DNA of 64,000 nucleotides from Cercospora beticola (lineage: Eukaryota > Ascomycota > Dothideomycetes > Mycosphaerellales > Mycosphaerellaceae): contig NC_088937.1 in the NCBI RefSeq assembly GCF_033473495.1, positions 1,550,001-1,614,000 of the forward strand, in the 5' to 3' direction. The notes below the pieces were generated by a model, which did no database searches, had not been told where the DNA came from, and was given only the letters and a program-made list of their open reading frames with translations. A program made the position numbers and the translations under genes. Within the stretch, counting starts at the first letter, position 1; each line of letters opens with the position of its first letter. Below are positions 1 to 64,000 of this stretch, one piece after another.

Positions 1-678
1 GCAGCGAAGAAGCGCGAGAAGAAAGAGAGAAAGGCTGCGGCAGCTGCAGCTGCAGCCAAGGACGATGGCATTGCCATGAACCCAAACGTTCGATGCCACC
101 ACGACGAGGGGGAGGTGTTTTTTAGCGTCAAGGAGATTCTCGATGTGGACAATGTGCGCCACGTCAACCAGACACCCAATGGAGTGCGCTATACCCTTCC
201 CTTCATGAATGCAAAGTATCGGGCAACAGTGCGGGTGATTGACTACCATCCCAAGGCACTTGAGGAGTTTGCCGTTCAGCTTGGTGTCAACAACCATGAC
301 CCAGATGCATGTTACTACGAGGCATCGCCCAAATACGAGTGGTCCTTCTCCTTGCTACTGGAAGAAGCTGGTGATAATGGCAAAGCGAGTGAGCGAAGTT
401 CACTTTGGGTGCATGTGCACCACGACCAGGCGCAGTTCCTTCTACGTGACCTGGATGATCCAGACGATCTGCGGCACCGACCTGAAATGTTGAGTCAGCT
501 CAGAGAGAAGCTGTTCTTGTTGTGGGGAAACCTTCTGGAGACGGCCGCAGGAGAGGCGCTCAGCAATAAACCATTCCAATGCTGCATCGAAGAGTATGGC
601 ATTGAGTTAGATAACCCGGAGTCGGCACTCAAGGGCTTCCAGCGTATGTATAGCATGTTCGGAACGAGCATTTTATGA
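1..678 (+). CDS. POT1-like telomere single-strand-binding protein, C-terminal part
   Basis: The reading frame is open from the left edge, so the N-terminus lies outside the window; 225 codons are visible. A Lys/Glu/Ala-rich linker comes first, followed by a region resembling the last OB-fold of Pot1. The motif PFQCCIEEYG matches the terminal strand that in human POT1 reads like LECFIKSYN, and the end RMYSMFGTSIL resembles the FGTTI-type ends I recall for fungal Pot1 proteins. Pot1 binds the G-rich 3' overhang of telomeres in the shelterin complex. The family call rests on this short C-terminal similarity. Another OB-fold protein is possible. Confidence 0.55.
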   Translation, partial: AAKKREKKERKAAAAAAAAKDDGIAMNPNVRCHHDEGEVFFSVKEILDVDNVRHVNQTPNGVRYTLPFMNAKYRATVRVIDYHPKALEEFAVQLGVNNHDPDACYYEASPKYEWSFSLLLEEAGDNGKASERSSLWVHVHHDQAQFLLRDLDDPDDLRHRPEMLSQLREKLFLLWGNLLETAAGEALSNKPFQCCIEEYGIELDNPESALKGFQRMYSMFGTSIL

Positions 679-2167
679 TGCAAGGTTGAACGTTCCACAT
701 TCGTTTACATGCCCCAGAGAGATCCATGCAGCGCGTCAAAGTAGTGCCCGCGGCCAGACTGACCAGCAGGGAAGCCTCAATCTCTTCGGAGGCAGACCCC
801 AGTCGTTGCATGTAGTCTTCACAATTGTGTGGCGCGTACCTTTTCAAAGAAAGCTCAGTCGCAGATGGTTTCAACATAGGTGTCATGGTTGGATGGAGGT
901 GTAGATGCTAATTTACTGCAGGACGGGTGCATGGTTTCACGGTCGGCTCTTGGAGCATCTGGATCCGCGGCCATGTGGCACGAACAGTGTAAGGGACGTG
1001 GTGTCATGTGGACTTGTTCAAACCACAGTTGCAAAGCAAAGCCGCGCACTGGGGACGTGGCTTCTCGTGCTATTGGCGGCCGACTTCCTTTTTGATTTGA
1101 CATTTGATGTGTGTGCGGTGGAAGCGACGCTTGGTGGCAGCGCCACTGATGGAGACACATGGCGTCCGATCGGAAAGTCTAAGCCACACCGAGCCCATTG
1201 AAATCGCCAGTTCCTGAGGCGCAAAGGCCCGTGCAGGCGCTATGGTCAATTTCCCCAGCGTTTGGTGCCGAGCGGTGGGCGATCACGTCGTGGTTGTCGA
1301 GGGAACCTGCTCGTCGCCCCAGCAAAGCAGATGAGCAGCAGAGGTGCACCGCGCGCACGACGGCACAGCGCAGTGCGCAGCATAGGCGGCGGGCATATGA
1401 TGCAGGCAGAGCGGTGGGTGAGAGACGTGTTGAGGGGGTTTCGGGCAGACAAAAGGGACAAGACAGGCACAAAGGGCGATTGCGATCTGCAAGTCTGCCG
1501 GGCGACGTCAGCGCGATGCGATGCGATGCGATGCGGCCAGGCAAGGTCGTCTTGGGAGGCATGCAGCGTACGCGCCAGGCGCTGCGAAATCAAGGCACCG
1601 TCCGCCGGCTGCGCACATATGACGGGCTGCTGCTGGCCTAGGCGCCGCGCATCATTTCGAGCGCGGTGCGGTGCGTGTGCACGTCGTAGTGTGCGCTCGT
1701 TCGTATGGGCTGGGTTGGCGGTCGAAAAAGAGGAGCTCGCTCAACCGCCCGTCACCATCACAGCTCCCTGTCGTCATAGCTCGTCGACAAAGTGAAGCAC
1801 AGACCGTAGCACCTTCTTTACAACTGCCTTCCCGCAACCGCAAACAAACGGCTTTCCCTCCTCCCTCTTTGCCCTTTTCTCCCAAACATTCCACACTGTT
1901 TGACTCTTCTCATCAGCGCGCGCAGCTTAATACCCCAGAGATACCCCCAGTTGCGCATCGTATTTCGCATCGCTTCCCGACAGGATAACGCCTTGCTGCG
2001 GATAGTGTCCGTGTTGCAGACCAGCACGCGCCGCGACCGACAGAACTACTGCTGCGAACCAGTCAGCCAGCCAGACGCACGACGAAGCTGTCCGTCTTCG
2101 TGACCTCGACCCCGAGCAGCACTCCGTAATATCACTCGCCCCCCAGAACACACGAACAGACGCCACA
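679..2167. other. Intergenic region, about 1.5 kb, no supported gene
   Basis: This is the 3' flank of the POT1-like gene and the promoter of the HAM1-like gene. Overlapping GC-rich open frames on both strands (for example 1262-1795 +) lack any recognisable domain and look like chance frames. A pentanucleotide repeat lies at 1514-1533. A pyrimidine-rich tract around 1855-1890 (ccctcctccctctttgccc) is typical of promoters and 5' UTRs of well-expressed filamentous-fungal genes. Confidence 0.6.
1514..1533 (+). repeat. Pentanucleotide tandem repeat (CGATG)4
   Basis: Four perfect tandem copies of CGATG lie in the intergenic region upstream of the HAM1-like gene. It is a short microsatellite with no visible function. 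Confidence 0.9.
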
Positions 2168-5100
2168 ATGGCTTCCTCAAAAGCGGTCAACGTGCCGACC
2201 GACAACAAGATCAAGGAGAAGGACATCAACGCCAAGCTCCAGCTCTATGGCATCTACTCAGGTATCGCCCCAATGCCTGTTCCCATTCAATTCTCGCGAC
2301 GTGCTGACCACCTCTGTAGCATTTGCCAAGGGCAAGGTCCCTTCCAACAAGCAGATCGACGTGGCAATGAACACCGCGCTCGCTTGGAAGGGCATGTCAC
2401 AACCCAACACAAAGCTCTCGGCCGATGGCCAGAAGCTCGTTTCCGACCTGCGCAACGTCATTGAAAAGGCCAAGGTCCTGATGTTGACCAAGAACGAGGG
2501 CAACCTCCTGCAAGACTTCATCTGGCAAACACAGGCCATCGGTGCCGGTGATGCCAAGGCTCCTGGCGCTCCCATTGACAAGGCCACTGCAGAGCAGCAC
2601 GGCCAGCAAGCTTTGGAGGGTCTGCGCACACTCGGACAGCTCATCATCACCAACGGCCAGTTCCGTAAACTCTGTACGTGCCGCCACAGCAGGTGAAAAT
2701 CGACAATTTACTGACGTCGTCACAGTGAGCGACTCTGTTGTCTTGCTTCGTGACATTGCCGGCGACGCCGCACAAAACGCCGCGGCTGTAGTCAACCCAG
2801 ACGAGGAGCGTCTTGCGCAGATCGACAAGCCCGCCGAGGACAACACTTGGCATGAGGCTCCAGATCTCTCCAAGGAGAACATCCGCAACCAAATCAAGTC
2901 CAACGTTCCAATTGGCAAGCAGGAAGCGAAGGAACATGCTAAGGAGGTCGCTGGTGATGCCACCCAGGCTGCTCACCCGAGCGGTTCCCGTGATCCAGCC
3001 GACGCTGCAGAGCTTGCTCGCCGCGAGCAGCAGACTGGCGGATCAACTGGCCTTGACGTGCAGCAAGGTGCGCAAGCCGCAAAGGATCGCGCCAAGCAGA
3101 AGACATGGGACCAGATGGACGAGAACGACAAGCAGAAGGTTCGCGAATACCGACAGCAGACTAAGGAATACTTCCAGAAGAAGGTTCCAAAGGAGCGTCG
3201 CGAGCAGACCATCTACCGCCTGAAGAAGATGATCGTCGAGATCCAAGGACACCAAGACTGTAAGTTGCCTCCGGGTAAGGACCGCGGACAAGGAACACAC
3301 CGGCCATTCATACCATGGTCGTTCCCTTTACAGTGCCTCCTCCGTCGCTGCTGGAAAATCAGCACGTGGCAGTGGACGCTGCACTTGTCCGCGGTCCTCG
3401 CCTACTGACATTGACAGCCCTTACTAACGGAATTCACAGACCAACAGGCCATTGACACTCTTCTCCGTCTGGCCGAGGAATACACTGGCCACACCAAGGA
3501 TGTGGCGGCTCAATCCACTGGAGCCGTGAAAGGTGCCCACAGCCAGGACTCCCTTACCATCGCGGAAGCTGACCTCAGGGTGCGTTGAACTAGATTTTAC
3601 TCGAGAGCGTCAGCAAATGCTGACTTCTATAAAGACTCTCCTTGAGCGTTTCGCGAACAGCACTTCGTTCGATGACCTCTTCGAATCGGTCAACCAGATC
3701 TACAAGGATGCCGACCGCGACCCAGAACTCAAGAACTTCTTCCGAGGCCTCAACCGCTTCATCCGCCGATGCCTCCAAGAGCAGGGCTACGTCCTGCAGG
3801 ACGAGTCCAACGAGGAATGGAACAAGCTCTACGGTACGTGCTTGGCCTGCGAGTCTGCTGTCTTACCACCTCACTGACACATGTGCGATAGACCAGGGCA
3901 ACTTCCTCCTCCGCAACCGTTACCGCAACCACACCGATCGTATCGTCGACGAGGTTAAGTTCCTTGCCAGCCAGTTCGAGGAGGACACTTTGAACAAGGA
4001 GTTCGGCGATGCAATGGACAAGCTGTTCAAGGATCTCGGCAACGATTCTGACGGAAAGCCGGAGTTCAAGCCACACTTGGTCAAGGATCTTACGGAAGTG
4101 CTGATTCCTGCCTTCTTCGAGAACGTCCGCTACGTCCCAATTCCACGCATCGAGGTCTCTGACCCACAGATCGATGCCATTGTTGAGAACCTCGTCCTCG
4201 AGGGCGACAACCTCGCACCAAACATGTTTGAATTCGGCTCTGACAACTACTGGCGTTGGGGACGCAAGGGCTTCCAATCTAAGAACAAGAACAAGGTCAT
4301 GCTTGCAGCCTCTGGTATCCAGATGGATCTGCGCGACGTTGCGTACTACGTCAAGAAGAAGCAAGGCTTCCCAAGCATCACCGACAAGGGTGTGTTGGAC
4401 ATTTTCCTTGGTGGCACCGGTCTCAGCTTCAAGGTCGCCATGGAGACTGCCGACAAGAAGGATCGTTCTCACTTCTTCAAGATCAACACCATCAATGTTG
4501 ATGTGAAGAATGTGAACATCAAGGTCAAGCAGTCGAACCACAAGCTGCTGTTCAGCCTCTTCAAGCCAGTCCTCCTCAAGGTCTTGCGTCCTGTCATCCA
4601 GAAGGTCGTTGAGAAGCAAGTCCGCGACAGTGTGCAGCAGCTCGATGGCCTCCTCTGGGAGGTCAAGCAAGAAGTCGACCGCGCCGTCGAGGAGGCCAAG
4701 AACAACCCAGACCCAGAGAACCTCCAGAACATCTACCAGAGGTACTTCAACGCCTTCCAGAAGCAGATGCAGAAGGGTCAACAGAAGAAGGAGGCTGCCA
4801 AGGAGAAGGCCAAGGAGACCAGCGTCAACGTGGCCGTCACCCAGAACGACTCCATCTTCAAGAACATCTCGCTGCCAGGCGGTATCTCCACCAAGGCCAC
4901 GGAATACCAGGAGCTTGCCGCCAAGGGTGACAAGTGGGAGAGCCCGATCTTCAGCATCGGATCTGCCAGCGAGACCAAGAGTCTGCCAGCCGCTCCCAAG
5001 GTCGTTCGCAAGCCTCACCAGGTCACCCAGGGGGGTCTGAGAGACACTCCTGCAGGCGGAGCCGCTGGTGGTGCTGCTCCAGGCACTGTCCGCTCTGCCG

Positions 5101-5210
5101 CAGACCTGTCCGTGGCTCAGAACACCCCACACGGTACTGCCAACGGTCAGCCGGGTCTGTCCTTCAGCAACCAGGTCGATGGTGCCTTCCAGCCAACTCG
5201 CCAGATCTAA
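2168..5210 (+). CDS. HAM1-like protein (HAM1_N plus HAM1_C/DUF4449), six exons
   Basis: Spliced model: 2168-2261, 2320-2673, 2726-3259, 3440-3579, 3635-3833, 3892-5210 (879 aa). All five introns are GT-AG and restore frame. The protein is mostly charged and helical in its first half (for example FIWQTQAIGAG, WHEAPDLSKENIR). The second half, from NFLLRNRYRNHTDRI onward, holds the conserved DNYWRWGRKGF segment and amphipathic beta-rich sequence, ending in a low-complexity Gly/Ala/Pro tail. This matches the fungal HAM1-like family. Its C-terminal domain is thought to have a BPI/TULIP-like lipid-binding fold (family knowledge, not shown here). The role may be lipid transfer or membrane contact. 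The start ATG follows a long CT-rich leader, and there is no signal peptide. Confidence 0.85.
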
Positions 5211-6163
5211 ACGACGTCTACGATGCTCATGCCCACGGTGCTCAAATCTGGTCGCGTCTGTCGACCTGATTGCCGATTGATCACGATACCCCAATTTCGA
5301 GAATTGTCACGACTGCCGTTTGGCGTTGGCGATAGCGGGATGATACCCAATTCGTTTTACATGTTCTGGAGTGTTACGGAACAAATGATACCACTGCTGC
5401 GTTTGAAGAAATGAGAAAAGTCTACACACAGATCCCCCAGTTAGTAATAGCACTCGATTGTCCTGGCAAGATGCTTGGCTGTCGCTCTTTTTTAGTTTTG
5501 CAATGTCATCATACAGAAAGTTGTCGTCTCAGCACATTCTGTGCATTCCCAAATGTTTCTGGAAGACTCTTCTGATCACAGAGATGGTCACATGGTACCC
5601 ACGACTGGCAACGTCACAGGACCTTGTTCACGACATCTGACTGAAAAACTCCGCCATGCCTGTGCGGTCTCCAACTCCAGTACAAGAACGTCACAGTAGG
5701 GGTCCTTGTAGCCACGATTGATTAGGGTATCGTTGGATTGCAATGCACCTGTGAGCTCGATCCTACCGTTGTGGACGTGACTGGTCAGGCCGTTGCACCA
5801 AGATGCACGTCTAATAGAGTCGAGGCCAAATGAACAATAACAAGCTGATGGACGTGCAAGCGACGCACTCTGCGCTGATATCTATGGAGACTCGACAAGA
5901 TGCTTCAGTTTTTGATTCGTGCTGCTTCGTAACGCCCAGCACTTTTGATGGTACAATGCAGCCATTTAGCCCAGACGAATACAACGTCCGTCGCTGGTCG
6001 CAACGAAACGTTCACGGTCTCGTAAACACAGACGGCATTCATGGGTAGTCAGATGCATTGCATCTTGCATTACCAGCAGGAGCCGCTGGATTGCAGTTCT
6101 GTCTGCTGCAGGGAAAATCTCACACTCTTTCGACCAAGCGGCAGAGAGCCTCTCTTGCGGATC
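5211..6163. other. Intergenic region, about 950 bp
   Basis: Terminator side of the HAM1-like gene and promoter of the DHA2 transporter. An in-frame ATG at 6041 would lengthen the transporter by 41 residues, but the added sequence is Cys/Gln-rich and unlike a transporter leader. I see nothing else in it. Confidence 0.5.
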
Positions 6164-8102
6164 ATGGCTGCGCGCATAAGGAGCAATGAACACCATCATG
6201 GTGTGGCTGGAAAGGACCGTTATTCTGGAGAACAAGCGGATACAGATTTCGAGCATGCCAGTCCGCCGATGGTATACAAGTCTCGACATATTTCGATCCA
6301 TTCTCGAGTCGAATCCTTAGGAGAAGACTTCCCGGAACGATTCTCGAATTTACCTCTGACATACGGAAACGGAAGGGAGAGATCCACATTTTATTTGGAG
6401 TCTGGTGGTTTTGGAGGGTATGGAAGAGGAGGAGGAGGAGGAGAATCCGAGAAAGATGAAAATGAGGAACATATGGACGAAGAAGACGATGATGATGAAT
6501 ACAGCAGATTATCCAGGCCACTTTCTCCAGGCCATTCATCTTCGCGGTCATCGCTGGGTATTCCGATTTGGCACGAAACCCTCTTCATCGGAGTCGTTAT
6601 TATGGCTCAATTCATGGGTCTTGCTGGATTAGGTCAATCGATCGCTCCGATGAAATTCATTGCTGAGGATTTGGGAGTTACAAACCCTGGAGAGCAGGCT
6701 TGGTTCGCTGCTGCCTTTTCACTGACTGTCGGGACTTTCATCCTGATTTCTGGACGTATGGGCGATATTCTGGGCCACAAGAGGATTTTTACGTTTGGAT
6801 ACTTTTTTCTGGGATCTTGGTCTGCTTTTGCGGGATTTTCGGCGTATATTGGAGATCAAATCTTCTTTGATATTTGTCGGGCGTTCCAAGGGCTTGGGGC
6901 TGCGCTTCTGGCTCCGAATGCGCTGGCTTTGCTGGGGAGAGCTTATCCGCCGGGGATTAAGAAGAATATTGTGTTCTCGTTGTTTGGAGCGATGGCGCCT
7001 TGGGGATTTGTGGTGGGTGCTATTTTCGCCAGCATGTTTGCGGAAGTTGCTTGGTGGCCTTGGGCATTCTGGAGCTATGGTCTTGCGGCTTGGTTGCTCT
7101 CTGCGTTCTCTATCATGATCGTCCCGCAAAAATTGGCTTACGATGCTCAATTCGCTGGCAAAAGCGATCGACCAGCGTGGGACTTGCAAGGCTCTTTTTT
7201 GGGCGTCTTGTCATTGATCTTGATCAACGTGGCATTCAACAACGGACCACTTTTCGGCTGGGATACTCCTCACGTGTATTTCATACTCATTCTGGGACTC
7301 TGCGCTCTGGGTGCATTCATCTGGGTGGAAGCTAAGGCTGTCTCCCCGATCTTGCCAGTAAAGGTGATGAGCAGTACAGTGGTGTACACCATGGTGCTCG
7401 TTGGAATCGGTTGGGGCTCGTTTGGCATCTGGATTTACTACTCGTTCAGGTTCCTGGAAGATATTCGAGGGTTCAGTCCGTTGAGCGTTTCTGCGCAGTA
7501 TGTGCCAGCGATGATTTGCGGTCTCCTCGCAGCAGGAGCAACAGGCTTCATGCTTACGCATACTCCAGTTGCGTTCACAATGTGGGTGTTCGACGCCTTC
7601 GCGAAGAGCAACGTAATACTGACTTCGAGGTCCTAGGTTCGTGTCGATGGCGGCATTTTTCATAGGAGAACTGATCACAGCCACGCAGCCAGAAAAACAG
7701 ACATACTGGGGGCAGATGTTTGTTGCAATCCTGATAATGCCTTTTGGTAAGTTCTCTCGCCCAGAAGTTTTGAATGCCTTGTTGCTGACTTCGTTAGGCA
7801 TGGACATGAGCTTCCCAGCAGCAACGGTGATATTGTCGAATTCGATGCCTCCAGAACATCAAGGCCTAGCCGCATCTTTAGTCAATACCATGGTCAACTA
7901 CTCCATCAGTATAGCCCTTGGTATTGCAGGCACTGTAGAAGTAGCCAACAACAGGCACGGAGCGACGCCAGAAGACATATTCTGGGGGATACGATGTGCG
8001 TGGTGGACTGGCGTATCTCTCGCAGGCTGCGGAGTTGTGCTCGGAGCGGCATTCTTTGGGAGAACGCTACTAAGAGAAGGTTGGAAGATCATGGACCACT
8101 GA
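6164..8102 (+). CDS. MFS multidrug transporter, DHA2 (14-TM, Atr1-like) family
   Basis: Exons 6164-7581, 7637-7746, 7798-8102 (610 aa). The first intron (55 nt) joins VAFTM to FVSMAAFFIGE; the second is 51 nt. Features of the 14-TM drug:H+ antiporter family 2 are clear: GRMGDILGHKRIF (loop 2-3 motif), FQGLGAALLAPNALALLG, and the late segment SFPAATVILSNSMPPEHQG before the last membrane helices. Closest functional relatives are aminotriazole/boron-resistance exporters such as Atr1 (family knowledge); the substrate is unknown. The roughly 135-residue cytosolic N-terminus has a glycine run and an acidic run (EEDDDDEY). I chose 6164 because its context is good (A at -3, G at +4); 6041 is an in-frame alternative. 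It converges with the protease gene 190 bp downstream. Confidence 0.88.
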
Positions 8103-8295
8103 GACTCAATGTCCCGTAATTTGGAGTTGGAAAAACTATCGGCTGATCATTATAAGAAAAGCCAGTTCTTGTATACATACACAATCATCTAGAAACGATA
8201 CGAAATATTCCAGTGCTATGGTGCCTGCACGCATTTCTCTGTCGTTCGTGTTCTGTTCTTCGTTCTCTCTGTGGTGTAGTGTCACCATTGTTAAT

Positions 8296-9504
8296 CTAGC
8301 TCTGTGCAGCAATACCGAGGCGAGGAGTGTCGGTGCTCTGGTCGAACACAACGTACACTGCCTTCATGAAGACATCACCAAAAATTGTAAATCCAATACC
8401 AGTATTGGGTTGAATGCCGCCGAAGCAAGTCGTGCCCGATTGGTCTACTGGGGCATAGTTGATGTATGAGCCGGGGACCGTGAAGGTCTTTCCTCCGATG
8501 GCAACATTGAAGTTTGGAGGCGTTGCACTGCAAGGCAAGGTGTAGCCTCCTTGCGAGTTGTCGATTTTGGCGCCAGGAACTTTTGCGTAGTATGCAGAGG
8601 CAACACGAGAAGGAAGGTAGAGAAGCGATGTGCCTGTGTCCATAATGGAGGCACCGATGCTGCCACCGGCCGTCGTGTTGCTACCACCGATGGAATATCC
8701 TTGCGCGTTGAATTGCCAGAAGCCATCCGAACTATCCACGGGTGTGTACGTGATGCTGCCTTTGTATTTGGAGCTGTCAATATAGCCAAAGTCGTAAGTG
8801 CCAGGTGCGCCAGCCTTCAAATCCACGGCAAAAAGTGGCTTTGCCAAGGTGCTTTTGACTGTGTCAAAGAAGGTGGTCTGTTGCTGGGGCTTAACAGTAT
8901 TGATCGTGCTGAACGCCAGGCCGAGCAGGCCATCGTTGTCCTGGTCCTGGGAGAATTGTGCGGAGACGGAAGTCGCAGCTTCAACGGCTTGAGAAGTGGC
9001 GGTGACACTGCCAACGGCGACCTTGTCCGCATATACAGTGCCACTTGCTCCGGAACCGTCGCCATACGAGATATTCCAGGTAGCACCTCGCAGTTGTTTG
9101 GCCGAAGAGCTGGGGCTATACACTGCGTGGCCAGATTGTTCACTTGAAGGCATTAACTTGGAGAACACCCACAGATCCGCCGATCCAGTGTCGAAGTCAA
9201 GCTCCAAAGTCTTGCCACCAACGTTGACTGGCGATAGATAGGCTTGATCGTACTGCTGTGGATCCGCCTCGACACTACCGCTCTGCACAGCAGCTGCAGC
9301 GTCCTTGACAAACGATGGCGCAACAGCACCGTGGGCTGCGTATTTGCCGTAGGTCTTCATCATTTGATATGGGCCATTCTTGTAGACTTGGCCCCGTGGT
9401 ACTTGTGTAATGCGGAATGACTTGCGGTTTGGAACCTCTGCTGGTGCTGCCAGCGTGAGAGAGGCCGAAGCCACCAGGGCTGCCGGCAGAAATGTGAAAT
9501 GCAT
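8296..9504 (-). CDS. Secreted pepsin-type aspartic protease (family A1, aspergillopepsin/penicillopepsin-like)
   Basis: Single exon, 402 aa, a normal length for the family. A signal peptide (about residues 1-20, ending LTLAAPA) and a propeptide precede a mature domain with both catalytic aspartates, DTGS at about 105-108 and DTGTS at about 290-294. The flap Tyr is in WNISYGDGS (about 144-152). Other marks are DGLLGLAF, the HGGG-free serine-poor core, and the closing motif [17 protein letters not shown]. The enzyme should be an extracellular acid endopeptidase used in protein scavenging or host/substrate degradation. A TATA element lies about 100 bp upstream, which fits inducible expression. 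The gene looks intact. Confidence 0.93.
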
Positions 9505-11314
9505 GTTCAGGTGTTCGAATGAGTGTGGAAGAAGGGAAAGGTGAGTGTCCTGAGGTTAGTGCGAGAGGGTGATGAGCTTCTGTCACTACGATACCTGCGC
9601 AGTCTTATATATCGTTCCATACGAGATTCGATACATCTGCAGAGCACTAGTGTGAGAGGCAGAATAGCAATCAAACGACTCAGCCCAGTCACGCGTTCCG
9701 CTTTGTTGGACGCGGCGATACTTCTCAAAGAGAGCAGCATCAGGTCTTTGGACGACGCTTCCATCGAAGGAGGATTGGCGTCAGTCGATCATTCTTACCT
9801 GAGTAGGCGGCTTGTGCAGCTGGGTCCAACACATTGAGATACGGGTGCCATCTCTGTTGGCTTGATGGTGCCGAATCTCGACAGAGGCAAACCGGTTGTA
9901 TGGCATCGAATGGAGCCCGTGATCTTGAGCGCGACGTCGTATTGGTGGAGACAGCCAGCTTCGAATGTCGGATGCGTTTCGAGCTGTTCGACAAAGACGA
10001 CGAGCGCCGAGATATACGCTGGTGTCATTAGAATTGAACGAATAGAAGGCCTGGATAGCATGCAGCAGCGCCTCAAAGGGGCTCGGCGTGGCTGCCGCCA
10101 TGGCCGACAGCAAACATCATGGCAGACGCGGCCCACGCCATCGAGGTGTGCTGGGCAGTTCTGGCGTCTGAATGGCTCGACGAGAGCGAAGATCCTCTTG
10201 GCCGCGGCTCAAGCATGTGCACAAGCTCCGCCCCATTGCTTGTGAGAGTCTTGTGTTAGCTTATCCACATCCTGGGTTGTGTCCCTCATAGCCTGTGACT
10301 AGCAACATGTAGATGAGCCACTGCTGCTACCTTCTGTACTTGGAGTGCGCGCCGACTGCAGATCGCCGGACGGCGCCCGCCGGACCCAGCGCGCCACAAG
10401 TCTCGACGAGGTCGTCACATCTTTCACATCAGGTGTAGCAAGAATAGCTTGAGGTGAGCATGTGGCAGTCTGTACTACACATTATCTGCTGAGAGCGTAC
10501 GCAAGACCGTCCAGAGTCCAAAAATTTCCGGGTCGCCGCGTGGCCGGTCTGGTGGCTTCCATCGTCAGATGCCGGCGAGATTACACTATGGCTTCACAGG
10601 CGTCGCACACGTCTTCGCCAACAGCAATCTTGACAGGTCGCACAAGTGGCGCCAATGAGTCGTAGGTGCATTGTCGGGTGAGCGAGATCTTGAGCAGGTC
10701 CTCCTTCGCAATGAAACGCATGGCCAATCAATCGGGAGCGGTCATGCTCTGGATGTGAAGATGAGTTTCAGATCTGCCGTTCACTGCGTATTCGCCATCG
10801 GGAGTGGGTGTTAGCGTGGTTGGCATTGATGAATGGAAGTGACATGATTCGGTCAGAGCAGGAGACTGCACTTTGCGAGGACAAAGCGCTTGCCAAGAGT
10901 GGAAGCATCAGCCGTCAGCCTTGCGCTTGCCTCAGCTTCAAGATTTTCTCCTTCTCGGTCACCACAACACCCCACTACCGAACAAATGTCCTTCGTGACC
11001 AGACTCGCCAACCACACGAGGCTCAGCGCCGTGGGATGCAGGGCACTTTTGCCGTCCAGCTGCTCAGTGCACCCGCGAACCTGCCAGCAAACGAGGCTCA
11101 GCTGTCCGACAAGCCAAGCCAACTACGAGTCTTGCGTCTTCACATGCGACGCACGCACAATTGTCTGGGGCATCGTGATCACTTCGTCCTCAGCATGTGG
11201 ACTGCATGGGCAGCTCACGTCTAACACCACTGGCACATGTCCTCACAGACGACTGCACTGAGCCACGAATGACATTCCCAGCTGCGACGCCTAGCTGTGC
11301 AGGCTTCATTACTA
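9505..11314. other. Gene-poor region, 1.8 kb
   Basis: This is the protease promoter plus sequence in which I cannot support a gene. Overlapping open frames on the minus strand at 9740-10136 read like fragments (for example FEALLHAIQAFYSFNSND in one frame and VVFVEQLETHPTFEAGC in another) and could be a decayed gene, but no family is recognisable. The stretch borders the truncated terpene-synthase-like ORF. Confidence 0.4.
9604..9611 (-). promoter_or_regulatory. TATA box of the aspartic protease gene
   Basis: Read on the minus strand the bases are TATATAAG, 100 bp upstream of the protease ATG at 9504. Sequence and spacing fit a core promoter TATA element. Confidence 0.6.
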
Positions 11315-11998
11315 TTATGATCGAACTGTATTACCCAGCAGCTCTTGATTACCAAAATTGAACTCCTCCTCATCGATCATAAGCCCAGTCGCGAAACGAT
11401 GCAATGGCAAAAGCACACCGGCTTCAACGAAAGTACTCTGGAATCCCGGCCGCCTATCTTCACGCTTCGTCCGCCGCCCTCTCCGCACCGTGCGAAGCTC
11501 AAGATATCTCCAAGTGGCCTCGATGATATCCTCCACCATAATGTACTCATGACTTCGAATCTCGTCGAAGAGATCGCAAAGCATCCACACCTCTGCTTGT
11601 GTCCTGTCCGCCCAGTATCCCTTCACAGCTTGCATCAGACTCTGGAGACATTCTTCTGCATCGTCGCCGTCTAGCTCGGATACGATCTCGCCCAGCAGGT
11701 ATACGATTGAAAAAAGTCTTGCGATGAGGTGTATCCTTTCGTCGAGCGCAAATGGAAAACAGAGACATGCTAGTCCTGGCAGGTCTCTGCCGAGGTATGA
11801 GTTCCGCGCTGCATCGCTTTCGAAGGGCCAGTGGCTGAGGATAACTTCGTTCGTCTGAGACGTGACTTGAGCGCGAAGAGAGTGGCTTTCGTCATGTTCT
11901 TCTGATTCCGATTCGGTGTCTATTGAGCTTTCGCCAACCATGCAAGTCTCTTTCTCAAGGTAGCAGAGCACGTCGTCTCTGACATCGATAGCCGCCAT
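11315..11998 (-). CDS. Terpene-synthase-like protein, truncated and lacking the Asp-rich motif (possible pseudogene)
   Basis: Intact ORF of 227 aa starting MAAIDVRDD. Residues 52-100 follow the fungal class I sesquiterpene synthase pattern: HWPFES (56-61), LACLCFPFALDERIHLIARL (76-95). The helix that should carry DDxxD/E instead reads YLLGEIVSELDGD (100-112), so the first Mg2+-binding aspartates are absent. Residues 137-150 (VWMLCDLFDEIRSH) match the usual W-M-x-DLWExMRxHD helix, and 189-206 match the next helix (REKDVGKALL...RFSMGL in typical enzymes). The ORF stops just after this, so the NSE/DTE motif and C-terminal third are missing; working enzymes have about 330-380 residues. Catalysis is unlikely. 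It is either a relic or a repurposed fold. Confidence 0.6.
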   Translation of the reverse strand: MAAIDVRDDVLCYLEKETCMVGESSIDTESESEEHDESHSLRAQVTSQTNEVILSHWPFESDAARNSYLGRDLPGLACLCFPFALDERIHLIARLFSIVYLLGEIVSELDGDDAEECLQSLMQAVKGYWADRTQAEVWMLCDLFDEIRSHEYIMVEDIIEATWRYLELRTVRRGRRTKREDRRPGFQSTFVEAGVLLPLHRFATGLMIDEEEFNFGNQELLGNTVRS

Positions 11999-12822
11999 CG
12001 TTCGCGTGAGAGTGGTGTCGAAACAGCGTCGCCTGGAATTCCGGTCCCGAAAGCCGCGATGCTGAAGTGTAAGGCGCGTTCGTATCGCGCTCACCGCAAT
12101 TCCACTAATTACTCCAGGAGACACACCAACAATGCGACACGCTGACAATACAACAATGGACAAAAAGTCAACGAACAGAGCCGCGGGATATGAGCTGACA
12201 TATATTTTGCACACCGGTGGCATGAGCATGTGAGATGAATCACCTCAGCAAATCACCATCCTACACACTATTCGAGCGATCGCGGATAGCCAGCAAATAT
12301 TGTCTCTGTTTTAAGGTTTGCGACTGTTCAGACCACTCATGGGCCGTCTTCGCAGATCCTTCATTCCGAAATAGGCCTGTCTCGACTGGATAGCGCAAGC
12401 CACATGCGATCCTTCTCTCTCGCTCTCGCCGAAAGCTGGCTGCGCTGGTGACATGCTGCAGATACAATTTTGGGCCGTCTTGCCGTGCAGGCAGTCGACA
12501 AGTTCGAAAAAGTCAAGGATCATACAGTTGTTGGATTTCTGTGTAACATGCCCATGTCGAGAGGTGGTGAACACCTTCAGGGTTTGTGAACCACAAATTC
12601 GCGCCGAATCCTGGCTTGTCAGCATTCAACCAATGTGCCGGGTTTTCTCCTTTAGACAGGTCAGCGGTATAAGCGATTCCGATAGCTGATAAAGACCTAG
12701 CTAGCGAGATGCAGCTGTGTGTGCAGGGTGCAGAAGATAAATTTGGATTTCAAGATGAGAAGAAGACTCCTTCGCACAAATTCCTTCCACGCTGCCAAGG
12801 TCTAACCGGCCCGCTATCTCTA
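11999..12822. other. Intergenic region, about 820 bp
   Basis: Upstream flank of the terpene-synthase-like ORF and downstream flank of the paraoxonase-like gene. The ORF can be read further upstream to 12229 with a hydrophobic leader, but that extension does not resemble terpene synthases. No other feature seen. Confidence 0.5.
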
Positions 12823-14176
12823 TCATAATTTCCATGCGAGCAGACCACGCTCGTAGAGGCCTACGACGAATCCGACACCTGCTTGCCAGTCTCGGACTGC
12901 GGTGGTTGATGTTCCAAATTCACTGCCTGAGAACAAAGTTGTGAGACCTGTTTCTTCAGTCCACTCAGCAACCCAGCTCAGCTTTTGTAAGCTGCTGCAA
13001 TCCTCGCCAGCTGCACTTTCAGTTCCTTGACAAAAACGATTCTTCTTCGCCACTTGTTCCAGACTGGGAGCATGAGGGTGGCCTGCGATCAAAAGCTTGC
13101 CTTTGCTGTCCGAGCTAAGATTGTCTGGCGCAAATGGAACTGAAATCGATGACGTTTGCGATAACTCCGGTATCCCATCGGCGGCCCAAGTGATGCTGAA
13201 GATGCGCACATTTGCAGTGCTTGAGCTTGCCACGGCCAGCGCACTCGCGTTGAGCAGAGCAATTCCATTGGCGAAAGGAATTCGAGCCAAAGTCTTCACA
13301 GATGTGCTTCCATCGTTGTTACGTTTGACGTACGCCACGGAACCTCCTGGAAAGCCAGCGTACGTCTCCAGTTTGGCCAACAGTAAGTTGTATTTGGCAG
13401 GAAATAAGTGATCGTTGGTCAAGAAAAGCTCGTCCTTGCTAATCGCAACCATGGAGTTTGGTGAAGGAAGAAAGGTCGAGTTTTGTGCAAAGCCTTCGTA
13501 CTTTGCCACTACTTGCTCAGTGTCCAGAGTGTACCATTCCACGCTGGGTCCATCCGGAGAATGGTTGATGATGTACAGCGTTTGACTGGCCTCGTGATAC
13601 TCAATACTAAGCGGGTGAAAGGTTTTGTCATGTGCCTCAGGTGTTTCGAGTTGCACTTTGACGGGAACTGCGTCGCTGCCTTCGCCGTACTTGTACAGAT
13701 AGAGACCTGTCTCAGGAGGAGTTTCAGGATTCACGAGCACTCCCTAGCACAATGTCAGCCATTCTTCCAAGCAAGGTTAATCGCAATGCCCTACCATGAC
13801 AGTATTCCACTGGTCTCTGCCTGGGTCACAACTGAGAAGTGCCCATCCTTGTTTTTCATTCAGGTAGATATCTTCGCAGTTGCGAATGATATCGCGGAAT
13901 TTGATGTCATAGTCGCCGACTGTGTTCACCTGAAGAAGTCTGGAAGGGTGATTTGTGTAGAACAGCTGTAAGAGTGGCCACCTGCAACAACAAATGTCAG
14001 TTCTTTGGTGGCAGAGATCGTCTCCCGACAGCTTGCACTGAGATGTTGACATACCTGCTGTAAATAAAAGCTGACAACAGCACCACCAGCTTTCACGAGT
14101 CCACATTAACAAGAGCACATCGTTTCTGGTCGTAGCAGCAACTCACAATTGACGTCGTGTACCGAGCGGAGCCCAT
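12823..14176 (-). CDS. Paraoxonase/arylesterase-like six-bladed beta-propeller protein, signal-anchored
   Basis: Exons on the minus strand: 14147-14176, 14055-14089, 13795-13981, 12823-13743 (390 aa). The three introns (57, 73 and 51 nt) are GT-AG and phase-compatible. The short first two exons encode MGSARYTTSI followed by LVVLLSAFIYSR, a membrane anchor or uncleaved signal as in paraoxonases. Downstream are propeller motifs of the paraoxonase/SMP-30 superfamily: RNCEDIYLNEKQG, HPLSIEYHE, FLTNDHLFP, PFANGIALLN and FAPDNLSSD. These supply the Asn/Asp/Glu ligands for Ca2+ in family members. Expected activity is Ca-dependent esterase or lactonase in the secretory pathway; the substrate is unknown. 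Confidence 0.82.
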
Positions 14177-14665
14177 CTTCCTATCTGTATGCTTTGTCCA
14201 GGTGCACTGAAGCAAAGCAAATAGCGGTGATGTTTTTGTTGAGGTCGTTGCTGCCTCGCCCAGAGCTAAACTTATCCCTGCCTCCTGGCGTGTCTTCGGG
14301 GAAGGAACAAACCAAACCTTGCCGGCTTTCCGAAACATCCGATAGCTCTGGACGAAATCTTGCAATGATCAACACAATCGCGAGTCGACTTGCTCAAATG
14401 TGATCTGTAAGCTCATTGTGACAGATGCGAAGCACAAGCAGCTATCGGCTGGCCACAAGATGGGCAGAAAATACATGAAGCCAACGACCTTGTGCAGTGG
14501 CTGATCGACAAGCCCAGAAGTTGGGATACGTGATTCACAGAGATGAGCCTCGATCAATGGCATGAATTCGATGATTTATACAATATACGAAATGGGCGTT
14601 GAGCCGAGCCCGCAACACGGCGCCTTTAACCTGATTTTACAGCGGTGTATTGACCTGGGCGCAGA
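14177..14665. other. Intergenic region, about 490 bp
   Basis: Promoter of the paraoxonase-like gene and 3' flank of the GH125 gene, both on the minus strand. No recognisable element. Confidence 0.5.
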
Positions 14666-16732
14666 TCAGTACTTCGAGAAAGTGACCACAGCATAGAGAG
14701 ACCGGAGCATACCTCTGCGCGTTCGCATTGTGCGAAGGAAGAGAAGGGTCGAACATACACCCAACGCCCCTGCAAACAGCCAGAACCAGGTCATCGCACT
14801 CTCCTCGATGTGAATCGGCATGTGTGGCTCCGCAGCTCCGTGACCGTGGCCCGACATCATCTCGCCATGGCCATGGGGCATGTCCTCGTCATCGTCGTGC
14901 TCTGGTGGGCTCTCGGCATGTGATTTGCCTGCAGAGATGTCTGGCTTGCCAGTACTCAGAGGCTTGTAGTTCACGTCGCCAATATCGTCGTGAGAATCGA
15001 TTTTCACATTCTGGAAGTCAAGCTGTAGCAGATGAGGCTTTCTTTGCTTGAGGTCCAGTATGCATTCGCCAAAAAGGCCATTTGCCCAAGCGAACCAAGA
15101 ACGAGTCCATGACGTTGAGTTGTGAGCATTGACACTCTGTAGCAGCGAACCACAGTGTCAGCGTCATTCTTGGCAATTTGTGATGCCCCTACTTACCTCG
15201 TGTATAAGACCCTTGTGGCTTGTGCTAGTGACGAGCTGCCGAAGCTGCTGTGTGATCTCTTCATCATCGTCACTGGTCAGTATTCTGATGATGGAAGCCA
15301 TGGGCCAAGCGTTCTAGCGAATAATTAGTCAAGTACGCAAGTAATAAGTCCTTGGGTTCCATACTCCGTAACCATTATGCGGGCCTCCGACAGCGCTGAT
15401 GTGCTTGCCGTGTGCCCAGTATGGATTATACGTGCTCAAAGCTCGCGCCCGCGTGTTCTGGTAGATGGGATCCTTGACATCATGGTAGAATAGGCCCGAG
15501 GAAAGTAAAGATGGCGAATTCGAATCGTCCATGACATTGGCACCCCCGTATCCATCGACCTCAAAAGCATATACATCCCCGTGCTCCTTGGTTCGCACAA
15601 TGCCATGCTCCGTGGTGGCGCGCCGCACAGAAGCAGCCATTGTTTTCATCCTCTCAGCGGTTTCCACATTGCCTAGCTTCTCCACAATACCGGCAGCGAG
15701 ACCCACGAACTGTGAAAACATCATGTTGGCAGGGATAAATAGTTGCATGAGACAGTCGTCGTCCGAGGGTCTGAAGTATGAGCGGATGAGTCCTGTGCCC
15801 GCGGCGACTGGATTGCCATGGCCACCATTTCTCATTCCTGGCCACTTGTAAGGTTGTTCCGCAGTGGTACCATTCTTGTTGTAAGTTGTATGGTCAGCCA
15901 TACTCTGAGCTGTATCCAGGACCTTCTCGACAGCAGGCAGCCAACTGAACTTGCGGAAAAACTCCAAGTCTCCAGTCTTCTCGAAGTATGTGTGGGATAA
16001 TTGCAGAAATGACGCGAGCGAGTCGAGCTCGTATTTGCATTCCCATATATCTTGCGTGAACTCTAGTGGTAGCGGTTGTCCGTCAGCAGTGGCGGCTAGG
16101 GCCTGTTCTTTCAGTCGCTCGACCGGAGCTTTATATGCGTTGCAATGTGGGGCGTAGAGCAAATAGCGCGCCTGCAGGTTGATCGCCCCTCGGAATAATG
16201 ATGCCAATGAGTCGTTGCTTGTAGATGGAGTGAGGAGAGACACATATGATTGCAACTGATTAGCTGTGGCGCATGTCAGTGAAAAGCTCTGGCTGCGCGC
16301 CACTGGTGAGCACTTACCTGAGTCTCTGAGCCACTCTGCTGGAATGTCGCCGGTAATGATGAACGCAAGTTCCTCTTCTGTGTTGTTGTCGGAGACGCCG
16401 CGCCAGCTGACGGTAGTGTCTAGTGTGTTTGGGAAAGCATTCTCGAAGAGTCGACTGAGGTCGACATCTGCAATGGCGGCCTTGGTGTCTACAATGGCCT
16501 GTTCTACGACAGAGCTATTGAATGTTCGACAGTAAGGCTCAGGTCTCATGTAGGAAAGATTGTGAGCGCCGCCGCTGCCCGGAGCGTGCCAATGCCTGGA
16601 ATATGAGCCATATCCCGGGCAGCGTGGTGGAGGCGGCGGTTCTGGATCCGTTTCGAAGTTGTCGTCCCATTGTTGTAGCTGAGCTGTAGCGGCCGTCGCT
16701 AGGAGCAGCGCACTCGCAAGACCTGCACGCAT
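14666..16732 (-). CDS. GH125 exo-alpha-1,6-mannosidase (Mug157-like), membrane-anchored
   Basis: Exons 16318-16732, 15365-16263, 15197-15313, 14666-15136 on the minus strand (633 aa); introns 54, 51 and 60 nt. The start is the ATG opening [18 protein letters not shown], a signal peptide. GH125 marks are [38 protein letters not shown] joined to [12 protein letters not shown], and [20 protein letters not shown]125 enzymes are metal-independent inverting exo-alpha-1,6-mannosidases; fungal members include S. pombe Mug157. Unlike a simple secreted enzyme, the C-terminus has an Asp/Glu then His-rich segment ([17 protein letters not shown]) followed by one membrane helix ([18 protein letters not shown]) and a basic tail. 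This suggests a lumenal or extracellular catalytic domain tethered to the membrane. Confidence 0.88.
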
Positions 16733-18248
16733 GCTGTCAGTGATCACCTCGATCAGGGCAACATTCGTGAAGTTACAATCTGTAGAATGGAAGCACGCCC
16801 CCTCGTGCTGGAAGGATAGCGGGCTTCCGGATCAGGGTCGCATTCTGCACCTCTCAGAGGAAGGAAAGAGCGCCACCCGCAGGAGCAGGAGACGAATTGG
16901 CAGCAACAGGCGAGAGTTTAGTCTATTTCGGTCGCTTTAGCCACAACACTCTGCACACTTCTTTTCAAGCGCGCCGCTGGCGCAATGCAAGAAGCCATTA
17001 CATATTGATCGTGTGCTCGTGAGCCGTAGCAAGTGTTCTCAGCTCGAATCGGTGTCACAAGCAGACGATGGCAGACGAGATGGGCAAGAATTCGGCTCGC
17101 CCGGTTGCTTGGCGACTGTGCCAGGCAGGGGGGCACTTGGCTGGACTGGTCCATTCTTACGACCTCATCATCGCCTGCAACATTTCCAGACAATCAATAC
17201 GTTCGTTGCACCGACCCAATGCATCATGCTCGACGCCGAAGTTGCCAGTCGGGGGTCTGAGGGCCTGACTGTGCAAGCGGTGCTTTCGAAAGGAGTCCGC
17301 AATTACGCCCAGCAGAAGCCTTTGAGCGGCCATGCGGCGCAAGAAGCCTGCGAACGTGTCGAAGACCACGACCATGCCCATCTGCTCACCAGACTTGCGT
17401 ATGCGATGAACGAAGAGGGCAGTTGCGCCAACGACCACCGTGATCCGAGCGTGCATCCCCGCTAAGGCATACGCTGTGCTCCCTCACTCATGCGCAGACG
17501 CAATATGTCGCTCGTGGAATGATAGGTGCGGATTCACGTGTGTGCCACGCTTCAAAGACAGTCTGCAGCGAAGGGAGACACAGGGCGACTTCCACATGAT
17601 CTCAACCAGTCTGCAAATCTGCACTCCCATGGCGTGGGGTACTGCACCTGCATGTCAGCCAGGATCATGACAGCACAAGCCTCGCTAAGATGTCTTGCAA
17701 CGTCACTTTTGATGTGCACTGCTTCGACAAGGGCAATGCTGTGCTATATGCGCGCAACATGCAGATCTTACACTCAGCTGTGCTGTTGTCCATCATAATA
17801 AGGTTGTTGACCGGGCTCTGAGACCCTAACTTTGAGTACGTTGCTCGAAATGGAAAGTCAGATGCACATTCACAGCAGCAGCAGCCTCGAAAGAGCGATG
17901 CGACTGACGCTTTCAAAACAATAGACAACAAATGGTCTTCGAACAGGAAATGCTGCAGACTGCCTCTCACGTCCGAGTGACGACTCGCATGTGCAAGGTG
18001 AGACGCCCCCCGCAGCCTCGGACATTTATGCTGCATTGCATATGTGTTGACCTGCGGGAACACAAACGTGCCAATGGCTTAAACAACAACGCCAGGCGAG
18101 CAGGAAAAGACTAATAACAGGATTGCACGCTGCTCGCAGGGCTAAATCCTGCTGACCGCTCACGGCATATAGTGGTATCCAGTTCCTCATCCTCTCGACC
18201 ACTTCGTCCAGACTCTCAAGTTGATTCAACTGATCTTCACTATCCACG
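16733..18248. other. Intergenic region, about 1.5 kb, divergent promoters
   Basis: It lies between the GH125 gene (minus) and the NTF2-like gene (plus). A 99-codon minus-strand frame (17157-17456) has a mildly hydrophobic start but no family resemblance. A short CAG run lies near 17875. I do not support a gene here. Confidence 0.45.
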
Positions 18249-18910
18249 ATGCGCTGCTCACCCATAAAACTCGCTGCGCTATCTGCGCTGGCAGCCAACA
18301 GTGCTGTTGCAGGGAGATGCCTCACTGACGCTGCCGCCAATCGCGTGGCCCAAAATTTTGCAACCACCTTCTCCAATTACAGCGAAGAATTCGTCAATTC
18401 CACTTACACCATCGACGTCAAAGACCAGACTGATAGCGTTGCGTGGCTCATCAGCAACGGTACCGCTTGCCCGAACGGACTTAGGTCTCTCACATTCGGC
18501 TCTCGACGTGCTTTGATGGACGCCCAAGCCACTCAACCGGATCTGCCGTTCATCATCCAGAATGTCTGGCACGATTGCACCAACGTGATTACGCGTTGGA
18601 AATTCGATATCGAGCCGCAGCAAGTCCAGGGTATTGCTGTCTTGGGTTAGTATCAGTATCTCGTGTAGAAAGCACTTTGTGTGTTGTGCTAAGATTTGTT
18701 CAGGCACTGTGTGCAACGAAGGTCGAAACAAGAGACAGGAGCCGTATCTGATCAATCATATCTTCAGCGAATTCAACACAGTGAGTGCGAGCCGTCGCCA
18801 CAATCCAGATTCCCGCTCATTGAGCTTCTGCTGACATCCGGTGGTAGGGCGCTTTCTTGGTGTTCCAAGGCGACTATGTTCCTACTCAGTCTTGCGGCAA
18901 TGTCAACTAA
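18249..18910 (+). CDS. Secreted NTF2/SnoaL-like fold protein
   Basis: Exons 18249-18645, 18704-18780, 18848-18910 (178 aa), introns 58 and 67 nt. A signal peptide (residues 1-22, ending NSAVAG) precedes CLTDAAANRVAQNFATTFSNY. Further conserved blocks are SLTFGSRRALMDAQ, PFIIQNVWHDCTNVITRWKF and PYLINHIFSEFNTGAFLV. This is the pattern of a widespread fungal family of small secreted NTF2-like (SnoaL-type cone fold) proteins with paired cysteines. Their function is mostly unknown; some are candidate effectors (family knowledge). Splicing is supported by recovery of the GTVCNEG...FSEFNT and GAFLVFQGDY blocks in frame. Confidence 0.83.
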
Positions 18911-19574
18911 AATCGAGTGTCCGAAAAGCACAAGCGTGCAAGAGAGTACGCCAATCAAAACGCATGGTGGAGGGAGATGCTAGCTTCACCTTAGCACATT
19001 GAAGGTGGAAATAATGTAGGATGTTCAATGCAAAAGACATTTCTCATCACTACTTCCGTTGTCACGGCCAAGTCTGACCAATTACCGCTGCTTTGTGTCG
19101 TCTCATACAATCCTCTGTCGTAATTTTGGTCCGATCAGCTTCGAAGAGAAGAGCCCATGTCCAGTTTTCTGGCTTGAGCCAGGTGGAGAGGCATTCGTGC
19201 TCGCAGGGACGTTGTGCTTGTCTTGGCCCGATGCGCAGATGTTCTCAAACTCCATTAGTGTTGCTTCTCTGTAGCCTGTGGTCGCACTGTGCCCCGGCAG
19301 GTTGTGTCCCTGCCACAACCATAGCTCGACAGGCGACAGAGACTATTGCAGGATCAGAGGATGCAGGAAGAAGTCCGAGATTTCTGGACTCTACTGGCCC
19401 GGACCTGCATAGCTATCCCTAGCTTGCACGATCATGTGCTGGACAAGGAACTGACTACCCCAGCTCGATTTCGTTAGCCCGACGAAAAGCTAAGCCGGAG
19501 TTCGTCGCCTTGAGAATGCAATACGATCAATTAGCTATTACTACAAATATTTATACAGTTGTGAAAGGCTCAAG
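18911..19574. other. Intergenic region, about 660 bp
   Basis: 3' flanks of two convergent genes. No feature recognised. Confidence 0.5.
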
Positions 19575-20180
19575 CTACCTCCCACGATTCATCGCCTCCA
19601 GCGCGGTCTTGGTGAGGGGTATCCTTTCGTATCCGATGTGTAGATGTCTCCGAATGACTTCTGCGTGATCCTCGTCGTTGCTAGGGAACAACAGCTTGAC
19701 GCCAGGTAGTGTTTCATGGACGAAGTTGACGAGTTCTTCGAACAGCAGTGTCATTGGGAGGTCGCATCGTATTCTGTGGCCCAGCACGACGCCATCCCAA
19801 GCTTTATTGCCGCCCTCTGGACCAGTGCCATCGCGGATTTTGCGCTTGAGCTCGTTGATGTTGTCGCGACTGTCTGGGTTGATTCCGTGGCCTTCCACGT
19901 AAAGGCCCTCGATGTGCTGCAATCTGTCCATTGTCGTCTTGATCGTGGCATATGTCTTTCCCACATCACGATCACCATCGGCTTCGTTTTGAGAAACCCA
20001 TGTTGGTTCGAGGTCTGTCATCAGGACAGCTGTGTTATTTTGCATGAGCTCCATAGAAAAGAGGACTTCAGTCAGGCTCCGCTGCCGTCCCGTACGTTTG
20101 GGAGTGCATGATAGCGTGTGCCTCGAATCGGGTTTGCGATTTCGAGGCCGTGGTGTTTCCGAGCGCGGTGGTATCTCCAT
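19575..20180 (-). CDS. Hypothetical protein, 201 aa
   Basis: Single open frame with no recognised domain. The first 35 residues are basic and Pro/Arg/Ser-rich (MEIPPRSETPRPRNRKPDS), suggesting a disordered or nuclear-directed N-terminus. The rest looks like a folded alpha/beta protein: LFEELVNFVHETLPGVKLLFPSND and HLHIGYERIPLTKTALEAM. No signal peptide or membrane helix. Codon use and composition look coding. An additional upstream exon cannot be excluded. Function unknown. Confidence 0.5.
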   Translation of the reverse strand: MEIPPRSETPRPRNRKPDSRHTLSCTPKRTGRQRSLTEVLFSMELMQNNTAVLMTDLEPTWVSQNEADGDRDVGKTYATIKTTMDRLQHIEGLYVEGHGINPDSRDNINELKRKIRDGTGPEGGNKAWDGVVLGHRIRCDLPMTLLFEELVNFVHETLPGVKLLFPSNDEDHAEVIRRHLHIGYERIPLTKTALEAMNRGR

Positions 20181-21014
20181 TTCAGGTGTTGACAGTGGCT
20201 ATACCAGTGGTAGTTCCGCGCTTGGCATGCTCGGTAGATTTTGCGCAGAGGTCAGCTTACGAAGCTGATGTGTCTTCTTATGTCACCACAATGCCGTGTC
20301 CGGGCTTGCATCGGAACAAGCGATCGTGATGCACTGGTGATCATGGGTTCTGCTCACTATCGGACTGCGTACCTGTCCGACATGCAAGGTCTTCCCTGCC
20401 AGTGACGAACACCAAAGGGGTCTGTGCAACTTCATGCTCTGCAGGGCTGTGCCATTTCGTGGTGCCATGAGCGGCGCGCGACCTCTGCGTGCCCAAATGG
20501 AATGAAGCTGAATGATCGTCAAGCCAGAACGGCGTTCAAGCGATGGTACTGCAATCAGCCGGGACGACGCAAGGACTCGGGTTCTCAGCAAGCACCTTTT
20601 GAAGGCCTTCTCGCAAATATGAAGCTCAAGCAAAGTGTGCACAGGTTCTGCTCAGCCTTTCGGCAGACCTCCGGGCTACTGCTGATTTACGGCCAAGGCA
20701 TCCGCCGAAGGAGTATCTCAGTACGCGCATCCAGCAATCAGTGCTAGCTTCGCGACAGATCAAGCAACACTGCGAGCCGCTGAGCCTACCCGCACACCGA
20801 ATGGCGATTTGGCATCATCTCAGGTATATTGCCCAAAGACTGAGATGTATAGAGTGATCCCACAAATAGCTGTCAGACGTTACCACGCTAGCGTGCTGCG
20901 CGCCAACGAGGCCTGCCTAGTCGCAGAACCGATTGGTTGGGAGTACTAGGAGTTCCAACACGGCGGACGAAAATTACGACGAGGTCTGCGGTGAAGTGAA
21001 TGATGGCGGAGAGG
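20181..21014. other. Intergenic region, about 830 bp
   Basis: Upstream flank of the hypothetical gene and downstream flank of the SDR gene. Short frames on both strands show no domain. Nothing further seen. Confidence 0.5.
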
Positions 21015-22013
21015 TCACGCCTTAGCTCTGTTGTCGTACTCCAGCTTCATGCCTTTCACAAGCGCTATGCACAACCTTTCGACGATGGTTCTGGGCAGCA
21101 TTAGCAAAGGCTCAAATTGAAGCGCGTGTGGCCAGTATCCCCAAACGCTGCCGCGATCGCGGCCCCCTAGGCTCAGGCTAGTCTTTGCGAAGCGTCTAGA
21201 GCTTGGGACCCAGAAAGTGACAGGCCGTGGCTCGCTGGTAGTGGAACACATGCCCACCAGATTGTAAAGGACTTCGACTTGAGGGTGTCCTTCGGCTTTG
21301 AGCTCGACTGACAGCGCATGAGAGAAACTCTGTAGAAAGGTCTTCGATGCCGCTCCCATGGCAAAGTAGGGACATGGGAGCTTCGCAGATCCGGAGCCGA
21401 TATTCATGATCAGGGAGGGCTTGTTGTCAATCAGCTGGGGAAGCACGAGTCTAGTCAGCTCTGTAGCGAACATGAAGTTGCCGTTGATGATCTTTCGATC
21501 CCGTTCTGCCGAGCTTTCAATGTGAGCAAGTAGTAAAGGGTCAAGTTCACCAGCAACGTTGTTGATCAAGATCTTGATGTTGTGATCGCGTAATCGCTGT
21601 ATGGCGCATCCCATCTTTTGAGGATCATCGACATCAAGCATGGCGTCGAGCACGATGAAGTCGATGTTGCGTTGAGGCCACTGTAACAGGAGCTCGTTTT
21701 TGATGCGCTCCAACTTCGCAGCGTTTCTTCCATGAAGAACGACGTTGAAACCGTGAGACAACAACTCTTCTGCGAAAGCTCTCCCCAAGCCATCAGAAGA
21801 ACCTGTGATTAGAGCCCAGGCAGGATCATCATCTGACAAGTAGTTGCGTAGTCGACTTCGATGCAGAAAATGGGTCGCTACGAAGGACGAAAGTTGATAG
21901 AAGGCGAAGATGGCGGAAAGACCTCCGAGAGTCGCGAAGCTGGCGAGTAAAGGCTGTGCAGCAAAAGTTTGTCGGAAGGTGGCCGTGAGTCGGCGGGAAA
22001 AATGTAAAGCCAT
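21015..22013 (-). CDS. Membrane-associated SDR related to 3-ketoacyl-CoA reductase/17-beta-HSD, catalytic Tyr absent
   Basis: 332 aa from the ATG at 22013; the frame is open further upstream but without similarity. An N-terminal hydrophobic segment (about 22-40) resembles the ER anchor of very-long-chain 3-ketoacyl-CoA reductases (Ifa38/HSD17B12 group). The Rossmann core has TGSSDGLG (70-77) and the structural NNVAG (151-155). The active-site stretch reads NIGSGS (204-209) and then CPYFAMGAASK (214-224). With Lys224 as the catalytic Lys, the position four before it, normally Tyr, is Gly220; the only nearby Tyr is 216. A frameshift is not evident because flanking blocks stay in frame. It may be non-catalytic or use another residue. 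Confidence 0.75.
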   Translation of the reverse strand: MALHFSRRLTATFRQTFAAQPLLASFATLGGLSAIFAFYQLSSFVATHFLHRSRLRNYLSDDDPAWALITGSSDGLGRAFAEELLSHGFNVVLHGRNAAKLERIKNELLLQWPQRNIDFIVLDAMLDVDDPQKMGCAIQRLRDHNIKILINNVAGELDPLLLAHIESSAERDRKIINGNFMFATELTRLVLPQLIDNKPSLIMNIGSGSAKLPCPYFAMGAASKTFLQSFSHALSVELKAEGHPQVEVLYNLVGMCSTTSEPRPVTFWVPSSRRFAKTSLSLGGRDRGSVWGYWPHALQFEPLLMLPRTIVERLCIALVKGMKLEYDNRAKA

Positions 22014-22442
22014 AGCTGCCTCCTGAATAATAAGGTCGTAGATATCTCTGAGCTGTTTGCTGGGTCGAGGGCTCAGCTTGGCAAGGTAGATTTCGTCCAC
22101 GAAAAGCGAGGCTGGAGGCGTCGAGCACTCTAGACGTGTGTTCGGCTGCAAATACAAGAAGCAAGACGTACTATGTGTCCGCACTGGGGATGGAGAATGT
22201 TTGAGTCCCCGAACAGAGGGTTAGGCAACGACATGAGATGGGAGAGGGATGGGTGGAGCAGGAGCTTGATGGAGGATCGGATCGGCGTTCGTGATGACTT
22301 CACCCGCTCGCTACTGACAGCTCCATCGACCAGCCCGTGACGCCGCAGCTCCTTGCCAACGCACGTCGTCGCACTGGCAGAATTGGGCGCTGTGTTGTGG
22401 GCGAGTAGCATGCAGCCCGACTGACAGCCTGCCACACCTCAG
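22014..22442. promoter_or_regulatory. Divergent promoter region between the SDR gene and cullin-4
   Basis: 429 bp separate the two start codons on opposite strands, so both promoters must lie here. No specific element could be assigned. Confidence 0.45.
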
Positions 22443-25206
22443 ATGAAATCACACACCAACGCCGCGAGCGAGACGCCTGCCGACAGCGACCCACGATCAA
22501 GTCCGCCCATCAACGACCGCAAACGAAAGCGACTCAGTCGGCCAGCAGAGGAGGAAGGAGCCAGACAGCACACCATCAGTGCTCTTTTCTCCGCTAACCA
22601 CAAACCGCACTCGACGTCGTGCACGAGCAAGCGGCAGAAGAACGACCTTGACCGCGCGGTCCCGCCACCATCAACTCCCACACCCTCCCTCGCTCCTGCC
22701 GACATGTACTCCTTCAGCTCTCGCTCGCCACAGGCCAATGGCAATGGAGTCGTGGATCTCACCAATGCCTCATCGCCCGTCTCATCGCAGGCACGACGCA
22801 TGTCTACCAAACCCGCCATGAACCCGCATATCGGTGCCAAAAAGCTGGTTGTCAAGAACCTGAAGACCAACTCGAACTGGGATAGCAAAGCATATCTGGA
22901 GAAGATCTGGGGGCAGCTCGATGAGGCACTGGCCCTCATATTCAAGGATGGCAATGCAGCTTTCAGTAAGGAGGACCTGTACCGAGGCGTGGAGAATGTG
23001 TGCCGACAGGGAGGGGCTTCGACACTGTTCTCAAGATTGGACAAGCGATGCACAGAGCACATCCAACGTGACGTTCGCGACAAGTTGTTGGAGAGGTCGA
23101 GCGAGGATAACGTCTCCGTACTGAAGGCGGTCTTATCGGAATGGACACGCTGGACGCAACAAATGACGACGATTCGTGCCATATTTTTCTTTTTGGATCG
23201 ATCGTATCTGCTATCATCTAGCAAGCCCACCCTTGACTCGTATACTTCACAGCTCTTTCGCCAGAATGTATTCAGGAGCGAGGGACTTAAAGATAAGATC
23301 ATCGATGGAGCCTGTGACATCGTTACGGCGGATCGAACGCGAGCACAGAAGCTGGACCAGGGACTCTTCAGGCAAGCGATAGACATGTTACATGCGCTAC
23401 AAACGTATACCACCACATTCGAGCCTAGGTTTCTCGCGGTCAGTCAACGGTATGTAGACGAATGGTCGAACAAGGCAATGTCAGAGCACAGCGTTCCGGA
23501 CTATGTGGCACTGTCGGATGAGCTTATTGCTGCTGAGATGCAAAGATGTGAAGAATTCGATCTCGACAACAGCACCAGAAGAGACCTCCTCAGCTTGCTC
23601 GAGGATCATCTCGTGGAGAGCAAAGAAGCCGACCTGGTGGACTATGAGGCGCTTGCTTCGTTACTGGACAAGAACGCGACCTCACAACTGGCAGCGTTAT
23701 ATACACTCTTGGCACGAAGACGGCTAGGCCAGAAATTGCGTCCATCGTTTGAGAAGTGGGTCGATCAGGCCGGGACAAGCATCGTCTTTGGTAAGGAAGA
23801 TGACATGGTAATCAACCTCTTGTCTCTCAAGCGAAGTTTGGATCACTTATGGAAGACATCGTTCCAAAGAGACGAAGGCCTGGGCCATGGTTTGCGCGAA
23901 AGCTTTGAGGCGTTCATGAACAAGACCAAAAAGGGCGACGCGACATGGGGCACAGATAACACCAAGGTTGGCGAAATGATTGCCAAGTATGTCGACCAAC
24001 TGTTGCGTGGCGGCGCCAAAGCAATACCAGAGGTACTTACGGCGAGGCGATCGTCAAGTATTACTGCACCGGCCCCCCAGCTCAATGCCGCGCCTGAGGA
24101 GGACAACGAGGACCCGGAACTCGATGAAGACGCCGAGATCAACATACAGCTCGACCAAGTCCTTGATCTCTTCCGTTTCGTGCACGGTAAAGCGGTCTTT
24201 GAGGCCTTCTACAAAAAAGATCTTGCCCGTCGATTACTGATGGGACGAAGTGCTTCGGCAGATGCAGAGCGTAGCATGCTCACGCGACTCAAAACCGAAT
24301 GTGGAAGCGGCTTCACTCAGAACTTAGAACAGATGTTCAAAGATGTTGAGTTGGCCCGCGAGGAGATGCAATCGTACAAGCAGCGCCTAGAAGATCGCTT
24401 GGGATACGAGAAGGGGAAAGCAGTTGATCTGAATGTGAATATCTTGTCTGCTGCGGCATGGCCCACGTACAAGGATATTCCAGTGCGCATACCTACGAAC
24501 ATACAGAAGGCGATCGATGACTTCGAGCTGCACTACAAGAGCAAACACACTGGGCGAAAGCTTGACTGGAAACACGCTCTCGCGCACTGTCAAATGAAGG
24601 CGACGTTTGGCAAAGGAAGCAAAGAGCTCGTGGTATCGAGCTTCCAAGCCATTGTACTTCTTCTGTTCAATGGAGTGGCAGAGGGTGAGAAGCTCAGCTA
24701 TGCACACATCCTGTCTGAGACAGGACTTCGTAAGTAATCGTCCACGGGATACAAGTCGACGTTCATAATACTGACAATCCATAGCTGAGGCCGAAGTCAA
24801 ACGAACGCTGCAATCGCTCGCATGCGCTAAGCTTCGACCGCTCACCAAGCATCCCAAAGGAAAGGAGATCGACGAGGCAGACACATTCTCCATCAACACG
24901 AGCTTCGAGCATCCTAAATATCGAGTCAAGATCAACCAAGTGCAACTCAAGGAAACGAAGCAGGAGAACAAGGAGACACACGAGCGAGTTGCGGAAGATC
25001 GTAACTTTGAGTGTCAGGCGGCGATTGTTCGAATATTGAAGAGTCGCAAGACGATCAGTCACCAAGAGTTGGTATCCGAAGTCATCAAAGCAACGATGAG
25101 TAGAGGCGTACTTGCAGTAGCGGACATCAAGAAGAACATCGATCGGCTGATCGAGAAGGACTACATGGAGCGTGAAGAGGGCAATATGTACTCGTATATA
25201 GCATAG
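22443..25206 (+). CDS. cul4: Cullin-4, scaffold of CRL4 ubiquitin ligase
   Basis: Exons 22443-24729 and 24785-25206 (902 aa), one 55-nt intron. The disordered N-terminus (about 130 aa, Ser/Pro-rich with a basic RKRKRL patch) is followed by cullin repeats starting KKLVVKNLK. The cullin homology region is seen in LDQVLDLFRFVHGKAVFEAFYKKDLARRLL and SGFTQNLEQMFKD. The C-terminal winged helix holds the neddylation motif IVRILKSRKTISHQEL, with acceptor Lys at about 848, and ends NMYSYIA. Cul4 binds DDB1-type adaptors through its N-terminus and Rbx1 through its C-terminus. The CRL4 ligase acts in DNA repair and heterochromatin and, in fungi, in DNA methylation (family knowledge). Cul4 rather than Cul1/3 is judged from the extension and C-terminal sequence. 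Confidence 0.9.
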
Positions 25207-25611
25207 ACGAGATGGTCGTGGCCACTGGATATGCAGCCCAGGCCCAACAATAGAAGACACGATCAGACGACAACAGTCTACCAGCACATGTTGGCTCGAG
25301 CATTGACTTGGAGCTAGCGGACATGGCTGCGCGGTGCACGTCCAATCATGATGACATGCGTGCCCAGTCCATGTGGTAGCTGCAGCTACGCACGCCAGGC
25401 CAGTTCCCAGTGTTGTTGGAGTGCCCGTGATATGCTGTTCACTGCACTACCATCGTTGGGAGGATTGATCATCGTGCTATAGAGCATTCTCAGCGCGCAT
25501 CGATTGGCCCTTCGTAGCGAGCGCCGGCCGTGCATCGTTCGCGTCGCCTATCGCTACTCGAAGCCGCGCTTGCACAGCAGCTGCGGCCAGCAGCGACGCC
25601 AGCTTGACGAC
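25207..25611. other. Intergenic region, about 400 bp
   Basis: 3' flank of cullin-4 and promoter/5' UTR of the sorting nexin gene. No specific element seen. Confidence 0.5.
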
Positions 25612-27775
25612 ATGAGTCTGTTTGGAGACGATACGGACGGCCCGACACGTCCCAAATCATCGCTGTTCGACGACGAGCCTGCCACGCCGAGCAAGAAGAA
25701 GACTACCACCGCCGCCTCGTCCTCCATCTTCGCCGATAGCGCCGCCGACGACGCAGACGACACGCCGTGGGGCTTCACGCCTCGGAGAAACGCAGGCGGT
25801 CGAGGCAGCGTAGTACGCTCGTTGCTGGCCGACGTCGACGTGCCCGATCTCTACATCGACGCCTTTGACGAGCTCCAGACCGGCGGGCACGTGTCTAGCG
25901 AGGCTGCGAAGCAACTGCTGCACGATTGCCCAGTTCCAGACGCCGATCGCGATAGCATTTGGAACATCGTCTCGAGCAACGGAGAGACGAACCGGTTGGG
26001 CAGAGGAGAGTTCAGCGTCCTTCTCGCTCTTATTGGATTAGCACAAGAAGGCGAAGAGCTGGGGTTGGACGCTGTCGACGAGCGACGAAGCAAGCTGCCT
26101 GTTCCTGATCTGCCGGCGCGCAAGCTGGATAACCAGAACAGCAAAATGGCACAGCCTGAGACGTCCCATACAGAGGCACAAGCGGGCGCTCCAGCATCGC
26201 CCGAGCAGCCTCGTACCAGCGCAGCACGCAAACCGTCGTTTGGTCTGGACAGCGACCCATGGGCGAGTCCTGAGATGCACAAGGGTCACAAGCACGTGAA
26301 TGGAAGCAATGGTTACGGGTCTGAACAGAGGACTACGAGCACATTTACGACAGCTTCCACGCAGTCTACCGCTGCCAATGGGAGCTACGATGTTGCTGGA
26401 TCAGCGCCCACAAACGAGAGCTCTGGCAGCTGGGGCGCTTCAAACAACTTTGCTGCGGGAAACACTGGCGGGTTCGGTGCTGCTGGTGGCCCGCCTGGCA
26501 GTGCTGGGTTCGGGGACGAGGGCAATGGTCCTAACAAGCCAGCACCTCGAAGGCCACAACAAGTGCGCGCCAGTACTGGCGCTGACGAATTCGTCACTGT
26601 CAATATACTCGACGAGAAGGAAGGCATGTTTCTATTTCAGCATCGAAACTACGAAGTTGCTTCGCTCAGGCGGAACAGCAAAGTGATTCGACGTTATAGT
26701 GACTTTGTTTGGCTCCTGGACTGCCTGCATAAGCGCTATCCTTTCCGACAATTACCGTTACTGCCACCCAAGCGGGTCGCAATCAACGGCAATCACATTG
26801 CGGCGGATGCTACGTTTCTGGAGAAACGGAAAAGAGGCCTCGCACGCTTTGCAAATGCGCTCGTTCGACATCCCGTGCTGAGAGAGGAGCAGCTTGTGGT
26901 GATGTTCTTGACAGTTCCCACGGTAGATGCAAGTCCACCTCGCATGAGACGCAACACCGCTAACAAAATTACAGGAATTGGCCGTTTGGCGAAAACAGGC
27001 CACGATCAGCGTGCAAGAAGAATTCGTAGGCCGCTCGTTACCACCGAACCTTGAGGACAGCCTACCACAAAACCTTGCCGACACCTTTGACACAGTCCGA
27101 GGAGGTGTGCGGAGAAGCGCTGAACTGTACATCAATCTCTGCAACCTTGTCGAACGTGTCATTAAGAGGAAGGAAGGCATCGCAGCAGAGTATGGACGAT
27201 TGAGCCTCAATCTCACAACCGTGACAGAAGCCAGCAACGACACGTATGCCATCGACAACAGCGACGTTCCAATGCTCAATGAGGGCATTGCCAGCACAGC
27301 AAAGCACATATCTACCTCGCAAGCTTTGCTCGTCGACGAAGCGCGGGCGTGGGACGAAGGCGTACTAGAGGACCTCAAGACGCTGCGCGATGCGCTCGTA
27401 AGTGTCCGAGACATGTTCGATCGTCGCGACCGGTACGCAAAAGATAACATCCCGACTCTCGAACGTCGCATCGAAGCCAATGAGGCCAAACTTTCGAACA
27501 TTCATGCCAAAGGGGATGCTGCCAAGCCTGGAGAGGCGGACAAAGTGGCGAATGCCATCACAGCCGATAAGCAGAGCATCGTCAATCAGCACGCCCGCGG
27601 CGTCTTTATCAAAGAATGCATTCGAGACGAGATTGTGCATTTTCAAAGTACACAATGGAAGATTAGTCGACTGCACCAAGACTGGGCGCAGGAGAGGGTC
27701 AAGTACGCAGAGCTACAAGCAGACAACTTTAGATCTTTGGTGGATGCAGTGGAGGGGATGCCGTTGAGTGAGTAG
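25612..27775 (+). CDS. mvp1: Sorting nexin Mvp1 (SNX8-like), PX-BAR protein
   Basis: Exons 25612-26922 and 26975-27775 (703 aa), one 52-nt intron restoring VPTELAVWRKQATISVQEEF. The start is the ATG of MSLFGDD; upstream frame is GC-rich and unlike the family. Order: low-complexity N-terminus, EH-like helical region (about 75-160, VPDLYIDAFDEL...LGRGEFSVLLALIGLAQ), Gly/Ser-rich linker, PX domain (about 323-437: VIRRYSDFVWLLDCLHKRYPFRQLPLLPPKR, with the Arg-Arg-Tyr phosphoinositide motif), and a BAR domain (about 445-703). Mvp1 works with retromer-related machinery in endosome-to-Golgi sorting and tubule formation. Confidence 0.9.
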
Positions 27776-28136
27776 CATTCTCTTCGTGCGAGGGTTGCTA
27801 CGATTCGGCGCGGAATCTTGCGACGCATCAGGCAGCGGTCCGATAGTTTGGCGGTGCACTATACTCATTAGAAGGAACTGTGGAACCTGGGCGAGAATCC
27901 GTAACTTACGAGCATAGCGAAGGCATTGCATGGCAACAGAATGGTAATGTGTTACGCTAGCTGTGCAGATAGATGGATCAATGTATGAATGTATCAGGAA
28001 CTCGTGATCGAGTACTGTCGTTCAGCTGTACATATGTGAATGAATGACGCTGATCCATAGCGCATGCTGGTACTCCTTGCAAATGCGATTCCTCCCCAGC
28101 GCCTCGCTGAATCAATATTCAAAATTTCCCATTTCA
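27776..28136. other. Intergenic region, 361 bp, convergent gene ends
   Basis: Shared 3' flank of the sorting nexin gene (plus) and the WLM gene (minus). No element assigned. Confidence 0.5.
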
Positions 28137-29327
28137 TCACTGTTTCGTTATTTCGTTACTCTTGGCCTTTGGCTCTGCGGCTTTGGCCTCTTTCTGCTTC
28201 TTCATTCGTTCTTCCGCAGCTCGAGCGATGATTTCTCGTCTGCTCAGCGGCTCGCCACTGCCAGGCGCTGAAGAGCTCGATGAGCCACCTCCAAGCACGT
28301 ACTCTCCTCCTTCCCAGCCTCCTTCGTCTGCGTGATCATGTTCGTCGTATTCATCACTAGGATTATAGAATTCATCGCCCCCTACGGAATGGCCTCCTCT
28401 ACGCCAATCGTTCTTTTCGACTTCTGCTTCGATTTCTCGACACAGTTTCCAGAATCGCTGATCGTGTTCGCCCCAGACATTGTGTGCGAGTTCGTGGCAG
28501 AGGGTCTTTCGGATTACTTTATAATCTCGATATCCGTCGTATGCGTCGGTTCGTAATCGCAATTCGATGACTTCGCCGCGATTGCGATTGAGTCCTAGTG
28601 TTCGCGATTCGTGTGTTGTATGTTCGGCAGGGTTCATCTCCGTCAAGAGTCCTACGGAGAACCCGTGGCTGCGCATCGACGCTTTAATGCCCGCGTCATT
28701 TGCGAGGCGTTCGAGGAAGCGTTGGCTCTTTTCGGGATCTGGGAGGTATGGGAGAGGCCTGATGGTATGGAAGGTGTATTGCGCTTCGTCCGAGACTTTC
28801 TTCCAATCGCGGTATTTATTCGCCTTCACCTTCCGGCCTGCTTGCAATGCTGATCTTCTCTTCTCCATGCGCGCTTTCCGTTCTGCAATGTCGCTCTCGA
28901 GCTCCGCCACCTCTGCTGTTGTCGCGCCCATAAGAACGATCTTTTTATCTTGTAAAGACCTGATCAACAGTGTCGGATCTTTGAAGGGCGGTCGCAGCAG
29001 GCCAGTCTTTGGCGTGACGAGGAACTTCTGGTGCGCTGGCGGGATGTGTAGCTCTTCGGCGACGGTATCGGATAAATCCTGAATTGTGGCATCTTCGTGG
29101 TATATCGGGATCTCGAGCGGTTTGTTGTGCAGCTGGACCGTGAGATGGAAGAGGATGTGGGGCTCCGCATCCTGCTCTAGCTCGGGTGTAATGTCCTGGG
29201 AAAGCCCGCTGGCTGTAGAAAGTGTGTCTTCGTCTCTTCTCTCGCTTTCTTTGCGAAAAGTGCAGGGCATGATGTCGGACATGATGCCGGCCAGGCACTT
29301 TCGAGCTTCGGGGCAATGTGGAATCAT
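28137..29327 (-). CDS. Ubiquitin-like plus WLM (Wss1-like) metalloprotease domain protein
   Basis: Single exon, 396 aa from the ATG at 29327; a second in-frame ATG at 29282 (MSDIMPCTF) is equally possible. A ubiquitin-like domain spans about residues 59-135 (LHNKPLEIPIYHEDATIQDLSDTV...KTGLLRPP). The WLM domain follows, with the zinc-protease motif HELAHNVWGEHD at about 277-288. The C-terminal tail is acidic and Ser/Gly-rich, then basic and coiled (EERMKKQKEAK). This architecture matches S. pombe SPCC1442.07c and plant/fungal Ubl-WLM proteins, relatives of the DNA-protein-crosslink protease Wss1. The role may be proteolysis of ubiquitin/SUMO-marked proteins (inference from family). Confidence 0.85.
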   Translation of the reverse strand: MIPHCPEARKCLAGIMSDIMPCTFRKESERRDEDTLSTASGLSQDITPELEQDAEPHILFHLTVQLHNKPLEIPIYHEDATIQDLSDTVAEELHIPPAHQKFLVTPKTGLLRPPFKDPTLLIRSLQDKKIVLMGATTAEVAELESDIAERKARMEKRRSALQAGRKVKANKYRDWKKVSDEAQYTFHTIRPLPYLPDPEKSQRFLERLANDAGIKASMRSHGFSVGLLTEMNPAEHTTHESRTLGLNRNRGEVIELRLRTDAYDGYRDYKVIRKTLCHELAHNVWGEHDQRFWKLCREIEAEVEKNDWRRGGHSVGGDEFYNPSDEYDEHDHADEGGWEGGEYVLGGGSSSSSAPGSGEPLSRREIIARAAEERMKKQKEAKAAEPKAKSNEITKQ

Positions 29328-30016
29328 GCGTGCGCAGTACGGAGAAGGTGCGGTGAGAGGGGAGGTCTGAGAGTAAGTGGATGGATGCGTGGCGGCGGTG
29401 GAGGGCGGGTGGCAAGGATTAGGATGGATGGCACTTATACCTACGAGCACGGCGGGCGTCTTAGCATTCGAGAGGCGTGAAGTGTAGCAGCAGTCTTCAA
29501 GATGTTGACGAATCGCCCCGGCACTTTCTCCCGGCTTCTTTGACCGACGAAGCGCGTGGGCGAGGTGAATGCTAAGACAGCTGACAAATCGACGTCATCG
29601 AAAGCCCGCACTGCCACACATTGTGCACCCTCATTAGCCTTTCCTGCTTGCGTGAGCATTTGCACAATTATACCATCCCATCGGCGCCCCGATCTTGGCC
29701 ACGCTTGCCACTCCGATCATTATACAGCATCTGTGAAGGGTCCAAACGGCATACCGACCTCCATTGTGCCGAAGTTGCCCAATCCGGTCCCAACCTGGGA
29801 GGGTGGGCAACACTCACACGAGGATGTGACTGTCACCTGATCACGATTCTGATCATCTCACAAGCAGTGCAGGTCATTAAAAGTCATTGGCTTGTCCATA
29901 ACGCAGTATTGCACAACGTAGGGGTATCTCTGGTCGATCATCAAACTCATACTCGCCACGCATTCCCAGTACGCCGAAACGCTCTCTGTAGGCCGTCTCT
30001 TTTGAAACCATGCTCA
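29328..30016. other. Intergenic region, about 690 bp
   Basis: Promoter of the WLM gene and 3' flank of the MARVEL gene, both on the minus strand. Nothing else recognised. Confidence 0.5.
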
Positions 30017-30625
30017 TCAGACACCCTCCGAGACCTGAATATTCGCATCTCCCTTGCTCGTCAATGCAGTACCCCGGTTTCGAAGGACATGCATTGTTGC
30101 CAAAGCGGTCGTAGCTGCCCACAACAACCTGCAATGAACATCAGCACCAATTTCAGAACATCGACTCTGCAGACTTACCACGAGAACGCGCCAAAGGCGC
30201 AAGCCGCTCTCGCAGATCCACACACAGTGCCGTTGCAGTCCCGACCAGTCATGAAAACGGACAGAGCAATGAATCCGGCGAACCAGAAAATCATCGTCAC
30301 CGCCTCAACTCCCAGGATGGCGAACTTGTGATGAAGAACCGAGTTGGCGAACCGCCATGGCACCAGAATCAGGTAAATGAGGGCGAGAAAAGTCCATACT
30401 GAAGTGAAGATGAGGAAGTTCACCTCGGATGGAGATCCATAGCCATTCCACCAGCTGCGCCACCAGTCGGCGACTGTTGATTGTTAGCGGACCAACCTGC
30501 ACCTATGCGATATCCGGAGATGAGGTCGACATACCATATGCCGTGAGCCCAAGCACAATCAGTGCGAAGACAGCTTGTGCGATGCGCACACCGAGGATCA
30601 CTGTCCGGTTTTCGTAGATGGCCAT
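30017..30625 (-). CDS. MARVEL-domain four-helix membrane protein
   Basis: Exons 30535-30625, 30179-30473, 30017-30128 on the minus strand (165 aa), introns 61 and 50 nt. It begins MAIYENRTVILGVRIAQAVFALIVLGLTAY (read in pieces, helix 1). Next are NFLIFTSVWTFLALIYLILVPW (helix 2), AILGVEAVTMIFWFAGFIALSVFM (helix 3) and, after the last splice, LLWAATTALATMHVLR (helix 4). Four helices, the N-terminal start and this size match fungal MARVEL proteins such as the Nce102/Fhn1 group, which organise plasma-membrane domains. Splicing is supported by recovered helix continuity. Exact subfamily uncertain. Confidence 0.85.
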
Positions 30626-31791
30626 GATGGTACAGGAAGAAGCGTGCAGTGACTTTTGCGACCAAGTTGCTCTTGTTTCTGTCGGAAGTGCGACGACCAA
30701 GCGACTCTGCCAACAAGCGTGTTACGCGTCTGAATACCTCCGAGCTTTCGAGAAATGGAGGTTGGCGCAGCAAGTCTTTGATGTATGGAATGCGTCAACA
30801 AGACACTCGCGATGACATCGATTGCCAACAAGAAAAAAGTTACAAGAAATAGTGAATAATAGCAGTCAGTAGTAGTAACTCGATCCTACCGTTTGCTATC
30901 TGTCTGTTCCAAGAACACGCAAGAGGGTACGGGGTGACGACGAAGGTCTTATGATACCAAGTTTTTGACGCACGACGACACAGCTGCGATGGCGCGTAGA
31001 ATTTGTGGCGTTTCGCTTCGCTTGCCTCCACAATCGCTGATCGTGAAACGTGGTGCAGGCCCACCGCTCCCTGGTCGGTTTCGCGTGGCCCTGTGGCTCG
31101 GACTTACATTTGCGAATGATGTTGACTTTGCTTTTTCATACTGATACGCTCTGTCTGCTTCAATTGCTGTCCTTGTATGTAGACATACAGCCAGAGGATA
31201 CGCGAAGACATCACTTCATCTTGCCTCGCATTCGCATTGTCTCAGGAAATAACGAGGGATGAAATCAGGCCATCTCGGCATTGTCTTGCCATGGACGTCA
31301 CCCACCCAATATGCGACCCCTGGTCAGCTGAGCGATCCGGGCGCAGTGCTTGACTGCCGTATAGAGGCCAGCCACAATTCGTTGCGCAAACTCAAAATGC
31401 GACAAGAATTTCCACGCAACGTCCACGCAGAAGAACCTGGCGGTCTGGTTGTCATCAGTGGTCACATGGTGATGCCGGTTACCTATCGTACCGTTCGGAT
31501 CCAGGATGATCAGAACGATCCGCGGAACTATTGATCGTTCTCTGCTGGCGTGGCACAATCGTGATGCTATGTATCTGCTTGGCCCCCGAGGAGGCGGCCA
31601 ATATCGGTGTTCACTGAATCCGTCTCTTCATTCTCTAGCTACATGCCTCCGCTCGAAAAATAATGCCTGGGTATCTCTACTAAACATATCGTTCGACGCG
31701 ACAATCTGCGCGTCCGACTCCATCAACGCCTTGCTAAACGCTACAACACAATCACAGCTCAGACCACGTTTTTTCAGTCTCCATATGCCCA
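30626..31791. other. Intergenic region, about 1.2 kb
   Basis: Promoter of the MARVEL gene and 3' flank of the coiled-coil gene. Open frames at 31259-31534 and 31506-31880 lack domains and partly lie opposite the coiled-coil gene. No gene supported. Confidence 0.5.
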
Positions 31792-33894
31792 CTAGGATTT
31801 GGCGGGTCTGTTCCGCGATGCATCCTGCAGTTTCTGAATCTGCTCTTCCAGCAAAGGAATCTTTTCGACTGCTTTCGTAAGACTGCGAACGGCCGGCGTC
31901 ATGGCCTTCACATCAGTCTCCAGTTCCTCAATTTCCGCCAACTTGATCTTGCCCTGCTCGAGCGTCTTCGCACATTCCTCGACACGAAGTTTGATACTCG
32001 AAATGTCCTCTCTCAATGCGTTTGCGTCTTGTTCGAGCTGTTCCTGGAGATTGGGTATGTGCTTCGTGATCTCGGCCATGCTTTTGACCGTCCTCTCGAC
32101 AGCCTCATGAACCGTAGAGAGCGTCTCCTGAGTGGACTTGATCTCAGCCTGAAGCGTACTGGCGACGACCTGGAAGTTCTTCGCATCAGGATACATGGCG
32201 CTCATTTGGTCGACCATCTGTTTGACAATCTCGTCCGTGGTGAGATTATTATACAACCGTTCGTGTCTTGCAGCGACCCCTTTCAGCATCTCGATGTCCC
32301 TTCCCAATCTGGTAACTAGATCGGGATCAGTGGCTGCTGGCGGTATACCATTGGTTTGCGGGTGCATTTCGTCCTCGTCGTTGCTAGGAAGCACAGCTTG
32401 CCATACTGGCGTCCGTGTAGCTACGGTCTGAGCCCTCGGGTCTCGCTCATTTTCCACCTTCGCGAGCTTCTCTTGAAGCTCCATAACCAGCTTTCGTAGA
32501 CTTCCTAGCTCTTCTGTTGACAGCCTACTGTTGTGAGACCCTTCGCACCTCAGTAGGCGCTCCATGCAATTTCCGATCGAAGTAGTATGTTGAGCCAGCA
32601 GAGACTTGACCTCTGCAAGCTGACGTTGTACCGTGGTAATACCTTCGTCGATCGTTTTCCGAAGCCGATCTTGTGATGCTCCCAAATCATCGTCAATCTC
32701 CCGTTTCATAGTTTCTTTAGCATCGGCCAGCTTCTTCGTGACTTCATCTCGCAGGTCGGTGATCTCTCCATCTACGTGGCTGATGATTTGGGCTTTGTCA
32801 TCTTCGCTATCGTCTTCCAGCTGTTTGACGCGTATGCTCAGAGCATGGAGTTGCTCTGTATTCGGCGACTCTTCCGGTTGTTGACTCCTGCTTGCAGCGG
32901 CTCTAGGTAAAGTCTCGAGTGCTCCAATACGTTGTTTCAGTGGCGTGATAGCCTTGGTCGTCTCAGATGACTCTGCCTCGACTGTCAAAATGCGGCTCTT
33001 TACATTCTGGGAAAGCTCAGTTGCCAATTGGTCTACTTTTGAGCCGAGTGTCTGTAAGCTTCCTTGCAACGGAACGATAGTCTTGCTATTGCGCGCCGAC
33101 TCTGCCTCGACTGCCGGAAGCCGGCTCGCCAATTCCTTGGGTAACGTTGTTTTCAGTTGAGCGACCTGCGTTTCTAGGCTATGCAGACTAGCGCGCAACC
33201 TTGGTAATTCCTGGGAGGCTTCCGATGCCGTCTTTTCAAGCTGCTCAAGCTTCTTGGAAACCTCAGAGGTATCCAGATCTGACTTCTTGATTGTGACCGC
33301 CTCCAAGGCGGCAACTTTTGCTTTCAACTTCGAGATGTCGGACTGCAATTCCAGAGGACTAGGTCCATCTGAGATACTGGGTGCACTTTGAGGCGCGGTG
33401 GTGGTCGTCGCGCTTTGATTGAACAGACTCGCAAGCGTGTTCAAGATTTTCTTCTGCTCAGGAGCTTGGTCGTTGATTTTCCGCTCAATGCGCTCCACTT
33501 CCTGCTGGGCCCTTGTTCGAGCTGCCGTTTTCTGTGCCTTGATGGCTGGAAACTCACTGAACTTATCTTTCAGCAAAGAGTACTCTCTGTCAACCCTCTG
33601 TCGCTCTGTTTCAGCTGACTGAAGCTCAACCCGCAAGACTGCTGCCGAAATGGAAGCATCGAAGAACTTCTCCAACGCCACCGTTGGAGATGGGTTGTCC
33701 GCCAGCTTTACAGAGCCCGGCGAGCCCACACGGTTTTCGTCATTGGACGCGGAGCCCCTGTTGGTGAGTGCGCTCAATGCTGTACTCTTTGTAGCCTGCC
33801 GCTTGTTTGACGCAAGGCGTCCTTCAGGTGAGCGGCTTGGTGGTCGCTTGTTTGCGTTGTTTAGCCGCGGGTCGCGACTTTGCGTGCTCGCCAT
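31792..33894 (-). CDS. Large coiled-coil protein of unknown function, 700 aa
   Basis: Single exon from the ATG of MASTQSRDPRLNN; the frame upstream of it has no ATG. The first 75 residues are basic and Ser/Pro-rich. The remainder is almost continuous heptad sequence (for example ETERQRVDREYSLLKDKF, SDISKLKAKVAALEA, EDDKAQIISHVDGEITDLRDEV), with repeated blocks of the type LETQVAQLKTTL/LGSKVDQLATEL followed by RLPAVEAESA/RILTVEAESS, an internal duplication. No motor, ATPase or membrane segment. Such proteins are often cytoskeletal or nuclear scaffolds, but I do not recognise this family. Composition and length show it is a real gene. Confidence 0.75.
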   Translation of the reverse strand: MASTQSRDPRLNNANKRPPSRSPEGRLASNKRQATKSTALSALTNRGSASNDENRVGSPGSVKLADNPSPTVALEKFFDASISAAVLRVELQSAETERQRVDREYSLLKDKFSEFPAIKAQKTAARTRAQQEVERIERKINDQAPEQKKILNTLASLFNQSATTTTAPQSAPSISDGPSPLELQSDISKLKAKVAALEAVTIKKSDLDTSEVSKKLEQLEKTASEASQELPRLRASLHSLETQVAQLKTTLPKELASRLPAVEAESARNSKTIVPLQGSLQTLGSKVDQLATELSQNVKSRILTVEAESSETTKAITPLKQRIGALETLPRAAASRSQQPEESPNTEQLHALSIRVKQLEDDSEDDKAQIISHVDGEITDLRDEVTKKLADAKETMKREIDDDLGASQDRLRKTIDEGITTVQRQLAEVKSLLAQHTTSIGNCMERLLRCEGSHNSRLSTEELGSLRKLVMELQEKLAKVENERDPRAQTVATRTPVWQAVLPSNDEDEMHPQTNGIPPAATDPDLVTRLGRDIEMLKGVAARHERLYNNLTTDEIVKQMVDQMSAMYPDAKNFQVVASTLQAEIKSTQETLSTVHEAVERTVKSMAEITKHIPNLQEQLEQDANALREDISSIKLRVEECAKTLEQGKIKLAEIEELETDVKAMTPAVRSLTKAVEKIPLLEEQIQKLQDASRNRPAKS

Positions 33895-35159
33895 CACACT
33901 CGCACATGTCAAGTGAGCGACACATGGGTCTTGCGCCTGATATTCGGCAGGGCGGGGATGTGAATGTCTGGAGCTTTGCAGTGTCTTCCAGTGAGTACTA
34001 GCATCAGTGTTGTCGAGCCTTCTTCGCGTTTGATTTGCGCCAAGCCACGTGCTGGCGCGTATTAGTCATCACTTTCGGCGTCGTTCCAGGTCCTTCTTGC
34101 CTTTTTGAGCAGACAGACTAAGGTTACGAGGAGCAATGCCGATGAGAACGCGTTCTTTCGCGTGGAGGATTCCCGATCGGACATCACCCCTTCAAAACTG
34201 TCTGGCTAAACAATGACACCAGCTATGAGCAGATCCAGCGCCTGTCTTTCCATTGACTCTCGGACTGTCAGTGATGACTTTCCATTGGGCCGGTCCTGAC
34301 AATTGCTCGCGACTATTCGTGCGCGTTGCGCCGGTACTGTACTGGCAACTGCGTCCACTGTCGCATCCGGAAGACTCTCAGAGCGACGTGGTGTTGTGCT
34401 GCACAGGAGACCTCACATTTCCAGCACTGGACGCGAGCGTGCAATTCACTCCAATCAGTCCATGGCGCGCGCTAACTAACGGCTGTCCGCAGTTCGGTAC
34501 TTCCGTTGGTCGCCGCACTCTCCCGTTCGTCCTCAACGACACCGCTGTTCTGCCGATGGAATGCCTGCACAATGCACCAATGATAACCGTAGGCCATCAC
34601 ATGGATCTCCGTCTCAGTCTTCACGCATACAGCGTATCGCCTATCCTCCACTTCCATCGTTAACTTCCTGCGGGCCTTCGGCAGTCATACAGCAACCGAG
34701 TGTAATATCCAGCCTTCTGGTGATTTGTACTAATGTGACAGTTTAAGCTTCTCCCATCATGCTGGCATTCAACCTGCGGGCCTCGTCGAATGGAATCCCG
34801 CCGATGCTCTAAGCAAGACATGAACGCAAAGTGTGAGGATAACTTCTTGATCCTTATCTCACTGTTATCAGAAGCTGGCGAGATCACTCTTGCCACCGCC
34901 GTCGCCGTGGCCACATGCCGAAGCTCAGAGAAGTGGGAGTGCTTATCCATGCATCGAAGTTGCTGTCTGTGGGCCAGACGCTGCGTATCTGTACCTATCT
35001 GCTTGGCATATTCGCCTGTTAGTTGCCCGGTAGCTGAGCACCTGAGCTTCCTGGCCGAGTGGCCGAGAAATAGTGATATCCTTACCTACTTAGATGTGAG
35101 AATGCTATATGACCTCGCGCCGCAATGGCCAAGTACAAAAATCAAACTACAAATCCAGC
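33895..35159. other. Intergenic region, about 1.3 kb, divergent promoters
   Basis: Lies between the coiled-coil gene (minus) and the Dal5-type transporter (plus). A 136-codon frame at 34253-34663 shows no domain. No gene or element supported. Confidence 0.5.
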
Positions 35160-37228
35160 ATGAACGCGACCGGAGACGTGCGTACGTCAGGCGAACAGGT
35201 CGCTATGGCTAATCAGACATCGAAAGACGGCGAGAAGGCGATGATTGCCACGGATCTCGAACGATTGCCATCAGAGAAAGAAGGCGAAGTCATCGACATT
35301 CAGGAAGCGGACTATTCGCCAGTCGAATACAAGAAGATCTTGAGAAAGATCGACAGGTTTCTGCTCCCTCTGATGTGGTTCTGCTATGGCATACAACAGA
35401 CCGACAAGACGTCACTTGGTACCCAAGCAATCTTTGGCCTCCGTGAGGACACTGGACTAGGTACGCTCACGGCAATGTCGCATTCAGATCGCTGTGCTTG
35501 TTACTGATACTCCTCCAGTTGGGCAACAATATTCGTGGCTGACTACTGTGTTCTACTTGACTTATTTGGTTGGCGAGTTTCCATCCAACTTCCTCTTGCA
35601 ACGATGGTCACTCGGGCGTTCGCTCTCAATATACGTGAGTAGAATGATAGGTGGAAGTTCCACCCAACTCATCACACGTGAAAAGTGACTGACGCTTACA
35701 TGTTATCGCTCTTAGATGATGTGCTGGGGTAAGACGATCGATCTCCTGCATGCAAGCGATGCTAACATTCGCAGGCGTATGTGTGACATGCATTGGAGCA
35801 GCACAGAATTGGACTCATCTAGTAAGTGAAGTCACAGGTGGGAGCCCTACCCAAGCCACCGCATGTGAGAAAGTGACTATCGCTTACGCCTATTGCTTCT
35901 AGATGGTACTGCGTGCACTACAAGGTTTCTTCGAGTGCACGATTTCACCTGGCTTTGTCTTGGTCATCGGCAGCTGGTACACCAGAGACGAGCATTCCTC
36001 CCGTTCGCTGTTCTTCCAATCGGCCAATGCAGGTTTCGGTATCATTTCGAACCTCTCAATGTACGGGATTGGCTCTCACGCTGAGAAGTACGGCGGCCTC
36101 GCCCCGTGGAGATGCATATCACTTTTCCTTGGTTCATGCACGGTGGTGTTGTCAGTCATTTGCTTTCTGATGCTGGGAAGTCCGAAAGAAGTCAAATGGC
36201 TAAGCAACGAGGAACGAAAGATTGCGTATGTGGTATCTGCACACATGTTGCACGATGCTGACCCTTTGATCTAGGCAAGCGCGAATCGTGTCGAATAAAG
36301 CCGGCAGAGATGTGACTGGAGTGCAATGGTCATGGCCACAAGTCGCAGAAGCCTTCAAAGATCCTCAGCTGTGGTTCAGTATGAGTAAGAACACATCAGA
36401 TGATCATCGTCTTGTTTTTGGCTACTAAGCTGTCCGACAGTCAACGCATTCCTCTCCTCTGTACCGAACGGAGGATTGACCACCTTTGGAAACATTGTGC
36501 TGAATAGCTTCGGTTTTACTGAGCTGCAGGTATTGCTTGTGGAGATTCCACGCTCAGGCAAGTTTACCTATGCGTTTCCTGGAAGCAACTCACTAACAAA
36601 GGAGTAGTGATCTCCGTGGTCATTTTCCTCATCGTCGGCATATACACACGCAAGGTGCCAGAGCGACGCATGTACATCATGGCAGCTTCTTGTGTGCCAC
36701 CTTTTGTCGGTCTGCTCGCAATGTCCCTACTGCCAAATACTCCTCAATATCAGTATGTCGGCCCTTTCACTGCCCAGGAGCTGTGCTTGAAGTGTTCGCT
36801 AACATATTCCCAACCATCCCAGATGGACAAAATGGGGCATGTACGTTATCACAGTCCCCTACGTCCTCGCCCTCTTCCTCGGCTGGACACTCATCCCATC
36901 CAACGTCGCCGGCCGCACCAAAAAGACCATCATATCCTCAGCAACATTCGTTGGCTACTGTGTTGGGAACATGGCCGGCAGCCAGATCTTCAAAAGCAAA
37001 GACGAACCTCGATACGTACCGGGCACAATCGGAGCTTGTGCTTGCCTGGGGTTAGAATTCGTGCTCATTTGCACCTGGCGACTGTACTATGTCTGGCAAA
37101 ATCGCAAGCGTGATAAGGCAGCCGTAGTGAGTGGCATTAGTAAAGAAGAGCAGGAGAGAATGGGTAGAGAGATGGGTGAACAGAACATGACTGATTTGCA
37201 GAATCCTCACTTCCGGTATACGACATAA
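35160..37228 (+). CDS. MFS anion:cation symporter, allantoate/nicotinate permease (Dal5/Tna1) family, nine exons
   Basis: Exons 35160-35460, 35519-35634, 35716-35728, 35775-35821, 35903-36225, 36275-36384, 36441-36557, 36608-36752, 36823-37228 (525 aa). Family marks are KIDRFLLPLMWFCYGIQQTDKTSLG, QQYSWLTTVFYLTYLVGEFPSNFLLQR, RALQGFFECTISPGF, WYTRDEHSSRS and GMYVITVPYVLALFLGW. Twelve membrane helices are expected. Members import anionic nutrients such as allantoate, nicotinate or other carboxylates; the substrate is unknown here. Introns 2 and 4 are near-copies of each other (see the repeat entries) and flank a 13-nt exon. Intron 7 (36558-36607) has a GC donor. The start is uncertain: in-frame ATGs are at 35109, 35160 and 35205. 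Confidence 0.85.
35635..35715 (+). repeat. Introner-like element copy A (intron 2 of the Dal5-type transporter)
   Basis: 81-nt intron. It aligns along its whole length with copies B and C, with one 1-base gap each way and mostly transition differences. The 5' end gtgag can pair with cttac near the 3' end, and ggtgg at intron positions 16-20 can pair with tcatc at 35-39 using G-U wobbles. Confidence 0.8.
35822..35902 (+). repeat. Introner-like element copy B (intron 4 of the Dal5-type transporter)
   Basis: 81-nt intron. By hand count about 70 of 81 positions equal copy C without gaps. It has the fullest nested pairing: gtaag with cttac, agtcac with gtgact, ggtgg with ccacc. Confidence 0.85.
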
Positions 37229-37395
37229 TAACAGAGGTCGGTTCAGCACGACTGAATAGATGAGTAGGAGTATCACATAGAGCATCAAAATCAGGAGCTG
37301 AAGAATTGGCATACGCCGAGAGTAGATTTTTGTCTCATGCTACATGACTTCGTGGCTCATTCATGCACGCAATATCATAACCATGCCGAGCAGCA

Positions 37396-39180
37396 TTACA
37401 TTTTATCGAAAACTGCCGTCCCAGTCAGTCCCTTCTTTGGGTTTCCGTGGTATCTTGCATCATCCTTATCCGTCAGCTCAGCATCGCTGAAGTCAGAGCC
37501 TTGCAGAAAAGAGCTCTTGTCCCCAGTCATACTGTGCATCATGTCAAAGCTACTTGCAGTCGAGCTCGCACTCGGGCTCGTTGATCTGCCTTCGCGCGCC
37601 TGAGGGAGAGATTCGTTAAAAGTGCCAGCAGGCAGGCCGGCCTCTTTGGACACTTCACCAATCCACAGTTGGCCACCATCTCGAGCTTTCGTCCTCGCAA
37701 CTTCTCGCTCTTCGAAAGCGAAGCGTTGTTGACCAAGACCTAGATTGCGGCGATGCCATTCGCCGATGAACATCCCATCAGGATCAGCCTCGTTGCGAAC
37801 TTTTGTCCACTGCTTGAGTCCATCGCCGAGCATGAGACTAATCTCGTCTGCGGAGGTGAAAGTGAAATTCTTGGCGTAATGTGGTTTGCCGCCCATTTCG
37901 CGCATCAACCATTCGAAGGCTTCGTAGTACCTGTCTCTGCAGGGCGGGTCTTGCAGATAGGCACGATAGAGGGTGGCGTTGAGGTAGAGAGTAGGACCAT
38001 CTTCGGCCGTGTTGTCTAGGAAGGGTCGGACGCGATCGCCGTCTTTCGTTGTGTCGCTGACTCGGACTTCAATAGGGCAGTGGACATATAAACCCTTGTT
38101 GGAGAAAGGTATCTCGTGATTGCGTTTCGGCTCCCCGTTGAGCCAAGCTGACAACCGGCTGATGGCTTCGGGGCCATCACGAAGTGGCAATGCCCATTCG
38201 TTCACAAACTGGCTGTACAAACAATTCATGAGCAGTCCAGTTTGGAGAGGCTCAACAGCAGAGGTCGTTGTGCCAGGGCTGAAACCGTACTGCATGCCAA
38301 AGACAAACCACTCCACCCAAGGGAGAATGGATGGCACATAATTCGACAACCACAGAAGGTTGTGATAGGTGTGGAAACCCACAGAGCCACCATACCAGCT
38401 TCCAGTTGCCGCACGCAGTGGTTTGTCCGTCTTTTCTGCGGACCACACGATTGCCCGCTTCATATATGGCATCCACCAGACGCGAGTGAACTCCTTCTGA
38501 GTCCAGAGAGTGTTATCCCAAGTGTTCAAAATTTCGTCCAGCGGCCGTAGCGTCTGAGTCCACTCGATATTGCAAGCATCGGTCATTTGGAACTCCACCT
38601 CGACGATGATACCCAATGCGCCCAGCGAGACCAGCGCAGCGCGGAACAGGTCGGAGTTCTCGTCCTTTGAGCACTTCACCGCTTGCCCGCTTGCGAGCAC
38701 GATGCGCAAGCTTCGAACAGAGTCGCTGAGCAAGCCATGCCACAAGCTGCTGCCATGGGTCGCCGTAGCTATCGCACCAACAATACTTTGCTCATCGATG
38801 CTGCCGAGATTGGGCATGGTCAGCCCATGCCTGTTGGCCTCCTCATTGAGTTTGCGTAAGCGGATACCGCCTTCCACGAGTAGTGTCTTGTTTGCCTTGT
38901 CCACTTTGAGCACTCTCTGATACTCGTCCAAGTTGATCATCCAGCTACTCGTGCATGTCAGGTCGCTCGGAGAGTGCCCGCAACCCACAACAACAATTCT
39001 GCGACGGCATCTGCGCGCGAGATTCACCACCTTTTGCACCTCAGCGAGACTTCGGGGTCGGATGTAGAGTTCTGGACGCGACTGAAATGTTTTCGCCCAG
39101 GTGTGGTGGACGTGCCTGTCGGTGGCGCGGAAGGGGACATCGGGGTCCGTGTGCTGGGCCTCCAGCTGGATTTTCTCCAT
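37396..39180 (-). CDS. alo1: D-arabinono-1,4-lactone oxidase (flavoprotein of the VAO family)
   Basis: Single exon, 594 aa from the ATG of MEKIQLEAQH. The FAD-binding half contains VVGCGHSPSD, with His69 at the position that carries covalent FAD in yeast Alo1. It continues NLGSIDEQSIVGAIATATHGSS and LVSLGALGIIVEVEF. The ALO domain shows RVWWMPYMKRAIVW, MNCLYSQFVNEWALP and GGKPHYAKNFTF. The enzyme oxidises D-arabinono-1,4-lactone to D-erythroascorbate, with H2O2 as by-product, normally at the outer mitochondrial membrane. About 80 C-terminal residues (Ser/Asp-rich, SPSASSTASSF) exceed yeast Alo1 and look disordered. Confidence 0.92.
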   Translation of the reverse strand: MEKIQLEAQHTDPDVPFRATDRHVHHTWAKTFQSRPELYIRPRSLAEVQKVVNLARRCRRRIVVVGCGHSPSDLTCTSSWMINLDEYQRVLKVDKANKTLLVEGGIRLRKLNEEANRHGLTMPNLGSIDEQSIVGAIATATHGSSLWHGLLSDSVRSLRIVLASGQAVKCSKDENSDLFRAALVSLGALGIIVEVEFQMTDACNIEWTQTLRPLDEILNTWDNTLWTQKEFTRVWWMPYMKRAIVWSAEKTDKPLRAATGSWYGGSVGFHTYHNLLWLSNYVPSILPWVEWFVFGMQYGFSPGTTTSAVEPLQTGLLMNCLYSQFVNEWALPLRDGPEAISRLSAWLNGEPKRNHEIPFSNKGLYVHCPIEVRVSDTTKDGDRVRPFLDNTAEDGPTLYLNATLYRAYLQDPPCRDRYYEAFEWLMREMGGKPHYAKNFTFTSADEISLMLGDGLKQWTKVRNEADPDGMFIGEWHRRNLGLGQQRFAFEEREVARTKARDGGQLWIGEVSKEAGLPAGTFNESLPQAREGRSTSPSASSTASSFDMMHSMTGDKSSFLQGSDFSDAELTDKDDARYHGNPKKGLTGTAVFDKM

Positions 39181-39761
39181 GATGAGCTGCAAGGCCGAAG
39201 GTGGGAGAGGGTGGAGTAGTGGTAACGCTGTCGGCGTCAGATTGAGCGCGCGGAAATGGGCGTGATCGGGTGTTTGCTGCAAGCTGCTGGTCACGAGCTC
39301 ATGTGACGAAGTGCTTCATCATCATCCGCAGCTGTTGCCCTCTGCCAGATGTCTCATGGCGACGACGAGCGCGAAGGTGATGGAGAGTGGGAATTGTGTA
39401 GTTCAGCACGCTAGTTGTCTGCCCATGTTGAGCCTGGCTGTTGCTCGTTGTGCAACCTGGTCGCGCGCCAATCACATGCGAGCGCGCCCGCGCCCGAGCT
39501 CGTTGACGACATCCTCGGACCAGAGGACTTCTTCTCCAAGCTCACCCTGTACACCTGATCCATTCTCGCTACATCCCGACGAGGACATGGGCAAACGACT
39601 AACAACTTTCAATACAAGCTCAATCTCTCCAGCTATGCCCGTCCGCTGATGATAAAGAAGTTCTTCAGCTCAGCAGCCCCTCACTCGTTGGAGGCATATC
39701 GCGGACTTCCCTCCGGAGCTTGTCGCGCCAAACCCGAACTGATGCTAGACGCACTGTGCAT
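39181..39761. other. Intergenic region, about 580 bp
   Basis: Promoter of the lactone oxidase gene and 3' flank of the HsbA gene. No feature recognised. Confidence 0.5.
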
Positions 39762-40313
39762 CTAGGCACTGTAGAAATCAATGCCATCCTGAATAGCGTC
39801 ATGGATCTTATCAACAACCTCCTGCCCTCTTACCAAGTCTGCAGACAAGTCTTCCTGAACAGCCGCCGAAAAAGTATCATGATCATCCAGCAGAACGACC
39901 AACGCTCCTAAGATAACCGGACTGAGACCAGCTTCGTCAAACAATGGCTTCTTGGCTTTCGTGACGTCTACACTGGCCGGTATGGAGACACCGACAGTAT
40001 CAATCACTGTCTGAACAATTGCCGTGGACTCCTCCGCAGTAAAATCTGTCTGTCGAATGTTGGCATTGGCGAAGCCCTTGCGATTCGCGAGATGAATGGC
40101 TGTGAAGTCTCCAGCGAGCGGGATTGAGTTCAACGGCTCTCCGTTGTAGGCAGAAACATGCTTGCGGAGGGATTCCACACCGTTGTGTATGTTGATGACA
40201 TCTTGTTGAATGGTTTGGGCCGTTACCAGCTCTAGGCGAGTGACGAGCGTTGCTGGTGATGCTATCGCTACGGTGGCCAGCATAAAGGGGAGCAGAGCAC
40301 GGATCGGCATCAT
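39762..40313 (-). CDS. HsbA-like hydrophobic surface-binding / cell-wall galactomannoprotein-like protein
   Basis: Single exon, 183 aa. Signal peptide of about 19 residues (MMPIRALLPFMLATVAIAS). The mature part is helical and lacks Cys: TIQQDVINIHNGVESLRKHVSAYNG near the start, and an amphipathic C-terminal part with VILGALVVLLDDHDTFSAAVQ. This is the HsbA family pattern (named after Aspergillus HsbA, which adsorbs to hydrophobic surfaces and recruits secreted esterases). It should act at the cell wall or on external hydrophobic surfaces. A TATA-like element lies about 65 bp upstream. Confidence 0.83.
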   Translation of the reverse strand: MMPIRALLPFMLATVAIASPATLVTRLELVTAQTIQQDVINIHNGVESLRKHVSAYNGEPLNSIPLAGDFTAIHLANRKGFANANIRQTDFTAEESTAIVQTVIDTVGVSIPASVDVTKAKKPLFDEAGLSPVILGALVVLLDDHDTFSAAVQEDLSADLVRGQEVVDKIHDAIQDGIDFYSA

Positions 40314-40859
40314 GGTCGCGGTTTGGCTGTCGTGAGGATGATCGATGATTTCAAGAACCTGGCTTGTTGCTACTCTTTATGCATTCTGTTCCGGCACGTG
40401 TGCTAAAAAGCATACGCCTACAGTAGCGCCGTCGATGAGATGTGAATATCTTGTGCCTCGGCTGACGATCACAACCTGATACGAACAGATCAAAGAAGCC
40501 AAGAAAGTTGCAAGCAAGCTCCCGCCAGAAAGCAGAACAGAAATCAAGGCCAATACTGCGCACTCTGCTCGGCGTATTGACTGCGCTTTGGGGCCCTGGG
40601 TCTCTGCCTTACGCAACATGACTGAAGCACCGTGTCTCGGAAAGCGAGGTAGGCGTGGAGCCCAGGTCGTGACGAGAGAGGACAAGGTGTAGATGTTTCT
40701 CAGTATCTGTTTTGCTGTCCACAGCGTGGCAGGTTCGCTGAATCTTCTCACATTGGTCTGTTCACATTGGGTTGTCTGGATTTATTTTATGCACTATCTT
40801 GCGTGCTCTTGATACCTGTCAATCCTATCGTACTGTCGAGTTCTCTGTCGATATTTAAA
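40314..40859. other. Intergenic region, about 550 bp
   Basis: HsbA promoter and 3' flank of the alpha/beta hydrolase gene. Minus-strand frames here (to 40751) show no domain. Apart from the TATA-like element, nothing is supported. Confidence 0.5.
40375..40382 (-). promoter_or_regulatory. TATA-like element of the HsbA gene
   Basis: Minus-strand GCATAAAG, about 62 bp upstream of the ATG at 40313. Spacing is plausible but the motif is imperfect. Confidence 0.35.
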
Positions 40860-42185
40860 TCACAAGCTCTTCGCAAACGCAACGATATCACGAATAGCCT
40901 TGTTGTGCACTTCCGGCAGCAGTTGTCGGAACACCAAAGAGGAAGCATGCACGATGCCCAAGTTGACCTGCGCATGGACTTCAACGCCTGCAGCGAGTAG
41001 CTTGCGGTAGTACGCCATTCCCTCGTCCCTCAACGGGTCAAGCTCGTCCATTGTCAAGATATGGGGTGGGAGACCTTTGCAGTCGTCGAGTGAGGCGTAG
41101 TATGGCCACGCGAGGGGGTTTTCTGCGTCGGCACCGCTGTAGTAGGCACCCATTCCGGCCTATAGACAAGCGATTGCGTCAGCATGTATCCCAAATATAA
41201 GGTGTGGCAGGCATTTGACTTCTTATTTGACCAGTGATCGCAAGTGCCGAATCTGCTCAATGATTTCCAATGCGGACTCACCATTTGAACGTTGTGAAGG
41301 AAATAGCCATCACACTCCACAAGCGAAGGCAGCTCTTTCGCTTTCCGGGAATGTGACCAGCCATAACCTGCAGCCAGGAAAGATTTCGGTCAGCATGTCC
41401 TTCAGTCATTTACCATGTCCGCTGATTGTTCTCTCACCATTGCTGACATATGGAACACTGCCGTAAACACCTGCAATCTTGCTAACCCAACCCTCTCGAT
41501 TCGCCTTTAAAGCCGTAGCAAGCGATAGGTTGGCGCCTCCGCTTTCGCCTTGGAGCACAATGTTACTGATCTGAAGCTCATCTCTGTGCTCAGAAATGTA
41601 TTGCACTCCCGCAGCACAGTCGTTGAGTCCGGTAGGGAATGGGCAATGCTCGCCATTATTCCAAGCATTGCGGAAATCGATCGCGATGACGACCACTCCT
41701 TGCACAGCCAAAGACTTGCACCAGCGGCGGTGCATTTTGTTCGCGGTGTTGAGAAGGACCATGCCGCCACCATGGATGTAGATTACAGCAGAGAGTTTAC
41801 CAGACTGCTCGGCAGGTCTGTAAACGAACAATTGGCGCTCGGTGCCATCGAAGCTCGGAAACTTGATGGTCTCTTGCTTGATTTCGATCTCTTGGGGATC
41901 TTCGGGCAGCTCGTTCGGCAATAATTCGTACAGCTTCTCGGACTGAGCATGGCTCTTCGCCATTTGAGCAGTGGACGATAGCTCTTCATGGCTCACGCCT
42001 GCGTATGGATCACCCTGGCTACCATCGATTCCAAAAGCACGAAACACTTCAACTATCTTGGGATGTGCTCGTGGTTCCTGGAAGAACTTCAAATTTGGAT
42101 CCCCGAGACGGCCTGGACGTACGTACCCAGCTGCAATGTCGCTGGCACTCAGCCCTTGGGAAGGTGTATTGTCGTTGGAAGTCAT
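40860..42185 (-). CDS. Alpha/beta hydrolase fold-3 (HSL-type) esterase
   Basis: Exons 41438-42185, 41282-41367, 40860-41159 on the minus strand (377 aa), introns 70 and 122 nt. The oxyanion motif HGGGM is at about 138-142 and the nucleophile Ser215 in GESGGAN. The acid is Asp319 in DELDPLRDEG, and the His is residue 349 in GIVHAS. This set defines the hormone-sensitive-lipase group of esterases. No signal peptide, so it is probably cytosolic. An alternative donor 21 nt downstream at the first intron would also keep frame. It neighbours GFA, Dabb and lactonase genes, suggesting a detoxification or small catabolic pathway (inference). Substrate unknown. Confidence 0.87.
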
Positions 42186-42935
42186 ATTGGCAAGTATTAT
42201 CGAGAATGTCGGGGCAAGACCGACACAATCGACTGTCAATGTCAATGATTTATAGAGATGCCTGTGGAGTCAGTTGTTAGCTCGCGCAGATGAAGCGAGG
42301 TCCACAGCTTCCAAGCTGCTCCGTGATCTGCATGCGATTGGATGACTCGCTGTTCGTAGCAAGCTGAGTGGTTTCAATATCCAAGCTATTGATTGCCGCC
42401 ATCTTGCAGCGATTTGCACGAGAAGCCAAGACCATACGATCACGTTTGGAAGGTAGATTACATCGAAAGACGAATTGAGGATCACGTTTGACGTCGGGTG
42501 TCGGTGAGTAAGCATGCTGACTAAGCGTTACGACCAGGTGCGACCATGCACTCATCAGCCTTGATGACGATGGCAAATAACCAGCAAAGTCATCATGAAG
42601 TCAAAACAGGACTGGCATCGAGCTATCCAATAAGGAACCCACAGCCACTTCTTATTCATACTGAAAAGATGTTATGGACCCTCGCTCGGTCATTCCAGTG
42701 GACGCGATCCAATTATGAATGCACCAGGGGCAGCAGCAATCGCAATGAGCGATTACCCGCCTGGTAGGCCGAGAGATTTCCTTTGCTTCTCGCAATGGCA
42801 CTCCACACGCCAAAGGCCTGATTTACCGCAGTGGTCTCCACTCACTGGTATAGACATGACTTGACCTGACCGGCCATAGAGCACCCTGAAATCGGCACTC
42901 TTCATTCATCCGACCAAGGCGATCAGATTCCCGAT
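42186..42935. other. Intergenic region, 750 bp
   Basis: Promoter of the hydrolase gene and 3' flank of the GFA gene. No feature recognised. Confidence 0.5.
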
Positions 42936-43619
42936 TCAAGCCTTCTTCTCCTCACCCGACAATACCGATTCATACTGCGACAACTTCGCCTCAAAATCGT
43001 TTCCAAAGCGATCGTGCTTTGTCAAGCCATCATCCTTGATGTCCCACCATGCCTTTTGACTGGTGAAGATGTGGGTACTTAGCCGCAGAGCCTCCCTCGC
43101 CGCCGGAGTCAAGGAGTCCTCGTCAACAGCTCCGAGGGCCAGGGCAGTGATATCCATCTCAATCTTGTAGCGCATTGCTAGTGGTGTATTGCAGGTCGCA
43201 CAATATGCTCGTTCTCCAACCTTGGAAAATCTTATGAAGACGATGCCACCCATGTTGTCTTTCGGAAGGCCTTCATATTGCAGAGCTTCTTTGTGATCGA
43301 AGAATTTCACGGTGCTGGCTTTAACATCGACGTAAGCCTGGTATGGGCCGCCAGAGACCTTCCTGCAGCTGTGCGAAGAATTAGAGTGTTGGTACATTGT
43401 CACTCTGTGGGCAGCCCAATGATCGATGCTAGCCAAGCAAAACTCGAAAGCAAGCATGCAGTGCTGGAAGGAGAAGACTTACGTGACGCAGTGGCAAGCG
43501 GTTATGCTGCGAGAGCTAGGAAGACCAGAGCATTGGTATGAGATTCTTGCGCAGGCGCAGCTGCCTTTGAACTGTATCCCTTCTTGAGTTTGGGCACTCG
43601 GTTTTTCTGTTTCTGCCAT
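42936..43619 (-). CDS. GFA/CENP-V-type zinc-binding domain protein
   Basis: Exons 43483-43619 and 42936-43368 (189 aa), one 114-nt intron. Zinc ligands are visible as C21 and C23 (GSCAC), C42, C44 and C47 (CHCVTC, formed across the splice), and C102 and C105 (YCATC). RKVSGGPYQAYV follows the second cluster as in the family. The domain is named for bacterial glutathione-dependent formaldehyde-activating enzyme, but most fungal members have no proven substrate. A thiol-adduct or glutathione-linked role is possible (inference). The C-terminal third (HIFTSQKAWWDIKDDGLTKHDRFGNDFE) is typical of fungal GFA proteins. Confidence 0.87.
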
Positions 43620-43847
43620 GTTTCTGTTCAACACTCCATCGATGAAGAGATTGACCTGCAGTAAGTGAAGACAATGTCTGAATGTGTTTGTCAGCAATCA
43701 GTGACCTCAGGAGGGGCTCCGACCTCGTGCCCCGCCAGGCCTTGGCTTGTAACATCTTGCATCATTCGTGATATTGCAGAAATGCTCCGGCACTTTCAGT
43801 AAAAGCCTGATCACTGAAGAGTATGAATATTCAAGTATGTAGCATAC

Positions 43848-44320
43848 TCAAAATTCCAGGTCGTATGCCAAAGTATGATCACAAATCTTTTCGCGAACGT
43901 GATGGACTGCCAGGTGTGCAGGATGCTGAGCATAAATGGCCACATCTTCTGGCTTCTCCAACGTCGACACGAGGCCAAGGTCATATCCAAGAGCACGATG
44001 AGCAGTCGAAGCTAGTGGAGGGCCGAAGTCAAATTTGACGAGTCCTGTCCATGCGACATCAGCAGTTTGTTGTTACGCAAGGATCAGAGGTCACGACTGA
44101 CCTGGTACCTGCCCAACCTGGAAAACCTAATAAGCGGTCGCGATCGAAAACTGGGTATTCCTTTAAGACTCACCATTGCTCGTCCTGCGGCTTCAAGTTC
44201 CGCGATCTGCTCCTGGGTGACACCAGGCTTCAACTTGAAGAGCACTGCGGCGATGCTGGTAAGCGGAAACATGCAATAGATCACCTCCGCTGTTTACTTA
44301 CCAATGTGGTATACCCCCAT
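43848..44320 (-). CDS. Dabb (stress-responsive dimeric alpha/beta barrel) protein with a 16-nt exon
   Basis: Exons 44302-44320, 44174-44244, 44102-44117, 43848-44044 on the minus strand (100 aa), introns 57, 56 and 57 nt. The spliced start MGVYHIVLFKLKPGVT is the canonical Dabb opening; without the small exon the block MVGQVPGLVKFDFGPPL is broken. The end AIYAQHPAHLAVHHV...LAYDLEF is also typical. The length of about 100 aa equals the family norm. Dabb proteins are dimeric ferredoxin-like barrels; relatives include polyketide cyclases and stress proteins. It is divergent from the SMP-30 lactonase gene over 560 bp, so co-regulation is possible. Confidence 0.88.
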
Positions 44321-44880
44321 GTTTGGAATGCGGTTGCCTGAGTAATCTGTCTTTCAGAAGGAACAACTGCCGAGTCGGTGAGTTGCAGTCGATAGGAGAC
44401 AAAGTGTATCGCTACAGTATATGGACATGGTCTCGGTTGAAAGATCAAGCGGCAAGCCGACATCGCTTCTTGGCCGAGCACCTCACTCCAACTGTCACCA
44501 ACCACTTGCGGAGTTTTACTCCGACACTTCGAAGTCGTCTGCCTGCCCACCGGGGTGACCGTGTGCTGCTTGATAAATTTCGCTCAAACAGGACATTGCA
44601 AGCCGGGCGCACGATTGAAGACGATGCCCTTCGGTCAAGGTCTCGAGGTGTTCATGGCCCGCGAGTGGACCTACGGTGCTGCTAGCCCCGCTCCATCTTC
44701 TAGAATGCGTCAAGGCTATGGAACCCCGCAATTCTCGAGGTCCAGGATTCATCACTGTCGCATAGGGATGTAGATGCAACTGCGTTTGACCTCGACACGA
44801 GGTCGCAAGGGACAACTCTACAAGCGCATCTGTTCACATCCTAGTCAGAGAACGACGCACAGACGAGCATTTAATAGAAG
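44321..44880. promoter_or_regulatory. Divergent promoter region between the Dabb and SMP-30 lactonase genes
   Basis: 560 bp between opposite start codons, with no supported gene inside. Frames on both strands lack domains. No specific transcription-factor site assigned. Confidence 0.45.
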
Positions 44881-46144
44881 ATGGCATGGAACCTTCCTCT
44901 TGGGGCAGATTTTCTTCCAAACTTCTTCACCAGTTCAACAACTGCTGGCATGGACGCCATTGGTACTTGCCTGCAAGGCCAGAACACTGTGCTTGGTGCT
45001 CTGCCATCGGCGTTCGCAAATGTGAATGCGGTGTTCCTGAATCATAACCTAGCAGTGATCCCTGGCGATTGGCAATCTGGCCCGATCCGTAGGCTTACGA
45101 AACCAATGCTTTCCGTACACATCTTACTGATACTGCTCAGAAAGCGCATTCTATGATATCCAGCCTGAGGAGCCATGCATGGCATCCGTACTCGAACAAA
45201 TCAAAGCCGCAGACTTCATCGCCTACGATCACGACTTCTTCGATGTGATCGGGTCAAAAGCGAAAATCGAGAAGATCCAGACATTTCCACCTGATTTGAA
45301 GCACGTCCACGAAGCGCCGGTCTACCTGCCAGAGTCCAATGAGCTGCTATACAGCGATACATCACTCACAGGTCTTCTCTTCGCGATCAACATCGACACG
45401 CATGCAGTTCGACAGATCAACCTGGAGCCGGCGCTGCAGAACGTGAATGGAGGTACGCGACACAAAGGCCGGGTCTACGTAACAACGAACGGCGGCAGTG
45501 TACGCGGAATCTTCGAAGTAAACGTCACGACAGGACGAGCGGAAGCCATTGTCAATCATTACCGAGGTCGCCATTTGAACAGTCCAAACGATCTCATTTT
45601 CGACTCCAAAGGAAACATGTACTTCACGGATCCGGATTACGGCGTTGACAGCAAATGGCCAGGTGTGCAGCCCTCTGAGCTGCCAAACTCAGTATACCGC
45701 GTGGATGCAAAGACGAGATCTGTGCAATCACTTACGGTCGGCGTCGTCACCAAACCAAACGGTCTGGCACTTTCGGCGGACGAAAGCATACTCTACATCG
45801 CAGACTCCAACACGACAAGCGAGGTGCTCAAGAGCGAGCGAGGAGTGTGGGCATTCGACAACCGACACAAAGGGCTTTTGGAGAATCCTAGACTGGTGTA
45901 TCTCGTCGAAGGAGGATGGCCAGACGGACTTCGCATTTCGAAGAATGGTTTGCTCTTTTCAGCTGTGTACGGAGGCGTGGATGTCGTCGATCCCAAGACT
46001 GGCTTCTTGCTTGGCAAAGTCAATACGCCTGATGACATTGTTTTCAATTTGGAACCAGCGCGTGGCAAGGGTCAATGGTTGTTGACTGGACAGAATCATA
46101 TTTATAAGGTGACTATCAAGGAGCAGCCTTTGAAGGAAAGATAG
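44881..46144 (+). CDS. SMP-30/gluconolactonase-family lactonase
   Basis: Exons 44881-45088 and 45141-46144 (403 aa), one 52-nt intron. The second exon alone would start at 45179 (MASVLEQIK), but the first exon joins in frame through QSAFYDIQPEEPC and carries coding-like sequence (NTVLGALPSAFANVNAVFLNHN). Propeller and metal-site motifs are HEAPVYLPESNELLYSD, NSPNDLIFDSKGNMYFTDPDYG, KPNGLALSADESILYIADSNT and WPDGLRISKNGLLFSAV. Family members hydrolyse sugar or aromatic lactones using a divalent metal. A lactone oxidase and an esterase are encoded nearby, so a lactone-handling pathway is conceivable (inference). Confidence 0.87.
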
Positions 46145-46291
46145 TTGGATATACTTGTTCTTGGCGAACAGCCTGATGCGCCACCAACCTATCCACAAGT
46201 CGGGCTTGGCTGGTGCATGCTTGACGGGGCTTGATTGTTCAGGTTTGCACTCGCTTGACTGTCAAGATGGAACTCGCGATCCAACGAAGCC

Positions 46292-46849
46292 TCAAGTCCA
46301 GTATATGAGCACAGAATTGTCGTACGAGAGCTCTTCAAGTCTCTCCCGACTCGAGCGCCGGCCTTTCCTGATCTCGAAAGCGGCGATTAGTGCCGAGAGG
46401 AGATCATCGAAAGTCATGCCATCTGGGTAGCTTCGTCGATAGAACACAGTCGTGTGAGATCCGACAGGTATCACACAAGTCTTCGTCTTCGATTTTGAGA
46501 TGAACATTTTATGCCACAGGGGCTTGACTTCGGCTTGTGCTTGAGCCCAAAGATCTACCAGATCGATGCGGGCGGCGATGGTACTGCTCCGATAACCAGA
46601 TTTTTTGTGATGAAACCAGGTTGGCGCTAATGGGTTGATGCTTCTGTCATCGCTTGCGTCGTCCACATCAAGGTATAGCATTCGTCGAAGTGTTTTGGAA
46701 TAGGTGATGACTTCGAAGAATTTCCGATTTACACGGCGGCAGCGTAATACATCAGCCTCATCGACGAAGAGCAGGACATTCTCGAGCAATTCTCCCACTC
46801 CCAGCATTCGTTGTGCTGCGGTAGATCGCGGTGCTTCCATTTCAGACAT
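46292..46849 (-). CDS. F-box protein
   Basis: 185 aa from the ATG of MSEMEAPRST; an in-frame ATG at 46879 would add ten residues. An F-box lies at about residues 14-60: MLGVGELLENVLLFVDEADVLRCRRVNRKFFEVI...TLRRMLYL. The rest is short, with no leucine-rich or WD repeats, and ends in a basic then acidic segment. This matches a large family of short F-box proteins in Dothideomycetes and other Pezizomycotina, presumed adaptors of SCF ubiquitin ligases. Target unknown. Confidence 0.75.
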   Translation of the reverse strand: MSEMEAPRSTAAQRMLGVGELLENVLLFVDEADVLRCRRVNRKFFEVITYSKTLRRMLYLDVDDASDDRSINPLAPTWFHHKKSGYRSSTIAARIDLVDLWAQAQAEVKPLWHKMFISKSKTKTCVIPVGSHTTVFYRRSYPDGMTFDDLLSALIAAFEIRKGRRSSRERLEELSYDNSVLIYWT

Positions 46850-47222
46850 CTCGTTGCGTGATAGTAATGGAAGATACATGAGTGCTGGCAAAGTTAATGG
46901 AGTCAGCTTGTGGTTTAGCTCTCAACGACCGGGACTGTTGGGAACAGATCGCCGTGCGGTGTGAGCGTGCTCACACGAGCTGCCAAGCGCGCTCGGAATC
47001 GGCTCCACTTTGAGTTCACGTGCTGAGTCTTGGAAGCTTAATTGGAAGCATGTCCGTCTTGAAAAGCTCCATCGGCAAATCATCCACTATGCAGGAACCA
47101 AGCGAGATGTGCTGTGATACGGTCTTGTGCCGAGCCGATATTGAGGATGCATATAGTCTCTGTTCGCCGCAAGACATGACAAATTGTTCCACGCTCGGTG
47201 ACGAGACATTGCACCTTCCATC
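46850..47222. other. Divergent intergenic region, about 370 bp
   Basis: Promoters of the F-box gene (minus) and the phosphatase gene (plus). No element assigned. Confidence 0.45.
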
Positions 47223-48534
47223 ATGATTCCGGCCATCAACATGATTGCCGCAATGGCATCGCTCGCATCTGCGGCATCTCTGCAGCTGGCGGGTAATGGG
47301 TACATCAACTACACTACAGTGACAGGATACTTTCTACAAGACGAACCCAGCACGAATGCCTCGACCTTCAATTACGTGCGTGAAAAGGCCAGCTTCCAGC
47401 ACAGTCTACTATCCTAACGCAACCCAGACTCTGAACAACTTTGGCCTGATAAATCGCACCTATGATTCGACTGAGGGTCTTACTGCGAATTTCACGCAGT
47501 GGCAGAAGTTCGAGCGAGAGGTCGACGCCTTGAATGCCGCAGCGGACGCGAACACAGTGTACAAGGTGATTTTCATGGGCCGCCATGGCGAGGGTTTCCA
47601 TAATTTGGCAGAGGGCACGTTTGGTACGCCAGCGTGGAACTGCTACTGGGCACAACTCACAGGTAATGGCAGTCTGTACTGGTAAGAAGGAGCATATGTA
47701 TTCAGTCCTGCTTTTCTGAGATACTTACTGATCTTCCACAGGGAGGATGCTCAGCTTACCGAAGCTGGTATCTTGCAGGCTCAGATCGCGAACAACTACT
47801 GGAAGGACAGAATTGCAGTCGAGAAGATTCCACTTCCTCGAAGCTACTACACGTCACCAATGAAGAGATGTCTAGCGACTGCGAACACAACCTTCGGATC
47901 CGGCCTGGACCTCCCTGTATACTATCCCTTCGAGCCTGTTGTGAAGGAGCTGCTTCGCGAAGGCATTTCTATACATACTTGCGACCACAGAGGCAACGCG
48001 ACTTATATCACTGAGACATATCCGAACTTCGAGCTAGAGGAAGGCTTCAACGAGTACGACGAGCTCTGGAACGGCGTCACCGCGGAATCAGACAGCGCTC
48101 ACGAGAAGCGTATGCTCACGCTGCTGGATGATGTCTTCACCAATGATGATCACACCTGGATCTCTTTCACATCCCACAGTGGCACTATTACGACGATCCT
48201 CGATGTCATTGGTCATCAGCGCTTCCGACTTGCGACCGGTGGTGTGATTCCCGTGCTTGTGAAGGCTCAATTCTTACCAGCATCGGAAGCACCCAGCACT
48301 ACTGTTGGCGGGTTTACCACAAGTACATGGTGCCATTATGGCCCACCTGCGACAAGCATCGCATCTCTCGAACAAGGCTGCGTGTGCCAAAACACGACTG
48401 CAGCATTGCCGTCGCTGAACACGCAGGCTCCATTCTTACCAAATCAGACGGCGCCTATCAACGAGTATACCACTACGACCACTGTTGGAGCCTCCTATGG
48501 CAAGACATCTACTGCGAAACCGGCAGGATACTAA
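47223..48534 (+). CDS. Secreted histidine phosphatase (phosphoglycerate-mutase-like superfamily)
   Basis: Exons 47223-47375, 47428-47681, 47742-48534 (399 aa), introns 52 and 60 nt. Signal peptide of about 18-20 residues (MIPAINMIAAMASLASAAS). The catalytic RHG triad is R103-H104-G105 in IFMGRHGEGFHN. Other conserved parts are LTEAGILQAQ, YYTSPMKRCLAT (second Arg) and FTSHSGTITTILDVIGH (second His). It should be an extracellular or vacuolar acid phosphatase-like enzyme. A Thr/Ser-rich tail (YTTTTTVGASYGKTSTAKP) may be O-glycosylated. The substrate cannot be told from the sequence. Confidence 0.86.
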
Positions 48535-48830
48535 ACAAAACAGGCGTTTATAAGATGACTACTGCTTGGAGGACCAACTCGAAGAGAGCCTAACTCAAGA
48601 TATCTGAGCGATTCTCTGCTTTGCGACGACCCAATTCTTCAAGCCGAGCCATGTTACGCGTTGCATTGAGCGTGGTCATGTAATGCTGAACGCGCGCCTA
48701 TCTGTTAGGCTTCAAGCTGGCCTTGTCTGTGCATGGGGAAGAATCAAGAACAAAGCATGAAGTAGAGCATCAGCAAGCAAGCGAAATCACTCAAGGCCCA
48801 TAGGTCTTTATCTCTGAATACGATCTCCTG

Positions 48831-51800
48831 TCAGCGTGTAGCCCTATGCTGCTCCATCCAATCTTCTAGCAGCTTCCCGACTTGCTTGAACGAAACTGGC
48901 TTCACCATGTACAAATTCATGCCGCTTTCGAACGCCTCTTTCTGATCACTCCCTTTTGCATTTCCCGTGAGCGCAATGATGAGTGCAGGTTTCGAGGTAC
49001 TTTCAGCTCCAGTTGACCGCCCTTGCTCGGCTTCGAACCGTCTAATCTGTCGGGCAGACTCGTTGCCGTCCATGACAGGCATCGAGAGGTCCATGAAAAC
49101 GATATCGGGTAGGAAGCTCTTGTATATCTCAAAGGCTTGCAGTCCATTCTCCGCCGTTCTCGCCATTGTAGCATCGTAGCCAATCTTGGAGACATAGGTG
49201 TGTAGGAGCTGTAGGTTCAGTCGATTGTCGTCCACGAGGAGCAGTCGCGGCCTTCGAGTTTGTGTTGCTGCTTGCCTCTCTGACGAAGCTTCACTCCCGA
49301 TGGCCCTAGCTTCTTGCACCGAGGTGGCACCCACTACTGGAGCTAGCTCAGAAGCAATGGCAGGTGACTTCTGCTCAGCGCTGGGAATCGCCACAGAATC
49401 AAGCCCTGGCTCTCCGGGTCGCTCGCCGCCGTTCTTGTCACGTCGCAGTGAGAAGGTACTTTCACGTCGAGGACTAGATTTTGGCGGAAAAGGGAATCCT
49501 CCATCTTCACTAGCACCAATCTCTTTGTAGTGCTCGCTCGGCGATTGTGGTGTGACGCGAGACAGGCGCTCTCGAGCCGTTGCGGGGTCCGCCTGTGGTA
49601 TGCCACCGAATTTGCCTTGGACGCTCGAGCGGCGCGCAATATTTTGCGGAGACAAGGTCTGGGGAAAATGTCGAGTGTGCGAAGGCTGCAGCGGTGCGGG
49701 CGACACGGACTGAGTATTGAGCTTCTCCTTTGCGGCGGGAGACTTCATTAACTTGTCAAGGGCTCTTGAGATCGCACGAGCTAGCTTGTAGGGCCCAAAC
49801 GGTTTGCAGATCACCTCTACATGTGTGCTTGTAACGTCCCTTGTCAAGATTGCTTGCCTGGAAGGGCTGGCGCACAAGATGATGGTGCTTTGTAACGACA
49901 GCGTATCGAGGTAATCTGGCCGACGTGCGAGCAGGGTAGGAAGATGAATCTCGTCGACGATAAGCAATTTCGCCGGACAATCGAAATTCCAAGTCTGCAT
50001 AGTGGGGAATCCAAACCAGCCGGTAAGGTATTGGACCAGGGCAGAATGTACTTGCGCAGCGCCTTGCGTCTGGGCAAAACTATCATGTTCCAAAGCGGGC
50101 TCATAAATGGCGGCTTGAGGAGGGTCTCGCAAAGCCTGAAGAGCGAGCACGCTGGGATCCTTCTGCCGGAATTGAGGGCTTATGAGGGTGAACTCCGAAG
50201 TGCTTGGGGTTGTCGCCATTCTGGGTGCGCATGCTGGGCTGGAGCTAGCCGTTCTTGGTGCTTTCACTGGCAAAGTGACCAACACGATCGTGCCAACGTT
50301 CACAATCGATTTGATGTCGATCTGACCGGAGAGCGCGTTGACTATGGAACGGACGATACTGAGACCTAGCCCGGTGCCGGCTGCCTTCGCGTTTTCCTGG
50401 GAGAATGGCGTGAAGATTTTGCTCCGCAGATACTCTGGAGAGATGCCCTGTCCAGTGTCGGTGACTTTGATGCAGATAGCCATTGGTTTCTTGTCGAGAA
50501 ATTTGACGGTTGTAGCCTGCTCATCAGCGACCTGCATTCTCTGTAAGGAGATCGTGATGACCCCGTGTTTCGTGTATTTGAGAGAATTGGAGAGCAGATT
50601 CATAACGATGCGTCTGATCGCGCCGGGTTGAGTCGAGAATGACCACTCAGCGGGTGGTGCTATGTCGAGGACAATCTCGACTTCAGGCCGAATGGCCTGC
50701 AGAATCCTTCGCAACGAAGGCTGGTCACCCAAAGACGGAAAGGCAGTGATCAGGCTGCTGACCGGATCATCGAAGCCGATGTTCGTTCGTACCCTCGCCA
50801 GATGGCCAACTGCTAGTCCATCGACGACCTCTTCCGTGATTCGCGCAACATCGCAGTATTGGTCTGTTGCAAAAAGCGGCTCGTTCCGTATATTGCTGGA
50901 AGTTGGCATGCTCTCGCTCCTGTCTAGGCAAGCCTGTGAGGAGCAGTCTGATTCTATCGAATCCTTCCTCTTCAGCGTGTTGACTTTGCTGTAGTCCAGG
51001 ACCATTGCCACCGTATCCAGCAGTGTATGAGCACATGCGTCCATGGTGTTGATGCAAGAAGTCTGAAACTGATCGAGCTCTGTGTCCTGTAGGAATTCGA
51101 CAGATGCCAAAATGCCGTGGAGGGGACTGCGAAGTTCACTAGCGAATCCCATATCAGCATATACCCAAAGATCAACGAAAACAACAGATAACGATGGTCA
51201 ACATTCGTGCCGAAGTTGCAACGCACCATAAATGGCCGCGTCACAGCAGAATGCCCATGAATGCACTTACTGCGATACTGAGCCGATGAAGTCACTTTTC
51301 TGCTGATCCGCAAAGACTGTGGCCAGGCGTACAATCTCAGCTTTTATGGCGTTCGTGAAGGACAGCATTTGAAGGTAATCCATCTCGTAAGAGAAGACAC
51401 GGTAGCGCGAGTTCGTGAATGCGAAACATGAAGTCCATCGATTGAGATTAGCGTGGAACATGGGCACAAAAATGACCTGCTTCGCTTCAGGGAATTGGCG
51501 TCGTAGAAGCACAAGCTCGAATAGCCTGCTTGATAGACGTCCACCGATCGGACGACCTTCGTAATCGAACAGTGATGTGCCGACCTGCTCTGGTATGTTG
51601 TATAGCTTGCCGCGCGGGTGCCTTTTGCACATTCTCTGGAGTTCAGGTGGCGTCAAGGTGATCGTGAAGCATGGATCTGCTCTACCAAAGTTCTGGGGTG
51701 GTCCATCGTTGTTACTTACGGAGGCTGCGGCCAGGACAACTCGTTCTTGCATATTGCCGCTGTATGCGGAAGCCGATCGATCTACCGAGGAAGTGCGGCT

Positions 51801-53234
51801 CCTCGATGTCTGAACAGGGCTTGCCATGGGACGCACGCCTGGTGATCTAATGTTGGTGTAGTCGGATGATACGCGTCGATTGATAGGATCCGTGCTGTCG
51901 GCAAGCGCATTTGTATCGAGTAAGACGACCCCACCGCAGCCAGAATCGGAGAGGTCCAGAGCTTGACGTAAAAGATAAGCTGCACGGTCAAACGTGCGCT
52001 GGTGGTCAGCTTCAGTCACATTCTTTTTGGCGTCTCCAGGCTTGGTGCTATCACGCCCACGCGGCATGCCCGGACTTGCCGGTGGAACATCCAGGAAAGC
52101 GTCCCGATCGCGTAGAGGCGTCGGTGATCGACTGCCTCGCGGATCTTCGATATCACGAGTTGCCTGATCGTCACATTGTTCAATATTGCTTGACGCTTCT
52201 AATCTCGTTCGCTCTCGATTGCCGTTGCATACTTCGTCCCTCCGGTCTTGTTCGCTTGAGCGACTGATGGCTTTGTCCCCGCCGCTGTCCGGGAAGTGGC
52301 TGAAGTCGTCTGTGGAGATTGTGGGAGTCTGTGCGGAGAAGTCGCTGTTGATGCGCAAACTGTCGGTTCGTCCAGTAGGAGATTCCAGGTGCTTTCGAGG
52401 ATTCATGTGCCGCGACCTGAAGCGATGCTCTGGGCTGATGAAGTCTGCCATACACATGTTCATGTAGATGGCGCGCTGCTTCTCATGAGCCTCTCTGACA
52501 GTCTTCATGTGCACCATGATATTGTGGGCAATGGTGTACAGTACTACGAGACTGGTCAGCATCAATACGATTTGCGGTGAGCGAAGAGCATGCCTTTTAG
52601 TCGGGCTAAACTGGTCGAATCTCTGGGTCGATTGTCTAGGAGAAAGAGGGCGCCGATGTTGATGTCATTCTCAGTGCGCAAGGGAAGTCCGCAGTAGTAG
52701 CGAAAGTAAGGTGCGGAGGTGACGAACTGGTTGTCTTTCCAGCGCGGATCCTTGGTCAAGTCGAGAACCTCGTAATGCGCGGGTATATCTTGGCCGTCAA
52801 CGCTGCGAGGCTCTTGCGCAAGAGTCCATTCCACTAAACCGCCCTTCTTCGGCATACTGATGCTGCCATACTACAGTCCATCGTCCACATGCTCGGAGCG
52901 GCTGGTGTCTTCAAGATCGAGTGACCTCGTCGCCTCTGCCACGAAGTAGCTCCTGTTCTTGTCCACCAGGCCGATCATGGCACGCTGTACATCGACCCTG
53001 AGGGCTGCAAGTTGAGCATGTGCTTGCAGTACGGTGTCGGGGTATGGAAGGAAGACGGCCTCATCCGCAGCCTCTTTAGGAGGGCGGTAGTAACTGGTTG
53101 AATGTCCACGTCAGCAGGAAAAGGGCAGACAGGGCTGGAGGCGCGCACTGAAAAAGCTCGCGGGCTCGCTCTTCGCCCACTTCCTCTGGCTCCACAAAAT
53201 CGTCGCCAATGTCCTCGAATGGATGGCCGCTCAT
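48831..53234 (-). CDS. Hybrid histidine kinase (GAF - HisKA - HATPase - receiver), interrupted by an in-frame TAG
   Basis: Model on the minus strand: 53149-53234, 52594-53093, 51271-52543, 48831-51138 (1389 codons). The ATG has a strong context (gccaccatgagc). Introns are 55 nt, 50 nt (GC-AG) and 132 nt. Codon 103 (52871-52873) is TAG between DDGL and YGSISMPKKGG, where homologues would be expected to have Trp. The GAF-like region continues LTKDPRWKDNQFV...YYCGLPLRTENDINIGALFLLD. The HisKA site is SHELRSPLHG (His620). ATP-binding boxes are NLLSNSLKYT, DTGQGIS and TGLGLSIV. The receiver phospho-acceptor is about Asp1303 in VFMDLSMPVMDG, with Lys in MVKPVS. A phosphorelay sensor feeding an HPt/response regulator is expected if functional. 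Confidence 0.78.
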
Positions 53235-53680
53235 GGTGGCTGCCTGCCGTTGCTGGTCTCGGAGACTTGATGCAGTGGGCGACTATCACGGCGGAGGGCG
53301 AAGTTGACAGCAAAGGCTTCGCGGAGAGAACGCCAGGTAGTCATGCAGTAGAAATAGGTGTGTCCAGGAGAGGTCAAGTGCTCGGAGTGATGGGAGTTGG
53401 CTTGCACCGGCGTGAAGCTGTCTGCGCAGGCCACAGCTAGTCTGTAGCTCCTGCATCTGCTGTGAAGGCGGATGCGACTGCTGTACGGAGCACGCGCGAC
53501 TTCTCTCCTTCTTGGGCCGAAACTCGATTGTCGGTTAGACAGCAGGCCCGAGGTGCGGCACTTGTCGACCGTGTCTGTCTGCTCAATGGCTCGGGAAGGA
53601 TGTTGGTCCGTATTGTAAGATCTTGATCGAATGAATCAAGTAGCTCTGAAGTCTCTGGGCAATCAACCACACGCCCGCCC
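53235..53680. other. Intergenic region, about 450 bp
   Basis: Promoter of the histidine kinase and 3' flank of the Arl3 gene. A minus-strand frame upstream of the chosen ATG (MTTWRSLREAFAVN, 53231-53434) ends just after it and is not in frame with the kinase. Confidence 0.45.
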
Positions 53681-54337
53681 TCACCTCATCACTGGTGGTC
53701 GCGCCTCCTTGTTCCACTTGACTCTGCTGCACAGCCATTCCACTGCTTCTCTGACTCCTGTACCCGTCAGGGCACTCAATGGCAGTACCCTACTGTCTCT
53801 CACATTCTGTCCCTTCTCGCCTTCGAAGACCTTCTTGACTAGTCCCTCCTTGATGCGCACCACCTCCACGCAGTCCTCTCGATCCTGTTTATTTGCCAAC
53901 ACCAGAATTGGCACTCCCTCCGTCATGTCGTTCTGCAGCACGTCCTCCAACACCAATCTGCACTCGTCCAATCTTCCGGCATCCAGGCCCGCTGATGCCT
54001 CGGACAGACGCGTGATGTCGGCATCTCCAATATCGGTGCTGTCAATAACGAAGACAATGGCGTGGCAGCTGCTGTAATATGACTGCCAAAGCCCTCGCAG
54101 GGTATGCTGGCCGCCAACATCCCATATTTTCAAGTACATCTCGGGTAGGTCAACGAGGCTGACATTCTGGCCGACGGTGGGCACCGTGTTGAGCTTCGCG
54201 TCGTAGTCGGCATTGTAGATGCTCTTGATCTGCTCGAGCAACGTGGTCTTGCCGGCATTGTCGAGCCCGAGCAGGAGGATGGAGTATTCCTCCTTACTGG
54301 TCGCGTGCAAGTAGAGCGACTTGACGAGATGATACAT
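53681..54337 (-). CDS. arl3: ARF-like small GTPase Arl3 (ARFRP1 orthologue)
   Basis: Single exon, 218 aa. The start MYHLVKSLY parallels yeast Arl3 (MFHLVKGLY). Residue 2 is not Gly, so myristoylation is excluded; this subfamily is targeted by N-terminal acetylation. G-motifs are GLDNAGKTT (24-32), PTVGQN (53-58), WDVGGQ (72-77) and ANKQD. Arl3/ARFRP1 sits at the trans-Golgi and recruits Arl1 and its golgins (established for yeast and animals). It is about 20 residues longer than yeast Arl3, mainly around SEASAGLDAGRLDE. The gene shares a 299-bp promoter region with eS25. Confidence 0.92.
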   Translation of the reverse strand: MYHLVKSLYLHATSKEEYSILLLGLDNAGKTTLLEQIKSIYNADYDAKLNTVPTVGQNVSLVDLPEMYLKIWDVGGQHTLRGLWQSYYSSCHAIVFVIDSTDIGDADITRLSEASAGLDAGRLDECRLVLEDVLQNDMTEGVPILVLANKQDREDCVEVVRIKEGLVKKVFEGEKGQNVRDSRVLPLSALTGTGVREAVEWLCSRVKWNKEARPPVMR

Positions 54338-54636
54338 CTCTGCTACCGGGGCGAGCGAAAGGGCGGGCTACTCTTGTGCATGCTGGACTACATTCCCGAG
54401 CGAGAAGGAGTGCACATTCGGCGCAGGCGTTTGCACGCGCATGATTCTCGCGCTGACACGCAGCAGCAGGCGTGCAGCATTGGCATTGGCCGGACACGCC
54501 AGCCAGCAGCCAGCTTTGGCAGTCACGGGGTCCCCACTTTGCCAAGGCGCGCACCTACGGGATTTGAGGCTGGTCCTTCTACTACTCACTGCTTCTGCCG
54601 CTGACCACTCCGTTCATCGTACAATCCGCAGCAAAG
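54338..54636. promoter_or_regulatory. Divergent promoter region between Arl3 and ribosomal protein eS25
   Basis: 299 bp between opposite ATGs. The side next to eS25 should drive strong constitutive expression. No defined element assigned. Confidence 0.5.
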
Positions 54637-55138
54637 ATGGCACCCGCAGCAACCGGAGGCAAGAAGCAAAAGAAGAAGTGGTCCAAGGGAAAGGGTGCGT
54701 GAAACTGTCCTCCCGCCCGCGACAGCGCCCCCGTCGACACCAACTGCGCCCGTCGAAGAATGCGCTTGCTAACTCGCCTCGCTGCACAGTCAAGGACAAG
54801 GCCAACCACGCCGTCATCTTCGACAAGAACACCACCGAGAAGCTCAACAAGGATGTTCAGTCGTACCGCCTCATCACCGTTGCCGTCCTCGTCGACAGAT
54901 TAAAGATCAACGGATCGCTCGCCCGTAAGGCCCTGAAGGATCTGGAGGAGCGTGGTGTTATCAAGCAGGTTGTCGGTCACAGCGCGTGCAAGATCTACAG
55001 TGAGTAGCGTCCCCGGAAACGAGACGATGGCAGAGAGATGGACACCCGACTCCCGAGATCGCTCGAGCCCGGACGATCATGACACAGCAGAACGAAGACT
55101 GACGATACACAGCACGCGAGGTCGGCGGTGGCGAGTAA
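54637..55138 (+). CDS. rps25: 40S ribosomal protein eS25
   Basis: Exons 54637-54694, 54790-54999, 55113-55138 (97 aa), introns 95 and 113 nt, longer than most in this window, as is common for ribosomal protein genes. The lysine-rich start MAPAATGGKKQKKKWSKGK leads into VKDKANHAVIFDKNTTEKL and the winged-helix part LVDRLKINGSLARKALKDLEERG. The last exon adds only REVGGGE after KIYT. Length matches eS25. It is part of the 40S head and is needed for IRES-type initiation in yeast and animals. The ORF read without splicing the last intron would end KIYSE, so the final exon rests on the conserved KIYTR ending. Confidence 0.93.
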
Positions 55139-55527
55139 GCGATTCGGAGTTGCGATGCATGCACCATCAGTCATGATGTTCTCTACGGCGCACGGAAGGG
55201 TATTTCCATATCGAGGGCAGGCACAGGAAGCGGACATGCGAAATTCTTGATCGCATCAGCTTCGGCCCAAAGAGGCCGAGCACACAGAGTGCTTTATAGC
55301 TCCGCCTAGACAGCAGCAACGAAACGAAGAAACTTGATTGCCATGACACCATGAGTTCTCTGGATATTTTGGCAGAGTCCACTAATTTTGCTGGAAAAAG
55401 ACGTCAGCAAGCACAATGGATTTTGTAACTGCGGGCCCAACCGATCAGCGGCAATCACTATTGACAACTCTGCACAGCGAATTGCCAGGCCTGGTCAATC
55501 GATTACAACGCTTCCTCCGGACTTCGA
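55139..55527. other. Intergenic region, about 390 bp, convergent gene ends
   Basis: 3' flanks of eS25 (plus) and the Rcm1 gene (minus). Nothing else seen. Confidence 0.5.
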
Positions 55528-57241
55528 CTACGACTCGTCTGCACTGAATCCTTCCCACTCATCCTCCTCGTCCTCAGCATGTTCAAGCTCCCGTGCTCCC
55601 GCCGCTGCTCGACCGAGACTGTCATGAGCCTGCTCCATGGAGCCCTCATCCCTCACAAAGCCCGCTACGAAGAAGCCCATCGTCCCATCTTCTCCGCCCT
55701 TGTCACATCGAATACACGCGTCTGCCAGTACTATCAGGTCCGTGGTCCCGTTCGAATCCACTACGCTCTGCATGGCGTCAGCCCTGCCCCTTTTGTGCCA
55801 TCGCTGCATGCCGTCGACTTGCTCTTCCCGCTTCAACACACGCCAACCTCGTGCAACAGCGATGTTGGACTGAAGTGCCTTGAGCACGACTTGTTCGTTC
55901 TCCTCGTCGTGCAGAGAGCAAGTCGAGTACGTGATCCGTCTGGCGTTTGGAAAAGACATGGCATGTTTGACAATCTTGAGCTGGAAGCCAGAGAGATTTT
56001 CCAATCGCTTCTGGAGCTTCTCCTTGTCCTGCTCGGTTTCTGGCGTCTCCTCGAGGACCGCCACTTCCTCCTCATTTTCGCTTTTGATCTCCGCCTGTTT
56101 GTTCGCCCCCCTCTTCCGCTTCTTCCCTCTTGCTGCAGAATCTTCCGCAACAGCTGAGGGCAAGTGAAGGGTTACAGTGGCTTCGTCACGCCCGAAAATT
56201 CCGCTGCCAGAACAGCTTGGATCGAGTATTAGGCCTGTGACGTTTGCAAGCTGTTGCTGCTTGGGGTCAAGCCTTGTGAAGTCCTGCTTGGCCTTTACAG
56301 TGACAATCTTTTCAGCTCCTGCCATTTTCACCATCTTCTGTAAAGTCTTGCTGCGCCCTTCATCCCGCTCACATGCGAAGACATTGTGCTTCTCCCCAAC
56401 TAGGGCAGCCACGTGCGTCGTCTTGTTGCCGGGAGCAGCACAGGCATCAATCACATCGCCTTCTTCTGAGTGCGGGCCGAGGAGGTACGCAGGAAAACAT
56501 GATGCCTTTTCCTGCAGTATGAGCTTCCCAGCGCGGTATGCCTTGAAAGTGGTCGGTTCCTCCGGGCTCGCAATAGCCACAAGATCAGGAATATGTTGAT
56601 CCACGTGAACGAGTCGACTTTCGGCAGGTGCGTGAATGATCTCCTTCAAAGTCTTGACTTCGGTGAAATTCGAGAAAGTGCCGTGTCTCAGCTCCTCGTC
56701 CAGGGTAGTCTTGAGTATATTGATGCGTACCCAACGTGGGTGTCGGGTCGCGGGTTGGCCATTTGCAGAGGGCTGGGCATCTCTAATCGCCTGCGCGTCG
56801 ATATCCTTTCTCAGATCGTCCAGTGATCCGAAGCCACGTCTCAACCGTGCTTTGGTCAGTTCTGCCGAAAGTCGAACTTTGTGTCGACTTATGGATGTGT
56901 TCAAGCCATGAGAGGCAGGAAGCGCGATGCCCTTCTTCGCTAGAAAGAGGTCGTGAACGAGAAGCAGGGCCAGAGTTGGTGTCAGCTGCGACTGAATTAG
57001 TATGCAGTATTCAGAATAGCGCACGATAGACTTCACATACATTCTTCTCGACTCCGAGCACGCCGCTCTTCTCAAGCACTTCTGACAGGACTTGGCTCCA
57101 TTTTGCAGTCTCTGTCGTCAGAGCAAAAAGCGCTTTGGGGTCGCTTTTCCATGTCTTCTTGCCGAAGACGAGCGACTTCAATGAGCCTCCTTGTTTCTGT
57201 GCGGCGGTCAGGATCTCTGCTGCTTCATGATACAGGGACAT
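55528..57241 (-). CDS. rcm1: 25S rRNA cytosine-C5 methyltransferase Rcm1 (NSUN5-like)
   Basis: Exons 57041-57241 and 55528-56991 (554 aa), one 49-nt intron. N-terminal helical part, then HPRWVRINILKTTLDEE (PUA-like/N1 region). The SAM site is DACAAPGNKTTH at about 248-259. The two NOL1/NOP2/Sun cysteines are in LDPSCSGSG (about 326) and YSTCSLHDEEN (about 423). A basic/acidic insert (KKRKRGANKQ...EEEVAVLEE) sits between them, as in other fungal Rcm1 proteins. Yeast Rcm1 methylates one cytosine of 25S rRNA (C2278), affecting ribosome stability and lifespan. Nucleolar location expected. The tail is acidic (EDEEDEWEGF). Confidence 0.92.
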
Positions 57242-57697
57242 GTTGATGGAGAGATGCACTTTTTGGACAAAATTTGAAGACTAATTTTGGGTTGGCGTAA
57301 CTACGAAAACTCGACGTTGTAAGTAGCGACCAACTCTATTAGTTTTTCCCAGGCAATCGCATCTCAAGCCATAACTCGCCGACCACTCTTCACAGTAGTA
57401 TGCAAAGGCTGTCAAAGATGTGTGGTCAGGCACGTGTGGACAGTGTCACGGAAGCCATCAAGCTTGTGACCTCGCGTCGAGACCCGAGGATTTGTTCTCG
57501 TGCCGAGCTCGGCCCAATGTCGACATGACAGCAACGAGTGAGCAACACTTCATCATGCATGAACTTTTCTAGTGCACACGGCTTGGAATTCCAGACCGCT
57601 AATCAGGCTGATCGTGCTTTCACACCATCACTGGAACCAAGCCAGAGCAGACTTGATACGACAACGAGACCACTCCGCCACTAAATAGCCAGCCGAT
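57242..57697. promoter_or_regulatory. Divergent promoter region between Rcm1 and the SurE-like gene
   Basis: 456 bp separate opposite ATGs. No gene is supported inside, and no element was assigned. Confidence 0.45.
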
Positions 57698-58810
57698 ATG
57701 CACATTCTAGTGAGTGTCGACCGGCGGGACTATCACTTCAAAGATTATCGCTAAGGTCTATGGAATAGGTGACGAATGACGATGGGCCTCCATCCACAAC
57801 TTCCTCCCCATACATCCTGCCATTCGTACAAGCTCTTGAATCAGCAGGTCACACCGTCTCCGTCATAGTACCCGACACACAGCGTTCCTGGATTGGCAAA
57901 GCACATATAGTCGGCCAAGATGTTCGTGCCACATACTACTGGCCTCCCTCACAAGTACCAGATGAACACCGCAACCCATCAACGTCTGGTGAGGACAATG
58001 GCTCCTCATCTCACGACGACGGGACATATCCCTGGGTACTAGTCAACAGCACTCCAGCAGGCTGTGCACAGCTAGGACTGAGCCAGTTCTTCAACGACAG
58101 AGGGCCTATCGATCTCGTTATTTCAGGCCCCAACTATGGCCGAAACACAACTGCCGTCTTTGCTCTTTCGTCTGGAACGCTTGGAGCAGCACTGGAAGCA
58201 TCTGTGTGTGGTTACAAAGGTGGGTTTCTCAGCTTTGAGAATTGGAATTCGGATTGAATAAAAAGCTGATTTTTCCATCTTTTCAACAGCAATCGCACTA
58301 TCATTCGCCTTCTTCGACCGCCTCAACGACCCTGTAATCGTCGCCGAATCCTGCAAACAAGGCGTGCGAGTAGCCGAATACCTCTACAAAAACGCCCCAT
58401 GGGACCCAGCTCAGCTCTATTCCGTCAACGTGCCAGTCAAGAAAGGCTGTTCTGAAGCACCAGTCCGCTGGACAAAAATGCTCCAAAACCAATGGAAACG
58501 TGGCGCTTGTTTTCAGGAACTGAATTCTGACGCCACAGTAGACGATCCAGCTTCAGAAGAGGCTAAGCTGAGGCAGCAAGAATCTAGCGGGAACGACAAC
58601 CGAGAGCCGAATGGAACTGCAACTCCACAGGATAAATGGAAGCACAGGCACTTCAAGTGGGCTCCCAGGTTCACTGATGTCTATGAAAGTGTTGAGAAGA
58701 ACGGTCCGGGTTCCGATGGGTGGGCGGTGAAAGAAGGCGAGACATCGATTACTGCTTTGAAGGCGAATTTCATGCATGCTGAGGGCTTCGAAGGTGAAGT
58801 GAAGCTGTGA
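57698..58810 (+). CDS. SurE-like 5'/3'-nucleotidase or acid phosphatase
   Basis: Exons 57698-57709, 57769-58219, 58290-58810 (327 aa), introns 59 and 70 nt. The 12-nt first exon encodes MHIL, which joins VTNDDGPPS to make the SurE start MHILVTNDDG with metal-binding Asp8 and Asp9. Other active-site parts are LVNSTPAGC and ISGPNYGRNTT. The SurE family comprises divalent-metal nucleoside monophosphatases and exopolyphosphatases; fungal members include the Yarrowia PHO2 acid phosphatase. An acidic/Gln-rich insert (about 235-265, ASEEAKLRQQESSGND) is likely a loop. No signal peptide. Confidence 0.88.
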
Positions 58811-58908
58811 TGCTGATCAGAAAGGCTGAAGTTTTTGCCTGCACTACATAAGTCATTCGACATGGGTATCATCCAAACATAGATCTCTTTCTGCTGACCA
58901 AGATGTTC

Positions 58909-61900
58909 TTACACATCTTGTTCCTGCACGTTTCCAAATCTTCTCGAGAGCATCTCATTGATCTCAGTGCTTGTTCTTGGACCATCAGCGATCATCGTAA
59001 GACCAGGCTCCGTTCCAGTTCGCTTCGGCTTGGCGAACCCTTCTTCCAGGCTGGTCTCCATCGTTCTCGGTCTGCTCAGCAACTGCTCAACCTCCATTTC
59101 CCTTCTTTCTTGTTCAGCAGCCGCCTCCTGAAGCTCCAAGCTAGTCTTCTTAGTCCCATGATTCCAGCCCTGCTGCAGCCATGGAGCACTAGCCTCTTCG
59201 AAACGCTTGCGGACTTCCAAGTCTTGTTCCAGCGTCTGGAAAGTCTCCACATCGGTAGGCATAAATGCGCATTTGACAGCTCGGATGCCGATCTCCATGA
59301 TCGACACTGCGACAACGCTAATGATCAAGGCCATCCACCACATGCCCTCCCGCCCAAAGCGTGAGAATAGCCCATCTCGGACACTGTACTTCAAGCTAGG
59401 AGCGTACACCGCGCTCAGAATAATATTCCAGAGAAACCAGCCTCCGACGGACAGGAAGACGGCAAGGAATGCCATGATGGACTTATAACGCTGCTCGATG
59501 ACCTGTAATTTGATAGCGATGATAATAACGCAAGCCGTGAAACTCATGGTGCCAAGACCAAAGACATCGTTCGACGACGAGAAAATCGCGTCTCCGTAAA
59601 GACCCCACACCGAGAAGAAGACGATCATGGCGCCGGCAACGGCAGTGAACATCCATCCCGTGAAGACCTTGATATTGAAACCTGCTGAGCGTTGTCCTTT
59701 CGTGTAGAGCTCCGGAACTGCGATGAGTGTGGATGCCCTCAGGTCTTGCTCGAATATGCCAAGAAAAATGATCGTCAGACTTGTGAAAAGCGTGTTGAAC
59801 ATGCTGAGGGACCACGATTCGTACAGACTCGTTCCGCTGTAGCCAGAGTATCTCTGGTATCTGTTGAAGGGAAGTTAGCGTGACTCTCGATCATGCCTAT
59901 TGCACCAGATGGCGAGATAGTCGGTGCGTCGACCGCCCGAGAGCGTTCGTACAAGGCGCTAGGAGGCGTGCATCACTTACAAGGCTTGCGTCAAGTAGAA
60001 AAGCATCTCTTTGTAGAAAGTGCCTGCGTCGATGTTAGTGAACACGGTCATGTAAGTGAACAATTGATGCAAAGATGGAAGGCGAGTATCTTGACTCCCG
60101 CCGTAGCGTCACGTGCAACCTGTGCCTCGTCCAGCGAAGACGGCACGGCTGTGATCGCTTTGGCGGAAATCGACCGAAGTTTTGTTTGATCGAGAGAGCA
60201 ACGCTGGCAGAACTCCTCCCCGCATATTGCGAAGAAAAGTCCGGAAATTGAAAATTCGAAAAGTTCGAGGTTGACTCACCAACAGTATACTTGCAAGTCC
60301 GGATGTAGTTCCACCTCCCATGAACGAGAAGCAATGGGACGAGGAAGCGGAACTGAGCAATACTGTAATCGGATGTGCGCGCTGCTTGTAAGCCTTCTTT
60401 TCCAGTGATGCCAATGCCTACCGAGGCCTCTCGGATCATGGCGATGTCGTTAGCACCGTCTCCAATTGCCAGTGTCACGGTCCCTTTGATACGCTGTTTG
60501 ATGGCTTTAACAAGGCCAGCCTTCTGGCTCGGTGAAGCTCGGCAGCAGATGACTGAGTCGGTCAGGATGGCGAGATCCAAGAACAGAGCGTGGAGAGCAT
60601 CATCTGATTGGATCTGGGACAATGTGCCGCCATCGATAACGACGACGGAGTGAGCGATATCGCCCCGATTGATATCAATGATGCCTGCAGCAATACTGTG
60701 CTCGACGTCGCCTGCTTCAGAGTCCAGAATTGTGACTGACGAGTAGTCCTTGATGAGTCTGCAGCTGTGGCCGATATTGATAGCAGTCTCACGCTTGTCA
60801 CCTGTGAGCATCCACATCTTAATGTTCGCCCTTCGCAGTCGATCGATCGTTTCCGGCACGCCTTGCTGTAGCTTATCTTCAATGGCGGTCGCGCCACCCA
60901 GCTCGAAGCCACACTCGATCATCTCGCCTGCCTTTTCGATGAGCTCGGTACGGTTGACAAGCGATGTGGTCGCATCATGATAGACTTTCTTCCAAGAACG
61001 ATATTCCTCTTCTGACAGAAACCGATGGCCATAGAGCAGGGTGCGCAGCCCTTCGGTGGCGAAGTCGTTGATGTGTTGCAGGCAGCGCTCGATTACCACA
61101 GCCTCATCTGTCGCTGCAGCTTCGTCGATGGCTGTGTAGTTCTCAATCTCAGATTGATGTGATCCACTTCGCTGTGCCATCGTAGGACGCGTTGTGGAAC
61201 GGCGGAAGTGTGAGCTTGCTCTGGGTGAGTCAGTAACGTCATGCTCGCGTTCATTCAGCCACCCGTCGAGGTTATCACGAATAGGACTCAGATGCCCGAT
61301 GCTTGCCCTTGCGACGCTCCGTCTCGCAAGTGAGTTGCTTGTGCGTGGGCTAGTGACGCTGCCAGCTCGCTCGGCGATGCTACTTTGCCTGCGCAGTGCT
61401 TCCTGAGCTTCCATGGATCTGCGCTGGACAGTGTGCTTCTCTATCTCTGCCAATTTCTGCTGAGCCAGGCTAGCCAAGCGCAACCTCTTCATGATGACAG
61501 AATCAGCTCCCTTGCAGAGAACCACGATCCTGCCATCTGGCATGCGGATAATGACAGAAGCCCGCTTTCTTGCGCTGCTAAATTCCACGATGTCCAGTAC
61601 CTCGTACTTCTCGAATACTGGCTGGGCATCACGACCACCGGCTGATATCTTCAGAGTCAGGATAGCGGCATCACGATCGTAAGCGAGGTAACCTAGCTCT
61701 TGTGCAGCCCGTACCAGTGCCAGCTCATCTGGCGAGGATGCCTGAAAGGTGATGTTTTCATCGTCATCATTCCCTTCACCACGCTCTGGTAGACAGGTAT
61801 GGCAAAGGGCGATGGAAAGAATGAAAAGCTTGGCTTTATTGGCAAACGCTGTGTTTGGCTGATGCTCAAGGTATCTGATGAGTTCCCGCGTATTGTGTTC

Positions 61901-64000
61901 CATGGAAGTCAGCGCCGGAACGGCTGACGAGCGCCATTGCGTTGCGGAAGAGCGGCTAGGTCGTGGTTGCGAGTCGCGACGCAGTGTACTGGGACGATTT
62001 GAGGCATGGCCAGGATCATTGAGTAGCTCTTCACTAGCTGTCGACTTGCGCGGCCTAGATCGAGACCTTGAAATCGACCTTGAAACCCTTATTGGCTTCT
62101 TTTCTTTTCCTTTTGTTCGTTTCTTGTGAAGCAGTGGCTGTGGCTGGCTTTCCGCGTTGTCGAGGTCCATGTCGTGAATGAAAGCATTGCCAGCTACGCT
62201 CATTTTGCGAAACTTCATCACATTCTCGGTCAAAGTGCCGGTTTTGTCGGAAAACACGTAACCGACCTGACCCAATTCCTCGTTTATGGTGCTGGTCCGG
62301 CTCTCAAACGGCATGTTGGTCGCTGGATCGTACATATCGACATCCGAGTTCATCAACACCATCTGTGATACTTTGATGATCTCCAAGCTGACATAAAGCG
62401 ACAGCGGAATCAGCGTGTTGAACATGATGATGAAGCTTGTCAAGAGTGGACCGAAGCTGACGGGCGCCTCTTGAATATACCATGCCTTGCTCTCCGTATT
62501 GTTCTGCCAGACTTGATAGGCGATTGAGTTAAAGAGTGACAAGAAAAGCACGAACAGGACCATCTAGAAGTAATAGGTGTAAGCGATAGTCACTGTCTTA
62601 AATGTGGTGGCTTGGGTAGGGCTTCCACCTATGGCTGTACTTACACCGATGACGATCTTGTTGACTAGTGACTGCAAATTGGGCGCCTTCACACGACTGT
62701 CCTTTGTAGCATTCATCCTTATCTTGCATTCTTCCCCGGTGTACACCACGAGTCCGATCATCGAAGGAGTATTGCGTAAGATACTCCCACGATAAATGAC
62801 CTCATTATTGGTTAGCGGCGAGGTCTTTCCACCAACTGTCAGCCGCCCTTCGAAAGCGTAGAGGTCCAGATTTGGATCTTCTGCGACAATTTCCATTTGG
62901 GATTGAGTCAATGACCCGGCATTCTTCGCAAGTTCGACGGTAGCTGGGTTGGGTTGCTTCGCCTTCAAATTGGTCTCTCCATCCAATGCCATTGTTTCCA
63001 AGTAGGCTGTGTTATTTGCGCCTTCGCTGGAGAGTACAACAAGATCAGCCGGTGCCGCATCATCACGTTCCAGCTTGATAATATCTCCCACTTGTACAGA
63101 GTGCCATTTGACTGTAGCCCAATGTGCAGGGCCCTCGATTGGTACCGAATGGTCTCCATCGTGCGTGGACTTCACATTCCCTGCGCCAACCGGCCTGTAT
63201 ACATGCAACACTTTCGCTTCAGAATTGTTCTCAGCTTTGTCAAGTCGATGTCGGCGTAGGTCCTCATAGCCCTCTTTGGCCATACTGAGGGAGACGAAAA
63301 ACAGGAGAGGCGCGATGGTGGTGTACGTTCCAGTAGTCGATAATCCTGGAATCATTTGCAGTATCGAGACACCCAAGAAGTAGGCATTGGCAAGCTTTGA
63401 GAACTGTGCAAACAGCTGTCGCGGAAGGAAATTCCAGGCATTGTATTTGGACGAGCGAATGATGTTGCCCACATACGGCTTGCCAGTACGCTCGTCTGTG
63501 AGGGCTGTCTTCCGTGATGGTTCTACTGGTATATGTCGTCCGTCCTTTGTAGGCGGTATGTCTTGAATGCGTAGAATGAACTTGTAGGTTCGGGTATATG
63601 CTGACTTCATCTTCTCGACAGGTAAATGCCTCTTGGCTTGAGTCGCTACCCACTGCTGATAGTTCGGAAGCGCCGATGCACCTCGCAGCTGCCGCGTTAG
63701 CTTGAGTGGATGCGAATCCCAAGTCTCATGAACAGGCGTTACTGTAATTGATGTTCTCTGGTCCTTCTTGAAGGGCGGCGGACGTGGACCAACACTTCCC
63801 GATTCGCTCGATGATCCAACTTCCTGGAGCTCTATGGCAGTGGGGGATCTTGTATTCATGTTTCTCATGAATAGCGAAGACCGCAGCGACATGCCTCGTG
63901 TCCGACTTCTCGGAGAGAGAATGGGCGATTCAGCACTCTCTGCTCCGTTGTTCGGCCCATGCCCTGAAGCCTGAGCCAGTCCAGTGTTGACGGACAACTG
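58909..64000 (-). CDS. P4-type ATPase (phospholipid flippase), Dnf3-like, 5' end outside the window
   Basis: Exons 62645-64000 (continuing past the right edge), 60280-62563, 59981-60023, 58909-59860 on the minus strand; 1544 residues visible, introns 81, 256 and 120 nt. Marks are YVGNIIRSSKYNAWNFLPRQLFAQFSKLANAYFL, the actuator DGETNLKAKQP, the phosphorylation site SDKTGTLTEN (about residue 557 of the visible part), MLTGDKRETAINIG and AIGDGANDIAMI. The end KEMLFYLTQALYQR...SLYESWSLSMFNTLF starts the last membrane helices. Long inserted loops with Ser/Arg stretches and the overall sequence point to the Dnf3 subgroup. Flippases move aminophospholipids to the cytosolic leaflet with a Cdc50-type partner. 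Intron 1 is introner-like copy C. The true start is not in view. Confidence 0.9.
62564..62644 (-). repeat. Introner-like element copy C (intron in the P4-ATPase gene)
   Basis: 81-nt intron read on the minus strand; about 70 of 81 positions equal copy B without gaps. gtaag/cttac and ggtgg/ccacc pairings are both present. The exon that follows begins atggtc, close to atggta after copy B. Confidence 0.85.

Follow-up and report, generated by a model that had tools for sequence, protein, structure and literature searches.

How new spliceosomal introns originate and how they come by their sites is an old open question, and it is raised by a 64,000-nucleotide stretch of the Cercospora beticola genome (hereafter the window) in which three 81-nt introns, here called A, B and C, resemble one another while lying in two unrelated genes.

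Introns A, B and C and their host genes

The coordinates reported in the first-pass annotation for A, B and C proved correct (Table 1); each intron is 81 nt long, begins with GT, ends with AG and is homologous to the other two over its full length. B and C are identical at 70 of 81 positions in an ungapped alignment, the differences being 8 transitions and 3 transversions, and A had rightly been described as more diverged, chiefly by transitions (A and B agree at 56 of 80 aligned positions, the alignment having two gap columns, and differ by 21 transitions and 3 transversions; A and C agree at 57 of 80 and differ by 18 transitions and 5 transversions). The blocks ctacccaagccacc and cttctag, which had been claimed as shared, are common to B and C but are not exact in A. 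A 33-base degenerate motif, built from A, B and C themselves, matches the window with at most 3 mismatches only at A, B and C and is absent from 100 shuffles; a blastn search of the window with A as query, which does not depend on this motif, recovered C (E 2e-7) and B (E 5e-7). A covariance model run at E up to 1 found only A, B and C in the window, in agreement with the earlier statement that its other introns lack such sequence, and a search of the window against Rfam gave no match.

The host genes were also as first described. A and B interrupt an MFS transporter gene, which we take to be of the DAL5 type, a label taken over from the first-pass annotation. The annotated C. beticola protein P0121 spans both junctions in the same way as our gene model (first 267 residues identical; 100% identity and coverage), and another C. 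beticola record, P0141, shows a joining around A that differs from that of P0121. The gene interrupted by C, proposed as a P4-ATPase, has relatives that carry the name phospholipid-transporting ATPase, in some cases DNF3.

Table 1. Features of the window, with positions counted from its first nucleotide.
Feature	Positions	Strand	Remarks
Host gene of A and B: MFS transporter, RHO25_004575, 525 aa	35160..37228	+	Extent read from sequence
ILE copy A, 81 nt intron, phase 0, MFS transporter gene	35635..35715	+	Covariance model 74.8 bits; junction matches annotated P0121
ATG behind copy A (Met codon)	35716..35718	+	Met in 112/119 homologues
ILE copy B, 81 nt intron, phase 0, same MFS transporter gene as A	35822..35902	+	Covariance model 97.0 bits; junction matches annotated P0121
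ATG behind copy B (Met codon)	35903..35905	+	Met in 56/119 homologues, 20/20 closest (one is another C. beticola record)
Host gene of C: P4-ATPase	60109..63859	-	Crude model, C-terminal part left unresolved in model
ATG behind copy C (Met codon)	62561..62563	-	Met in 41/120 homologues, 6/10 closest, 7/20 closest; Ile in 72
ILE copy C, 81 nt intron, phase 0, P4-ATPase gene	62564..62644	-	Covariance model 100 bits
3' arm, internal inverted repeat of copy C, intron positions 61-72, GCTTACACCTAT	62573..62584	-	Same repeat as 5' arm
5' arm, internal inverted repeat of copy C, intron positions 13-24, ATAGGTGGAAGC	62621..62632	-	21/60 shuffles do as well

A multi-copy intron family in the genome

The first-pass annotation had supposed that this genome carries a family of introner-like elements (ILEs), had called for a genome search and had named the absence of further copies as grounds for abandoning the idea. 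The search yielded 22 recognisable copies in 14 genes of the 36 Mb genome, 20 of them through genome-wide searches and 2 with a covariance model applied to the surroundings of copies already known. Since an introner family is defined, in the part of the source available, by at least five introns alike over their width in one genome (PMC12403724), this intron family is one of introner-like elements, that is, of short spliceosomal introns multiplying as units. More diverged relatives may be missed, because a search with A alone at E up to 1 finds only A. Two weak pattern hits (C3:839364 and C2:4288178, given as contig and position) were unconvincing as copies when their sequences were inspected, and a third (C6:2556010) has no GT and was left out.

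All 22 copies have GT-AG ends, the junctions of five worn copies having been placed manually so as to preserve the frame, and annotated proteins join as predicted (P0121 at A and B, P0003 at two junctions in a monooxygenase gene). The orientation is sense in 22 of 22, as judged for 20 copies from gene models with the introns forced in, for the copy on contig C4 from its open frame only and for one further copy from its position directly before the first in-frame ATG. Target-site duplication amounts to 0 nt in 16 copies, 1 nt in 5 and 3 nt in 1. The median copy length is 79 nt versus 59 nt in 49 control introns, which were taken from a crude gene finder with hand-set splice scores; run without forcing, this finder gave the right ends for only some of the ILE copies.

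Contig C3, which holds the window and makes up 12% of the genome, carries 16 of the 20 genome-wide hits, and five genes have two or three copies each. That the copies cluster on one contig and in few genes suggests a further role for the accessibility of the target, and genes with two ILEs each are a precedent for repeated hits in the accessible text of PMC4457414. The repeated copies, together with the distant paralogy of the two MFS transporter hosts (31% identity), would also fit a spread by duplication of genes or by conversion among paralogues, or a chance likeness, an origin to which we give hardly any credence: no two of the 13 modelled host proteins other than the MFS pair are alike, the copies in this pair are, by eye, at different places, the flanks on both sides share no sequence beyond the ATG described below, and neighbouring copies are not more alike than distant ones (mean distance 0.253 within neighbourhoods versus 0.235 overall, permutation P 0.78). 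Local hopping was rejected on these same figures. The copies had also been said to have spread fairly recently, which holds only in part, identity being 94% for the best pair and 76% for the median one; ILE families called likely active show 98-99% identity in the portion of PMC4457414 consulted.

The downstream ATG and its age

The downstream exon begins with ATG in 15 of the 22 copies, compared with 1.6% of coding positions (binomial P about 2e-22), so that a preference for ^ATG, the caret marking the insertion point, is measured. Among the 49 control introns from the crude gene finder, ATG follows only 2, one of which has a doubtful acceptor (Fisher P about 2e-8 against the 15 of 22). Thirteen of the 15 ATGs serve as in-frame Met codons or as a start codon: 14 lie inside coding sequence, 12 of them as in-frame Met codons where the ATGs of the host genes themselves would lead one to expect 6.6 (P 0.003), and in the remaining case the ATG is the first one in frame in a sodium:dicarboxylate symporter gene. 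The pattern is nearly all-or-none, with graded matches (AT, A) scarce and one ATC; 7 copies are without ATG, three of them well preserved (C3:1154206, TGC; C4:3234965, GAG; C5:297262, TCA). Across the 15 sites, the base at +4 is G in 7, which is unremarkable against 36% after Met codons, and upstream, at exon positions -8 to -1, no single base occurs in more than 7 of the 15 copies. The first-pass annotation makes no mention of an ATG at the downstream junction.

Such a bias could also be the work of selection or splicing after random insertion, if copies before ATG were spliced better or did less harm and so survived. The available part of PMC9860276 argues that badly spliced introners are selected against, and the excess of phase 0 could reflect selection as well; we nevertheless hold this explanation to be unlikely, as the rarity of ATG after control introns means that AG^ATG is no general splicing aid here, and phase 0 is found in only 3 of the 7 copies without ATG.

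Comparison with homologues bears on whether the ATG preceded the intron. At the monooxygenase site LIG^N (AAT GGT), Asn is present in 120/120 homologues; at VTA^M, Met is present in 83/120, and at AWE^M in 22/120, including 7 of the 10 closest. In a dioxygenase host, presumably PpoA-like, the Trp-His of the site Y^RWH aligns with mammalian prostaglandin synthase 2. At the six sites compared, the three in Table 1 and the three monooxygenase sites, the junction sequence is clearly older than the insertion in four cases and probably older in the remaining two; an ATG that predates the insertion hints at how new introns come by their sites. Exon spacing is unchanged at six sites, in 112/119, 117/119 and 120/120 homologues and in 120/120, 120/120 and 114/120. 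This unchanged spacing contradicts, at the six tested sites, the idea that the element brings the ATG along at its 3' end, with one codon gained per insertion, which we consider very improbable even though ATG does follow 15 of 22 copies and codon-adding introners exist in Aureococcus, according to the accessible section of PMC9860276. At sites C and AWE^M, Ile or Leu/Val stands in the majority of homologues, and an older ATG is backed by nearer relatives only, which might share the intron.

Possible routes of insertion and known systems

Insertion of intron RNA at N^ATG is favoured because the copies are sense-only, the upstream exon has no consensus and the demand lies on the downstream side only; we infer a mechanism in which copies arise through RNA. 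With moderate confidence, we read the family as ILEs inserted seamlessly by way of RNA with a preference for ^ATG, then spliced out and decaying. Intron RNA, either a lariat or a lariat plus 3' exon, would insert at N^ATG. In one concrete form of this scheme, the lariat-3'exon splicing intermediate would start at the intron's first base and extend beyond the 3' splice site to include AUG. A target strand with ...CAT at its end could then serve as primer for reverse transcription from this AUG, with synthesis proceeding as far as the intron's 5' end. Because each daughter copy would again read ...AG^ATG, the preference would perpetuate itself, and the copies, spliced out after insertion, would then decay. 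AUG-primed reverse transcription is possibly the insertion route, with direct reverse splicing at N^AUG an equally allowed version. Only tentatively do we suggest a three-base target rule, under which the family would insert upstream of AUG, preferably an in-frame Met, into or guided by RNA with the AUG being recognised, for example by AUG-primed copying of the lariat-3'exon intermediate, the rule being inherited from donor to daughter. The copies without ATG, above all the well-preserved ones, count against RNA insertion at ^ATG. Microhomology priming predicts graded matches, and against it count the nearly all-or-none data and the lack of any match beyond ATG.

Several copies carry an imperfect inverted repeat just inside the splice sites. 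Three of the 22 copies are more self-complementary than every one of 60 mononucleotide shuffles, and each of the other 19 is equalled by 3 to 59 of 60; fold z-scores lie between -0.8 and -2.9 in the 8 copies folded. Pair-covariation tests gave no support to either stem of a conserved RNA fold, and a fold kept by compensatory change was rejected. Both this result and the resemblance of the repeat to a DNA element count against RNA insertion at ^ATG. The copies could instead be non-autonomous DNA elements, MITE-like, in part palindromic and equipped with both splice sites, that are moved by a transposase or recombinase preferring ATG and leaving no duplication, a reading that we regard as possible but rather doubtful: the repeat ATAGGTGGAAGC...GCTTACACCTAT in several copies, the three that beat all shuffles and an Acanthoeca family with TIRs yet no TSD (PMC9860276, in the part seen) speak for it, whereas the remaining 19 copies stay within the range of their shuffles, there is no TSD, all copies are in sense orientation with none of those found intergenic, and the target preference is one-sided.

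A strong one-sided three-base target offers a handle on mechanism and predicts where future insertions fall. It also helps to tell RNA-primed insertion, which we prefer, from DNA-transposition models, and it could be tested in reporters with the ATG present or absent. ILEs of Dothideomycetes were reportedly described by van der Burgt et al. in 2012, whose statements on sites reached us via citing papers, and in the introner literature searched we found no description of a ^ATG preference or of a concentration on one contig.

The following comparisons hold for the available portions of the papers cited. ILEs occur in the Dothideomycetes Fulvia fulva, Dothistroma septosporum and Zymoseptoria tritici and relatives (Collemare et al., 2015; PMC4457414), and the C. 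beticola family resembles them as a set of short, similar introns in unrelated genes, in sense orientation, seamless, with multiple hits per gene, longer than ordinary introns and, in several copies, with a possible inverted-repeat symmetry. It differs from them in numbering 22 copies (diverged ones may be missed) rather than the hundreds in the species first described and in being concentrated on one contig, and it is older than the most active families. Like DNA-transposon-derived introners of algae and other organisms, many of whose copies act as introns and some of whose families have inverted repeats, these copies probably act as introns, but many of those introners have TSDs and a co-opted splice site (PMC9860276), whereas the C. 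beticola copies bring both splice sites with them and lack a TSD. Fungal ILEs are described as having seemingly random exonic sites (PMC8469720), in contrast to the strong ^ATG preference in C. beticola. The sister stwintrons of Hypoxylaceae are likewise sequence-similar, seamless and without TSD, and their internal symmetry and new positions may have a parallel here (PMC8469720, PMC12403724), although the copies described here are not twin introns. Sister stwintrons are reported to show neither a nucleotide bias in the bordering exons (PMC8469720, PMC12403724) nor a phase bias (PMC8469720), whereas in C. beticola ATG follows most copies and in-frame Met codons dominate.

Copies of the intron family and their host genes

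The first-pass annotation had claimed that two introns of one MFS transporter gene (A and B) and an intron of a P4-ATPase gene (C) are each 81 nt long and alignable end to end, with B and C matching at about 70 of 81 positions and A more diverged, mainly by transitions. This description was borne out, as B and C share 70/81 positions and A is identical to B at 56 and to C at 57 of 80 aligned positions, its differences being mostly transitions. As a blastn query against the window, A retrieved C (E 2e-7) and B (5e-7), and a 33-base motif derived from A, B and C matched only these places in the window (shuffles 0/100). The proposal of a multi-copy family in the genome also held, with 22 copies in 14 genes. 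DNA and pattern searches of the whole genome (36.07 Mb, 10 contigs) yielded 20 copies, and a covariance model, trained on 12 copies and run on 158,608 bases (the window plus sequence flanking known copies), yielded two more, both adjoining known copies. GT-AG ends are present in 22/22 copies, the junctions of five worn copies having been set by hand to preserve frame. All 22 copies lie in sense orientation, as judged from gene models with forced introns (20 copies), from an open reading frame only (one) or from a position ahead of the first in-frame ATG (one).

Positions of individual intron copies (A to C in window coordinates; C1 and C3, genome contigs, C3 being NC_088937.1, with the window at C3:1550001-1614000; L, genome stretches around copies in local coordinates)
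Copy	Host gene	Position	Contig position	Strand	Length and ends
A	MFS transporter	35635-35715			81 nt, GT...AG
B	MFS transporter	35822-35902			81 nt, GT...AG
C	P4-ATPase	62564-62644		minus	81 nt, GT...AG
Symporter, three copies	sodium:dicarboxylate symporter	L020:9443-9517, L020:9617-9680, L021:1531-1611	C3:3271442-3273610
Thioredoxin copy	thioredoxin-transglutaminase-like	L016:2759-2820	C3:1632758-1632819
Dioxygenase copy	PpoA-like dioxygenase	L018:2845-2917	C1:1696844-1696916
Worn copy, split Met codon		L017:3914-3971	C3:1938913-1938970

Several genes carry more than one copy, namely two MFS transporters (2 and 3 copies), a flavin monooxygenase (3), a sugar transporter (2) and the symporter (3). 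Single copies occur in the P4-ATPase, Na/H exchanger, SDR, protein kinase and thioredoxin-transglutaminase-like genes, in a dioxygenase gene that we take to be PpoA-like, and in genes for two low-complexity proteins and one unassigned protein. The two MFS transporters, at 31% identity, form the only similar pair among the 13 host proteins modelled. The symporter gene is spread over two stretches, and each half of the gene corresponds to one of the two parts of Pfam SDF; one of its copies lies immediately 5' of the presumed start codon and two lie near the 3' end. The thioredoxin copy splits the WCGPC motif; in this protein the thioredoxin domain is joined to a transglutaminase-like one. The triplet downstream of the copy, GTG, is one base off ATG.

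An ATG at the downstream exon and its age

The downstream exon opens with ATG in 15/22 copies, compared with 1.6% of coding positions in the gene models of this genome and 2/49 control introns from a crude gene finder; the remaining seven triplets are ATC, GTG, GTA, GAA, GAG, TCA and TGC. Comparison of the upstream exon ends across copies revealed no consensus. Twelve of the 14 ATG sites within coding sequence are Met codons, compared with the 6.6 that the ATGs of these genes would predict (P 0.003; P 3.5e-4 against all gene models), and the 15th is the first in-frame ATG of the symporter, presumably its start codon. In one worn copy the intron splits a Met codon between AT and G, such that ATG spans the junction rather than lying behind it, possibly through a slid splice site.

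Fungal introner-like elements as such are known, including genes hit twice (PMC4457414), and a large survey describes them as free of target-site duplications and terminal inverted repeats (PMC9860276). Whereas PMC8469720 places such insertions in seemingly random exonic sequence, and PMC12403724 describes exons bordering stwintrons as without bias, the family here favors ATG. We found no report of an ATG-directed intron family, or of introner-like elements in C. beticola, in searches of an open-licence library.

Homologues indicate how old the ATG is relative to the intron (^ marks the insertion point). Met is present in 112/119 homologues at site A, in 56/119 at site B, including the closest 20 (one being another C. 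beticola record), and in 83/120 at the monooxygenase site VTA^M, while the monooxygenase site with ATG across AAT-GGT has Asn in 120/120 (one being C. beticola's own record). By this comparison, the sequence at these four sites is clearly older than the intron. At site C, Met occurs in 41/120 homologues, among them 6 of the closest 10, with Ile in 72; AWE^M, also in the monooxygenase, shows Met in 22/120, among them 7 of the 10 closest, and Leu in 65. At both sites the ATG probably, though not provably, predates insertion, since Met is found mainly in nearer relatives that may share the intron. At all six compared sites, nearly every homologue has the same exon spacing. The copy in the PpoA-like gene interrupts Tyr^Arg-Trp-His (a Y-x-W-H motif), and the Trp-His of this motif lines up with mammalian prostaglandin synthase 2. 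Thus, at least at these sites, seven of the 22, the element does not supply the ATG. Separately, in a predicted Cercospora zeina monooxygenase (P0002) the C-terminus parts from related proteins precisely at VTA^M, which hints that the C. zeina gene may have an intron there too.

Intron anatomy and splicing

Copies have a median length of 79 nt versus 59 nt for control introns. Just inward of the splice sites, ATAGGTGGAAGC and GCTTACACCTAT form an imperfect inverted repeat. Self-complementarity exceeded that of all 60 shuffles in 3/22 copies and was equalled by 3 to 59 shuffles in the remainder, and fold energies of the eight copies folded were slightly better than those of shuffles (z -0.8 to -2.9). 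Pairing of the 5' splice site with a CGCTTAC stretch, which we read as resembling a branch site, is also possible in some copies. Compensatory changes were no more frequent than in the control for either stem. Visual inspection shows that even worn copies preserve the 3' half around GTGAGACAGTGACTATCGCTTACACC, whereas the 5' half is lost or altered in six copies and the last bases in three. The annotated protein of the gene hosting A and B (P0121, RHO25_004575) crosses both junctions as modelled, and P0003 likewise matches the prediction at two junctions of the monooxygenase. Around A, P0141, a further C. beticola record, is joined differently.

Route of insertion and genomic distribution

The ATG preference is a measurement; from the sense-only copies, the lack of target-site duplications and a requirement that is solely downstream, we infer that insertion probably proceeded through RNA. 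Intron RNA, or a lariat-3' exon intermediate, would insert at N^ATG and then be reverse transcribed, and a version with priming at AUG would account for inheritance of the triplet. The nearly all-or-none pattern and the seven exceptions argue against simple microhomology. A DNA element whose target is constrained on one side only is possible given the inverted repeat in the copies.

Contig C3 makes up 11.8% of the assembly and holds 16/20 genome-wide copies (binomial P about 4e-12), or 8/12 places after copies <=10 kb apart are merged (P about 1e-5); the two covariance-model copies are also on C3, having been detected only through examination of their surroundings. Copies close to one another are of different ages and resemble each other no more than widely separated copies do, which points to favored genes or regions rather than local hopping. 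The copies at C1:1696844 and C3:3268411 are 96% alike over 47 nt despite lying on separate contigs, and thus resemble a donor-daughter or sister pair.
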